A DNA stretch of 64,000 nucleotides, from contig CM075103.1 of assembly GCA_037576195.1 (NCBI GenBank), positions 36,903,250 through 36,967,249 of the forward strand. Reading direction: 5' to 3'. The DNA is from Phytoseiulus persimilis. Taxonomy: Eukaryota; Arthropoda; Arachnida; Mesostigmata; Phytoseiidae. The translations under genes were made by a program, and so were the position numbers. Below, piece by piece: positions 1 through 64,000 of the stretch (position 1 is its first letter; each line of letters opens with the position of its first letter). The notes under the pieces are model-generated. The model searched no databases. It worked only from the letters and a program-made list of their open reading frames with translations, and was not told the origin of the DNA.

Positions 1-1766
1 CACCCCTCCAGAGTTGGAAACTAATGGCCAGATTGGTCTCGTAATCACCCCTCCAGAGTTGGAAACTAATGGCCAGATTGGTCTCGTAATCACCCCTCCA
101 GGGTTGGAAACCAATAGCCAGTTTGATATCGGAATCACCCCTCCAGAGTTGGAAACTAATGGCCAGATTGGTCTCGGAATCACCCCTCTAAAGTAGGAAA
201 GTTATGGCCATAATGGTTCCGGAATCACCCCTCCAGAGTTGGAAAGTAATGGCCAGATTGGTCTCGGAATCAGCCCTCTGAAGTTGGAAAGTAATGGCCA
301 GATTGCTCTCGGAATCACCCCTCCAGAGTTGGAAAGTTATGGCCAGATTGGTCTCGGAATCACCCCTCCAGAGTTGGGAAGCAGTGGCCTTATTGGTCTC
401 GGAATCACCCCTCCAGAGTTGGAAAGTGATGGCCAGATTGGCACCGGAATCACCCCTCCAGAGTTGGAAAGTAATTGCCAGATTGGTCTCAGAATCACCC
501 CTCCAGAGTTGGAAAGTAATGGCCAGATTGGTCTCAGAATCACCCCTCCAGAGTTGGAAAGTGATGGCCAGATTGGCACCGGAATCACCCCTCCAGAGTT
601 GGAAAGTAATTGCCAGATTGGTCTCAGAATCACCCCTCCAGAGTTGGAAAGTTATGGCCAGATTGGTCTCGGAATCACCCCTCCAGAGTTGGGAAGCAGT
701 GGCCTTATTGGTCTCGGAATCACCCCTCCAGAGTTGGAAAGTGATGGCCAGATTGGCACCGGAATCACCCCTCCAGAGTTGGAAAGTAATTGCCAGATTG
801 GTCTCAGAATCACCCCTCCAGAGTTGGAAAGTAATGGCCATAATGGTTCCGGAATCACCCCTCCAGAGTTGGAAAGTGATGGCCAGATTGGCACCGGAAT
901 CACCCCTCCAGAGTTGGAAAGTAATTGCCAGATTGCTCCCGGAATCACCCCTCCAGAGTTGGAAAGTAATGGCCATAATGGTTCCGGAATCACCCCTCCA
1001 GAGTTGGAAAGTAATGGCCATAATGGTTCCGGAATCACCCCTCCAGAGTTGGAAAGTCATGGCCAGATTGCTCCCGGAATCACCCCTCCAGAGTTGGAAA
1101 GTAATGGCCATAATGGTTCCGGAATCACCCCTCCAGAGTTGGAAAGTAATGGCCATAATGGTTCCGGAATCACCCCTCCAGAGTTGGAAAGTAATGGCCA
1201 TAATGGTTCCGGAATCACCCCTCCAGAGTTGGAAAGTAATGGCCAGATTGGTCTCGGAATCAGCCCTCTGAAGTTGGAAACTAATGGCCAGATTGGTTTC
1301 GGAATCACCCCTCCAGAGTTGGGAAGTAGTGGCCTTATTGGTCTCGGAATCACCCCTCCAGAGTTGGGAAGTAGTGGCCAGATTGGTCTCGGAATCAGCC
1401 CTCTGAAGTTGGAAACTAATGGCCAGATTGGTTTCGGAATCACCCCTCCAGAGTTGGGAAGTAGTGGCCTTATTGGTCTCGGAATCACCCCTCCAGAGTT
1501 GGAAAGTAAAGGCCAGATTGGTCTCGGAATCAGCCCTCTGAAGTTGGAAACTAATGGCCAGATTGGTTTCGGAATCACCCCTCCAGAGTTGGGAAGTAGT
1601 GGCCTTATTGGTCTCGGAATCACCCCTCCAGAGTTGGGAAGTAATGGCCAGATTGGTCTCGGAATCAGCCCTCTGAAGTTGGAAACTAATGGCCAGATTG
1701 GTTTCGGAATCACCCCTCCAGAGTTGGGAAGTAGTGGCCTTATTGGTCTCGGAATCACCCCTCCAG
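1..1766. repeat. 45-bp tandem repeat array (about 39 units)
   Basis: The unit is 45 bp and repeats head to tail from the first base of the window to about 1766. It reads roughly as a stretch around CCCCTCCAGAGTTGGAAA followed by GGCCAGATTGGTCTCGGAAT. Units differ by a few substitutions and form higher-order groups, for example a four-unit block seen several times between 1240 and 1760. Because 45 is divisible by 3, any frame free of stops in one unit stays open through the array, and at least four frames on both strands are open (one of 516 codons at 239-1789). Differences between units mostly change the amino acid (N, D, Y, S, K, H or T at one position), which does not suggest protein constraint. 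I call it a satellite, not a gene. The same unit occurs at 21466-21548 and, reversed, at 34988-35945. Confidence 0.95.
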
Positions 1767-2442
1767 ATATTTTCATGATAGATGTATAGGAGAGGGGGTG
1801 GAGAAGGATATCCGATGACGATGGGATGAGGCCTAAGAGTCTGGCTGGCGTCATAACGGGGCGGTGCACCTTATCGTCAGAATTTGGATGCCGGTGGCAA
1901 TAGGGAGGGGGTCAAAGTTGGGGTAAATCTCGAGGGGGGGAGGAGGGGGAGGGGTGGGTGGCCTATGTCCTTCCCGGTGAGCCGCCCTACATTATGCAGT
2001 TTATTCCAAGTTGATCCGATCAATACCGGAGGAGCCTATTGAGGACAAACAAACAAACAAACAAACAGACCCTGGATTTTTATATATATTGTTGATAAAT
2101 AACAAAAATTGCTTGACATGGCCTGCATCGATACTTCATCGTTCGATTTGGTTTCGTCGGCTTCATGGTATGATATATGCGTGCACGCATCACACGCTCA
2201 GACATCCATTCGCTCTCTTAGGATTCTTGTTTTCGACTGGATTCAAATACACGTCGAATTTTCCGTGGTCGTTGTTGAACTTCGTTGCTGGGAACTTTGC
2301 GAGCGGCCATTGTTTCAAGCTTGAGAAATGGATGCTTTGCAGTCAGCGAGACTCACGGGCGTTTAGCGAGCGTTCCTCTTGTTTCGGTTTCTCCTGCGAG
2401 CCTCAAAACAATGCCGCTCAACGGGTCACCTGAAAGACGGAG
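1767..2442. other. Intergenic; no gene recognised, one microsatellite
   Basis: Between the satellite and paramyosin A there is G-rich sequence (around 1915-1965), a (CAAA)n microsatellite near 2044-2068, and short open frames with no family resemblance. TTTATT at 2000-2005 is an AATAAA on the minus strand and could serve the downstream end of paramyosin A, about 540 bp past its stop codon; this is a guess. Confidence 0.5.
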
Positions 2443-2546
2443 CTGGAAGGGGTCGCTTCGACGTTTCTTCACAGAGCCGACGAACCGACCCCTGGCTGAA
2501 ATCATAAAAGTATGACTGCCGGAATCGTGTGCAGGGCAGTTAACGT

Positions 2547-5500
2547 TTACATCTGCGTCGTGGTGGACTCTTCGGTGACGAAGACTTGCCGGCTGCCGCC
2601 GGGCACCTGTAACGCAAACGGCTCGGTGTACAGCGGTTCCTTGGTCTCGCAAACTACGCAGTTAAGAGCCCCCTCTCTCTCTCCTCATAGGATCAACACT
2701 TACGGTAGATGTAGTCACCCAGCTCCTGTGCTTAGCTCTGACAAGCGAGAGATTTCCTTCAGCAGAATCGGCTCTATCTTCGGCGGCTTCGAGCTCGCGC
2801 TGGAAGCGGCGGACACGGGACAGATTCTGTTGGCTGAGGCCTTCCTGTGGGTTTCGGTGGGATGGAGAAAAAGTTATTCACCGCATCTCCGGGACTTCCG
2901 GGCAAATCTCTCGTGAGAAGGAAGCATTGCGACGGAGGACACGAACCTGCTCAGTCATTTGCCTCTTGTACACTTTCACCTTCTCGTTGAGCTTCTCAAT
3001 GGTGTCGTTGAGCATGGTGATTGTCTTGTGGTCCTCTTCGGTCTGGACCAGCAATTCTTTGGAACGGTGATCCTTCTTGCGGAGAACCTTCTGAGTCTCA
3101 CCATGACGTTTCTTCTCCTCGTCAAGTTCGAGCTCAATGTCGCGGATCTAAGGGGAGAGAATCGCCCGTTCAGGAGTGACGGAGAGTCGCGGCAACACGA
3201 TTCGTAATAGGATTTAAGGCTCTCGAGGAAGGACGAGGAAAACAAGAAAATTCACTTACCCTGGCTTCGAGCTTTCCAATGACCCTCTTTCCACCGGCGA
3301 GGGCGTTGGCCTCAACCTCCTCGATCCTGACTTGAAGGGTGCGGACCTCGACCTCAAGAGACTTTTTGATGGATTCTACCTTGATGTATTTCTCCTGTTC
3401 TTCAACGAGGATGTCCTTGGTGCTCTTCAGCTCCACGAGAGTCCTCTGGAGACGCTCATCAACAACACGGAGTTCCTTGTGGAGCTCGTCGTAGTCGGCC
3501 TGGAGGGCGGATAGCTCGCCTTCGAGCTTGCTCTTGGCCGAGGCAATGTTTACGTTGATGGTGGTGAGTTCGTTTATGCGGACTTGAGCCTCTTCGAGAG
3601 ACTGCTCAGCGACGCGTTTGCCGCGGAGGGCGGATTCGAGAGCGACGCGCTGCTCGTCGAGCTCAGCCTGGAGACCCTGGCACCTCCTCTGGGAGACGCC
3701 GAGCTGGTCGAGGGTCTGCTGGAGCTGGCGGGCAACTTCATCGTAGTGAGCTTGGAGTTCCTGGATCTGCATGGCCTGCTTCTTGATGACGCGCTGCAAG
3801 TCGAGGTTCTGCTTGTTAGCGGCATCGAGAGACATCTCGAGCTCGGTGATCTGGGCTTGCATCTTCTTCTTGATGCGGGCAACCTCGGTCTTGAGCTTGG
3901 CCTCGGCATCGGCGAGACGCATGTTGAGGTTCTCGACCTCGAGCATGTACTGCTTGCGGAGCGCCTCGAGCTCCTCCTCCTTCTGGGCGAGGCGCTTCTC
4001 GTACTCGTGGCGGACTTGCTGCAGTTCGGACTGGAGCACCTGGCAGCGGTTCTCGGCGGATTTGCGCAGGGACTCGCTCTCCTTGTAGGCGGCGCTGAGC
4101 TCGTCGCGTTCGTTCTCGAGACGCTTGATCTCGATCTCGAGCTCGTGGTTGCGACGGATGGCATCGGCCAAAGAGCTCTTGGCGTCCTGGAGATCGTCGC
4201 TGAGCTTCTTGTTCTCCCTGGCAAGAGCGTCCTTCTGCTCCTGGAGCTTCTCGTATTCGTGCTGGAGCTTGGCGAGCTCGGCGGCCTTCTGGCGAGCGTC
4301 TCTCTGGGCCTGCTCCATGAGCATGGTGACTTCCTCGAGTTTGGCCCTCAGGTCGTTGTTGAGCTTCTCGAGCTGAGCGACGCGCTTCTCGAGAGCCTGG
4401 GCATGCGCGGTGGCCTTCTCGAGGTCCATGATGAGGACCTCGACTTCGCTCTGGAGACGCGACTTCTGCTTCTCGAGCGAAGAGCACCTGTTCAGGAGGG
4501 CCTCGAGCTGCTCTTCGTACTCGGCGATCTTCTGAGCCATCTTGCGGCGGAGGTCTTCGACTTCGTCGATGTGAGCTTGGCATTCGGCCTCGTACTTGCT
4601 CTTGTAGGTGGCAGCGTCGGCGTTGGCCTTCGAGAGCTGTCTCTCGATCTCCAGACGAGCCTCGGCTTCCTCATCGAGCTGAACCTTCAGCGACTCGATC
4701 TCGACTTCGAGTGTGTGCACATGGTTCTCGAGGGAAGAGCGTCTCTGCAGGAATTTGGAAATTAGTTAGGAATCTATCGGATCCATCGATGGATAACCTG
4801 AACTCGTTCGGGCAACGGCGTAATGGGGAGGGATAGGGGGAAACACGCACCCTCTCCTCATCTTCGAGACGCCTGCGGCAGTCTTCCAGCTGGGTGGCAA
4901 GCTGACCCTTGAGATGGTTGACGTTGTCGAGAGAAACCTTGAGCTCGTGGATCTCTTTCAAATACTCAGCATTCTCAGCGCTGAGTCGAGACCTGTTCGA
5001 GAGACGGGAAACGGGAGGAGAGTTAGCCCTGGGCTTGTTGCGGGCCTTGCTAAATGCAAGAATATTGGGATGTTTGACCTAAGCGAACAAACTCGCCTCT
5101 GAGCAGTGACCTCAACGATGGTTCTGTTCAGTTCTTCGATGCGGATGTTCAGCTCATAAACGGTCGTCTCGAGCTTCTCCACGGTCTTCATGGCGGTCAT
5201 CTTCTCCTTCTGAGCGTTTTCGACTTGAGCGAGCAATTCGTAGACTTCGGCCTGGAACTTCTGCTTCTCTTTCTCGGATCTGCAACGCAAGAAGCCTTAG
5301 AGATTCCGCTTCCCGTATTTTGACAATGAAAACCGCGTTGGATGGTCCTGCCGGACTGAGTCCCTCTCGAAATAACGTCAGAGGACCGTTTTGAGAGTAG
5401 CCCAGATGCGGGCCGACGGGAAAGACCGCGGGATTGTTCCATGGGTTGATGGACATTTTCCCGAAACCAAGAGTCGATGGTGACTGCGTAAAGCTCCACC

Positions 5501-6389
5501 TCCAGGGGGGGCAGATCAGCGAAGCAAAAATTCAGATTGTTCCGTACTTGGCCTTGGCCCGAGCGACGGCATCGAGCTGTTCCTGGAATTCAGCGATGGC
5601 TTCCTGGTGCTTCTTGCGCAAATGGTGGGCAGTTTCCTCGCTTTCCAGGTGGACATCTTCTAGCAGCTTCCTGTAAGCGCATTCGCGGAGGATGAGTCGC
5701 GTTTACCACGTTACCTTCCGAGAGCTGGAGTCGGTACCGCCGGGTCGCGGGAGTACCTATCTGTCCCGGCAGGGAGCAGGGCATGCTGCGCCCCGCTTCA
5801 GGCAGCACAACAGCCACGAGCGAACTTCTCTCAACTAAGTAGCTCAACGTACCTGAGCTTGGACAGCTCAGTATCCCGTTTCTTGTTCATCTCGCACTGG
5901 GTTTCGGCCCCGCCTTCGGCCTCCTCCAGGCGGTCGGAAAGTGCAATAAGTTGACATTGCAGATCAGATCGTTCGCGTTCAATTCTCTGCCTCAACTCAC
6001 GCTCGCTATCCAGATCTTCCTGGAGCAGACGGAGTTTGTCCTGCAATCGCGAACTCCTTAGTACGGCCTGGAACCTCACCCTCTATTCGCCCTCAAAGGT
6101 CAGAGAGACGGCAGCACACCAAATACGGGACACCGAACACGGGCGATAGATACTCCGAAGCGGGAAAGCACTTGGTCTACGTCGATCGGTCCATACAGGA
6201 CAGAGCCCAGAAACCGATCTAGCGGAGCGCTCGTTGTAATCCAAAATCGCGAAGCACCACAACAATCCTCTTTCTTACCTCGAGCCTTGTCAGGGCACCG
6301 AGGTCGGTTCCATACTCGATCGAGATGTCTCCCCCGGCTCCTCCGGTGCTCTTGTATACGTATTTGCTGGACCGTGTAACGGAGGCCAT
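2547..6389 (-). CDS. Paramyosin, copy A (9 coding exons, 877 aa)
   Basis: Paramyosin is the rod protein that forms the core of thick filaments in invertebrate muscle; it dimerises as a parallel alpha-helical coiled coil. Exons in order of transcription: 6389-6279, 6040-5853, 5670-5548, 5279-5097, 4992-4851, 4744-3260, 3147-2947, 2844-2704, 2606-2547. They sum to 2634 bases, 877 codons plus TAA, the usual arthropod length. The protein starts [14 protein letters not shown], a typical paramyosin head, has heptad-rich rod throughout (for example [20 protein letters not shown] in exon 6), and ends in a non-helical tail after HRSWVTTST. All splice junctions keep frame; intron 4 uses a GC donor. I see no frameshift or stop. 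It differs from copies B and C by few residues (for example LSLV for LSLI in exon 8). The duplicated block stops near 2443, so the 3' flank with the AATAAA seen in B and C is missing here. Confidence 0.93.
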
Positions 6390-7480
6390 GATCCTTCGAG
6401 GGGATCAAGAGATCACAGAACCAAACACAGACCCTCAACGACAGGCGCGACGAACTCGAAACTCCCGAGGCAGCTACTGAGAGCGGCCTAGCTCAAGTCT
6501 GGTATTAAGTTGGTAGCGGTGGCCTTTTTGGGTATTGGCTTCCAGCGCTGGAAAGGGCGCTGGAAGAGTGCGAGGAGGAGCGCACCACAGAGATTAGTCA
6601 TTATCCTCCCTTAGAGTTCGAGTCTGCTTGGGAGACGGTGCGGCGCGGTGCCCTTATTCGCTACTCAGTTCCCAGCTGACCTACCTGTATCAGCGTGGAA
6701 AGAAGAGCTGTGACTCGCTTCTCCATAGAGAGATCGACGAGGAAAGGTAGAGAAACCCGGTAGAGGGCGGTTGAACCGGGAACACCAACGCCCACATTCC
6801 TCAGCACGGCGGCAGCTCAAGCAGACCACTGCAGAGGGATGGAAATGTTTTTCAGAGGAGTATTTTTTTTTCAGAGATGTTTCCATACGCTGAGCACGTA
6901 TGGCGCGATTCCTTCAATCGAGGGAATTGTTTACTCTCAGTCTCGACGGAGAAATCGGTGATCAGTCTGAGCGGGTGAGATAGAGAGAGAGGGAGAGAGA
7001 GAACGAAAGAGCGCGTTTGGAGGAGAGCGGCAGGATAGTGGTTTGTCGGAAACGGAATTCGAGTTCCGGCTTCGACCGAATAATATCAATCGATGAAACC
7101 GCGGAAATTCCGGCCACGGTTTCTCGTTCTGCTCTGGGGCTGGACAGGAGGATAATCATTTTTCGCTTAGCCTCGGGCTGACTATAGTCCGCACCACGAG
7201 AACAAGAGTTGCGCCATGACTAGATGAGTGATTGGAAGGGAAACACCCAAGAGAACGCCTCCAGAATGGTTCCGATGGACAGTCAATTTGAGATTTTCTA
7301 ATGGATCCGATCATGCCTGTGGCGGCGAATCCCAGCTATACATAGAAAGATGAATTCTGTCTTAATTTGAGCCATTCCGCAAACGAGGAGCAAAGCTCGG
7401 TCATATTAAGCAGCGACAACGGGAAGGTTTCGTCACTGCTTTCGAGACCGGCGTCGGGATATGCAAGTGTTCAATCTCCC
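6390..7480 (-). promoter_or_regulatory. Duplicated 5' flank of paramyosin A
   Basis: This upstream flank is nearly identical to the flank of copy B (19267-20188) and, reversed, of copy C (37545-38625). It probably holds the promoter and a 5' untranslated exon. A consensus-like donor (CAG|GTAGGT in the sense strand) is visible in C near 38330 and has counterparts in A and B. I cannot place a transcription start. The stretch 7346-7480 is shared only with C, because in B a Gypsy LTR begins at the corresponding base. Confidence 0.6.
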
Positions 7481-7489
7481 TGGGTTTCC

Positions 7490-7900
7490 CCGGGATCGAT
7501 CGAACGTTCTAAACACTTCAACCGCGTCTTCTACTGAGACCCAATCAGCAGACGCCCTGAGCGCCGGGAGCAGCGATTCCCCAAAAGTGCAACCAAGGGC
7601 ACACTAGGGCGGGTTTTCCACCACTAACAGACTGGCTTCCGCCATGCGGGATGGCAGGACAAAATCCCATTCATCGTGTGCCGAGAGGCAGTGTTTCGCG
7701 AAACCGAACTCGACGATGGAACTCTCCTTCAACGAGTTCCGCGGCTCATGCTGAGCCTAACTCATCCGTACCACCGTCGACTTCACGAACAGGTATCCCA
7801 GTTGCCCAGTCGTCCTCTCAGGTTCGTCTTTCCGCCCGGCCCTGCTGGAGCACTTCCAAGCCTTCATTGGAAGTGAAGCTGAAATTTCCTCCATCTGAGT
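7490..7900. repeat. Linker block of the paramyosin duplication, copy 1
   Basis: About 400 bp that recur nearly unchanged at 14514-14915. In both places the block precedes (on the plus strand) the 3' flank of a paramyosin copy, D or B respectively. It contains short open frames (for example 7676-7876) that are the same in both copies, but nothing recognisable. It marks the repeat unit of the cluster. The adjoining 7901-8160 has no feature I can name. Confidence 0.8.
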
Positions 7901-8160
7901 GGAACATGAACTCCTCTGATGGAATACGACACTGGACTGATCGCACGTGGAGAGCTATACGAGCGGCGCATATAGTACCACATCATGGGGGTGAACTTCC
8001 GCGTGGCCGGTCCAAACGACGAACGATGATATGGCGCTCCGCGCCGCTCTTCTCACATTCTTGTAGAGGGCAGTGGGTGTGGAAGATGCGCAGATACTGA
8101 CGAGTGACGAGTGAAAGCGCGACGAGATGCCCACGCTGGAAAAACTACTGAGGAACAGTG

Positions 8161-9163
8161 ACGTTTTCTCGAAAACAAGGACTGCAGTGGAAACGTTCCA
8201 GCCCTTTCGAGGAGCCTAGCGTCGCGCAACGTGCGCCCCGCTGTCCAGATTCTGGCCTAATCTCCTTCAAACCAGAACACCAGCCAATCTACGGTTGCGC
8301 CCGTGTCCTCTGTCTTCGGCACCCTGGCTCCTCTGAGGCCTCTCCACACTCCATTCAGTTCATCTGTTGACCGGTGGTCAGGTCTCACGGCGAGTGCACC
8401 GTCACCGTGAATCCATTTCCGAGGGCGTGACGCGTCATGAGCTCCGCAAGCCGAAACCGCACCGAAAGCGAACTCATCCAGACGGAGGCGACGACGACTG
8501 CGTTCTTTCCCCACTCGAGCGCGCTTCGCAGCTGTAAAGCAACCGGCTCGGTGTACAGCGGTTCCGTGGTCTCGCAAACTACGCAGTTGAGAGCCCCCTC
8601 TCTCTCTCTCTCTCTCCTCATGGAATCAACACTTACGGTAGATGTAGTCACCCAGCTCCTGTGCTTAGCTCTGATGAGCGAGAGATTTCCTTCAGCAGAA
8701 TCGGCTCTGTCTTCAGCGGCTTCGAGCTCGCGCTGGAAGCGACGGACACGGGACAGATTCTGTTGGCTGAGGCCTTCCTGTGGGTTTCGGTGGGATGGAG
8801 AAAAAGTTATTCACCGCATCTCCGGGACTTCCGGGCAAATCTCTCGTGAGAAGGAAGCATTGCGACGGAGGACACGAACCTGCTCAGTCATTTGCCTCTT
8901 GTAGACTTTAACCCTCTCGTTGAGCTTCTCAATGGTGTCGTTGAGCATAGTGATGGTCTTGTGGTCCTCTTCGGTCTGGACCAGCAATTCCTTGGAACGG
9001 GGATCCTTCTTGCGGAGAACCTTCTGAGTCTCACCATGACGTTTCTTCTCCTCGTCAAGTTCGAGCTGAATGTCGCGAATCTAAGGGGAGAGAATCGCCC
9101 GTTCAGGAGTGACGGAGAGTGGGGCTCGCGGCAACACGATTCGTAATAGGATTTCAGGCTCTC
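8161..9163 (-). pseudogene. Paramyosin relic, copy D (exons 8 and 7 only)
   Basis: 8161-8540 matches the far 3' flank of paramyosin C (about 42860-43190 reversed). The copy then jumps directly to intron 8, so exon 9, the stop codon and the 3' UTR are lost (about 400 bp relative to B). Exon 8 is at 8777-8637 and exon 7 at 9080-8880, both of full length and in frame, followed by part of intron 6 up to about 9163, where homology stops; exons 1-6 are gone. It has amino-acid changes that A, B and C lack (for example H to P and K to R in exon 7), as expected of a copy free of constraint. Beyond 9163 about 75 bp of unrelated sequence lead into the Copia element. Confidence 0.88.
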
Positions 9164-9238
9164 CCGTGAGCGCGACCAGACGCTCGTGGGAAGTGAAGTT
9201 GGACTTCTCCCCGTTGAGCAGGAATTCTGGCTCCCGAG

Positions 9239-9399
9239 TGTTGTTTCAAATCAGTCTGAAGCTCATCATTTCGGTGGCATTACGTGAACCCAAAAAACGT
9301 GACTTTCTTGGTATCGCGGGTCACGACAGCCATGTCTATATTTGAATCGTCCCATAGATTTCTCATCATTGTTCTGTAATTTATGATCTCTTCACAACA
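9239..9399 (-). repeat. 3' LTR of the Copia element (161 bp)
   Basis: This LTR is shorter than its partner at 13506-13712 by about 46 bp. The missing part corresponds to the middle of the other LTR, which reads through TCCGCACTGTATGTC and a T-rich stretch. Otherwise the two are very similar over both ends. Confidence 0.92.
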
Positions 9400-9410
9400 C
9401 TTCCTCCAGA

Positions 9411-12400
9411 TCATCGGTATAACTGTACTCCTATCTTCGACTGCAGCATTTCAAAACGATTATTTTCTAGTGTTTTGGTACAAATGTCGGCTGGCTGGTT
9501 CTTGCCTTCTATATGCTCAACCGAAAGAGAATCGTCTAAGTACTTCTCTCGTACGGAGAGGTGGCGAACGTGAATGTGCCTTGAACGCGAATGGAATTCT
9601 GGATTCCTGGACAATTTACCTGCACTAGCGTTATCTATGAACCATGTCGGCTTCCGACTTTCTCTCAACAGTTCGAAAATGATCTGCTTCAACCAAATCA
9701 GTTCCCTGGCTCCTTCACTAGCTGCCATGATTTCTGCCTCAGTTGTGGATAAGGCCACAGTGCGCTGTAATTGACTTTTCCATGAGATCGCTCCACCCGC
9801 GCACATGGCGATGATTCCTGTCGTAGATCGACGCGAGTCTTTACAGCCTGCGAAGTCCGCGTCACTGTAAACCTCTAGCCTCGTGCTCGCTCCATATGTC
9901 ATTCCATAATCTTCCGTTCCGCGGAGATATCTGAATATCCGCATGACGTTGTTCCAGTCGGCCCTTGTGGGTTCCTCCATTGTTCTAGCAACCTTCCCAA
10001 CGGCATAGGCGAGGTCCGGGCGAGTGGCCGTGGACAAACAGAGCAAAGAACCAACTGCGCTTCTATACCGTGCTCCGTCCACGATCCCCTCTCCCGGAAC
10101 ACTCTCCTCCTTGCCGGCAGGCGTGCTGATCGGATTGCATCCCTCCATCCGGAACTTCAGAAGGATTTTTCTGACGTAACTGGGCTAACTGATTGTAAGG
10201 GATCCAGGAGAATTATATCTGATCTGTATTCCAAGATAACTGCTCAGATTACCCACCGTTATTATGAATTCCCTCTCGAGTATTCTCAGAAACTCATCAC
10301 ATTTTTCTTGCTTGCTGCTCACGACCAGGCCATCGTCCACATACACCGTCACAAATATTGATTCATTCATGCTGTGCCTGCAGAGAAGACATGGATCTGC
10401 GCTGCTTTTCTTGAATCCGGACTCCGTCATGAACTGTGCGAAGCGATTGTTCCAGCACCTCGACGCCTGTTTGAGTCCGTACAACCCACGTTTCAAACGG
10501 CAAACACTGTCTGTGTCGTCTTCAAAACCCTCGGGTTGCATCATCAGAGCCTCCTCCGTCAGAGTACCATAAAGGTAGGCAGTTTTTACATCGAACTGTC
10601 TGAGACACATTCCCTCAGAGGCCGCAATCGATGAAAAAAGGCGGACCGTATTGTACCTCGCAACGGGAGAAAACGTCTCATCGAAGTCCACTCCGGGGCG
10701 TTGACAGCACCCCCTTGCAACAAGCCTTACCTTGTATCTCTCGCCGTTCTCAGTTCCTTCAATTCGCAGCACCCATCTGTTCCTCAGGATCCTGGCATTT
10801 GAGGGTCGCTCAACGAGTTCCCAAGTTTCATTCTCTCTGATTGGTGCCATCTCCTCCTGCATCGCAGCCAACCATCGCTCCTTGTCGTCGCTCTCCAAGG
10901 CTTCCCGATAGGTCTGCGGACAGATGGACAAGTATGCACTTTCCTCTCCGAATCGCTCTGGAGCCCTTCGCTCGCGTTGGCTTCTTCGAGGCTCAGTCCT
11001 CTCCGAATCCTCATCCGGTGTGGGAAAATTCTCGTCATCGTCGACAACCTCATCACATTTCGAAGCTCCATGAATCACATTACCTGATGTCCTGTCATCC
11101 TTAACCTCCGTAACTCCGAGCTCGATCCGATCCGTCTGGCATCCGCTGCTGCTCGTTCGCATTTGAAGACTGGAACTAGCTCATTGCAAACGACCTCAGG
11201 GTTGAACCGAACGTGATGGGAGCCGAGGACTTTTCCGACTGCAGGGACCCAGACTCGATAACCATCAAGGCCGTTCACGTATCCGACGACGAAGCCCTTT
11301 ACTCCCTTCGCGTTGAATTTCGCCCGGAACCTCTCCTGAACGTAAACATAATATTCAGTACCAAAAATCTTCAGATGATCGATCTTCGTGTGTGAGTTCT
11401 CATGATTGTATCAGAGCTCGGAGGGTGATCTCCCCTCGACCGAGGACTTTCCGGCAAGGTTGAGGAGATAAACCACCGTTTTGCACGCTTCATCCCTAAG
11501 GCTTCTCGGCATCTCCGTTGAGCACATCATGGAACGGGCTGACTCCACGATCGTTCGATTTTCTCTTTCGATTGAGCCTTTTCGGGCCGATTCGAGCGAG
11601 TATGCCGGACAGACCATCCTCTCTATTCCACGTTCACCGAGAAGTCGAGATATGCCGTCGTTGTCGAATTCCCCCCCGCCGTCTGATCGAAAACGCTTCA
11701 CCATATGACCCTTCGTCCTCGCCTCATTCAGGAACGTTTCCAAACAATCACGAACCTCCGATTTTGAACCTATGAGGAATATGCGCCGGAATTTGCTGAG
11801 GTCGTCTTTGAAGCACACGAAGTATCTGGCCCTTCCGATTGACGAAACCGACATATGTCTGTTGACATCAGCATGTATGAGTTCTCCCGTTGCCTCCGAC
11901 TGTTTCGGTCGCGAGCGGAACGGACTTCGATGCATTTGTCCGAGCGCACATCCGTCGCAGAACGCCTCTTCGCCTGATGGTATTCAAAGCCCTAATCTTT
12001 TCAAGAATTCCTCGACGTATCGGGGATTCCGATGCCCCAACCGCTCGTGATAGAGTTGTAGAAGATTGACCTTATTCGCCAGGTGTGCCCTCGCTGCGAA
12101 CGGCTCGCATGTCACCCGGAAATCCATGATGTAGAGTGCATTCATTGCTCGTCCTTGTGCTCTCACAACGTTGTCGTTTCTCGATCGGACGCTGACTTCT
12201 TCTCCCATAATTACGTACATTCCTCTCTCCGAGACAGCCCTCACAGAGAACAGATTCGTCTCGGCGTCCGGAACGTACCACACTCGCACAAGCTCCGCTT
12301 TCGTCCACGCTCCTAGGAAACGAGCCTCGATATCGATATCTCCCACGCCCATTGCCTCCATGAACTGACCACGCTTCCCTAGCTGGATCTGTCGAGGTTT

Positions 12401-13391
12401 ATCAAATACTTTCAAGTTTCTGAAGTACTCTTTCCGGGGGGTCATGTGGCATGATGCTCCACTATCGCAGACCCATTGCGTCAGATTCTTAGGGCTCTCT
12501 GATGCGCCGCGAGCATGAGCCATGAAACCTATTTTCTCATTTTTTTCTTTCTCAGAGGGACATTTAGCTGCCCAGTGACCAAGCTGATGACATTTTTGGC
12601 ACGGGAACCGTTTCTTCTTGTCTTGCAGTTTCTCCTTTTTCTTCGCTTGATCCAGCCGCGAGCTGTTTTCGTTTGCTGACAATGAACGCTTGTTCATTGG
12701 CGGCGACGGCATCTCGTTTTTCGGTGCTGCATAGCTTATCAATCAGGAGCCTGAGCGTTTGCTTCTCTGCTGGAATAGTCTCCCAAACATCGCGGAAACT
12801 ATTGTATTCCTTGCCTAGAGTTGACATGATACGGAGTGTTAACATTATTTCCGACAGCTCGTTCAGCTTGTGGTTCTTCAACTCGATATTCATATCCATG
12901 AATAACTTTTGCAATATCGCAATATGAGTCATCTATAATCAATATTCGGAGTCATCTTTCTTGGCTCTGTAGAACTGTTCTACGACCGAGTCGAGCCGCT
13001 GTCACAAGCTCCGCTCGGAGCGAGCGCACAGGATCTTCCATATTTCGTTCGAGGAATCGCACGTCAAGACAAGTTTAGCTATCGCGTCGCCCAGAGCACT
13101 TGCCATGAGACTCACTGCTTTTGCGTCTCTCGTCGCCCATTTTACTACAGCATCTTCATTCGTTGAACCCGGTTTCAGCTCTACTCCGGTAACGACGGAC
13201 TCCAGTTGATGAGCCTTGAGCACATGTCTCATCATCCACTTCCATTTTGCCCAGTCATCCTGACCGTTAAGTTTCGACAACTTCACCCTGAATCCTGAAT
13301 CGTCCATCCAATCTTTTCCTGTTGACTCGTTGACAACGAAACCTTCATTCCTTCGCAAGGTGGAATCAAATTTCCTTTTTCTGAGCTTCAA
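9411..13391 (-). pseudogene. Copia gag-pol, broken by stops and frameshifts
   Basis: Reading from 13391 down: a gag start (13391-13002) ending in a premature stop at CARSERSL, and gag resuming after further stops near 12935. Next come a zinc knuckle CQKCHQLGHWAAKC, protease WVCDSGASCHMT and a pre-integrase segment LYHERLGHRN (12742-11984). Integrase (11935-11411) has the acidic positions in HADVN, RSDGGGEF and SIEREN, ending in TGA where a tryptophan is usual. Reverse transcriptase (11162-10185) has VDFDETFSPVA and YVDDGLV, ending in TAG after SLTIS. RNase H (10148-9411) has YSDADFAGC and LSTTEAE. Reading frame changes occur near 12.70 kb and 11.96 kb. The domains are recognisable throughout, so decay is moderate. 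Confidence 0.93.
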
Positions 13392-13490
13392 TTTTCAAAT
13401 GGATGAGCACCGGCGCGATGGAACTCTGCGATGAGCACCGTCGCGATCACGCATTAGCCTTCGGTAGAGAAAACAGACAGATGAAAACCC

Positions 13491-13505
13491 ACTGGGCCCA
13501 TAACT
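13491..13505 (-). other. Primer-binding site of the Copia element (initiator tRNA-Met type)
   Basis: Directly inside the 5' LTR the plus strand reads ACTGGGCCCATAACT. This resembles the anticodon arm of initiator tRNA-Met (CAT anticodon in context). Drosophila copia is known to prime from a half-tRNA cut in that arm instead of the tRNA 3' end, so this element probably does the same. Confidence 0.75.
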
Positions 13506-13712
13506 TGTTGTTTCAAATCAGTCTGAAGCTCACCATTTCGGTGGCATTACGTGAACCAAAAAAAACGTGACTTTCTTGGTATCGCGGGTTCCGCACTGTA
13601 TGTCTTGTTTTATTTCGTTTTAGCAGACGACAGCTCCTCGCGCCATTTCTATATTTGAATCGTCCCATAGATTTCTTATCATTGTTCTGTAATTTATGAT
13701 CTCTTCACAACA
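13506..13712 (-). repeat. 5' LTR of the Copia element (207 bp)
   Basis: This LTR begins TGTTGTTTC and ends CACAACA on the plus strand and is followed by the CCGAG duplication. It is the longer of the two LTRs. Confidence 0.92.
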
Positions 13713-14513
13713 CCGAGCACCTCGAAGACACTCCATCTGGCCCACGATGACGGTGAAGAAAACTGCGACAGCCACATCACATGAACACTTCATTGTAGTG
13801 AGTTCGTAGCTCGGTTGGTTCCCTGGAACAAACTGTGAGTGATTATGAGCATGTTGGTTCCCCTCCCATCTGTTTGGACGTTTGCAGAGGGAAGCGAATG
13901 CGGAAGAGGGGCAACCACCCTGATATCTACTGCGAAGTGCTTTCGAAACGTGCACCTTCGGACTTGGACCTGCTTCGGGTCAGTGCCTCCTTCTCACCTC
14001 TGCGGATTTCCCCACTCGGCTGATACACAGGGAATCATGGACAGTGGCCGTGTCTGCTCCGTCTCGAATTCTCGTCACTAGATTCTTGGGTCAGCTTCTC
14101 TTGAAGACTAGGTTATCTGACTGTAGCAGATGGGAGTTTTCACCTTCTACAATGGGGATTACTCTGATCCGTCCTAGCTTCGGAGGCACGAGGTGTGGTC
14201 CCCTTTTTGAATCAAGTCTCGGAGAACTGGAATAAGAACCACGAGGGAGAAACTGGAGACATTCTTCTCCATGAGCTTTCGGTAGGGACTCCGCACAGCC
14301 TCGACGAGCGCGATTTTCGCTCAGCTAGCGCTTGGTGCGCAAGTAGCTGTGATTTTTTAACTTTTCGTCGGACATGATATTTTCTCGCATTCTTTGAGCG
14401 TGGTGGTCTTAACTGGGCAAGAGTGAGAACGTGGGTTGGGTGACGCGAAATGTACCATATATTGCCTCCTGCAACTTCGATCCTTCTTTTTCTCCCGAGG
14501 CTGCTCTTTCCTC
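13713..14513. other. Intergenic; no gene recognised
   Basis: Right flank of the Copia insertion. Open frames are short (up to 111 codons) and overlap on both strands without any recognisable domain. It is not part of the blocks shared between paramyosin copies as far as I can see. Confidence 0.4.
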
Positions 14514-14915
14514 GGGATCGATCGAACGTTCTGAACACTTCAACCGCGTCTTCTACTGAGACCCAATCAGCAGACGCCCTGAGCGCCGGGAGCAGCGATT
14601 CCCCAAAAGTGCAACCAAGGGCACACTAGGGCGGGTTTTCCACCACTAACAGACTGGCTTCCGCCATGCGGGATGGCAGGACAAAATCCCATTCATCGTG
14701 TGCCGAAAGGCAGTGTTTCGCGAAACCGAACTCGACGATGGAACTCTCCTTCAACGAGTTCCGCGGCTCATGCTGAGCCTAACTCATCCGTACCACCGTC
14801 GACTTCACGAACAGGTATCCCAGTTTCCCAATCGTCCTCTCAGGTTCGTCTTTCCGCCCGGCCCTGCTGGAGCACTTCCAAGCCTTCATTGGAAGTGAAG
14901 CTGAAATTTTCTTCA
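14514..14915. repeat. Linker block of the paramyosin duplication, copy 2
   Basis: Near-identical to 7490-7900. It is followed at about 14930 by the 3' flank of paramyosin B, as copy 1 is followed (after about 260 extra bases) by the 3' flank of copy D. Confidence 0.8.
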
Positions 14916-15142
14916 TTTGACCGCTGGCCAGGTCTTACGGCGAGTGCACCGTCACCGTGAATCAATTTCCGAGGGCGTGACGCGTCATGACCTCCGAAAG
15001 CCGGAACCGCACTGAAAACGAACTCATCGAGACGGAGGCGACGACGACTGCGTTCTTTCCCCGCTCGAGCGCGCTTAGCAGCGCACTCGATGAGGGTTCT
15101 GCTGTGAGGAGGAAAGGAGACACCGCGACGTCCGCCGGAAAC

Positions 15143-15148
15143 TTTATT
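15143..15148 (-). promoter_or_regulatory. Polyadenylation signal AATAAA of paramyosin B
   Basis: TTTATT on the plus strand, about 270 bp beyond the stop codon of copy B. The same signal in the same context lies at 42743-42748 behind copy C. Confidence 0.65.
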
Positions 15149-15418
15149 GGCATATTTTCTCTCCCTATTCGTATCCGATTGGTAACAGCTGCTTTATCTC
15201 ACACATCGACCACTGGGAAGGCGACTTTGTTTCGTCCTCGGTAGAGGGAAGGATGAAACGCGACGTCTTAGGAAGCTGAGTTGACTTTGCCGGAGTGGCC
15301 ACATTGGCACTGAGCTGAAAGGGGTCGCTTCGACGTTTCTTCACAGAGCCGACGAACCGACTCCTGGCTGAGATCATGAAAGTATGACTGCCGGAATCGT
15401 GTGCAGGGCAGTTGACGT

Positions 15419-18400
15419 TTACATCTGCGTCGTGGTGGACTCTTCGGTGACGAACACTTGCCGGCTGCCGCCGGGCACCTGTAACGCAAACGGCTCGGTG
15501 TACAGCGGTTCCGTGGTCTCGCAAACTACGCAGTTGAGAGCCCTCTCTCTTTCTCCTCATGGGATCAACACTTACGGTAGATGTAGTCACCCAGCTCCTG
15601 TGCTTAGCTCTTATAAGCGAGAGATTTCCTTCAGCAGAATCGGCTCTGTCTTCAGCGGCTTCGAGCTCGCGCTGGAAGCGGCGGACACGGGACAGATTCT
15701 GTTGGCTGAGGCCTTCCTGTGGGTTTCGGTGGGATGGAGAAAAAGTTATTCACCGCATCTCCGGGACTTCCGGGCAAATCTCTCGTGAGAAGGAAGCATT
15801 GCGACGGAGGACACGAACCTGCTCAGTCATTTGCCTCTTGTACACTTTCACCTTCTCGTTGAGCTTCTCAATGGTGTCGTTGAGCATGGTGATGGTCTTG
15901 TGGTCCTCTTCGGTCTGGACCAGCAATTCTTTGGAACGGTGATCCTTCTTGCGGAGAACCTTCTGAGTCTCACCATGACGTTTCTTCTCCTCGTCAAGTT
16001 CGAGCTCAATGTCGCGGATCTAAGGGCAGAGAATCGCCCGTTCAGGAGTGACGGAGAGTGGGGCTCGCGGCAACACGATTCGTAATAGGATTTAAGGCTC
16101 TCGAGGAAGGACGAGGAAAACAAGAAAATTCACTCACCCTGGCTTCGAGCTTTCCAATGACCCTCTTTCCACCGGCGAGGGCGTTGGCCTCAACCTCCTC
16201 GATCCTGACTTGAAGGGTGCGGACCTCGACCTCGAGAGACTTTTTGATTGATTCGACCTTGATGTATTTTTCCTGTTCTTCAACGAGGATGTCCTTGGTG
16301 CTCTTCAGCTCCACGAGAGTCCTCTGGAGACGCTCATCAACAACACGGAGTTCCTTGTGGAGCTCGTCGTAGTCGGCCTGGAGGGCGGATAGCTCGCCTT
16401 CGAGCTTGCTCTTGGCCGAGGCAATGTTGACGTTGATGGTGGTGAGTTCATTTATGCGGACTTGAGCCTCTTCGAGAGACTGCTCAGCGACACGTTTGCC
16501 GCGGAGGGCGGATTCGAGAGCGACGCGCTGCTCGTCGAGCTCAGCCTGGAGACCCTGGCACCTCCTCTGGGAGACGCCGAGCTGGTCGAGGGTCTGCTGG
16601 AGCTGGCGGGCAACTTCATCGTAGTGAGCTTGGAGTTCCTGGATCTGCATGGCCTGCTTCTTGATGACGCGTTGCAAGTCGAGGTTCTGCTTGTTAGCGG
16701 CATCGAGAGACATCTCGAGCTCGGTGATCTGGGCTTGCATCTTCTTCTTGATGCGGGCGACCTCGGTCTTGAGCTTGGCCTCGGCATCGGCGAGACGCAT
16801 GTTGAGGTTCTCGACCTCCAGCATGTACTGCTTGCGGAGCGCCTCGAGCTCCTCCTCCTTCTGGGCGAGGCGCTTCTCGTACTCGTGGCGGACTTGCTGC
16901 AGTTCGGACTGGAGCACCTGGCAGCGGTTCTCGGCGGATTTGCGCAGGGACTCGCTCTCCTTGTAGGCGGCGCTGAGCTCGTCGCGTTCGTTCTCGAGAC
17001 GCTTGATCTCGATCTCGAGCTCGTGGTTGCGACGGATGGCATCGGCCAAAGAGCTCTTGGCGTCCTGGAGATCGTCGCTGAGCTTCTTGTTCTCCCTGGC
17101 AAGAGCGTCCTTCTGCTCCTGGAGCTTCTCGTATTCGTGCTGGAGCTTGGCGAGCTCGGCGGCCTTCTGGCGAGCGTCTCTCTGGGCCTGCTCCATGAGC
17201 ATGGTGACTTCCTCGAGTTTGGCCCTCAGGTCGTTGTTGAGCTTCTCGAGCTGAGCGACGCGCTTCTCGAGAGCCTGGGCATGCGCGGTGGCCTTCTCGA
17301 GGTCCATGATGAGGACCTCGACTTCGCTCTGGAGACGCGACTTCTGCTTCTCGAGCGAAGAGCACCTGTTCAGGAGGGCCTCGAGCTGCTCTTCGTACTC
17401 GGCGATCTTCTGAGCCATCTTGCGGCGGAGGTCTTCGACTTCGTCGATGTGAGCTTGGCATTCGGCCTCGTACTTGCTCTTGTAGGTGGCAGCGTCGGCG
17501 TTGGCCTTCGAGAGCTGTCTCTCGATCTCCAGACGAGCCTCGGCTTCCTCATCGAGCTGAACCTTCAGCGACTCGATCTCGACTTCGAGTGTGTGCACAT
17601 GGTTCTCGAGGGAAGAGCGTCTCTGCAGGAATGTGGAAATTAGTTAGGAATTCATCGGATCCATCGTTGGATAACCTGAACTCGTTCGGAAAACGGCGTA
17701 ATGGGGAGGGATAGAGAGAAACACGCACCCTCTCCTCATCTTCGAGACGCCTGCGGCAGTCTTCCAGCTGGGTGGCAAGCTGACCCTTGAGATGGTTGAC
17801 GTTGTCGAGAGAAACCTTGAGCTCGTGGATCTCTTTCAAATACTCAGCATTCTCAGCGCTGAGTCGGGACCTGTTCGAGAGACGGGAAACGGGAGAGAGT
17901 TAGCCCTGGGCTTGTTGCGGGCCTTGCTGAACGCAAAAATATTGGGATGTTTGACCTAAGCGAACAAACTCGCCTCTGAGCGGTGACCTCAACGATCGTT
18001 CTGTTCAATTCCTCGATGCGGATGTTCAGCTCATAAACGGTCGTCTCGAGTTTCTCCACGGTCTTCATGGCGGTCATTTTCTCCTTCTGAGCGTTTTCGA
18101 CTTGAGCGAGCAATTCGTAGACTTCGGCCTGGAACTTCTGCTTCTCTTTCTCGGATCTGCAACGCAAGAAGCCTTAGAGATTCCGCTTCCCGTATTTTGA
18201 CAATGAAAACCGCGTTTGATGATCCTGCCGGACTGAGTCCCTCTCGAAATAACGTCAGAGGACCGTTTTGAGAGTAGCCCAGATGCGGGCCGACGGGAAA
18301 GACCGCGGGATTGTTCCATGGGTTGATGGACATTTTCCCGAAACCGAGAGTCGATTGTTACTGCATAAAGCTCCATCTCCAGGGGGGGCAGATCAGCGAA

Positions 18401-19266
18401 GCAAAAATTCAGATTGTTCCGTACTTGGCCTTGGCCCGAGCGACGGCATCGAGCTGTTCCTGGAATTCAGCGATGGCTTCCTGGTGCTTCTTGCGCAAAT
18501 GGTGGGCAGTTTCCTCGCTTTCCAGGTGGACATCTTCTAGCAGCTTCCTGTAAGCGCATTCGCGGAGGATGAGTCGCGTTTACCACGTTACCTTCCGAGA
18601 GCTCGAGTCGGTACCGCCGGGTCGCGGGAGTACCTATCTGTCCCGGCAGGGAGCAGGGCATGCTGCGCCCCGCTTCAGGCAGCACAACAGCCACGAGCAA
18701 ACTTCTCTCAACCAAGTAGCTCAACGTACCTGAGCTTGGACAGCTCAGTATCCCGTTTCTTGTTCATCTCGCACTGGGTTTCGGCCCCGCCTTCGGCCTC
18801 CTCCAGGCGGTCGGAAAGTGCAATAAGTTGACATTGCAGATCAGATCGTTCGCGTTCAATTCTCTGCCTCAACTCACGCTCGCTATCCAGATCTTCCTGG
18901 AGCAGACGGAGTTTGTCCTGCAATCGCGAACTCCTTAGTACGGCCTGGAACCTCACCCTCCATTCGCCCTCAAAGGTCAGAGAGACGGCAGCACACCACA
19001 TACGGGACACCGAACACGGGCGATAGATACTCCGAAGCGGGAAAGCACTTGGTCTACGTCGATCGGTCCATACAGGACAGAGCCCAGAAACCGATCTAGC
19101 GGAGCGCTCGTTGTAATCCAAAATCGCGAAGCACCACAACAATCCTCTTTCTTACCTCGAGCCTTGTCAGGGCACCGAGGTCGGTTCCATACTCGATCGA
19201 GATGTCTCCCCCGGCTCCTCCGGTGCTCTTGTATACGTATTTGCTGGACCGTGTAACGGAGGCCAT
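15419..19266 (-). CDS. Paramyosin, copy B (9 coding exons, 877 aa)
   Basis: Same product and exon plan as copy A. Exons in order: 19266-19156, 18917-18730, 18547-18425, 18156-17974, 17870-17729, 17622-16138, 16019-15819, 15716-15576, 15478-15419; total 2634 bases with TAA. Every exon has exactly the length of its counterpart in A and C, and no stop or frameshift is visible, so it should encode a full rod. Exon 6 alone carries 495 codons. The GC donor of intron 4 is kept. The 3' flank with AATAAA is retained, unlike copy A. Position relative to A suggests a direct duplication about 12.9 kb apart. Whether all copies are expressed, or whether part of this is an assembly of alleles, cannot be told from sequence. 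Confidence 0.93.
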
Positions 19267-20188
19267 GATCCTTCGAGGGGATCAAGAGATCACAGAACCA
19301 AACACAGACCCTCAACGACAGGCGCGACGAACTCGAAACTCCCGAGGCAGCTACTGAGAGCGGCACAGCTCAAGTCTGGTATTGAGTTGGTAGCGGTGGC
19401 CTTCTTGGGTATTGGCTTCCAGCGCTGGAAAGGGCACTGGAAGAGTGCGAGGAGGAGCGCACCGCAGAGATTAGTCATGATCCTCCCTTAGAGTTCGAGT
19501 CTGCTTGGGAGACGGTGCGGCGTGGTGCCCTTATTCGCTTTTCAGTTCCCAGCTGACCTACCTGTATCAGCGTGGAAAGAAGGGCTGTGACTCGCTTCTC
19601 CATAGAGAGATCGACGAGGAAAGGTAGAGAAACCCGGTAGAGGGCGGTTGAACCGGGAACACCAACGCCCAGATTCCTCAGCACGGCGGCAGCTCAAGCA
19701 GACCACTCCAGAGGGATGGAAATTAACACCCGAGCCGACTATTTTTTCTTTAGAGATGTTTCCATAAGCTGAGCACGTATGGCTTTTTACTTGGCTATGT
19801 CTACTTTCAGTCTCGACGGAGAAATCAGTAATCAGTCTGAGCGGGTGATATAGAGAGAGAAAGAAAGAGCGCGTTGGGAGGAGTGGTTTGTCGGGAACGG
19901 AATTCGAGTTCCGGCTTAGACCGAATAATATCGATCGATGACACCGCGGAAATTCCGGCCACGGTTTCTCGTTCTGCTCTGGGGCTGGACAGGAGGATGA
20001 TCTTTTTTCGCTCAGCCTCGGGCTGACTATAGTCCGCACCACGAGAACAAGAGTTGCGCCATGCCTAGATGAGTGATCGGAAGGGAAAAACCCAAGAGAA
20101 CGCCCCCAGAATAGTTCCGATGGACTGTCAATTTGAGATTTTCTAATGGATCCGATCATCCCTGTGGCGGCGAATCCCAGCTATACAT
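19267..20188 (-). promoter_or_regulatory. Duplicated 5' flank of paramyosin B
   Basis: Matches 6390-7345 upstream of copy A with small indels (for example around 19722-19800). It ends at 20188, where a Gypsy LTR starts; in copies A and C the flank continues. Confidence 0.6.
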
Positions 20189-20626
20189 TGTGTTAAGTTT
20201 TATCACTGTGGTGGGTTTTTCCAAGGTACTCAGAATCCGACAGGAATAACACGAGGCCTGAGTTGGCTGCCACAGCGAGACTGATTGTTCGCGTGGAAAG
20301 AGTGTGTCTTGTTTCATTCACGTTGTGTGGCGGCAGCGTTCGAACGTGTAGAAGAGGCTGACTCTGACAACTCTCCCCTTCTTTGATTATATACAATTCA
20401 AGATATTATTGTAGTATCGACGAGGCGGAGGCTGAATTGGACGTCGACATGCGTCGTCTTTATTCGTGTGTTATGATCTCTACCAAGGCACCTCCGTGCG
20501 TGGCAGCCTTTCTACCCCGATGATACACCGGGGACTACGGTGTTACACAACGCTCTCCATTGGCCGCCTCCTTTCTCCACGCTTGGCCAATCGTTCTCTC
20601 AGACTCTAGAACTCCTCGACACTACA
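20189..20626 (-). repeat. Probable 3' LTR of a Gypsy-type element
   Basis: On the minus strand this segment begins TGTAGTGTCGAGG and ends AACTTAACACA, a TG...CA arrangement. It starts 22 bp after the stop codon of the integrase frame, and its far edge coincides exactly with the point where the paramyosin B flank stops matching copies A and C. Only one LTR is present in the window, so the borders rest on these two facts. Confidence 0.65.
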
Positions 20627-20648
20627 ATTATTAATGGCAATGTCACAA

Positions 20649-21449
20649 TCAGTGCGGTCGATATCTGTCGGGTGGAACACCGGCTGTAATTCGAGTCGAT
20701 CTTCGTATCTGTTCCTGAGGGAAGTCCTCGTGAGCTTCCTCAAAGGTCTCTAAGGCGTCCTCAAACAATGCTGAGTCGGCTTGATTTGCATCACTAGTAT
20801 TCTGAGAAGGCACAAGTATCGCCTGTTCAGAAGGACTCCTATCTGGCTCGGGGTTTGCGGAAAACAGGACAGAATTCAGATCATCGTCGGGCGATTTTGC
20901 CACAATTTCGCCGTTTAATCGCCTGAGCTGATTGTGGTGTCGCTTGGAAACTCCTTGCGGCAATGCGACCATGGCAACCTTTCTCCCATAGAGTTTGACG
21001 ATCTTGCCCAGACTCCATTTCTGGCTTCTGTTGTACATTCGAGCCATGACGCTGTCGCCGATGCTGAACTTGGACGTATGCCGCGTCTCTTCGTTTCTGG
21101 ACTCAGTTTCGTTTTCAGGGTGATACGTCGCCTGCGGTAGTTCGCTCAGCAGGTCCGAGCGACAGCGGAATTGACGACCAATCATGGCCTCTGCTGGTGT
21201 CCTGTTTGTTGTCGAGTTCGCTACCATCCGGTATTGGAACAAAAACCTTTGAAGCGCGGCATGAAGGTCTCTCTCTCCTCCACTCTTGATTTTCCTCAAT
21301 CCCTGCTTGACAGTCTGCACGTACTTCTCAACTTGACCATTTGAAGCCGGGCTGTACGGGGGTGAAGTTTTGTGGATTATGCCGTTTCCACGACAGAAGT
21401 TGTTGAACTCGTCAACGGGGCCAGCGTAGTCAATGTGCACCCGATCCAC
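20649..21449 (-). pseudogene. Gypsy-type integrase fragment with internal deletion
   Basis: The 266-codon frame begins with the first catalytic strand (RVHIDYAGP), then jumps to EFNNFCRGNGIIHKTSPPYS and NGQVEKYVQTVKQG, which carries the catalytic glutamate. The stretch that should hold the second aspartate is missing, so the deletion removes about 60-70 residues but keeps the frame. A chromo-like C-terminal part follows (SIGDSVMARM, RRLNGEIV) and a low-complexity tail. Protease, reverse transcriptase and RNase H are absent; sequence beyond 21470 is 45-bp satellite. It is a dead remnant inserted in the flank of paramyosin B. Confidence 0.88.
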
Positions 21450-21465
21450 GGGCTTCTCAGCGGGT

Positions 21466-21548
21466 TCTCAGATTGGTCTCGGAATCACTCCTCCAGAGTT
21501 GAAAAGTAATGCTCAGATTGGTCTCGCAATCACTCCTCCAGAGTTGGG
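21466..21548 (+). repeat. Two units of the 45-bp satellite
   Basis: About two copies of the same unit as at 1-1766, in the same orientation, immediately after the truncated Gypsy fragment. The junction with the Gypsy sequence lies near 21470. Confidence 0.85.
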
Positions 21549-22666
21549 ATCACCTCGATAGACTCCAAAAAGTATAGTCGGGAACCCCGGAATCAATTCG
21601 GTAGGCGGCCATCGTAGAACCCGCCTCATATACCCGGGTCCGGAACCGGGTATCATACCCGGTTCTGCGACCCCTACTTCTGACGTAGTGAGTTCGCTGA
21701 TCGGGACTTTGAAATGGAACGCGCGCAATTGGGTTCAGAGCTACGCGTTGAGCTGCCCCGTCCTGCAGAGTCGCCAAGCATCGATGACAGCTTTCGCAGA
21801 GGAATCACCCTGAACTTTTCGCACGCGAGCCGGTGGTCTGCCGTCATTCACAGGTATACGCGTGCGAAAAGCTCCTGGATGCGATCGTACGCGTTTATCC
21901 TCAAAGTCTCGTTCAGCGAACTCACTTCAGCAACACTGGCATGCTGAAGAAAGTCGCTGAACACCGCGAACTGTTGGGCGAGCCTTCATCGAAATGCATT
22001 CAATCCCGTTCATGGTACGGTCTTCCAACTCTCTTGTCGCGTTCGTACGCATCCATTTCTACTGAACGCAAGTTCGCATAACGACCGCTCTAGTCGCAGA
22101 CTGGAGCGGGATCGGTTTCTCCTTTCACCTGGAGCCACGTCACTTCCTCGGGACAGTTGGAAATTTCCACTTCGAGTGGCGGAGCTCTCGTTCTCGGTTC
22201 GGGTTCTCCCTCCGCAGCGGAAAAATTCCACTTTCTGAAGACTTCCTCTTCGCTTAACCTGTCGGCGCTCTACGAAGTTGTCAGCGAGCTGTTTTTTCTT
22301 GTGAGAGAAATATATCTCGTCAGAACGAAAGTCAAGTCGCGTCACTGCCACTCCATCCCAAGGTTATGCGATGCTGTGAGGCGTGAGATGAGATGAATTC
22401 ATTTAGCCTGCAGACTGTTTGGCAAGCGTACCCCAGAAGCAGCTTGTGAAGAAGCCCCGAATCCATGCAGGAAAGACAATGCGTTTTGTCACTCTGCCGA
22501 AAAACCAGCTACGTGGGTTCCTTTGCGATAGGTTCAGGCTCGCCTGTCTGAATCCCGAATGCTGAGTCCGGTCAAGTCTTGAGAAGATTCGTTCCTACTC
22601 TCCTCCGATGGTCGGAGTGGGAATTTCCTGCTCGGGATTAAAAGGGACCGTCTGTGATCTTTGCAG
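21549..22666. other. Intergenic region and likely 5' part of the ZP gene; no confident exon
   Basis: Short overlapping frames only. The ZP gene should have a start and signal-peptide exon somewhere here or further upstream, but I cannot identify it. Two stretches near 21690 and 21910 share an inverted GTGAGTTCGCTGA-like motif. Confidence 0.35.
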
Positions 22667-23872
22667 GTGGCGGCTCTCTTGGGGGCAGCTGCTGCTCAAG
22701 AGGGAACCAGAGACGACTCTCACGTCGAGAACGTCGTCCGTAAAGCCGTTGCAGACGAGTTCGACTCGAAGATCCTCACCAACAAGACAACCGCTTTCCT
22801 CTCGTGCGCTTCGGGGGAAATGCACGTGAAGCTCAATTTCAGCGAGCCGTTCCGAGGGATCACCTACGTCGACTACGACAAGACGAGTCCGTGCAAATTC
22901 TACGGAGACGGACAGAAATACTACGAGCTACGAATACCGCTAAAAGGCTGCGGAACCAAGCAGGTACGACCGGGTCGCTTGGCCAGTTTTTCGACTGTCC
23001 TCGTGATTGAGCTCACTTTGCGACTCTACCGCTCCTGTGACGGCTGGACAGAGAACGGAAGGTGACGATATCCTTCCCTTGGGAAGGTTCTCTCCGCCTG
23101 GCTCGGATTGAAAATCGGTTTTTTAATTGCAGGAAGCGCCGAGGGTGTTCATTAACAACATAATCGTCCGCTTCCATCGGTCGCTGGAGCTCGAAGAAGA
23201 CGAAATTAAAACGATCATCTGCCGTTACCCGCCGCCGCTTGCACCGCCACCCGCTAATGTCATCGCGCCAATGTAGCTTTCAATTAACGGCGAAACACGT
23301 CATTGAGAGATCACCAGCTCCGCCGCGCGATCGACGTTCTGATGTCTCAATATTTTCTTGCAGAGTCGAAGCTCCACACGCGGATATCGTACCACACGAG
23401 CTACGTTCATGTGTTCGAGAGGCCTGTGTGGGACGTCATCATCCGGGTCCTGACGTTCCCGGATTATCGTTTCGAGCCCACTATCACCATCAGGAGACTT
23501 CCTCCTCTCCGAGACGTTCCTGACGTTGATTTCCGATCGATGACCGAAACCGAGATCGGGCCGTCGAGGAGAAAGCTCGAGTTCGTTTTCTCGGATGAGT
23601 CGCGTCCTGAAGGAGACAGAGCGACTTCCGAGTACACGGAGCCCCCACAGAGGAGACGAGCGGCCTCGATCGCGAGCTATCAGAAGTCGGTGCTCAGGCC
23701 GATCGAGATCGATGCGGATCTGCCCGATGACGCAAGATCCGACGTAACATTCGACATTCCCTCCGAGGTTTTGGCGTCGCGGGTGACGACCACGGACATG
23801 GAGAACGTTGCGGGAGGGAGAATGGTCACCCAGCGAACCACGATCCAGAGCAGCCGAACCACCAGATACTAG
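22667..23872 (+). CDS. ZP-domain (zona pellucida) cuticle-type protein, 5' partial
   Basis: ZP-domain proteins polymerise into extracellular matrices; in arthropods many are cuticular. Exon 22667-22963 follows an acceptor (TTTGCAG) and encodes the end of a likely signal peptide (VAALLGAAAAQE) and the start of the ZP domain with FLSCASGEMHVKLNF, YVDYDKTSPCKFYG and LRIPLKGCGTKQ. Exon 2 starts at 23133 (acceptor ATTGCAG) and encodes FINNIIVRFHRSLEL and IICRYPPP, the typical end of the N-terminal ZP half. A third exon, probably from 23366, carries WDVIIRVLTFPDYRFEP and a charged tail to the TAG at 23870-23872. The last donor, perhaps the weak GTCATC after PPPAN, is uncertain. I see no membrane segment. 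The 5' exon is not identified. The lack of stops in matching exons favours a working gene. Confidence 0.78.
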
Positions 23873-24035
23873 TCAGCGCCTGCAGATATTTATATGAGAA
23901 GAAGATCAGGTTCGATGATGACTCGGTGATTCTGGTAGACTCCCCGCTGGTTCCACTCCTGATGACGAGCTTCACTATCCGGGTGCCACGAAGACGATAC
24001 GAATGTTGTTCCTTCGATTGACAACTGCTACGACA

Positions 24036-24160
24036 AGCCGAAAAATCGAGCCCGAAAAGCATGGAGCCGAAAAGCATGACGCCGGAAACCTCCTCTCCCA
24101 ACGGCGGAGTGTTCGGGACTGGTATGGCGGGATGGGATTTCTGTATCGTTTCGTCGATTT
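24036..24160 (+). repeat. Inverted-repeat family, copy 1
   Basis: About 120 bp containing GAAAAATCGAGCCCGAAAA, then imperfect GAGCCGAAAAGCATG-like short repeats and CCTCCTCTCCCAAC. It is the inverse of 24885-25035. It may be one end of a transposon whose other end is the partner copy; the 700 bp between them have no recognisable gene. Confidence 0.6.
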
Positions 24161-24884
24161 GTACCTTTGTGAGACTCATCCGGAACGACTGGGAGACGTT
24201 CTCGGATGAGATGATGACAACGGCTCAGTATGACTCCAGGGTACGGCGAAACGATGAAAAAACCTTTTTCCCGATTCGCTCCCTGATATAGGACCTTTCG
24301 CATGAGCTCTTTTCATCAGCGTGTCCATTCACGGGAATGGGTCAATCTTCTAGGCACGCAAAGCGCCTCTGCGAGCTCATCCTGGGTTTGAGTGTTGTCT
24401 TGGGTCAGGGGCGCTTCCAACTCATCATCGTCAAATCATTGACGCCATAGGAACTGATCGTCTGGGTTTAATAGGAACGTATGACTCGTCTGCCGGAGTG
24501 CGGGCGATCTCTGTAGATGCTCTAGGGACTGATCGCACTACTGCGAGTGGAGCTGACAAACGCGGATTCCGGTTCAGTCGATATCATCTGAGCCTTCAAC
24601 AGGCAGCAGATGTACTTTGACTGCGGAAGAGAATGTTTCCATGCCGGTTTTCCCTTTTCGGTGGGGAAGAACAAGGTGTTGTAACAGCGTATTCTGCGAA
24701 TAAAACTAGAGCTGGAGGTGAAGATTCCTCTTAAGTTCTAGCGAATTGACCTCGGAAACTTCAAGATTCGCGTTCAGCAGATTGCTTCCTGTAACTGCTA
24801 CACCTTTGGTCAGTTCGAACTAGGGATCGTAGATGCGGAACAGCGAGGACGTGAGCGAGGCAGAGAAGTGAGTAGGCTGAGCAT

Positions 24885-25035
24885 AACGAAGGTGCAATTC
24901 CTCCCCGCTAAACCAGTCCCGACCGCTCCGCTGTTGGGAGAGGAGGTTTTCGGCTTCACGCTCTTCAACTTCATGCCTTCCGGCTTCATGGTTTTCGGGC
25001 TCGATTTTCCGGCATCCAGGGTATACACCGTTCAC
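24885..25035 (-). repeat. Inverted-repeat family, copy 2
   Basis: Reverse complement of 24036-24160, extended by GTGTATACCCTGGATGCCGG on its outer side. That outer piece recurs at about 43194-43230 next to paramyosin C and the inverted duplication. Confidence 0.65.
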
Positions 25036-25108
25036 GCTGACCATGGTCCTACGTTCCCTACTATGGTATAACTCTCGATTGGTGCAGACAATGTAGCTGA
25101 ACCTGGAT

Positions 25109-26271
25109 GGTGTCCTCCCGTTTCCCCGATACCGTTTCCCCGAGACCGTTTACCCGAACCCGTTTCCCCAAAACCGTTTCCCCGAAACCGTTTCCCCGAC
25201 CAGAAACCCTCTCCTGATTCTGAGACCCTCCGAGTCTATGAGGCTTCTATGTGGACCGCGGAGCCCGAGTGAGCGGACTCCAAGGGGAGCGAGTCATGTT
25301 GAGGGATTCCCCTGCGCAATGTGATGGATTTGCATAGAGGAATACAGTCGCGTGTCCCGCGAGCCCCCAATCCGGGATGAATAATTTCAGATTTGCTCAA
25401 TGTCACAATTGGTGCGGCCCGCGGGCCGCATTTCGGAGGAACACCTTGAATTCTCGTTGATGAAGAATTGGAGGCGCTCCTGACCCGGGGCAACACCCAA
25501 ACCCAGGAGGAGCACGCATAAGCGCCCGGCGTGACTCGCAGAATGATCCATTCCCGTCCATGAGCACTCTGATGGAGAGCGCTCGTGCGCATCTCGAAAG
25601 TTTCCACATTGGAGAACGAATCGGAAAGCCTACGAAACAGTTTTTTCAGTGCGTTGCCAAGCTCTGAATACGGCGGTTGGGAGGGCTCATCCGAACGTCT
25701 TCGATTTGGTGAAACATCTTCAACAGCATGGCAAAGGTTCAGAAATGACATGCTTCTTTTGCGGCAGGGAGGGCCCCCACCTCGATCACGACAGCGATAT
25801 CGAAGAATCAATCAGAAACTCATGAGCTTCGCGGAGGAATTGGAGACCAATCAAGTTCCGCTGTCACAATACCTTCAAAATGTGGCGTCCGTGAAAACTC
25901 TTGTATGACCTCGGGTCACTTGTCGAGACCTGATATGAATCCTCATACCCTTTTGTGATAATATAACGTGCTTATCGGCGAGCAAAGTTGTGCGGAATCA
26001 TAATAAACGTTTCACCGCCAAATGTAACTCGCCAAGCTCCAGCACCATCATTCCTGAAGCCGAGGGTTAGTGTCTATGGTCGGCCGACTTCGAATTCTTC
26101 TCCCCAATTTATCAGTGTAATTGGTCTCGACTCCGCGGTCCACATAGAAGTCTCATAGACTCGGAGAGTCTCAGAATCAGGAGAGGGTTTCTAGTCGGGG
26201 AAACGGTTTTGGGGAAACGGGTTCGGGGAAACGGGTTCGGGGAATCGGTTTTGGGGAAACGGGCTGTAACC
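25109..26271. mobile_element. Mutator-like DNA transposon with long TIRs, degenerate
   Basis: The ends 25109-25263 and 26131-26271 are inverted copies of each other, about 140-155 bp. They start GGTGTCCTCCCGTTTCCCC and GGTTACAGCCCGTTTCCCC read inward, and contain several tandem GTTTCCCCGA-like units. The bases ACCTGGAT stand directly outside on both sides (25101-25108 and 26272-26279), with a ninth base that differs, consistent with the 9-bp target duplication of Mutator-like elements. Inside, a short plus-strand stretch resembles the end of a Mutator-type transposase. Long TIRs, a 9-bp-like duplication and that fragment together suggest the family; the boundaries themselves are firm. Confidence 0.72.
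25585..25824 (+). pseudogene. Possible Mutator-type transposase remnant
   Basis: One frame gives VGRAHPNVFDLVKHLQQ, resembling the segment after the third acidic residue in Mutator-type transposases, followed by a small CxxC motif (TCFFCGREGPH). A neighbouring frame gives AHLESFHIGER just upstream, as if a frameshift separates them. The assignment is inference from short similarity and from the long TIRs around it. Confidence 0.35.
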
Positions 26272-26279
26272 ACCTGGAT

Positions 26280-29200
26280 TGGTCAGTATTCAATATTCGG
26301 TCGGATCGAACTTGCGATGAATCGGTTCAATGTGTTGACGAGACGAGACTTATCGCTCGATCTTCAATGTCTCCTCGTTGCCCGTGATGCTTATGAGTGA
26401 CGAATCGGACGATTTCCGGAATGAGATGTGATAACTATCCTCCCATCTAAAAATTTAGCTGGGCGATGCAGTGGATGTGATCAACTGGAGCTCCTTGGCT
26501 TTCTGTGGAGCCAAAATTCGCACGATCCCATCGTGAATGATCATGCCTTCAGCCCTTGCCCTATCGAACTTCTCCTCGCAGAATTGTGCTATCTTGCAGT
26601 AGCGATCTTGATAAGTTCCCAGGAGCTCCTGTATGCTTGAAACCTTCTCAAGTACTTCGGGTCGCGCACTATTTCGAACTGGTTCTGAGAGCTCCTAAAT
26701 GACCATTACGGCTGGGCATCCTCGAAGTCGAGTAACTCGCGTGTATGTTCGTTCGAGAAGCTTTCGTGACATAACCTTACCAAAAACTTCACTGCGATAC
26801 CGGAAGTGGTACAGTCCTTCGAATTCGTCGACTTCGTCGTGATATCGGTTGTCCGATTTTCGTAGAGTTTCCTAGAAATCTCAGGCCGTTTGTCTGTACA
26901 TCGGTCTGGTGGTTTCCGCCGCTGACTGGACTGAATTAATTCAGGCCAGTTCCGTATTCCTGTAGAGGTGACGAAAACGTTCCAGTTCTGAGAGATGTCC
27001 TCGAAACGTGCCAGAGAACGGTGTGACGTAGTTGTATGTTGACTCCCACCGACACTGATGAGAACGCGCCACGCTCGGGCGGCAGACGAGCTTGGTAAGC
27101 AGAGGGGATCCGGACCGCCCGTTTCTGGGGCTGAGTTCGAACCAGCGACCCTCTGAGTGCTCCGGCACTATCTTTCCGTCTTCGCGCACCGTCAATTTCA
27201 CGTCAGATTTCTGTTCGCGTCAGTTCTCGATTTATGGCCGAAAGCTCTACGACATGGCACTCCCGCCCATGTTGAATGTCCATCCAAGTTTTTTACGTGA
27301 CCGCAGGCAAAACAAGCCAAGACAGCTCCACCTACCGCACCCTTCGGGCACCTCTCGGGGTATTGAGAGACTGAATCTGCGGCCGGAATCTTTCTCAATA
27401 CTTGTGACATCCGGGGTTTGGTGAGCGCCCTATTTATAAACCGGCTGCGGGCTCGAGGGGGGGGGGGGTCAAGGAAGCTCTTCGATTTTAGGAGCAACAG
27501 CAGTAGTAGAGGGTCATCCACAAGCGGGCACGCCGCTCAGATCACCTGGTAACCAAGCGGCATGGTGCTAACTCTTCATTCCGGGAGCTAGGGAAGCGTG
27601 CTCTCCTCCTTGCCTCGAGAACCTTTCGCTCAAACTAGACGTTGCCCGATATACTGAGCGTATTTTCATGTATGCAACCATCTCATCGAGGTTCTGTCTT
27701 CAGCGAGTCTCGGTTCATCTGCTCGACTCCGGCTAGGAATGCCGTGAGAGACGCGAGCTTGCTTCTCCCCGAACTCGCTCGTGAACTGAGAATGCCATGA
27801 AAGTGTTTCTGCGCCCATCCGAGACGGATCTTCAGCCTTCCGGGAAATTATTGGGGCAGATACCTCCGAATATCAGCAGCGAACAACTCGTCATCAGGAT
27901 CACCCTGAGAGCATCAACCTCCACGGCAGTATCGAAATTCATCGCAGAATGAGAAACTAAAGTTACAGGAGCCCAGGAACTGCCAGACGGAGACCAGTCC
28001 CACACCAGGAGACCCACGCGTCGTCAGTCGTTACATTGTACGCGGTTATGGCTGCAATCTTCCCATCATAATCCAAGGGCACCACACCCTACGTGATGAG
28101 TGGATATGTGGGCTACGCGGGCAAGACTCAAGCAGAATCGGGAGACGACTTGTTTCACTGTGTCATGACACGCGATAAATGTGTGCCATATTCACATGGA
28201 ACTGAGAATGTCAACACTGAGAAGTTCGCGCTCCTCTCAGGTCTCAACGAATTTTCCTGTGTCTACGAAGTTGTGTCATGTTCGAAGTCCCAGTGGCAGC
28301 GCTCCAATCCGCCTCCAAGATGCGGGAATGAGCGACGGCTCCCGAGTACTCTCCCGTTCCACATACCGCAGATCGCCGTCCCGCAAGAGATCAGAGCGAG
28401 AGTCGCTCTCCGAACCGATTCGCGAGGGCGAAGCAGAGTTCGTCAACGAACGCGAAAGCGGGACATTTTGGCGAGTTCGAGTCTTTCGGGTGGATCCCGA
28501 ACAGACGCAATCAATTGAACTCTGCTTCCCCCCCCCCGTCTTCCTCTACCTCGAGTAATATCCAGGGATAGCTTCGCTTCATCAGCCATTTTGTTGTTAG
28601 CACTGCTACCCACGAACGAGTGGGAGAACGGTTGCCGGTGGTTGATCCGGTGCTTCCCCGCCCGACCGGCATGCCGGTCGGCCAACCGGTCGGTCTGTTC
28701 GTCCGCCCGGCTGCTCGTCTGTCGCGATGAACCGAGGGCGGGCGGGCGAACCGAGCGGCCATTTGGTCGGCTGGCGAGTTTGGCGGCTGTTTCTCTTCTC
28801 GAGAAATCTCTCGTTCCGAAGCAAGCTGGGCAAGCGAGCTCGCTGCTAGTTGAAGCATCCAGATAGCTAGCCGGCCATAAGGGTGTGTTCTTCCAGCTGT
28901 CGGTCTCCTCTTCTAGGATGGCTTTGGCTTGCTGCCATCTTTAGAGGGTCCACCGGGTATCCGCCGCGGTCCTGTTTCACTACTCCCGAACAACGCTTTC
29001 CGACTTCGGCGGTCTGAGCTTCCGCAAAACAAGACCGTGTCCGTTTGGATTGCCGGAAGGTGAATGGAAGCAACTCAACTCCACACAAGTGATAAGCTCA
29101 GATGGGGCGGGCATCTGGCGGTCGGAAGGTCCACTGGCTTCTGTTTCGACACTTGTTCCTCTCTCTCTATGCGGACATAAGAGCTCAGAGATTCGCGCTT

Positions 29201-30456
29201 CATCGCAAATCAGGGAGCAAACCGCGACCTCGGGCCCACTCCGGGCGCATGTGGCCGCCCCGCGCTCTTCGTTCTGACGATCGGGCGACCTCGTTCTTGC
29301 ATAAGACCATGACAACGACGACGGAGGAAAAAGCTTGTGGGTGTTTGGAAACTAAGGCATTACGAATTCCTTGGCTTCAAACACACCAAGATGCTCAACA
29401 CAAGGGATGATGAGTCACCGTGCGGCACATATAAGAGAGACGAGCTCTGTGACTCGTAGATTTCCCGAACTCGACACACGATCTTCGAGTGGAAGTATCC
29501 GAGGAAGAGATCGAATAGGTCGCGGCCGATACGATGGTGGGAACCCTCAGTTGCCCTCCGTCGGAACGTTGAGACTTTGCTTCTGGTTTCCCGAGGCGGA
29601 GCCGGTGGGAGCGATACGGTGGAAAGTTCGAGGATCAGAAGATAATGAGATCGGAACGGATCGGAGAGAGGAACAGTTTGACAGAAAAGAGACCCTTCGG
29701 AAGCCTTGGGTAGACGGGAAAGGTTGTGTCTTCCACTTCCTAAACAATCGGCTCACCGCACGGTTTAGAACCACACCCAAGAGCGGCGTCTCCGCGGCTG
29801 CTGCCATTGCCCTCAAGAAGTAGAGATGTCGACCATTGTCTCGGAGTTTTCCAAGCTTTATGATGTATGCGAATCTTGGCGTACTTGGCCGCTTCGGAAA
29901 ATCAGGCCTCAAGAATTATATCTGGGCCGCGTTATCAACCGCGCTGCCCGCACATGACTTTCGGTTTAGTCACGGCCCTCGTCTCCCGTTAGCTCCTCTA
30001 GGCGTCTGAGGACCCCAGCCAGAAACCCTTGATGGACTAGAGCTCTGGCGCCAGGACTCGCGAGAATCTGAATCGGGAATGGGAGACGGGTCCAGGAGAG
30101 TTCTCCCGAATCCGAGAGACGAGTCAACGCCCTTGACGGAAACATTGCATCCGGCTGATAGTTCCACGAATGGCACGATCGGCTTTCAGATAAAATTAGG
30201 CTTGCACCAGAGCAGACGGGGCTCATTCTTTTCCCTCTCACTCGGAGTAGCTCTAGGATGAGCCGCGTCCCGGTCGCGCTTTAAACATGGCCCACGCGTT
30301 ATTACGATCAGACTCGACTTTAAAAACGACCCTCTCATGAGATAGATGATCATCCCTCCAACGAGCTAGTTTCCTGATGTGAACCGCTCGGTGTTCTGGT
30401 CGTCCGCGACGGTCACTTCCTCATACAGGCACCCCGAGCCGTGCAACGAGTAGATC
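26280..30456. other. 4.2-kb region without a recognised gene
   Basis: Only unremarkable open frames occur here, none with a domain I know: complement 26941-27201 (86 codons), 28181-28558 (serine/arginine-rich N-terminal half), 29371-29823. Homopolymer G runs occur near 27455 and C runs near 28530. 28620-28790 is GC-rich with many CCGG and a perfect 20-bp palindrome at 28662-28681. Any exon here would need transcript or homology evidence. Confidence 0.4.
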
Positions 30457-30464
30457 CATGTCCG

Positions 30465-33073
30465 CAGTGGCGTAACAAGGGGGGGGGGGAGGGGCGGACC
30501 GCCCCGGGCGCCACCTGACCGAGAAGTACAGGGGGCGCCGATTTCGGCTCTTCTCTGTTGTGGGTAACTTCGGATTCTCATATGAGACAGGGGACATCCC
30601 TGTCCGGGACAAACCAACGCCGAAGGAAAGCATGTCGGGCTGAGCGCAAACGGGGACTCAAACTTCTCCGTCACGGAGATTGAGAATGGGCGCGGCGTTG
30701 CGATATTTCATGAGGATAAGCGCTCAGAACCTCTGGTCTCGTGATGTCTCCAACGGCCACGCAGCCTCCAACGGAAGCCGTTTTGCGCAGTGATTTTGCT
30801 GCCGTCAAGAGATCGGGTGCTTCCACGAAAGGTATCGTACGACACCTCTCTGAAGACTGGTTCTCCTGAAAGCTGACCAACGGCGAGAAGGTTCTCCGCA
30901 CGTGGATGATGTACACCCCTCACAAAGCTGTTCTCTTCTGCTATTGCTGCAAGCTATTCAACAGTGTCAATCCAACAGATTCAGGATTCAACTCCGAGCA
31001 TGGCTTCAATAGGTATTGGAAGCTCAATCCGAAATTAGATGAGCACGAGGCCTCTCCTTCTCATGTCACATCCTTCACAAAATGGAAGACCCTTGAAATG
31101 AATATCTTAGGTCGAACCACCATCGACGAAGCAGCTCAGCGGGCTAATCGATCCGAAGAAAAGAAATGGAGAGACCTTTTGTCGCGATTTGTCGAAGTCA
31201 TAAAATATCTGGCTAGGCATAATCTCACTTTGCGGGGTCATCGAGAGAGCATTGACGATGATACCACAGCTAACAAAGGCAATTTTCTGGGGCTTTTACA
31301 ACTTTTATCGACCTATGACCCGGTTTTACGTGAGCACCTGATCAAGATGAAACTCGGCAGAAAGATCGAAACATCTTACATGTCGCCGCTTGTGCAGAAT
31401 GAAATAATATCACTCCTTGGGGATCGGGTCCGGAGAAAGATTATCCAGCAAATCAAAGAAGCGAAATATTACTGTATGATATTCGATTCAACACCTGACA
31501 TATCCCCTCAAGACCAAATAAGTCAGGCTCTTCGATACGTGAAAATCGACGGACCCAATATTACCGTCGTCGAATCATTCATTGACTTCATAGGAGCGGC
31601 TGGGAAAACAGCCGAGGACCTAACGCAATTGATTCTGACTCAGATTGAAGGCGACGGCCTCGACATACAAGACTGTCGTGGCCAGGCGTACGACAACGCA
31701 GCCGTGATGGCTGGCAAGTACACTGGCGTGCAAGCGCGCATAAGGAGTATCAATCCTGAGGCTCAGTTCGTGGCATGCACGAATCACTCCTTGAACTTAG
31801 CAGGCGTCCATGCTGTCGCAGAATCCGTGGGCTCAATCACCTTCTTTGGGACAGTGCAGCAAATTTTCGTTTTCTTCTCGTCCTCTACTATTCGCTGGAG
31901 CAAGCTGATCGCTGCCACCAACCAGGGCGTGAGACGTTCGATCGAAACTCGATGGAGTGCACGATATGATGCAGTTTCCGTGATAAAAAATCACTTCGCG
32001 AAGATTTTAGACGTTCTCGACGAACTGACCGCCGCGAACGAGAATACCACAACGCCGTCAGAGGCCGCTCTCTTGCTGAGGTCATTGCAATCATTTTCTT
32101 TCCTGAGCTATCTGGGTTTCTGGTCTGAGGTTCTTCGCGAAATAAACGATACTCAGCGCTATTTACAAAAAAGGGGTATCGACCTACATAACAGCGCTCT
32201 GAAACTATCAGCTCTGAAAACATGGCTCAAGGACTCCCGTGAAGTGATCGTTACGACGGGGGTGACTTTCACCAGAAATCTTTGTGATGAGCTGAGCATT
32301 GAAGTTCCATTTCGCCGTAGGCGACAGTCTAAAAGACCTTTCAACGATTTTTCCGAAAGTGCCAATTTAACCTTCGAGCAAGAAATCACCCGCGAAATGT
32401 ATTCATGCATCGACAGGATCACTCGGGAAACCCTGTCGAGGTTTCAGCAGATGCAGGACTTGGACGCTAAATTCGGTTTCCTGAAACCCACAGAACTTCT
32501 CAGTGGAAGTTCTCCATACGATTTAACGGTCCTTCCGGTCGACATCGACAAAACGGCTTTCCTAGTCGAGCGGGGACGAATTCAGGAGTTTGTGAAAGTC
32601 TGTCCGGCAGAGGAGAAGAGCTCGATGCTCGATGGAGGGCCTTTGGAGGTCCTGCAGTTTATCAAGAGGTATAATCTGGACATCTGCGTCCCAAATATCG
32701 TCATAGCTCTCCGACTCTTTCTTACCGTAGCCATTAGTTCGGCGAGCTGTGAGAGAAGCTTTTCGAAATTGAAATTGATGAAATCTTATCTCCGCTCCAA
32801 CATGAGCCATTTACGGCTCTCAAACCTAGCGATCCTGTCGATCGAGCATGAAATCTCGAATAACATCGATATGGACGATGCGATCAACGAATTCGCGATC
32901 ATGAAAGCTCGGAAGGTTCAGTTTTGAAGCTTGGATAATAAATACCCTTGGCGAATCAACACATTTGATGTTTCATTCACGTAATTCTGGCTGATGTTTC
33001 ATGACACCAGGAGGGGGGGGGGCGCCATTTTCGTTGACCGCCCCGGGCGCCACAGACCCTTGTTACGCCACTG
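30465..33073 (+). mobile_element. hAT-family DNA transposon with perfect TIRs and TSD
   Basis: The ends CAGTGGCGTAACAAGG (30465-30480) and its reverse complement (33058-33073) match over all 16 bases. The 8-bp flanks CATGTCCG (30457-30464) and CATGTACG (33074-33081) agree in seven of eight positions, the target duplication size of hAT elements. Both ends continue into G/C-rich subterminal sequence with shared CCGCCCCGGGCGCC. The element is 2609 bp and carries one transposase frame on the plus strand. It appears young: ends intact and the frame nearly complete. Confidence 0.95.
30906..32927 (+). CDS. hAT transposase, ZMYM1-like, 673-aa open frame with a stop in its N-terminal part
   Basis: The frame begins at tandem ATGs at 30906, but clear homology starts upstream: in the same frame KLTNGEKVLRTW precedes it, part of the TTF-type zinc finger common to these proteins, separated from a further open stretch (back to about 30746) by TGA at 30867-30869. 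From the ATG on, the protein has the finger remainder CYCCKLF (about residues 13-19), MIFDSTPDIS, the conserved RGQAYDNAAVMAGKY, ACTNHSLNLAG, RWSARYDAV, and the C-terminal hAT dimerisation segment ASCERSFSKLKLMKSYLR. No other stop or frameshift is seen. It would cut and paste the surrounding element. Either the TGA inactivates the N-terminal finger, or translation starts at 30906 and yields a protein lacking part of it. Confidence 0.9.
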   Translation: MMYTPHKAVLFCYCCKLFNSVNPTDSGFNSEHGFNRYWKLNPKLDEHEASPSHVTSFTKWKTLEMNILGRTTIDEAAQRANRSEEKKWRDLLSRFVEVIKYLARHNLTLRGHRESIDDDTTANKGNFLGLLQLLSTYDPVLREHLIKMKLGRKIETSYMSPLVQNEIISLLGDRVRRKIIQQIKEAKYYCMIFDSTPDISPQDQISQALRYVKIDGPNITVVESFIDFIGAAGKTAEDLTQLILTQIEGDGLDIQDCRGQAYDNAAVMAGKYTGVQARIRSINPEAQFVACTNHSLNLAGVHAVAESVGSITFFGTVQQIFVFFSSSTIRWSKLIAATNQGVRRSIETRWSARYDAVSVIKNHFAKILDVLDELTAANENTTTPSEAALLLRSLQSFSFLSYLGFWSEVLREINDTQRYLQKRGIDLHNSALKLSALKTWLKDSREVIVTTGVTFTRNLCDELSIEVPFRRRRQSKRPFNDFSESANLTFEQEITREMYSCIDRITRETLSRFQQMQDLDAKFGFLKPTELLSGSSPYDLTVLPVDIDKTAFLVERGRIQEFVKVCPAEEKSSMLDGGPLEVLQFIKRYNLDICVPNIVIALRLFLTVAISSASCERSFSKLKLMKSYLRSNMSHLRLSNLAILSIEHEISNNIDMDDAINEFAIMKARKVQF

Positions 33074-33081
33074 CATGTACG

Positions 33082-34987
33082 ACTTCAGTGCTGGAAAGAA
33101 TTGTTTACCCTCGTGGCAGCGCCTGACGCCTTCTCGAGGTTAACAACGCGCTTCAACCTTGAACCACGTCGCTAGATCTGCTCGTTTAGATGCAACTGAA
33201 CATCGATCCAGTACCCTACGATGGAACAAACCTCCCGTCCCGCATGCTTGGAACACTTCCCACTTTCTGAAGCTCATGGTCGGTTCCCGATCGATTCTCC
33301 GGGGGAATCCGTGGAAGGAACGGACAAAGCTCCGGAAGGGAAGCCTCAGCGGACGAGATGGCGCGCCTCTCAAAATGGAGTTACGATTGCGCGAGCGAAC
33401 CCGTCTTGCCAAGACACTGGTTGTGTCTACAAGCGCTTTCAAGCACTGCGGAACCGAGGAGGGACAATCGTGACTTGTTTCGAGCCAAGTATTATATAAC
33501 GAGTATTCTCGTTTTCCTGTTCTCCCCGCGCTAATTGAATATCTAGCCATGGCATGGGAGTATTAGAATGTTTCCCATGAATCAGCTACGCAGGATCGGA
33601 AACCGACGGCCATGCAGTGTCCGAACGGAGGCTCGGACGTTTCAGGAGATGCTGGAGATCCCTGCGGAGCAACCCAGCGCGAAGATCAGAGAGAAGGGAA
33701 TCAGAACGCCGAGTGGATGCCACGCCCTTGATTTCATGAAAGAACAGACTCACAGATAGTCATACGTTATGTCGTCCAACCTTATCCACGAGAGCCTCGT
33801 CTGAGTCAGCGGTCTCTGGGGCATCTAAAAAAATACGAATAGTTGCCCGCTGTTCCGCCTTCGCGAATTCTCTCTCGGTGACTCACAGCAATGCCGAACA
33901 TTTGGAAATAGTCGTCAACATGGTGACACCGGAGCCGAAATGGACGTGGAACGGTGATTCATGGTAGAAGACTGCTGAGAGCGAACTTCATCGTTCAGAC
34001 ATTCCCACTGACTTTGTTGTTGACTTTGCGCGGTTGCTGTCGGGAGCGTTGTCCAACCGTCGATGCCTGACAAGATGGTGGGAGGCCCTGTCGCGACCGG
34101 ATATGTTTTTTGCTCCTGAGGGCACGGGTCAACTGGGATTCGCGGCGTCGGTTCTTAACCAGCGAGTAGTCAGGCCTCACTTATCTCAACGCGACTGTTC
34201 CTCTAAAAAACCTCGACGCACGCTCGAGATCTTTCGAGAAGAAAAAAACAGGAACGGTTCATCCACGGGCTGAACCGGGGCGCAGAAATGCGAACAACCT
34301 AGCGTCAAGCCGGGATACAGACAAAATTCGTCGATAAATGAATTGGAAAGTACGGTGGATTGGTTTTGAAACACCTACAGAAAAACGAGACGACGATTTT
34401 TTTTCGGGGGATGGGGGGGGGGGTGACCCAACCCCTCGAGAGGGAGGCTTCCGCCCAAAGCCCCCCTCAATTTGTTTTCGACAGTTCTATCTTCAGTGCT
34501 CCGGAATGCCTCTCGAGAAATGATATCGATGCATGTTCGGCCACGTGGAGTCAATATCTCAGGATCGGTTATTATTTCAAGATTTTCAAATTGATTTCGC
34601 ATAAATTCGATATTTTTTTTCTTTTTGAGGGGTTCTTTCAGGTTCCAATTGAAATCACCGCATAGAATCAGTGAAGTTCTCTGGTTTTGTATACCAGGAG
34701 ACAGAACATGGTCATATTTCAGCAGGAACTCTTCAATGAGTTCGAACGATGTTCCCGGATTTATGTATTAGTTGGTTACGTAGGAGTATTTTACAGGCAC
34801 GAATGTCACCAGGATCTTCATCAATGAGATCTGGTGCAATTGTGGGAGTTGCTTGCGTAGGTGCTCCTCTGCGTTCGTGAATAGCAGCTCCACCTGTCGA
34901 CCACGGGGTCAACCGTGGACCCCCTGAGCGACTTCGTTGAAGTTTATGGACTGCCCTGCCCCAGTGGGTCGATCACCGACCATCGAT
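33082..34987. other. Intergenic; no gene recognised
   Basis: Right flank of the hAT element up to the satellite. Short overlapping frames without known domains (for example 33159-33473). A G run lies near 34405-34425 and a T-rich run near 34610-34625. Confidence 0.4.
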
Positions 34988-35945
34988 TTCTTGGAGCGAT
35001 TCCGGGACCAATCCGACCTTCACTTTTCAAGTCTGGAGGAGTGATTCCGGGACCGATCTGACCATCACTCTCCCAGGTCTGAGGGGTGACTCCGGGACCG
35101 ATCTGACCATTACTTCCCAAGTCTGGAGAGGTGATTCCGGGACTAGACATAATTTTCCGTAGTACGGCAATAAAATTTCCGTACCACCCGGTACAGAAAT
35201 TAATTCTTCGTACCCTGGATCCGAGGATCCTCACTACTTATGATCGGCTTCGTCCGTCAGTTTGTCCGAATTCCTCCTGGAATACATGGGGGTGATTCCG
35301 GCAGCAATCTGAGCATACTTTTCTGAGTCTGGAGGAGTGATCCCGGAACCAATTTGAGCATACTTTTCTGAGTCTGATGGGTTTATTCCAGGACGCGTAT
35401 GACAATATCTTGCTGAGTCTGGAGGAGTGATTCCGGCACCAATCTGGCCATTACTTTCCAAGTCTGAAGGGGTGATTCCGGGACCAATCTGACCTTCACA
35501 TTTCAAGTCTGGAGGGGTGATTCCGGGACCGCTCTCACCATTACTTTCCCGGGTCTAAGGGGCGATTCCGGCACCAATCTGACCATTAATTCCCAAGTCT
35601 GGAGGGGTGATTTCGGGACCGATCTGACCATTGCTTTCCAAGTCTGGAGAGTTGATTCCGGGATCAATCTGACCATTACTTTCCAAGTCTTTTTTTTTTT
35701 CTTTTGCGGGGACCAGGATTGAAAATGCGTGATGCAGACCGAGCCACAGCCCCGCTCGGTACTGTGGGAGTCGCATACCCACTAAAAACCTAGTGTCTCC
35801 CCAACCTTCACTTTTCGGGTGAAGGTCCGCCACCCATGGCCGGAACTGCGTTGGCATAACTTCGTTTACTTTCCAAGTCTGGAGGAGGGATTCCGGGACC
35901 ATTCCGACCTTCACTTTTCAAGTCTGGAGGTGTGATTCCGGAACC
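34988..35945 (-). repeat. 45-bp satellite, inverted and interrupted array
   Basis: Units read GTCTGGAGGAGTGATTCCGG and GACCGATCTGACCATCACT on the plus strand, the reverse complement of the unit at 1-1766. Roughly seventeen units are present, more diverged from each other than in the first array. Two insertions break the array: about 35150-35285 (containing a palindromic TGGATCCGAGGATCC) and about 35688-35875 (starting with an oligo-T run). Confidence 0.9.
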
Positions 35946-37544
35946 GACAATACTTTAACTACCATCACTTCATTGTCATTGACCTATGACGAGACACGGA
36001 GATTCACCACATGAAATTCAACTCGAATTCAAATTTCCCTCGTTCCGGAAAGAATCTTAAAGGCCTCCCGCTGCGATTTTTTCGTTCCCATTTTTTCGTT
36101 CCACTCCCAGTTACACCCCAGTAAACACGCCCGAAGAAAAGCGCATTTCTGCGCTAAAACTGTACCAGGACGAGGCCAGAAGCGTACATTCTTTTGAAAC
36201 CGTTTGTACTCGACAAGTCGATCGAGAGGCAAAGAGGTTTCGAGGCTCGAAGAATACCTCACGCGATTTCGGAAATTTCTATCGCTCAAAACAGTGCGAT
36301 TTTCGGAGAAACTGAAGGAAGCTCAAAGCGAAGCGAGTGGCTCGATATAGTCGACTTCCGTACTGCTGCGCTGGAACGGATGTGACCACGGCCGGATTTT
36401 CGTAATAACGCCATCGTTGACGTGAAAGTCCGCCCGGAAAGAACGGGAACCATGGCAGTCCTTCCGAAGTGAGCGCTTTCGCATTCAGTTAGAGACAGCG
36501 CCGGTGGCTGCAGCGACTCCCCGAACTTATATCTGCTCTGCTCGTAGGCTGGACTTGATCCATAACCTGATGTGACCATTGCCATAAGCATGGTCATGCG
36601 CAAGGCGCGGCATGACGGACAAAATTATTGAGACGGAAACACCACGGCGACTACGACGAAAGAGAAGTTGAAAGAAAGGTTAAGATAGACGAACTTTCTC
36701 CAATCCGCAATGAGTTTTAAGGCGATAACGTCGGGAACCAGCTGATTCAATGGACTGGAGGAACTGACAACTCAGTTCCTCGAAGACCCACTCCATATCT
36801 TCGGTATCGATGAAGCCCCCAGAGAGTTCCATGATTTACGTCAAGAGAGCATCAGCTTGTAAGTCGAAGAAAAGGATGATGTGTAGCCAGCACTGAGCGG
36901 CGCCCAGTACTTCTGTGGACGCCCTCCTACATATATTGATGCCTCCATGAATCTCTGGGGGCATCGCCGTTAAGCTCTGTCGAAGTGGGAGCCGAGTTGA
37001 GGAAGGAGCATCGAATCCCTCTCGACGGATGCGCAGAACGTTCCATCACTAGCGACTGTGCCGTTCCAATACAGAGAGCTAGGAAGCGACTGGTTCAGTT
37101 CTGAATGATCTGGAAGGCTGACAGGTGTTTTGGATCGACAGGGAATGTATTATGAATGCTAAGCCAACGTTGATAAACTACCATACGAAGCCACAGAATG
37201 ATTGGGGGAGAATGTTCGCGCGACGATATATTTCTTCCGCAAACAGGATTTTTGTTAGAGCTCCGGACGAGGGCTTGGTCACAACGAGAGTCGTGACTCT
37301 CATGCTCAAGCGAGTTGGCCGAATGCTGTTGGATTTCAAGAACAACAGGAACAAGCACTGAGGAAGTACAGTATAGTCCACGGAGCTCAACCAGATCTTT
37401 GGACGCTGGGAAGGCCAACGGTTACGCGGCCCTGCAGAAGTGTCTCCGCGGTTCTCGGTGCTGCCACGGGGTGGAGCTCTTCCAAGTTTCACAGAAAATC
37501 CGCTCACAGACGTGAGCGGGACTTGTCATGTGTGCCCAAGGAGG
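35946..37544. other. Intergenic; no gene recognised
   Basis: Open frames of up to about 109 codons occur on both strands (complement 36286-36603, 37125-37361) with no family resemblance. The first of these starts with a hydrophobic run (MRMTMLMAMV) that could pass for a signal peptide, which is weak evidence. Confidence 0.4.
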
Positions 37545-38625
37545 TTGAACACTTGCCGATCCCGACGCCGGTCTCGAAAGCAGTGACGAAACCTTCCCGT
37601 TGTCGCTGCTCAATATGACCGAGCTTTGCTCCTCGTTTGCGGAATGGCTCAAATTAAGACAGAATTCATGTTTCTATGTATAGCTGGGATTCGCCGCCAC
37701 AGGCATGATCGGATCCATTAGAAAATCTCAAATTGACTGTCCATCGGAACTATTCTGGAGGCGTTCTCTTGGGTGTTTCCCTTCCAATCATTCATCTAGG
37801 CATGGCGCAACTCTTGTTCTCGTGGTGCGGACTATAGTCAGCCCGAGGCTAAGCAAGAAAAGATTATCCTCCTGTCCAGCCCCAGAGCAGAACGAGAAAC
37901 CGTGGCCGGAATTTCCGCGGTTTCATCGATTGATATTATTCGGTCAAAGCCGGAACTCGAATTCCGTTTCCGACAAACCACTATCCTGCCGCTCTCCTCC
38001 CAACGCGCTCTTTCTTTCTCTCTCTCTCTCTCTATCTCACCCGCTCAGACTGATTACTGATTTCTCCGTCGAGACTGAAAGTAAACAATTCCCTCGATTG
38101 AAGGAATCGCGCCATACGTGCTCAGCGTATGGAAACATCTCTGAAAAAAAAATACTCCTCTGAAAAACATTTCCATCCCTCTGCAGTGGTCTGCTTGAGC
38201 TGCCGCCGTGCTGAGGAATGTGGGCGTTGGTGTTCCCGGTTCAACCGCCCTCTACCGGGTTTCTCTACCTTTCCTCGTCGATCTCTCTATGGAGAAGCGA
38301 GTCACAGCTCTTCTTTCCACGCTGATACAGGTAGGTCAGCTGGGAACTGAGTAGCGAATAAGGGCACCGCGCCGCACCGTCTCCCAAGCAGACTCGAACT
38401 CTAAGGGAGGATAATGACTAATCTCTGCGGTGCGCTCCTCCTCGCACTCTTCCAGCGCCCTTTCCAGCGCTGGAAGCCAATACCCAAAAAGGCCACCGCT
38501 ACCAACTTAATACCAGACTTGAGCTAGGCCGCTCTCAGTAGCTGCCTCGGGAGTTTCGAGTTCGTCGCGCCTGTCGTTGAGGGTCTGTGTTTGGTTCTGT
38601 GATCTCTTGATCCCCTCGAAGGATC
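37545..38625 (+). promoter_or_regulatory. Duplicated 5' flank of paramyosin C
   Basis: Reverse copy of the flank of A (6390-7477), including the outer part that copy B has lost. It contains a TC-rich microsatellite (about 38010-38035) and a possible 5' untranslated exon ending at the donor CAG|GTAGGT near 38330. Confidence 0.6.
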
Positions 38626-41600
38626 ATGGCCTCCGTTACACGGTCTAGCAAATACGTATACAAGAGCACCGGAGGAGCCGGAGGAGACATCTCGATCGAG
38701 TATGGAACCGATCTCGGTGCCCTGACGAGGCTCGAGGTAAGAATGAGGATTGTTGTGGTGCTTCGCGATCTTGGATTACAACGAGCGCTCCGCTAGATCG
38801 TTTCCAGGGCTCTGTCCTGGATGGACAGAGCCCTGGAAGCTATCCCGCTTCGGAGTATCTATCGCCCGTGTTCGGTGTCCCGTATTTGGTGTGCTGCCGT
38901 CTCTCTGACCTTTGAGGGCGAATGGAGGGTGAGGTTCCAGGCCGTACTAAGGAGTTCGCGATTGCAGGACAAACTCCGTCTGCTCCAGGAAGATCTGGAT
39001 AGCGAGCGTGAGTTGAGGCAGAGAATTGAACGCGAACGATCTGATCTGCAATGTCAACTCATTGCACTTTCCGACCGCCTGGAGGAGGCCGAAGGCGGGG
39101 CCGAAACCCAGTGCGAGATGAACAAGAAACGGGATACTGAGCTGTCCAAGCTCAGGTACGTTGAGCTACTTAGTTGAGAGAAGTTTGCCCGTGGCTGTTG
39201 TGCTGCCTGAAGCGGGGCGCAGCATGCCCTGCTCCCCGCCGGGCCGGGACGGGTAGATCGTCCCGCGACCCGGCGGTACCGACTCGAGCTCTCGGAAGGT
39301 AACGTGGTAAACGCGACTCATCCTCCGCGAATGCGCTTACAGGAAGCTGCTAGAAGATGTCCACCTGGAAAGCGAGGAAACTGCCCACCATCTGCGCAAG
39401 AAGCACCAGGAAGCCATCGCTGAATTCCAGGAACAGCTCGATGCCGTCGCTCGGGCCAAGGCCAAGTACGGAACAATCTGAATTTTTGCTTCGCTGATCT
39501 GCCCCCCCTGGAGGTGGAGCTTTATGCAGTCACCATCGACTCTCGGTTTCGGGAAAATGTCCATCAACCCATGGAACAATCCCGCGGTCTTTCCCGTCGG
39601 CCCGCATCTGGGCTACTCTCAAAACGGTCCTCTGACGTTATTTCGAGAGGGACTCAGTCCGGCAGGACCATCGAACGCGGTTTTCATTGTCAAAATACGG
39701 GGAGCGGAATCTCTAAGGCTTCTTGCGTTGCAGATCCGAGAAGGAGAAGCAGAAGTTCCAGGCCGAAGTCTACGAATTGCTCGCTCAAGTCGAAAACGCT
39801 CAGAAGGAGAAAATGACCGCCATGAAGACCGTGGAGAAGCTCGAGACGACCGTTTATGAGCTGAACATCCGCATCGAAGAACTGAACAGAACCATCGTTG
39901 AGGTCACTGCTCAGAGGCGAGTTTGTTCGCTTAGGTCAAACATCCCAATATTCTTGCATTCAGCAAGGCCCGCAACAAGCCCAGGGCTAACTCTCCTCCC
40001 GTTTCCCGTCTCTCGAACAGGTCCCGACTCAGCGCTGAGAATGCTGAGTATTTGAAAGAGATCCACGAGCTCAAGGTTTCTCTCGACAACGTCAACCATC
40101 TCAAGGGTCAGCTTGCCACCCAGCTGGAAGACTGCCGCAGGCGTCTCGAAGATGAGGAGAGGGTGCGTGTTTCCCTCTATCCCTCCCCATTACGCCGTTT
40201 TCCGAACGAGTTCAGGTTATCCATCGATGGATCCGATAGATTCCTAACTAATTTTCACATTCCTGCAGAGACGCTCTTCCCTCGAGAACCATGTGCACAC
40301 ACTCGAAGTCGAGATCGAGTCGCTGAAGGTTCAGCTCGATGAGGAAGCCGAGGCTCGTCTGGAGATCGAGAGACAGCTCTCGAAGGCCAACGCCGACGCT
40401 GCCACCTACAAGAGCAAGTACGAGGCCGAATGTCAAGCTCACATCGACGAAGTCGAAGACCTCCGCCGCAAGATGGCTCAGAAGAACGCCGAGTACGAAG
40501 AGCAGCTCGAGGCCCTCCTGAACAGGTGCTCTTCGCTCGAGAAGCAGAAGTCGCGTCTCCAGAGCGAAGTCGAGGTCCTCATCATGGACCTCGAGAAGGC
40601 CACCGCGCATGCCCAGGCTCTCGAGAAGCGCGTCGCTCAGCTCGAGAAGCTCAACAACGACCTGAGGGCCAAACTCGAGGAAGTCACCATGCTCATGGAG
40701 CAGGCCCAGAGAGACGCTCGCCAGAAGGCCGCCGAGCTCGCCAAGCTCCAGCACGAATACGAGAAGCTCCAGGAGCAGAAGGACGCTCTTGCCAGGGAGA
40801 ACAAGAAGCTCAGCGACGATCTCCAGGACGCCAAGAGCTCTCTGGCCGACGCCATCCGTCGCAACCACGAGCTCGAGATCGAGATCAAGCGTCTCGAGAA
40901 CGAACGCGACGAGCTCAGCGCCGCCTACAAGGAGAGCGAGTCCCTGCGCAAATCCGCCGAGAACCGCTGCCAGGTGCTCCAGTCCGAACTGCAGCAAGTC
41001 CGCCACGAGTACGAGAAGCGCCTCGCCCAGAAGGAGGAGGAGCTCGAGGCGCTCCGCAAGCAGTACATGCTGGAGGTCGAGAACCTCAACATGCGTCTCG
41101 CCGATGCCGAGGCCAAGCTCAAGACCGAGGTTGCCCGCATCAAGAAGAAGATGCAAGCCCAGATCACCGAGCTCGAGATGTCTCTCGATGCCGCTAACAA
41201 GCAGAACCTCGACTTGCAGCGCGTCATCAAGAAGCAGGCCATGCAGATCCAGGAACTCCAAGCTCACTACGATGAAGTTGCCCGCCAGCTCCAGCAGACC
41301 CTCGACCAGCTCGGCGTCTCCCAGAGGAGGTGCCAGGGTCTCCAGGCTGAGCTCGACGAGCAGCGCGTCGCTCTCGAATCCGCCCTCCGCGGCAAACGCG
41401 TCGCTGAGCAGTCTCTCGAAGAGGCTCAAGTCCGCATAAACGAACTCACCACCATCAACGTAAACATTGCCTCGGCCAAGAGCAAGCTCGAAGGCGAGCT
41501 ATCCGCCCTCCAGGCCGACTACGACGAGCTCCACAAGGAACTCCGTGTTGTTGATGAGCGTCTCCAGAGGACTCTCGTGGAGCTGAAGAGCACCAAGGAC

Positions 41601-42472
41601 ATCCTCGTTGAAGAACAGGAGAAATACATCAAGGTAGAATCCATCAAAAAGTCTCTTGAGGTCGAGGTCCGCACCCTTCAAGTCAGGATCGAGGAGGTTG
41701 AGGCCAACGCCCTCGCCGGTGGAAAGAGGGTCATTGGAAAGCTCGAAGCCAGGGTGAGTGAATTTTCTTGTTTTCCTCGTCCTTCCTCGAGAGCCTTAAA
41801 TCCTATTACGAATCGTGTTGCCGCGAGCCCCACTCTCCGTCACTCCTGAACGGGCGATTCTCTCCCCTTAGATCCGCGACATTGAGCTCGAACTTGACGA
41901 GGAGAAGAAACGTCATGGTGAGACTCAGAAGGTTCTCCGCAAGAAGGATCACCGTTCCAAAGAATTGCTGGTCCAGACCGAAGAGGACCACAAGACAATC
42001 ACCATGCTCAACGACACCATTGAGAAGCTCAACGAGAAGGTGAAAGTGTACAAGAGGCAAATGACTGAGCAGGTTCGTGTCCTCCGTCGCAATGCTTCCT
42101 TCTCACGAGAGATCCGCCCGAAAGTCCCGGAGATGCGGTGAATAACTTTTTCTCCATCCCACCGAAACCCACAGGAAGGCCTCAGCCAACAGAATCTGTC
42201 CCGTGTCCGCCGCTTCCAGCGCGAGCTCGAAGCCGCTGAAGACAGAGCCGATTCTGCTGAAGGAAATCTCTCGCTTATAAGAGCTAAGCACAGGAGCTGG
42301 GTGACTACATCTACCGTAAGTGTTGATCCCATGAGGAGAAAGAGAGAGGGCTCTCAACTGCGTAGTTTGCGAGACCACGGAACCGCTGTACACCGAGCCG
42401 TTTGCGTTACAGGTGCCCGGCGGCAGCCGGCAAGTCTTCGTCACCGAAGAGTCCACCACGACGCAGATGTAA
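38626..42472 (+). CDS. Paramyosin, copy C (9 coding exons, 877 aa), inverted
   Basis: Same product as copies A and B, on the opposite strand. Exons: 38626-38736, 38968-39155, 39343-39465, 39734-39916, 40021-40162, 40269-41753, 41872-42072, 42175-42315, 42413-42472; total 2634 bases. Introns are 231, 187, 268, 104, 106, 118, 102 and 97 bp. The donor of intron 4 is AG|GCGAGT, a GC-AG intron, required to keep the frame into [10 protein letters not shown]. The start ATG gives [14 protein letters not shown] and the tail ends TEESTTTQM. One clear residue difference from A and B is N for I in [12 protein letters not shown] of exon 6. AATAAA follows at 42743. No lesion is visible. Confidence 0.94.
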
Positions 42473-42742
42473 ACATCAACTGCCCTGCACACCATTCCGG
42501 CATTCATACTCTCATGATCTCAGCCAGGAGTCGGTTCGTCGGCTCTGTGAAGAAACGTCGAAGCGACCCCTTTCAGCTCAGTGCTAATGTGGCCACTCCA
42601 ACAAAATCAACTCAGCATCCTAAGACGTCGCGTTTCATCCTTACCGCTACCGAGGACGAAACAAAGTCGCCTTCCCAGTGGTCGATGTGTGAGATGAAGC
42701 AGCTGTTACCAATCGGATACGAATAGGTAGAGAAAATATGCC

Positions 42743-42748
42743 AATAAA
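42743..42748 (+). promoter_or_regulatory. Polyadenylation signal AATAAA of paramyosin C
   Basis: Lies 270 bp past the stop codon, in sequence shared with copy B (15143-15148). Confidence 0.65.
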
Positions 42749-43193
42749 GTTTCCGGCGGACGTCGCGGTGTCTCCTTTCCTCCTCACAGCAGAACCCTCG
42801 TCGAGTACGCTGCTTAGCGCGCTCGAGCGGGGAAAGAACGCAGTCGTCGTCGCCTCCGTCTGGATGAGTTCGCTTTCGGTGCGGTTTCGGCTTTCGGAGC
42901 TCATGAAGCGTCACGCCCTCGGAAATTGATTCACGGTGACGGTGCACTCGCCGTAAGACCTGGCCAGCGGTCAACAGATGAACTGGATGAAGTGTGAAGA
43001 GGCCTCAGAGGAGCCAGGGTGCCGAAGACAGAGGACACGGGCGCAATCGTAGATTGGGTGGTGTTCTGGTTTGAAGGAGATTGGGCCAGAATCTGGACAG
43101 CGGGGCGCACGGTGCGCGACGCTAGGCTCCTCGAAAGGGCTGGAACGTTTCCACTGCAATCCTTGTTTCCGAGAAAACGTCACTATTCCTCGG

Positions 43194-43230
43194 GGTGTAT
43201 ACCCTGGATGCCGAAAAATCGAGCCTCGAG
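43194..43230 (+). repeat. Fragment of the 24/25-kb inverted-repeat family
   Basis: Reads GTGTATACCCTGGATGCCG then AAAAATCGAGCC, matching the outer part of the copy at 24885-25035 in reverse. It stands between the 3' flank of paramyosin C and the left arm of the inverted duplication. Confidence 0.65.
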
Positions 43231-43246
43231 AAAAAAGTTCTATTGG

Positions 43247-44504
43247 TCTGATTTGCTGTCGGACACCGCGCGGAAGGATGGAGAGTCCGTGCGTGTTCCA
43301 ATTCTTGAGTGGAGTCAAACCGGAGTCGATAGACGAGAACTAAACGTGTAACTGAAATAGACCGTGTAACTAACACGCAATAAATCTGTTATAGACGAGA
43401 ACAAAACGTGAAACAGCCTCTCTGGAACGAATGCGCGCTAAAAATTCAAAATGATTCTGTGTGCTGTTCCCTCTTCGGCGACCGACCGACAGCTCCTCTA
43501 GCGATTGCCCGATTTAGAGAAATTCTCGCTAACTCCGATCATGCCAACTAGGGAGTCATATCCTGGCGTATTCGGCTCCCAGTATCTAATCATACGAATA
43601 TTCCCCAGAAGATGAAAATATCGATTCATACAAGATAGAGTAAAAGATGGACGCCCCTCGTCCAAAGACGGGCGATATCTAACAAGCAGGCGGGTTTCAA
43701 ACATCTGAAAAAATAATCGGGCATCTTCCAATAGACGGGCGATCTCTAACAAGCAGGCGAATTTCAAACATCTGAGAAAATAATCGGGCATCTTCCAATA
43801 GACGGGCGATCTCTGACAGGCAAGCGGGCATCGACCGTTTGAAGGAATAACTGGGCAATCGCTCATGAACGGGCTCGTCACAGTCAGGTAGGAAGCGGAT
43901 GGACGCTCCTCGAATATTAGGCAAGTTCTATTGGTCTGATTCGCTGTCGGACACCGCGCGGAAGAATGGAGAGTCCGTGCGTGTTCCAAGTCTTGAGTGG
44001 AGTCAAACCGGAGTCGATAGACGAGAACTAACCGTGTAACTGAAATAGACCGTGTAACTAACACGCAATAAATCTGTTATAGACGAGAACAAAACGGGAA
44101 ACAGCCTCTCTGGAGCGAATGCGCGCTAAAAATTCAAAATGATTCTGTGTGCTGTTCCCTCTTCGGCGACCGACCGACAGCTCCTCTAGGGATTGCCCGA
44201 TTTAGAGAAATTCTCGCTAACTCCGATCATGCCAACTAGGAAGTCATATCCTGGCGTATTCGGCTCCCAGTATCTAATCATACGAATATTCCCCAGAAGA
44301 TGAAAAGATCGATTCATACAAGATAGAGTAAAAGATGGACGCCCCTCATCCAAAGACGGGCGATCTCTAACAAGCAGGCGGGTTTCAAACATTTGAAAAA
44401 ATAATCGGGCATCTTCCAATAGACGGGCAATCTCTAAAAGACAGGCGGGTCTGGAACATTTGAAAAAATAAACGGGCCGCCCTAATGTTCGAGAGTTTAC
44501 GGTA
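43247..44504 (-). mobile_element. TIR element with minisatellite core, partly duplicated copy
   Basis: Counterpart of the element at 62529-63403. The inner terminal repeat (GTTCGAGAGTTTACGGTA) ends at 44504. The outer end is missing because the tandem duplication is cut at 43247. Confidence 0.6.
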
Positions 44505-44578
44505 TACTTTGTTATATGTCAGAAACCCCGTACGCGGGGGCGAGTTTACTCTGCTGGTTAGGGTCGTTAGTCGGTGAT

Positions 44579-47000
44579 CTAGCAGGAGCGTGGGATGTGT
44601 TCTTTCGTTGCTCTCTCCCATCTTTCAAGACTCCGTTTGGTCCGCTCTACAACTCCTCTCGTTGAGTTTTCATGCAGGCCTAGTCTTCTGCAGATCTCCG
44701 CTTCATTCCGCTGTTCTTCCTTGCACTCCATTATCACGTGTTCTAGGGACTCTGTGTGATGTCCGCATATCACACATTTACCATCTCCCCCTTCGAATCT
44801 TGTTCTGAAAGAGTTGGTGTTTAGGAAGCCCGCTCTTGCACTGGCAATGAGCGTGCTCCCTCTGGAGTTGTCATATATATGATCAATCGTGCCTTTCTGC
44901 CTCTTGTATTTCCTATATCTTTCTAGGCTGGATTTACTTTCCATTCCTTCTTCCCATTCCTTGTCCGTATATGCATTGATTTGCTCTTCCACCTCTTTGC
45001 GGAAGGATCTCCAGCTTCTACCACCTCCTGCCGATTTCGGAGCCTCTATGTTCTCGCATTCGTACATTCTCTTGTATGCTAAGCTAAATATGTTGCATGT
45101 TTCCATTGCCTCTAGGATCAGCTTTGGCCATCTATGTCTGGACATTTGTTCGACTCTGGCAAAGTACAATATTTTACTTTTGGCTCCCCTGCTTTCGTAT
45201 GAAGCCCACCCCAGTTCTCCCTCAACAAACTCATTCGCTATGTTGAAGGATGGCTGTCCTAGCGCCCATTTGCCTGCCTCTCGCTGGGATGTTTCCATCC
45301 TCTTTCGTCTGTCAGCTGACGCCACCAGGACTGAGTTGCAGTATGTCAACGCGGGCACGCACGTTGCCTTCCATTATATCTTGGTCGTCTCAAACCTATT
45401 GGACTTCCACAGCGATTTGGCGTACATTTGTCTAAGCGTTCTTGTGGCTTTCTCTTTCCGTACCTTCTGTTGTTCAGATAGGTAGTTCCTGTCATTGCTT
45501 ATCAGGATCCCAAGATACTTGTATGACTTCGCTCTAGGGATCGCTTGTCCCTGAATCTCAAGCCCGGGGTTCACGCCGCTCCCCGGCTCATTAAAGTCAA
45601 TGATTGCTGATTTTTTTGGGTTGAATACCAGGTTCAGCTCATTACCCACTTCTGTGGTGATCTGTAGCAACTGTTCCATCTGGGTCCATGTGTGAGACAT
45701 TAGAATTAGATCGTCGGCTTAAGTAAGGCTATGAGGCTTCTGGGCATCCCGCATTCGCTTAGGATGTGCCAGAGCTTTGTTCTGTCTACTCTATCGTATG
45801 CTTTCGAGCAGTCGAGAAATGTGGCTTTCAGCCCTCCTTTCTCGTCATTTCTATGATGGAGGTGACCATGAATATACAGTCATCCCCTCGTCTTTCTCGT
45901 CCATATCCATTGTGCATCTCACCCAGGATTCCGTGCTCTTCTATCCAGTCGTGTATTTTCTTGTTGATGACTCGGGCGAAAATACGGTATAGATGATCTG
46001 TGATTGTTATTGGCCTGTATGTGTTTAGGTCCCTCCTTACTGAGTCTTTTTTCTCAAGGGTTACCACTCGGCCTTCGCACCAGCTTCTGGGAATCTCTTC
46101 TTTCCCCACGAGCATTCTTGTGAAAATTTCCGCGAGGACCATGTGTCCTTCTTCTCCTAGACTTTTGATAGTTTCTCCTGCTATCATATCCGGGCCTGCG
46201 GCTGTCTCATTGGCTAGGTTCTGTAATGCAATGTTTACGTCCGTCGCGTTAATTTCGATCTCCGTGATAGGTTCTGTGACTCTACTCACGATGTTTGATC
46301 TCTCCTTGTCGGCGACTTCCTCTCCGCCCAGAAGCTCTCTCAGCGTTTCGGTGAGATGTTTTCTGATCATGTCATCTGCTATCAGCACTCCTCTCTCGTC
46401 TCTGATCACCATAGCGCTTTTGGGCCTCTCGTCTGTCTTTTTGACGTACGCCCAGAACCTTTTGGCTCTCTGGCTTCTTGGGCATTCGATTATATAGTCG
46501 TACATTCTCTTATCTTTTTCGGCAATTTCATACGCTATTTGTTTGCTTACATCCCTGACTGCTTCTTGGTATTCTCTGCTGATCTCCTCAGCTTTTACCC
46601 CATCTTTTTTTCTCCTCGCCTCTCTGAGTCGTCTTCCGATCTCTTTGCGGGTTTTGTCCAGGGTTCGGATATTCTTCGACCACTTGGGGTACTTTCGGTT
46701 AATTTTTACCTTTACTGTCGCAGTTCTGGCATGTTTTTTTATTACCTCTATCAATTTCTTATACTCCACTGTTTTGCCTTCGGCTTGGAGCACATTTAGC
46801 TCCCGTCTAGTGAGCTCTCCGAGCTCTCTGGATCGAGAGAACTTCTTTCTGTCGGCCCGCTTTTTCCTCTGAGTTGCACAATATCGCGCAATGTCCCCGA
46901 CCGCACCTTTCACACCTAACATTCTTGAATCTGCCTTTTCTCCAGAAATGGTTGCGCTTAAGCCATCGACAGACGCGTCGTTCTCGTTGCAAATCTAGTT
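44579..47000 (-). pseudogene. LINE (non-LTR retrotransposon) remnant, left-arm copy
   Basis: Along the minus strand: a linker region (46922 down) with RTLDKTRKEIGRRL, then reverse-transcriptase fingers and palm with AAGPDMIAGETIKS, PRSWCEGRVVTLEKK and YRPITITDHLYRIFARVI. A frameshift follows at TRKEG (45828). The other frame then gives ATFLDCSKAYDRVD, then a deletion that joins LIALLK to ADDLILMSHTW, removing the RT part with the usual GxxQG motif. The C-terminal region (45700-44579) ends with a CVICGHHTESLEHVIMEC zinc motif. No endonuclease domain is visible, so the 5' end is truncated. The right-arm copy shares the same frameshift and deletion. Confidence 0.9.
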
Positions 47001-47160
47001 TCTCTCCTCGTTAGCCTCAGATTCGTGCTTTGCGCGGGAGCAAAATGTGCACTGATGGTCTGCTCCCGACTCTCGACATCGATTTCCGAATGTCGGAAAT
47101 TGAGTTCCGATTCGAAAACTGATTTCCCGGTCAGACGTCGGTCGAATTGACTCGTTGACC

Positions 47161-47356
47161 AGATGCCGTAATTTCTGAGTGGAGAATTGATATCAGAATC
47201 GGAGATAGGTTCTCGAATTTTCAAGATCCGAAAATATGTGTCTACTCCCAACTTAATCGCGAGGGAGCAGACGACGTCCCCGCCTGGCTCATGCTGCTTA
47301 TTCTTTCAGCCATTTTGCTCGGGACTGTAATGGCAGTCTCAATGATTGTGGCTTAA
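47161..47356 (+). other. Short open stretch with one predicted membrane segment (also mirrored in the right arm)
   Basis: On the strand opposite the LINE an open stretch encodes about 64 residues with a hydrophobic run (AWLMLLILSAILLGTVMAVS) before TAA. It is preserved in the right arm (complement 59677-59872) with one or more substitutions. It could be the last exon of a type I membrane protein. I do not recognise it, and a chance hydrophobic frame is possible. Confidence 0.2.
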
Positions 47357-47595
47357 ATCCGTACCGGAACGGCGACGGAATGGTTGCGAGATTCCTAGTA
47401 TAATATCTCCGCTTATGACCCTCGGTGAACACCCAACGGCCGGACGTCTTGAGCGACTGCCATCGGAACTCAAGGAGAAATCTCCGCCAGTGAAACTAGC
47501 GCCTTAACATCCCGAGAGACCGAAGATGAGGAGCGACAGTAGCAATCGTTGGCTTGGAGCTCTCTTCGTCAACGAAATCGTCTGAGTTCCTGTAG

Positions 47596-48132
47596 ATGCT
47601 TCATCTCGGTTACTCGTGGTCATCCGAACTTCGGCTCGTTGATGTTGACGGCAAACTAATATTGCTCCGCGCTGAACTCTGTATGGTGTGCGATCTCAAA
47701 GGCCGGCACTGTGTGACACATTTCTCTACCTCGACATCCATGTTTTTGTTCTACCGTTTCCCTCCAGCCTATGCTCGAGGAGAATATCGGATTGGTTGGG
47801 GGGAGCGCTTGGAATTACCCTCAGAAAGTTGTCGAGTTTGGACTGCCCATTCCCCCTCTTCGTTGGCCGGCTCCGACGGGCAGCCTAAAAGAAGCCCAGT
47901 ACGCCTGAAAACGGTCGGCCCAAGAAGAGTTTTCGTTCAGAGCCGAGCGGCGGGGCGAACTCGAATTCGGGTGGGATTAGACTTCGCTCCTTTGAGCTTA
48001 GTCAGACATGACTGGCTTCGACGTGAACGTCGTGGTCGTGATGCATATGGTTTCGCCCAATGTAACCGATCCCATTCAATTCGTTTGATGTCTGAGATGG
48101 CGCGAAAATGGATGAGAAGCATCGTCTGTTAG
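47596..48132 (+). other. 178-codon open frame of unknown nature, left arm
   Basis: Open frame starting MLHLGYSWSSELRLVD, mirrored at complement 58901-59437 with only a few changes. Overlapping frames on the other strand are also open (48002-48196 complement). Its persistence in both arms reflects the recent duplication and is not in itself evidence for coding. Confidence 0.2.
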
Positions 48133-49062
48133 GACTTGGAAACATATCGATTTGCGAACTCGAAAAGGGGGATGTTGACAGTCCGGATTTTTTCATTGAG
48201 TTTCCCGGGAAATCGAGCGGCCAGAATGAGGAGTCCGGGAGTGCTCTCTTAACCCAAGTTGTCGAGCGCTGCCTCTGTTTACCGTAGGAATGTACGCGGT
48301 TGGCGCGAATCGATGGGCTGTGGGTTGTCCACTTTCAACCGCATCTGTGCATATACTTCCGACGCCCGGAGTCGCCTGTACATGGTTCATCAAAACAATC
48401 AAGGATCCTCCTCCTTGCGTCTGTTGTTAGTTGGTGTCCGTGAGCCGAGGTTCTTTGAAGAGCTCGGAACTGTCGATGGAATATTGTGAGCGACCGATCC
48501 AGAAGTTTGTTAGCGATTGAATCTTCTCGAAAACGATCAACACTGGATCTCGCCACTCGGAGATGCATCCAACACTGCTCGACGCCCCCCCCCCCCCCCC
48601 CTCCCCCGATCCGCATGCTTCTTGTTTTGATGCTGACGTCATATTCTCCGTCCAACCCCAAAGACATCTGGGGAAGGTTCGAAGATCCTCAGACTGAAGA
48701 CATCCTCCAGGGTTTGCGGAGAATGAGTAACACTGCAGAATCACAATCCACGACCAGTGTGTACGACGAAGGATTGATCGAGGGAACAGACTTCGATACT
48801 AATGGTTAGACTCGATTCGTCGAAGCTGATTCTCTCTCATTCTTACTACAAAACGATCAAGAAGAAACATGGCTCTGGCGATCGAATCGTCCGCCACTTC
48901 CGCAACACTATCAGACAGCGGACGGACAGCACACTCAGCTCTGAAACTGCTCTTCAATTCGCAAACCATAATCCAACGCTCTGTAACACCAGCAAGAGCT
49001 TCGGGAGGGCTTCACTTCTGAAATCATGTGAGCTGAATATCTGCGATGAATTCTCAATGTCC

Positions 49063-49565
49063 CAGTTTGGGGATGGGAAGATATCGTTCAATACTCATCC
49101 CTCTCCTGTCATCAGTTTTCCCAGAAACTTCTGCCCGATAAGAACATCGAGAACTGGTTTGATGAAAAAGGTTTTCCCAAATGTCTCTCGAAGTTCCAGA
49201 CATTCAGGATGGCTCAGCGCGCGTGTGATATTAGTGGCCAAGGATGCCGATGTGAATTCCATATTTTCTATTGTTCAAGATGCGATCCGCGGCGAAACAG
49301 TAACCTATCTATCAACAGGTGGAGCCAGTTATTATTTTGCGTAATCTTAACCCCCTCCTATTGGGCAGTCGCACAAGACTTGCGTGGAAAACGATGTTGA
49401 CCGATGTCATAGAAGCAAGAATTTCGAATGGTAGATTCAGAGAAGAAGACGTTTTGCTGCCTTGGTGCTCGTCAATACCCATGATCTCGACAGCCACGCC
49501 CTTTGGCTCCAAGCGCTTTTTCCGTTAGACTGGCTCTCATCATGACTGTAAACGAGGAAAGAGAG
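49063..49565 (+). pseudogene. PIF1/Helitron-type helicase relic
   Basis: One frame gives SQFGDGKISFNTH, KVFPNVSRSSRHSGWLSARV and ILVAKDADVNSIFS with GETVTYLST, the late helicase region of PIF1-like proteins found in Helitrons. Near 49315 the frame shifts to EPVIILRNLNP and EDVLLPW, with about 60-70 expected residues missing. A further shift near 49530 leads to VRLALIMTVNEER, the last helicase motif region. The Walker motifs and any Rep domain are absent. The order of pieces matches the family, so I read it as a decayed Helitron helicase fragment or, less likely, a dead cellular PIF1 copy. Confidence 0.75.
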
Positions 49566-50337
49566 GTACTGATGAAAATACATTCAGGTCGGGGAGGCCT
49601 CCTTCCTTGAAAATTCCTCACCCGCAGATATGACTTGTGAATCTATCAAGTAAATTATTGCTCGCTTCGAGAACTCACCGGTATGGAGACTTCCTCGTAT
49701 AAATCACTGTTGATGAGTGTAGCTGGGGTTTCGAATGACTCAAACAAGGCAGGGAGGCATACAATGATCTTTGAACGACATCTCACGACTCAAAAAATCA
49801 CTCGGAGTCAGAACTCGGTCGGAATCTCCGTCAACCGCTCCGAATCCAGACCGCGAGCCCAGTGTGCTCGGGTTCAACACAATTGTGTGTATCATTCCGT
49901 ATGTTCATGCCGCGAGAGTCACAGGTCACAGATCATAGCTTTTTCTCTTCCATCCAGAACTATTTCGAAGATACATACCCCGAATGTCGGTCGTAGAAGG
50001 GGTTTGATGAGAAAAATGCTGAGCGCTTCTGAAACTCTCTCCTTCCCCTACACGATGCTCCTAGCATGATCGATATTCGCGACGTTCTCGCACTTAGTTT
50101 TGGAATCTCGAGGTGCTAGGAATCCGAGTTCTCCTCGATCTCAGGGCTTTGGGGCGACAGTCGGTGTCATCTATGAAATCACACACTCCTTCCAAAGTCG
50201 TTCTCAATCTTAACTTCAAATGTGTGCATTTTGAGCGATCAGAACAGTTACAGCTCCTTTCCGGCTCGTGCTGTAGTAGGAGAGCATTTCATTCAGAGGA
50301 CTTCGCGGTGGACGGAGATTTCAAAACTGTACGAGTG
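49566..50337. other. Intergenic; no gene recognised
   Basis: Between the helicase relic and the non-autonomous hAT element. One 128-codon frame (49683-50069) has no recognisable domain. Confidence 0.4.
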
Positions 50338-50345
50338 GTCCCGGC

Positions 50346-51712
50346 TAGGCCTTCCAGCGGATCTGGATCCGCGGATCCGGATCCGCAGGATCCGCAAGAT
50401 ATTCGCGGATCCAGATCCGCAGGATCCACGAGAGATTCGCGGATCCGGATCCGCAAGATCCGCTTTTCGGGAGAGCGTATCATCTGATGAGCATACTCAG
50501 GAGGACTGAGATCTGGAATAAAGCGCTGAGAATTGAACAGAAACGAGCTGACAGACGTGAAACTTGCTCTCAGCATTCAGCTCGGCACAGCGAATGTGTA
50601 GAGAAAATTTTCCGCGGAAATTTGATCCAATGATATTTGAGCTGAACCGTCAGAAGTTATGATACGATCGACTCTGTTCGGCATATTTGGTTTGCTCGCC
50701 GAACAAGTGACATCTTGTGTGATGGCTCCCGTTAAACGAAGTTCGTACACGGTTCCGAAATGAGGACTCGACCAGCAAGCATTCCTGGAGATCTTACATA
50801 TCACCTGCAGCCTCTTGATGTTTCCGTCAACGAGCCGCCCAAGTACCTCATGAGAGAGCACTGTACGCGGTGGACTCAATCTTCCAGGCGGAAGGTCTAC
50901 GCACCCGGTGAGATCAAGAAACCGAGCACAGTTGAAGTAGCTATTAAGTGCGTTGCACCCGCATGTGAAGGCATCTATTGAGGAATCGCGATGGACTCCT
51001 TCAATGAAACGGGGAATTCTGATGCACTGGCACAGCAAGGATGATCTCAGAGCCGAAAGCAACGACTTGGAGTCAGAGAGAGCTGGAAGCTGCTCCAGGT
51101 TAGCATTGGCAGTTTGAGACTGGTTCCCAATGGAGAACAAGAGAATCAGGACGTCGAGAAATCTGAAACATCGCGGGATGTTGGACAGAGTGAAGACTAC
51201 AACGGGACTTCAGCATCTTGCGAATGATCCTGGGCGAAAACCGCGTGAGCCTCAAACCAGAAAGTTTGAACGATATTTTCATGCTCCGAAGAGCGTTTGA
51301 ATCGGCAAGAAGGAAGCCATCAAAATCCACCGATGATCCGAGCAAGAATTTGTAGATGAGAAATTCGTAATGACAGGATACAGCCCTCTCGAGAGTTCCC
51401 TAACTCGCTTTGTGATGTACATAGCTCATTGTATGCTTGTTCTTTTACAGTAAATTAAACAATGCGTTCATTTGGCGAGTTGTCACATGAATCCAAGAGC
51501 TCATATAGTATGTACTTGGCTTTTCTTCTCTCACTGCTCCCCCATATCAAGTTATGAAAAGAAGATGCACTGAACCACGCCTCGAGGACAGCGTGTTGCG
51601 AGTCTATTTGGTACCAATGAGCTGGAAACAGTTTGGGTCGACCGTGAAACTTTGCGGATCCGTTCTGCAGAGATCCGCGGATCTCAAATTTTGCGGATCT
51701 TTGGAAGGCCTA
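50346..51712. mobile_element. Non-autonomous hAT-type element with GGATCC-rich ends
   Basis: Terminal inverted repeats TAGGCCTTCCA (50346-50356) and its complement (51702-51712) match perfectly over 11 bp. GTCCCGGC stands directly outside on both sides (50338-50345 and 51713-51720), a perfect 8-bp target duplication as made by hAT transposases. Subterminal regions (about 50357-50465 and 51650-51700) are packed with palindromic GGATCCGCGGATCC-like units, probably transposase-binding sites. The inside has no transposase that I recognise; a 187-codon frame (complement 50577-51140) is unassigned. Confidence 0.88.
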
Positions 51713-51720
51713 GTCCCGGC

Positions 51721-52887
51721 GAGGCTGCCATGCCATGGATCTCGTGTTTACCAATCGGAAGACGTAGTATGGAATGGCTTTTGGCCTATTGATTTTTATG
51801 ATATCCTGAATTGATATCACGGAGTCATTCAGCAGATCGATCGCGTCTCCGACACCCAGTTCTGCAAAAGATTCTTCGTTCTTTTCCTTCCTCCGTGATC
51901 TGGATCTCCGCAAGGTCCTAGTCTCCTCCGGAGCTCTTCTTCATTGAAATGATGTGATGCACACTCCATTCTAACTTTTCTACTCAGCGTTATGGTGGAC
52001 GTCTATACTCCTGAATCGAATACCTTGTCATCCCATCTCTCAACAGTCTGTCTAGGTTGATTCGCCCATTTACTGTCATCTTTTTGTCGAATTCGTTCGG
52101 TAGTGGTTCGAAAAGTGAATGCTGCATATCGGGCCAGGATATAGGTGCTCCGTCAGGGAGTTTGGCTCCTATCGGTGTTCTTTGTTCATCCGAGGATCAG
52201 CCTCTAGAAGTCGGACATTTCCCTGAGACCTGTCGATATCAGCCGTCACCTCTGATCTGGAGGACCAGAATCCGATGAATGAATCCGACCAGTAACGAAC
52301 TCCTGACAGTTGCCAGCTTTGCGTCGTTGCGTTTGGAGACAACAACGTAAATCGAATGATCCGGCTTAAGCCCTCTAATCCATCCGACGCAGTCTGCCTC
52401 TTTGCTTCGGACTTGCCGATTTCCGCAAACTGGACTTCTCTGTTTGGAGGTTGGGTCCCTTTCGAAATGAAGCAGTCCAGTCCCAGGCTGAATGTTCCTG
52501 AGAACTTCGATCGAGTGATTGTTTGACAATGGGATAACAAAGCGATAGATGGTCGCCCGATTGAGGCTCAGACGTTTCATCCGACGATAAATCGACGGAT
52601 GTGACCCTTCCCGCATACTCTGCTGGAATACATATGTCTTCCTGGGACTCTCCTCATCCCTCATGAGGGGAGGAGTGGTGGTAAGACTTCTGTGTGAATC
52701 ATGTCGTGTTCCGTCGAGAGTGGCGCTGAGTTCCGTTTCCAAAAGATGCGCTGGTGACGAAATCCAAGAATCCTCTCGTTTCCCTCCATTCTCAAAGATT
52801 CTAGATGCGCTTCGTGAACTAGCTGGCGGGTTCGCTGAGATCAACCCCATCCACGTTGTTCACGGGAGCAATCAGAACGCTTGCGTA
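51721..52887. other. Intergenic; no gene recognised
   Basis: Long overlapping frames exist on the minus strand (complement 52239-52850, 203 codons) without a known domain. The sequence just before 52888 could hold the promoter of the lectin relic. Confidence 0.35.
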
Positions 52888-53011
52888 ATGAATTCTGACT
52901 TCACGAGCATCCTGAGTGTCCTCATCCTGTGTTCCGCCGCACAACGAGCTTCAACGTGGACCGATGAGGCGATACGGTCAGAGGACTTTTCATTCCGAAT
53001 GGATGATACAG
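52888..53011 (+). pseudogene. Possible signal-peptide exon of the lectin relic
   Basis: An ATG at 52888 starts MNSDFTSILSVLILCSAAQR, a good secretory signal shape, and the stretch ends at a donor-like ACAG|GTAGCG. It lies about 260 bp before the lectin exon on the same strand. The link between the two is inferred only from position, and another exon would be needed between them (a weak candidate with DEIPFFSRGHW lies near 53170-53210). Confidence 0.3.
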
Positions 53012-53275
53012 GTAGCGTTATTGATCAGCTATAGATAGCTTGGGGTTACGAGTTGAAACTCCTCTGAAGTCCTGCGATGGAAGCCAGGGACGGCAAGGAG
53101 CAACAGAGCTGCGAGTTCTCCATGGAGTCGTTAGTAATAATATTAAAGTCGGGATCGACATGTAAGGATGAGATTCCATTCTTCTCTAGGGGACACTGGA
53201 TTCGGATTGAATGAGTCGCTCTGGATGCTCGAAGGCAGCGCTCAGGTGACTCTCGTCGAACCCCAACCAAGCTAG

Positions 53276-53775
53276 ATCCGTCACGAACGAAATCGAACGC
53301 CAAACGACTCAGAGGTAGTCCTGACATCGGATGCGCGTCAGATCGGCTCGGTTTGGCACCGCTCGCCTTTGGATGCCGCCAATTGGGAAGTTGAGATCGA
53401 GTTCCGGATCCCCAACGTTTGGCTGACAGCTGACGGCTTCGGATTTCTTTACACCGAGAAACCACAACATGGCAGAGCTTGTGGCGCGGCTCTGGATTTC
53501 GTCGGACTCGTCGTGGCGGTCGACACTTTCCAGAATCGTAACAACGAAAAATATCCCTGCCCGCTAACCATTCAGATATTCAATGGATCCCGGAAGCTGG
53601 ACCTGTGGGCCGACAGCGTCGACACCGCGATTGTCGCGCACCCTGTTTCTCTCGACGGTGACGGGATCATGCCCGTAACAATGAGAATTCGATACCAGGA
53701 CCATTCGCTGGGCGTCTGGCTCACCGTAGGTGGTGAGCTGACTAAAACTGATTACAGCTGGATACAGCTGACAAG
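53276..53775 (+). pseudogene. L-type lectin (ERGIC-53/VIP36 type) fragment, interrupted by Gypsy sequence
   Basis: L-type lectins of this family are cargo receptors for glycoproteins in the early secretory pathway. The frame, probably starting at an acceptor CTAG at 53275, gives GSVWHRSPLDAANWEVEIEF, then ADGFGFLYTEKPQHG, DFVGLVVAVDTFQN and FNGSRKLDLW, following the order of the legume-lectin-like fold. The asparagine/aspartate pattern after DTFQN could bind calcium. It stops after KTDYSWIQLT, where the usual final strands are replaced in frame by Gypsy pol sequence. Upstream exons are uncertain. It looks like a disrupted gene or gene copy. Confidence 0.75.
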
Positions 53776-53777
53776 AA

Positions 53778-55620
53778 TCCAACATAGAGACGGCTCGAGA
53801 ATCCCGGACATCACGGCCGAACGCATCAAGACAGCCACAAGAGATGACCCACAAATGCAAGCAATCACAGAAGCAATAAACAACGGGTGGCCACAGAAGC
53901 AACAGACGCTGCTAGATTACTGGAACGTACGCGACGAACTGATACAAGAGGACGGTATCATCTACAAAGGACTCGCAGTGGTAATCCCGAAATCACTGCG
54001 CACCGAAATGCTGAAGAAAACCCATTCATCGCACTTGGGTTACGACGCCATGTGTCGTCGAGCAAGAGACTCTCTGTTCTGGCCGGGCATGAAAAATGAG
54101 ATAGAGAATCTGGCCGCCGCGTGCGACGCATGTCAAACATATCACCCCGCACAACAACGAGAACCGCTCATCGGGAAACCTGTCCCATGCCGACCATGGC
54201 AAGTAGTCCATCGAGACCTCTTCGTCTGGAACAATTGTCAGTACCTCGTCACCGTCGACGGATACTCTGACTTCTTCGAGCTCGATCGTCTCGGGCGAGA
54301 CACCACTTCAACGATGATAATCCGCAAGACGGAAGCGCTTTTCGCCAGATACGGAAAAGCAGATGAATTCCACACAGACTCTGGTCCGCGGTGCCTTTCA
54401 GCGGAATTCCAAACGTTTCTCCAGAAGTGGCAGACAGCCCACAAACCAAGCTAGCCCCACAACCACCAATCGAACGGGAAATGAGAAAGTGGGGTAAAAG
54501 CCGCGACTAGGCCGATAAAGAAATGCGAGCATTCGGGCCAGTGCCTAGAGGAGGCACTGCTCGAATGGAGGCTAACACCACAAGCCGATGGAACGTCTCC
54601 GGCTGGAAAATTCCTGGGACGCAGACCAGCGTCAACTATGCCCATGAAACCCTCAGCTCTAGCGGTGAAAACTCAGACCGAATCGTGGAGAACATACAAC
54701 GACGACGCCATTAACAGAAAACAACATACGACAAGCGGGATAAAGAACTGCCACCCCTACTCGTGGGTCAACCAATCAGAATCCAACCCACCGACTTCTC
54801 TCACGAATGGAAGGCCGGGACCTGCATCGAACAACTGAACCCGCGAACATATCGAATCAAGACCAGCGACGGAACCCAACTAATCCGAAACCGACGTTAT
54901 CTCGCAGCAGTGTCTGATATACAAAAAAGTACGCACAAACCCTCAGAAAGTAGCGCACAATCCACCGCTCACAGGCCGCAAGAGATCAGTCGGGAGGGTC
55001 CAACGACCAGAAGTAAGACAAAAGCGAGGGCGAAACCCCAAGGACCCCAACCACGAAGGATCGCGAAGAAACGCCCCGAGCCCGCGCCTGCAAAACCGCT
55101 CAATGTGAGGAGACAACGAACCAAAAGTCCATCACAAACAATCAAGCGGATGGAGCGACCCGTTAATCTGGAAACTCCGATGGAAATCTCCATCCACAAC
55201 AACTCAAAGAATGATACTCCAGTCGCCTTGAGAATGAGACAAGCGACGGTCAAAGCAGCAAATAATGATCAACCTTCCACCAACAACAAGACAACTCAGC
55301 CTGGACGAGTAATATTAACCCCAATGAGACTCAATTTGTGATAAGATCTCAAGAAACGACCCCCATCACCCATCACCAATCGACTCAAAACTTGTTCAAT
55401 TAACCAGAATATCTTCGATCTGTATAGTAATTAGTCAATAGTTCAGAGCGAGGATCACTCAATATCGAATTCCAATTTTCATTCGGACGCAATCGTTACG
55501 CGTTTGGATGAAGGGAAAAAATAATTTCAAATGGTGAATCGTCTAGTCAATATCAGATTGTAACCCATCAACGATGTACATATAGTGAAGAGAGGGGATG
55601 TCAGGGGCCCGTCGGTACGA
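53778..55620 (+). mobile_element. Gypsy-type LTR retrotransposon remnant (integrase to 3' LTR start)
   Basis: From IPDITAERIKTATRDDPQM on, the sequence is Gypsy pol: an integrase zinc-binding segment with THSSHLGYDAMCRRARDSLF and ACDACQ, then the integrase core with WQVVHRDLF and FHTDSGPRCLS. A TAG at 54452 and TGA near 54481 interrupt the region around the expected catalytic glutamate (NGK-stop-ES). A basic C-terminal region follows in another frame (54763-55341). A purine tract GAAGAGAGGGGA at 55587-55598 is followed by TGTCAGGGG, the expected start of a 3' LTR, but the LTR is cut off within a few tens of bases. The reverse transcriptase is absent. Confidence 0.85.
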
Positions 55621-56226
55621 GATCACTACAATAAATGATCAGCATCAACATTCCCTAAACAGGAGTCATCCTTACAATACAATTCGGATACAGTTTCCCG
55701 ATCAGGAATGTAAACACCAAAGCTGCCGATCCGATCATTATACCGGGGAAGCTGACCCGCGCGACTCCCAGCTCCCGCACTGAGATTATGCTCTAGAACA
55801 TTTGGACCAGGATTTGCATGCCGGAAGTTCGAAGGATGAGCGACGACGATATCGCAACCAAGGTAGCGCTCACCAAAATGAGAAACCAAGCTCCCAAGGT
55901 GAAAGGCTTCAATAGCGTTGTGACGTCCACAGTGGAATACGGAATGTAAGCGAAACAATCTTCGAGCCCGAGAGCGAATAGTTTCCAGCTTGAAGTCAAA
56001 TCGATCCACAGCTCATCAAGTTCTCGCGATACGAAAAATACCGAGAATTGCGTCGCAACTTCTGTGGAGTTGCATAAGAGGTTCAGAGAGAATCTGTATT
56101 TCAGATCCTCCGGTGTATACACAATTTCGAAGTCCAGGTGTCCAATATCACAAGAGGATGTACTCAGCAGACACCCAGCGAAATTCTTCCGAAGCCTCCA
56201 CGTGATCAAATTGTCGTAGTTCGCCA

Positions 56227-56356
56227 CGGGTATAGGAACTTTGCCCGCAGTGTTTACTATATGAACGCATTTTCAGAGAGAGCGGCCTCCGCCAGCTTGG
56301 CGGTCTGCTACTGGCACGGTGAGAGCTGTTGCTGGGAGACCGCGACGACAGCGGGG
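56227..56356 (+). repeat. 130-bp inverted repeat inside the receptor pseudogene, arm 1
   Basis: Near-identical, in opposite orientation, to 56931-57060. Both read NGYRNFARSVYYMNAF-like protein in their own sense direction, this one on the plus strand, against the direction of the receptor. Confidence 0.85.
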
Positions 56357-56930
56357 CGAAACACAATTGAGAATCCGTGTACTTTCACAAGGGATGAGGG
56401 TTGGTAATGAGGAGGTTCGGCTCTGAGTTTCCGAAAGAGAAGATGATTAGGGGTCGGTAGGCAGTGTATGACACGCATTTTCGAATTCCGGGAGAGTTCA
56501 TCCAAGACACTTTCCGTCCAGGAAGCGAACGTTTCCGAGGGAGACGCGAAAAACCCACTGAGTCACTACTCTGCACATGGAGCATCCGCTTCAGTGTCGA
56601 GGAGGCCTCACGGCCACGGAGTTCTTCGGTCTTCAACCGCCGAAGACCAGAGGTTCCGTGGAGTTTCATCCCACTGTGTCCTGTCCGAGATGAGAATCAC
56701 TCAATGCGTCTCGCTGTGGACTTCTTCTCCTTGTATTGAGGCTGGCCCAATGTTCTGCCGTTCACCTTGCGTATCGACTCCTCGCCATCTGAACTGACAT
56801 TGTACACGATGGATCATGTGTAAACCATGGAATCTTTGGAAATTTCATCATTACCCGGCGAACCATCCCAGCTCTCCTCGCTGTTCCGCGCCTGGATCTT
56901 GCTTGAGATGCTCGGTAGCCCCGCTAGACT

Positions 56931-57060
56931 CCCCGCTGTCGTAGCGGTCTCCCAGAAACAGCTCTCGGCGTTCCCGTAGCAGACCGCCAAGCTGGCGGAG
57001 GCCGCTCTCTCTGAAAATGCGTTCATATAGTAAACACTGCGGGCAAAGTTCCTATACCCG
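56931..57060 (-). repeat. 130-bp inverted repeat inside the receptor pseudogene, arm 2
   Basis: Partner of 56227-56356; here the sense agrees with the receptor frame. About 570 bp lie between the arms. Confidence 0.85.
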
Positions 57061-57499
57061 TTCGTCACGCAGACGAGTTTTCGAGCAGCGTTTCCAGACC
57101 AAATCAAGGTACGACCAGAGAACGCCGCTGGATCAACTCCCGGATACCAGATGCGTCCTTTTGTGACGGCCCGGACGATGAATAATAGCTTGTGACGAAT
57201 GTTCATAATCAAATGCGAGTCGTGGAACCTGTAATTCCTTACTTCTTTCGATTGAGATGTCAAGAGGACGATTCTGCAGGGTGCCGCCAACGCTTCCGAC
57301 AGTTCGATATGCGCTTTTTGCTCTCCGTCTTCGGTCAGGGGGAGAGTGACGGGACCCAGAGAAAGCAGAGTAGATTTCATGATGAAACTCCCCTGTGCGA
57401 GAATCTTCCCCACGTCCATAATCAGGAGACAAGTGGGCTTCACGTCCAAGTTCAGCCCGATTGCTTCGATGGTAGCCACAAGCCTCATTGGATCCACAA

Positions 57500-58708
57500 G
57501 ATCTCCCCGCGGTTAATGTTGTTCCTTAGCCAAGTTCCCTTCGAATCGATAGAGACAAAGTGCCGCAAAAATCGTACAGCCCCGAGAAATCATGGTTCCA
57601 CAAATTCAAGCGGCATCAAAAGCGGATTCCAACAGCATGATATACCGATCCCAATGAGTGGTAGTCGGAGGTCCTTCCTCGATCGCACATCGACTCTCCT
57701 GGATGGCTATCCCGTTCGTTGGGTCACTTTCGGCGGGAGAGTAGCGTGAACATCAAAGACACCGTTTCTCACGCGGCATCCGTGAAAATTCGTGGTCCAG
57801 GGATCACGAGGTAGTATTCGAGAGCCGCCTCGCGAAAACTTCCCGCAGATCGGAGACTCGCCGAGGCTTCATACGCAGGCTCGATATCTCGGACCGGATC
57901 CGTTCAGGCGACTTATCAGGCCCAAGCGAGGGGGGAAATCGATGGCGAGTAGAATGCTGTGTTTCACTCGAGTCTCTCCCGGAAGAGGTGAAGGTAACGT
58001 GGGCCTTTACTTTTTATTCAGTTCTCTGTTGCCAATCCGTTTGCTTCAACTCAGTCAATGATCTTCCAGCGTGGTTACCCAGGAGATCAGAGCCTCCAGG
58101 AAGCTCGAATTCCCAGTCTCGATAGATCGTCACTCGCAAGCGTCTTGAGGCCCGCGTCGCAATCGGAGTCCTTGCGCGTCCACACACGACGAGCACGCAT
58201 CGTGTGCGCACTTGTGTCCTGTTGAGGGATAGTAGTACCAGGGCACATTTGTATTCTGTGAGATCCGAGAAACAATCTCCGTTACATGCCAGCTGGGAAC
58301 TGGCCCGCGAAGCACTGGTTAGAACTCGAAGCTTGAAGAAAAAGGATCAATCCAGAGGGCGAGTTGCATGAATCGGAGAAAATATTTACGAATCTATAGG
58401 ACGAGACTGAAACCGATAAGAGGCGCTTTCGAATGATTGAAAACCGCCACTATCTCGTAGAGAATCTCTCCGAAAAGATGAACAAGAAAGATGAGCATTT
58501 CCCATTCACCGATCCAGGCAACATCGCGTTTGCGCATAACGCAAGTGGCCTCCTCCTTATTCATAGCTCCCTCCCGACGCACATCGACCGCTTTGGAAAA
58601 GTCGTCTACAGGAAAGTTTGTTACGATCGAACTCAATTTGAGGAGACTTGCTGAAATTCGTCTTGAGGATGAGGGTTCGTGAAGAACAAGAATTACAGCT
58701 CGCCGCAT
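57500..58708. other. Between receptor pseudogene and right arm; no gene recognised
   Basis: Open frames up to 185 codons occur (57192-57749 plus, complement 58394-58774) without a known family. Some of 57500-57700 on the minus strand may be further upstream receptor sequence broken by stops. Confidence 0.35.
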
Positions 58709-60039
58709 GCCACAGCCCATCGATTCGCGCCAACCGCGTACATTCCTACGGTAAACAGAGGCAGCGCTCGACAACTTGGGTTAAGAGAGCACTCCCGGAC
58801 TCCTCATTCTGGCCGCTCGATTTCCCGGGAAACTCAATGCGAAAATCCGGACTGTCAACATCCCCCTTTTCGAGTTCGCAAATCGATATGTTTCCAAGTC
58901 CTAACAGACGATGCTTCTCATCCATTTTCGCGCTATCTCAGACATCAAACGAATTGAATGGGATCGGTTACATTGCGCGAAACCATATGCATCACGACCA
59001 CGACGTTCACGTCGAAGCCAGTCATGTCTGACTAAGCTCAAAGGAGCGAAGTCTAATCCCACCCGAATTCGAGTTCGCCCCGCCGCTCGGCTCTGAACGA
59101 AAACTCTTCTTGGGCCGACCGTTTTCAGGCGTACTGGGCTTCTTTTAGGCTGCCCGTCGGAGCCGGCCAACGAAGAGGGGGAATGGGCAGTCCAAACTCG
59201 ACAACTTTCTGAGGGTAATTCCAAGCGCTCCCCCCAACCAATCCGATATTCTCCTCGAGCATAGGCTGGAGGGAAACGGTAGAACAAAAACATGGATGTC
59301 GAGGTAGAGAAATGTGTCACACAGTGCCAGCCTTTGAGATCGCACACCATACAGAGTTCAGCGCGAAGCAATATTAGGTTGCCGTCAACATCAACGAGCC
59401 GAAGTTCGGATGACCACGAGTAACCGAGATGAAGCATCTACAGGAACTCAGACGATTTCGTTGACGAAGAGAGCTCCAAGCCAACGATTGCTACTGTCGC
59501 TCCTCATCTTCGGTCTCTCGGGATGTTAAGGCGCTAGTTTCACTGGCGGAGATTTCTCCTTGAGTTCCGATGGCAGTCGCTCAAGACGTCCGGCCGTTGG
59601 GTGTTCACCGAGGGTCATAAGCGGAGATATTATACTAGGAATCTCGCAACCATTCCGTCGCCGTTCCGGTACGGATTTAAGCCACAATCATTGAGACTGC
59701 CATTACAGTCCCGAGCAAAATGGCTGAAAGAATAAGCAGCATGAGCCAGGCGGGGACTTCGTCTGCTCCCTCGCAATTAAGTTGGGAGTAGACACATATT
59801 TTCGGATCTTGAAAATTCGAGAACCTATCTCCGATTCGGATATTAATTCTCCACTCAGAAATTACGGCATCTGGTCAACGAGTGAATTCGACCGACGTCT
59901 GACCGGGAAATCAGTTTTCGAATCGGAACTCAATTTCCGACATTCGAAAATCGATGTCGAGAGTCGGGAGCAGACCATCAGTGCACATTTTGCTCCCGCG
60001 CAAAGCACGAATCTGAGGCTAACGAGGAGAGAAACTAGA

Positions 60040-62454
60040 TTTGCAACGAGAACGACGCGTCTGTCGATGGCTTAAGCGCAACCATTTCTGGAGAAAAGGC
60101 AGATTCAAGAATGTTGGGTGTGAAAGGTGCGGTCGGGGACATTGCGCGATATTGTGCAACTCAGAGGAAAAAGCGGGCCGGCAGAAAGAAGTTCTCTCGA
60201 TCTAGAGAGCTCGGAGAGCTCACTAGACGGGAGCTAAATGTGCTCCAAGCCGAAGGCAAAACAGTGGAGTATAAGAAATTGATAGAGGTAATAAAAAAGC
60301 ATGCCAGAACTGCGACAGTAAAGGTAAAAATTAACCGAAAGTACCCCAAGTGGTCGAAGAATATCCGAACCCTGGACAAAACCCGCAAAGAGATCGGAAG
60401 ACGACTCAGAGAGGCGAGGAGAGAAAAAGATGGGGTAAAAGCTGAGGAGATCAGCAGAGAATACCAAGAAGCAGTCAGGGATGTAAGCAAACAAATAGCG
60501 TATGAAATTGCCGAAAAAGATAAGAGAATTTACGACTATATAATCAAATGCCCAAGAAGCCAGAGAGCCAAAAGGTTCTGGGCGTACGTCAAAAAGACAG
60601 ACGAGAGGCCCAAAAGCGCTATGGTGATCAGAGACGAGAGAGGAGTGCTGATAGCAGACGACATGATCAGAAAACATCTCACCGAAACGCTGAGAGAGCT
60701 TCTGGGCGGAGAGGAAGTCGCCGACAAGGAGAGATCAAACATCGTGAGTAGAGTCACAGAACCTATCACGGAGATCGAAATTAACGCCACGGACGTAAAC
60801 ATTGCATTTCAGAACGTAGCCAATGAGACAGCCGCAGGCCCGGATATGATAGCAGGAGGAACTATCAAAAGTCTAGGGGAAGAAGGACACATGGTCCTCG
60901 CGGAAATTTTCACAAGAATGCTCGTGGGGAAAGAAGAGATTCCCAGAAGCTGGTGTGAAGGCCGAGTGGTAACCCTTGAGAAAAAAGACTCAGTAAGGAG
61001 GGACCTAAACACATACAGGCCAATAACAATCACAGATCTTCTATACCGTATTTTCGCCCGAGTCATCAACAAGAAAATACACGACTGGATAGAAGAGCAC
61101 GGAATCCTGGGTGAGATGCACAATGGATATGGACGAGAAAGACGAGGGGATGACTGTATATTCATGGTCACCTCCATCATAGAAATGACGAGAAAGGAGG
61201 GCTGAAAGCCACATTTCTCGACTGCTCGAAAGCATACGATAGAGTAGACAGAACAAAGCTCTGGCACATCCTAAGCGAATGCGGGATGCCCAGAAGCCTC
61301 ATAGCCTTACTTAAGCCGACGATCTAATTCTAATGTCTCACACATGGACCCAGATGGAACAGTTGCTATAGATCACCACAGAAGTGGGTAATGAGCTGAA
61401 CCTGGTATTCAACCCAAAAAAATCAGCAATCATTGACTTTAATGAGCCGGGGAGCGGCGTGAACCCCGGGCTTGAGATTCAGGGACAAGCGATCCCTAGA
61501 GCGAAGTCATACAAGTATCTTAGGATCCTGATAAGCAATGACAGGAACTACCTATCTGAACAACAGAAGGTACGGAAAGAGAAAGCCACAAGAACGCTTA
61601 GACAAATGTACGCCAGATCGCTGTGGAAGTCCAATAGGTTTGAGACGACCAAGATACAATGGAAGGCAACGTGCGTGCCCGCGTTGACATACTGCAACTC
61701 AGTCCTGGTGGCGTCAGCTGACAGACGAAAGAGGATGGAAACATCCCAGCGAGAGGCAGGCAAATGGGCGCTAGGACAGCCATCCTTCAACATAGCGAAT
61801 GAGTTTGTTGAGGGAGAACTGGGGTGGGCTTCATACGAAAGCAGAGGAGCCAAAAGTAAAATATTGTACTTTGCCAGAGTCGAACAAATGTCCAGACATA
61901 GATGGCCAAAGCTGATCCTAGAGGCAATAGAAACATGCAACATATTTAGCTTAGCATACAAGAGAATGTACGAATGCGAGAACATAGAGGCTCCGAAATC
62001 GACAGGAGGTGGTAGAAGCTGGAGATCCTTCCGCAAAGAGGTGGAAGAGCAAATCAATGCATATACGGACAAGGAATGGGAAGAAGGAATGGAAAGTAAA
62101 TCCAGCCTAGAAAGATATAGGAAATACAAGAGGCAGAAAGGCACGATTGATCATATATATGACAACTCCAGAGGGAGCACGCTCATTGCCAGTGCAAGAG
62201 CGGGCTTCCTAAACACCAACTCTTTCAGAACAAGATTCGAAGGAGGAGATGGTAAATGTGTGATATGCGGACATCACACAGAGTCCCTAGAACACGTGAT
62301 AATGGAGTGCAAGGAAGAACAGCGGAATGAAGCGGAGATCTGCAGAAGACTAGGCCTGCATGAAGACTCAACGAGAGGAGTTGTAGAGCGGACCAAACGG
62401 AGTCTTGAAAGATGGGAGAGAGCAACGAAAGAACACATCCCACGCTCCTGCTAG
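60040..62454 (+). pseudogene. LINE remnant, right-arm copy
   Basis: Same structure as the left-arm copy: linker and RT fingers/palm in 60111-61205, frameshift at TRKEG, ATFLDCSKAYDRVD in the next frame, the same LIALLK-to-ADDLILMSH deletion, and a C-terminal region with CVICGHHTESLEHVIMEC to the TAG at 62454. This copy carries an additional stop (TAG near 61370, where the left copy has CAG). Sharing the lesions shows that an already dead element was duplicated with the arm. Confidence 0.9.
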
Positions 62455-62528
62455 ATCACCGACTAACGACCCTAACCAGCAGAGTAAACTCGCCCCCGCG
62501 TACGGGGTTTCTGACATATAACAAAGTA

Positions 62529-63403
62529 TACCGTAAACTCTCGAACATTAGGGCGGCCCGTTTATTTCTTCAAATGTTTCAGACCCGCCTGTCTTTTAGA
62601 GATTGCCCGTCTATTGGAAGATGCCCGATTATTTTTTCAAATGTTTGAAACCCGCCTGCTTGTTAGAGATCGCCCGTCTTTGGATGAGGGGCGTCCATCT
62701 TTTACTCTATCTTGTATGAATCGATCTTTTCATCTTCTGGGGAATATTCGTATGATTAGATACTGGGAGCCGAATACGCCAGGATATGACTTCCTAGTTG
62801 GCATGATCGGAGTTAGCGAGAATTTCTCTAAATCGGGCAATCCCTAGAGGAGCTGTCGGTCGGTCGCCGAAGAGGGAACAGCACACAGAATCATTTTGAA
62901 TTTTTAGCGCGCATTCGCTCCAGAGAGGCTGTTTCCCGTTTTGTTCTCGTCTATAACAGATTTATTGCGTGTTAGTTACACGGTCTATTTCAGTTACACG
63001 GTTAGTTCTCGTCTATCGACTCCGGTTTGACTCCACTCAAGAATTGGAACACGCACGGACTCTCCATTCTTCCGCGCGGTGTCCGACAGCGAATCAGACC
63101 AATAGAACTTGCCTAATATTCGAGGAGCGTCCATCCGCTTCCTACCTGACTGTGACGAGCCCGTTCATGAGCGATTGCCCAGTTATTCCTTCAAATGGTC
63201 GATGCCCGCTTGCCTGTCAGAGATCGCCCGTCTATTGGAAGATGCCCGATTATTTTTTCAGATGTTTGAAATTCGCCTGCTTGTTAGAGATCGCCCGTCT
63301 ATTGGAAGATGCTCGATTATTTTTTCAGACGTTTGAAACCCACCTGCCTGTTAGAGATCGCCCGTCTGATAGAGCCCGCCCTACTGTTCGAGAGTTTACG
63401 GTA
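62529..63403 (+). mobile_element. Short DNA element with 28-bp TIRs and minisatellite core
   Basis: The ends TACCGTAAACTCTCGAACA (62529) and the inverse at 63376-63403 agree over about 28 bp with one mismatch, with TA on both sides, as expected for TA-targeting transposons. Inside are units of about 67 bp built around GCCCGTCTATTGGAAGATGC and CGCCTGCTTGTTAGAGATC near both ends. There is no transposase. The family is unknown to me. Confidence 0.65.
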
Positions 63404-64000
63404 TATGGGCAAGAAATGGTTAATAAACCAATCAATCAATCAACCACGCCACCAGCAAACTCAGGGTGACGCCCGACGGTCCAGTCTCCTGGTTTGGTTC
63501 CCAAGTTTGGAGACAACGGGGTGATCGCGCATGCCAGTCTGAGAAGATTCCTGGTCAAAGCATCGACAGACAAGGATTTCCGCCAGACTTTCGATGGCGA
63601 AAGCGTTGGTATATCACGCGAGCGTACGCGGAGTTCGCGTCTCAAATGAAAACAGGCGCACCGGTGCATCACCTCACTTTCCTGCCATCAATCAAGAGAT
63701 ATGCAGAGAAGGTGGTGGAAGTTAGAGTCGTCAAGAAATGCGGGATCGCGTAGAAAAGACGTGGCGGCTCTTAACGACGCCTTTATCGACGGCCCGAACT
63801 CCTTGTCGGACATCTTCAGGGATTCAGGAGGAACATCGAAAGGGCTTCTCTGCGATACGAGTACGCGCCGGCCATCGTCCGCGTTCTATCCTACTTCCCC
63901 GACTCCCAGTTACCCGACTCCTAGATACCCACCGAATTACCATCTCTCACCACTAACTCCCCATATTCTGCAGCTGCATCGGTTGGGGTCCGACAAGCCG
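63404..64000. other. Window end; (ATCA)n microsatellite and a possible exon
   Basis: A short (AATC)n run lies at about 63427-63445. On the plus strand 63755-64000 stays open in the frame DVAALNDAFIDGPNS and has a proline-rich end (SPTPSYPTPRYPPNY), which could be an exon running out of the window. No family recognised. Confidence 0.25.

Follow-up and report, generated by a model that had tools for sequence, protein, structure and literature searches.

A local cluster of four intact paramyosin genes and one gene fragment in the Phytoseiulus persimilis assembly

The muscle gene paramyosin is present in the analysed assembly as four intact copies and one fragment, whose coding parts lie together in a stretch of about 70 kb (C3:36.905-36.973 Mb), and we consider it probable that this is a real, recent local amplification in which one protein has been kept, likely at higher dosage. 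Three intact copies (A, B and C) and the fragment (D) are located in the window, i.e. the whole stretch of 64,000 nucleotides that was analysed (Table 1). The fourth intact copy, E, which also encodes 877 aa, lies 1.5 kb outside the window (65485-69331 in window numbering, minus strand; C3:36968734-36972580). The sequence-only reading had described A, B and C as three complete genes, which was confirmed, since all are in frame with no internal stop; it overlooked D and E, and its span ended at the stop codon of C, while the homology of C to the other copies extends over 37535-43191. The local amplification it had proposed is thus supported, and in sequence free of gaps, because no N base was found over 174 kb (36853250-37027249).

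Table 1. Positions of the paramyosin copies and associated features, in window numbering.
Feature	Position	Strand	Description
Copy A	2547-6389	-	9 coding exons, 877 aa; duplicated block 2437-7484
Copy A exons	2547-2606, 2704-2844, 2947-3147, 3260-4744, 4851-4992, 5097-5279, 5548-5670, 5853-6040, 6279-6389	-	
R1 plus 251 bp	7485-8149		flank segment abutting the end of the A 5' flank
Fragment D	8150-9163	-	end of intron 6, exons 7-8, intron 8, 3' flank
Copia-type LTR retrotransposon	9239-13712	-	next to D; LTRs 9239-9399 and 13506-13712; 5-bp target duplication CCGAG
R2	14507-14920		second copy of R (98%), at the 3' side of B
Copy B	15419-19266	-	9 coding exons, 877 aa; duplicated block 14909-20188
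Copy B exons	15419-15478, 15576-15716, 15819-16019, 16138-17622, 17729-17870, 17974-18156, 18425-18547, 18730-18917, 19156-19266	-	
Inverted duplication, left arm	21675-48323		contains C; mirror pieces within 97407-58710
C/E near-identical gene-sized tract	37163-43123		5 differences in 5,961 bp
Copy C	38626-42472	+	9 coding exons, 877 aa; private I322N
Copy C exons	38626-38736, 38968-39155, 39343-39465, 39734-39916, 40021-40162, 40269-41753, 41872-42072, 42175-42315, 42413-42472	+	
Right arm start	58710-64000		E beyond the window

The copies have the same gene structure. The coding exons of A, B and C are equal in length, as the earlier reading had noticed (111, 188, 123, 183, 142, 1485, 201, 141 and 60 nt in 3/3 copies; sum 2634), and the two residue differences that it named were correct, namely I322N in exon 6 of C, which falls in the core of the predicted heptads, and V846I (A vs B and C) in exon 8; E is marked by S711C. 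In these three copies AG is found at the end of 8/8 introns and GT at the start of 7/8, with intron 4 starting with GC in all three; the splice sites of E are intact as well. Rfam and tRNA scans of the window gave 0 matches each.

Several features identify the product as paramyosin. An alignment with E 2.4e-159 pairs residues 35-853 with the rod of a myosin heavy chain (1109-1926), and Pfam Myosin_tail_1 is found in exon 6. There is no motor domain; translation in the model starts from its own ATG, a short end preceding the rod. The power of the 28/3 charge periodicity was exceeded in 0/2,000 shuffles and that of the 3.5 core periodicity was reached in 1/2,000, and the best periods (9.40 and 3.525) slightly exceeded 9.33 and 3.50, the shift that skip residues would produce. 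The length of 877 aa in 4/4 copies falls within the range used for identification (~870-880 aa). The protein may resemble tick and mesostigmatan paramyosin; matches in a library of solved structures were to myosins only. The earlier link to a mite allergen of the Der p 11 type holds only as a family resemblance.

The copies arose by duplication at the DNA level, since introns are retained and flanks differ, and an origin as retrocopies was rejected because eight introns are kept in all four. The blocks of A, B and C are 96.6-97.8% identical over ~5 kb, introns included, far beyond chance, and A and E are 97.8% identical over 5,059 columns; the similarity thus exceeds 90% over at least 1 kb with introns and flank, as expected of a segmental duplication. 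Because introns and 5' flank are common to A, B and C and their surroundings are not, these are duplicates and not alleles. No further paramyosin copy was found in 181 Mb of the assembly, including other contigs, and 5/5 places that match the 3' part of the gene are on C3, inside the cluster. Two family controls gave no sign of a general duplication: the 7 matches of the RNA polymerase largest-subunit family fell at three loci, and all 6 matches of tropomyosin fell at a single one. Two further control stretches were searched, of which one lacked any second match and the other had weak matches only (74-81%).

The paramyosin part of D (8528-9163) comprises exons 7-8 only, a deletion of ~390 bp having taken nearly all of exon 9, and in exon 7 it has three substitutions of its own, absent from A-C (E to Q, H to P, K to R). 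The R1 plus 251 bp segment is 88-90% similar to four places on another contig, C2 (14.62-14.64 Mb), and in related C2 copies the two flanks of the copia element are joined without it. As the left neighbour of the related C2 segment is also that of R2, we read the junction between R1 and the A 5' flank as a derived duplication joint; ~460 bp found at D is lacking at R2. The possibility that R1 and R2 are the LTRs of one large element spanning the A-B interval was rejected, since in the related C2 DNA R is continuous with its left neighbour and with the right-hand 251 bp; the LTR pair in this interval belongs to the copia element. Recent structural instability, another suggestion of the sequence-only reading, is borne out by deletions, transposon insertions and the rearranged inverted duplication described below.

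Among A, B and C, divergence is 2.9-4.7% at silent sites and amounts to one or two residues in the proteins. The nonsynonymous/synonymous differences were 1/22 (A-B), 2/16 (A-C) and 1/26 (B-C), with dN/dS of 0.012, 0.034 and 0.010, respectively, and the changes private to each copy were overwhelmingly silent (synonymous/nonsynonymous: A 6/1, B 16/0, C 10/1), each unlikely under neutrality even in the most lenient of three settings (P 0.0024, 1.2e-9 and 2.2e-5). These substitutions show selective constraint on A, B and C, and purifying selection probably held the proteins almost identical. Isoform divergence, which had been offered as one meaning of the cluster, finds no support when the four proteins differ pairwise at only one or two positions. 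One alternative accepts the amplification but puts just one or two copies to use, the rest being young passengers in a duplication-prone region, too recent to decay. This is possible, if unlikely: D is already broken, transposons and satellite abound around the genes, and the 3' end of A departs from that of B and C, whose poly(A) signal at stop+271 it lacks (another AATAAA lies at stop+542). In addition, C and E, the youngest pair, show no constraint when taken by themselves, because their coding sequences differ by two residues and only one silent base, and the I322N change of C affects a predicted core position. However, the silent bias of the private changes and the intact splice sites in 4/4 copies argue against unused copies, and although conversion from a used copy could clean an unused one, the silent differences should then vanish too.

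C and E occupy mirror positions within a rearranged inverted duplication whose arms are separated by a 10.4-kb spacer. The two copies are 99.2% identical over 6,994 columns, and around them the arms match piecewise but are rearranged and interrupted, with 0.4-9.9% differences per 500-bp window outside the gene tract (1-3% in 17/30 windows). Only the left arm contains the stretches that carry a hAT element (30465-33073) and a block of 45-bp satellite (34247-36155). Such divergence, together with element insertions in one arm only, is what two haplotypes could show, and at least one suspicious palindrome elsewhere on the contig has N at its joint; the assembler might therefore have joined two haplotypes of a single locus head to head as C and E, which would leave A, B and D real and make the haploid number three. 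We regard this as rather improbable, however, because the 174 kb examined holds no N and collinearity between the arms is broken: sequence 24031-25016 has its right-arm match at 63991-64773, beside E and in direct orientation, and ~16.4 kb of other sequence occupies its expected mirror place. Furthermore, B is close to the left arm (1.5 kb outside it), yet no mirror partner of B was found up to position 124,000.

The copies also appear to have exchanged sequence, as suggested by two observations. First, C and E differ at 5/5,961 positions over the gene and at 27/1,007 just outside it (Fisher p 1.5e-18), and this near-identity with more differences just outside points to recent gene conversion. 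Second, the differences among A, B and C are patchy in the gene body, with 31 runs against 59.7 expected, a value reached by 0/20,000 shuffles. Lineage-specific change, as perhaps in the B 5' flank, could account for part of the patchiness in place of exchange, and the runs test was therefore confined to the gene body and three parts of it. P was 0.13, not significant, for the sub-stretch from ATG to intron 2; the other two sub-stretches (exon 6, and exon 3 to the stop) and the gene body as a whole each gave P <= 3e-4. Local excess identity and patchy relatedness, the two marks of gene conversion, are both found in this one assembly.

Another reading keeps the protein unchanged and lets diverged regulation assign the copies to different muscles or stages. 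At -600 to -401 the B 5' flank is 12-15% divergent from those of A, C and E and has small indels, while A and C are 0-3% apart there, and the 3' end of A is different. However, the 5' flanks of C and E are identical (0/950 differences), and the last 400 bp upstream of the start differ by only 0-4% per 100 bp across all copies, which makes a regulatory split improbable. A bacterial-type promoter scan of the A 5' flank, a method unsuited to an animal gene, gave no match. Finally, heterozygous alleles can reach the 3-5% silent divergence seen here, but it is highly implausible that a single-copy gene was multiplied into the whole cluster by an artefact of assembly or haplotypes, because a diploid yields two alleles and not four copies plus a fragment, the flanks of A, B and C are unrelated and not shared, with homology stopping at the ends of the duplicated blocks, the copia element separating A from B inserted cleanly and has a target duplication, and other contigs carry no further copy.

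We therefore favour a real, recent amplification, an ordinary process in an unusual gene. In the order that we infer, the whole gene with its introns and ~0.9-1.1 kb of 5' flank would have been copied head to tail, giving A, the ancestor of D, and B, and the same segment sits in mirror orientation (C and E) within a separate inverted duplication that would have been rearranged later. The copies would then have exchanged sequence by gene conversion or unequal exchange, the ~6-kb C/E tract being the latest event, while purifying selection would have preserved near-identical proteins. All four copies are presumably transcribed in muscle, the likely effect would be more of the same thick-filament protein, and dosage may be what selection maintains. 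Paramyosin determines how invertebrate thick filaments are built, filament structure being sensitive to the amount of paramyosin relative to myosin. With four near-identical copies, the species offers a natural experiment on whether additional gene copies are tolerated, or even favoured, by thick-filament stoichiometry. In the C/E pair, near-identical sequence gives way abruptly to diverged sequence, and the pair is a clean site for the study of arm-to-arm conversion in an arthropod. Single-locus markers or knockdowns against paramyosin would hit four genes in this species. A much more speculative and quite improbable extension is that paramyosin and myosin heavy chain were co-amplified on one chromosome, with mirror arms homogenising or repairing the copies and guarding extra muscle-gene dosage against decay. 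A myosin heavy chain palindrome lies 1.4 Mb away (C3:35.49-35.55 Mb), with its left arm ending between 32 and 52 kb from the centre; it was set aside as support, since a lone N, at C3:35515858, stands exactly at the end of that arm.

The single-copy background assumed by the sequence-only reading agrees with a few mite papers, as far as their available parts go: Sarcoptes scabiei has one paramyosin homologue (PMC4641413), Euroglyphus maynei a single paramyosin (PMC5568732) and Dermanyssus gallinae one listed gene model (PMC8028124), compared with four intact copies here. Copy number is not given in the available parts of PMC6275457 or PMC8476170, a term search of PMC8945602 was empty, and no report of amplified paramyosin was found in the part of the openly licensed literature that was covered. 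The protein itself (877 aa, 2,634 nt) is in the same length class as the group 11 mite allergens Der g 11, Der p 11 and Der f 11; Der g 11 of Dermanyssus has 874 aa and a CDS of 2,622 bp according to the accessible part of PMC5059928. Local duplication of mite-allergen-related genes is likewise described in the Sarcoptes paper (PMC4641413, in part), but the duplicates there are proteases, some of them inactivated, whereas here a structural muscle protein is almost unchanged. Amplified genes within mirror-image arms are also found in the palindromic gene blocks of Folsomia candida, for which the portion of PMC5490193 at hand gives a wide Ks range and, per its authors, no support for concerted evolution. 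Unlike Folsomia, the present cluster combines a gene-sized near-identical tract, surrounding arms mostly 1-3% apart and adjacent direct copies. In the human Y chromosome palindromes, as presented in the available text of PMC6790999, amplified genes similarly lie in mirror arms that undergo arm-to-arm gene conversion.

The sequence-only reading had reported three complete paramyosin genes in the window, and all three (copies A, B and C) are present where it had placed them; a fourth intact copy, E, lies to the right of the window. The exons of A, B and C have the same lengths (111, 188, 123, 183, 142, 1485, 201, 141 and 60 nt; sum 2634), and each copy encodes a predicted protein of 877 aa with no internal stops. 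Every intron ends in an AG acceptor, seven introns have a GT donor, and the donor of intron 4 is GC in each of the three. Over the full blocks, with introns and flanks, identity is 96.6-97.8%. D, a truncated copy between A and B, lacks ~390 bp compared with C, among them nearly all of exon 9, and its exon 7 carries three residue changes absent from A, B and C.

Positions of the paramyosin copies and of places resembling flank segment R1 (window numbering, except on contig C2)
Feature	Position	Strand	Description
Paramyosin copy A	2547-6389	-	complete gene
Fragment D	8528-9163		exons 7-8; more 3' flank from 8150
Paramyosin copy B	15419-19266	-	complete gene
Paramyosin copy C	38626-42472	+	complete gene
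Paramyosin copy E	65485-69331	-	nine exons as in A-C, splice sites intact
R1-like places (n = 4)	C2:14618861-14639735		88-90% like R1

The window corresponds to C3:36903250-36967249 in an assembly of 180,977,233 bases in 127 contigs, of which C3 has 38.9 Mb. When this assembly was searched with exon 6, 19 matches were obtained, and the four at 100% rounded identity are A, B, C and E. The remaining 15 had 23-44% identity, and we take them as probable myosins and other coiled coils (four loci were translated). Using the 3' part as DNA query, five places were matched, namely A, B, C, D and E. All four intact genes and the one fragment in the assembly are within ~68 kb (blocks 2437-70422), and no paramyosin copy outside the cluster was found by the exon 6 and 3'-part searches, at their sensitivity. 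The predicted proteins are assigned to paramyosin from rod alignment, Pfam, repeat periods and length. Residues 35-853 align with the rod of muscle myosin heavy chains, the motor part is absent, and exon 6 matches Pfam Myosin_tail_1. The best periods (9.40 residues for the charge repeat and 3.525 for the hydrophobic one) are compatible with 28-residue zones containing skip residues, and the length of 877 aa is similar to that of Dermanyssus paramyosin, given as 874 aa in an excerpt of PMC5059928.

C and E sit within a large inverted duplication that is rearranged. Parts of 21675-48323 correspond in reverse to parts of 97407-58710 across a spacer of 10.4 kb; six of the seven mirror pieces are 96.9-99.2% identical and one is 88.3%. 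Only the left arm contains the stretches with a hAT element and with a satellite block, the right arm has ~16.4 kb of other sequence that the left arm lacks, and the match to 24031-25016 sits beside E in the other orientation. A left-arm piece used as query matched two places at high identity, one per arm, and 62 others more weakly. The arms and their surroundings also contain other elements. The hAT-type transposase frame (30906-32927, 673 aa, left arm only) is open throughout, with DUF4371 and Dimer_Tnp_hAT domains. Two opposite-facing copies (43666-48323 and 58710-63367, 99.0%) of an apparent LINE-type element have 67-bp tandem repeats near one end, and their sole Pfam match is zf-RVT, weak and below cut-off. 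Weak, below-cut-off matches to cuticlin and ZP-N domains at 22658-23869 (mirror pieces within 93449-97407) possibly mark a cuticle-type gene that the arms carry in duplicate. A single open frame at 53369-54454, combining a host-type legume-like lectin domain with retroelement integrase domains, is probably an element inserted in or beside a host gene. Among the matches listed, a 45-bp satellite lies left of A (-9715 to 1767), with a second block in opposite orientation at -23872 to -15244; these two large blocks are ~90% alike, and a diverged relative (70-78%) occurs at 34993-35690.

Several observations bear on whether the cluster is real. No N bases occur in C3:36853250-37027249, and since A, B and C have unrelated flanks, these copies are not alleles of one another. 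In two family controls, no general duplication was seen: the RNA polymerase largest subunit gave seven matches at three loci, which by our inference fit a single gene for each of polymerases I, II and III, and tropomyosin gave six matches at one locus. Of two further stretches searched, one had no second match and the other weak matches only (74-81%). It is highly improbable that the entire cluster is false, and unlikely that C and E are one locus assembled twice. Their shape does resemble that of a suspect myosin heavy chain palindrome, but they lack the N found there, their arms outside the gene tract differ by 0.4-9.9% per 500-bp window (1-3% in 17 of 30 windows), and the arms are rearranged. 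That palindrome (C3:35485001-35549809, ~1.4 Mb left of the window) has arms of at least 30 kb each, 99.6% alike across the 26 kb aligned, with 0 differences in several 2-kb windows and a spacer of ~3.1 kb. A further, related heavy-chain gene, running towards the joint, is partly included in each arm. The palindrome may mark a joint made in assembly or another amplification of a muscle gene, and was set aside as suspect evidence, given the lone N at 35515858, exactly where its left arm ends.

A and B run in the same direction in different surroundings. The homology of A with C stops exactly at 7484, the start of R1, and the other copy of this flank segment, R2 (98% identical), adjoins the 3' side of B. 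Contig C2 has four further occurrences of R1 with the bases to its right (88-90% alike), around 14.62-14.64 Mb. The 6.5-kb part of C2 compared (14618000-14624500) covers two of them; there, the left neighbour of R is the segment that lies at 13715-14506 in the window, next to R2 on its left, and for this reason we read the neighbourhood of R2 as probably the older configuration and the contact between A and R1 as a putative duplication joint. In both C2 copies examined, the bases on the left and right sides of the copia element beside D run together as an empty insertion site, evidence that the interval from A to B is genuine contiguous DNA. The copia-type element (9239-13712) has a target duplication, CCGAG, and LTRs differing by 46 bp in length. 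Near the R1-like places of C2, a frame starts like a secreted protein, without a Pfam match, and 77 bp of that DNA (98.7% alike) adjoins intron 6 of D in the window.

The copies also bear marks of exchange. Between C and E, 5 of 5,961 bases over 37163-43123 are different, against 27 of 1,007 just upstream. Protein selection cannot account for this tract, because its exons are no more identical than its introns and flank; recent conversion across the gene unit can. Among A, B and C, the odd-one-out copy alternates in blocks: exon 1 to intron 2 sets C apart, the 5' flank and late exon 6 set B apart, and exon 8 with intron 8 sets A apart. The 90 informative sites of the gene body form 31 runs, compared with 59.7 in shuffles; a number as low as 31 was reached by 0 of 20,000 shuffles. 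By sub-stretch, the runs test gave P 3e-4 for exon 6 and P 1.5e-4 for exon 3 to the stop, and was not significant for ATG to intron 2 alone (P 0.13).

Pairwise, A, B and C have 16-26 synonymous and 1-2 nonsynonymous differences (dS 0.029-0.047; dN/dS 0.010-0.034). The copy-private changes are mostly synonymous (synonymous/nonsynonymous: A 6/1, B 16/0, C 10/1) and improbable under neutrality (0.0024, 1.2e-9 and 2.2e-5, respectively, with mutations weighted in the most lenient of three ways), which argues that each lineage has been constrained since separation, or at the least up to a recent exchange. Three differences separate the coding sequences of C and E, and two are nonsynonymous: I322N in C, which falls on a predicted core position, and S711C in E. 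This pair is too young to show constraint or its absence.

On the most economical reading, the cluster would raise the output of one protein. All four copies encode nearly the same predicted sequence, and over the 400 bp immediately preceding the start they differ by 0-4% per 100 bp. A poly(A) signal lies 271 bases past the stop in B and C, and E is identical to C there; A has no signal at 271 and another at 542. B, whose flank from -600 to -401 is 12-15% different from the other copies, might be used differently from them, if it is transcribed.

Among the matches listed, no report of amplified paramyosin was found in the open-licence literature. Excerpts of mite genome papers list one paramyosin homologue or gene each (PMC4641413; PMC5568732; PMC8028124), whereas the present assembly has four intact copies. 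Palindromic gene blocks are described, in extracts of the respective papers, in Folsomia (11 of 15 linked blocks; PMC5490193) and on the human Y chromosome (PMC6790999). The process is already known, and paramyosin is its unusual target.
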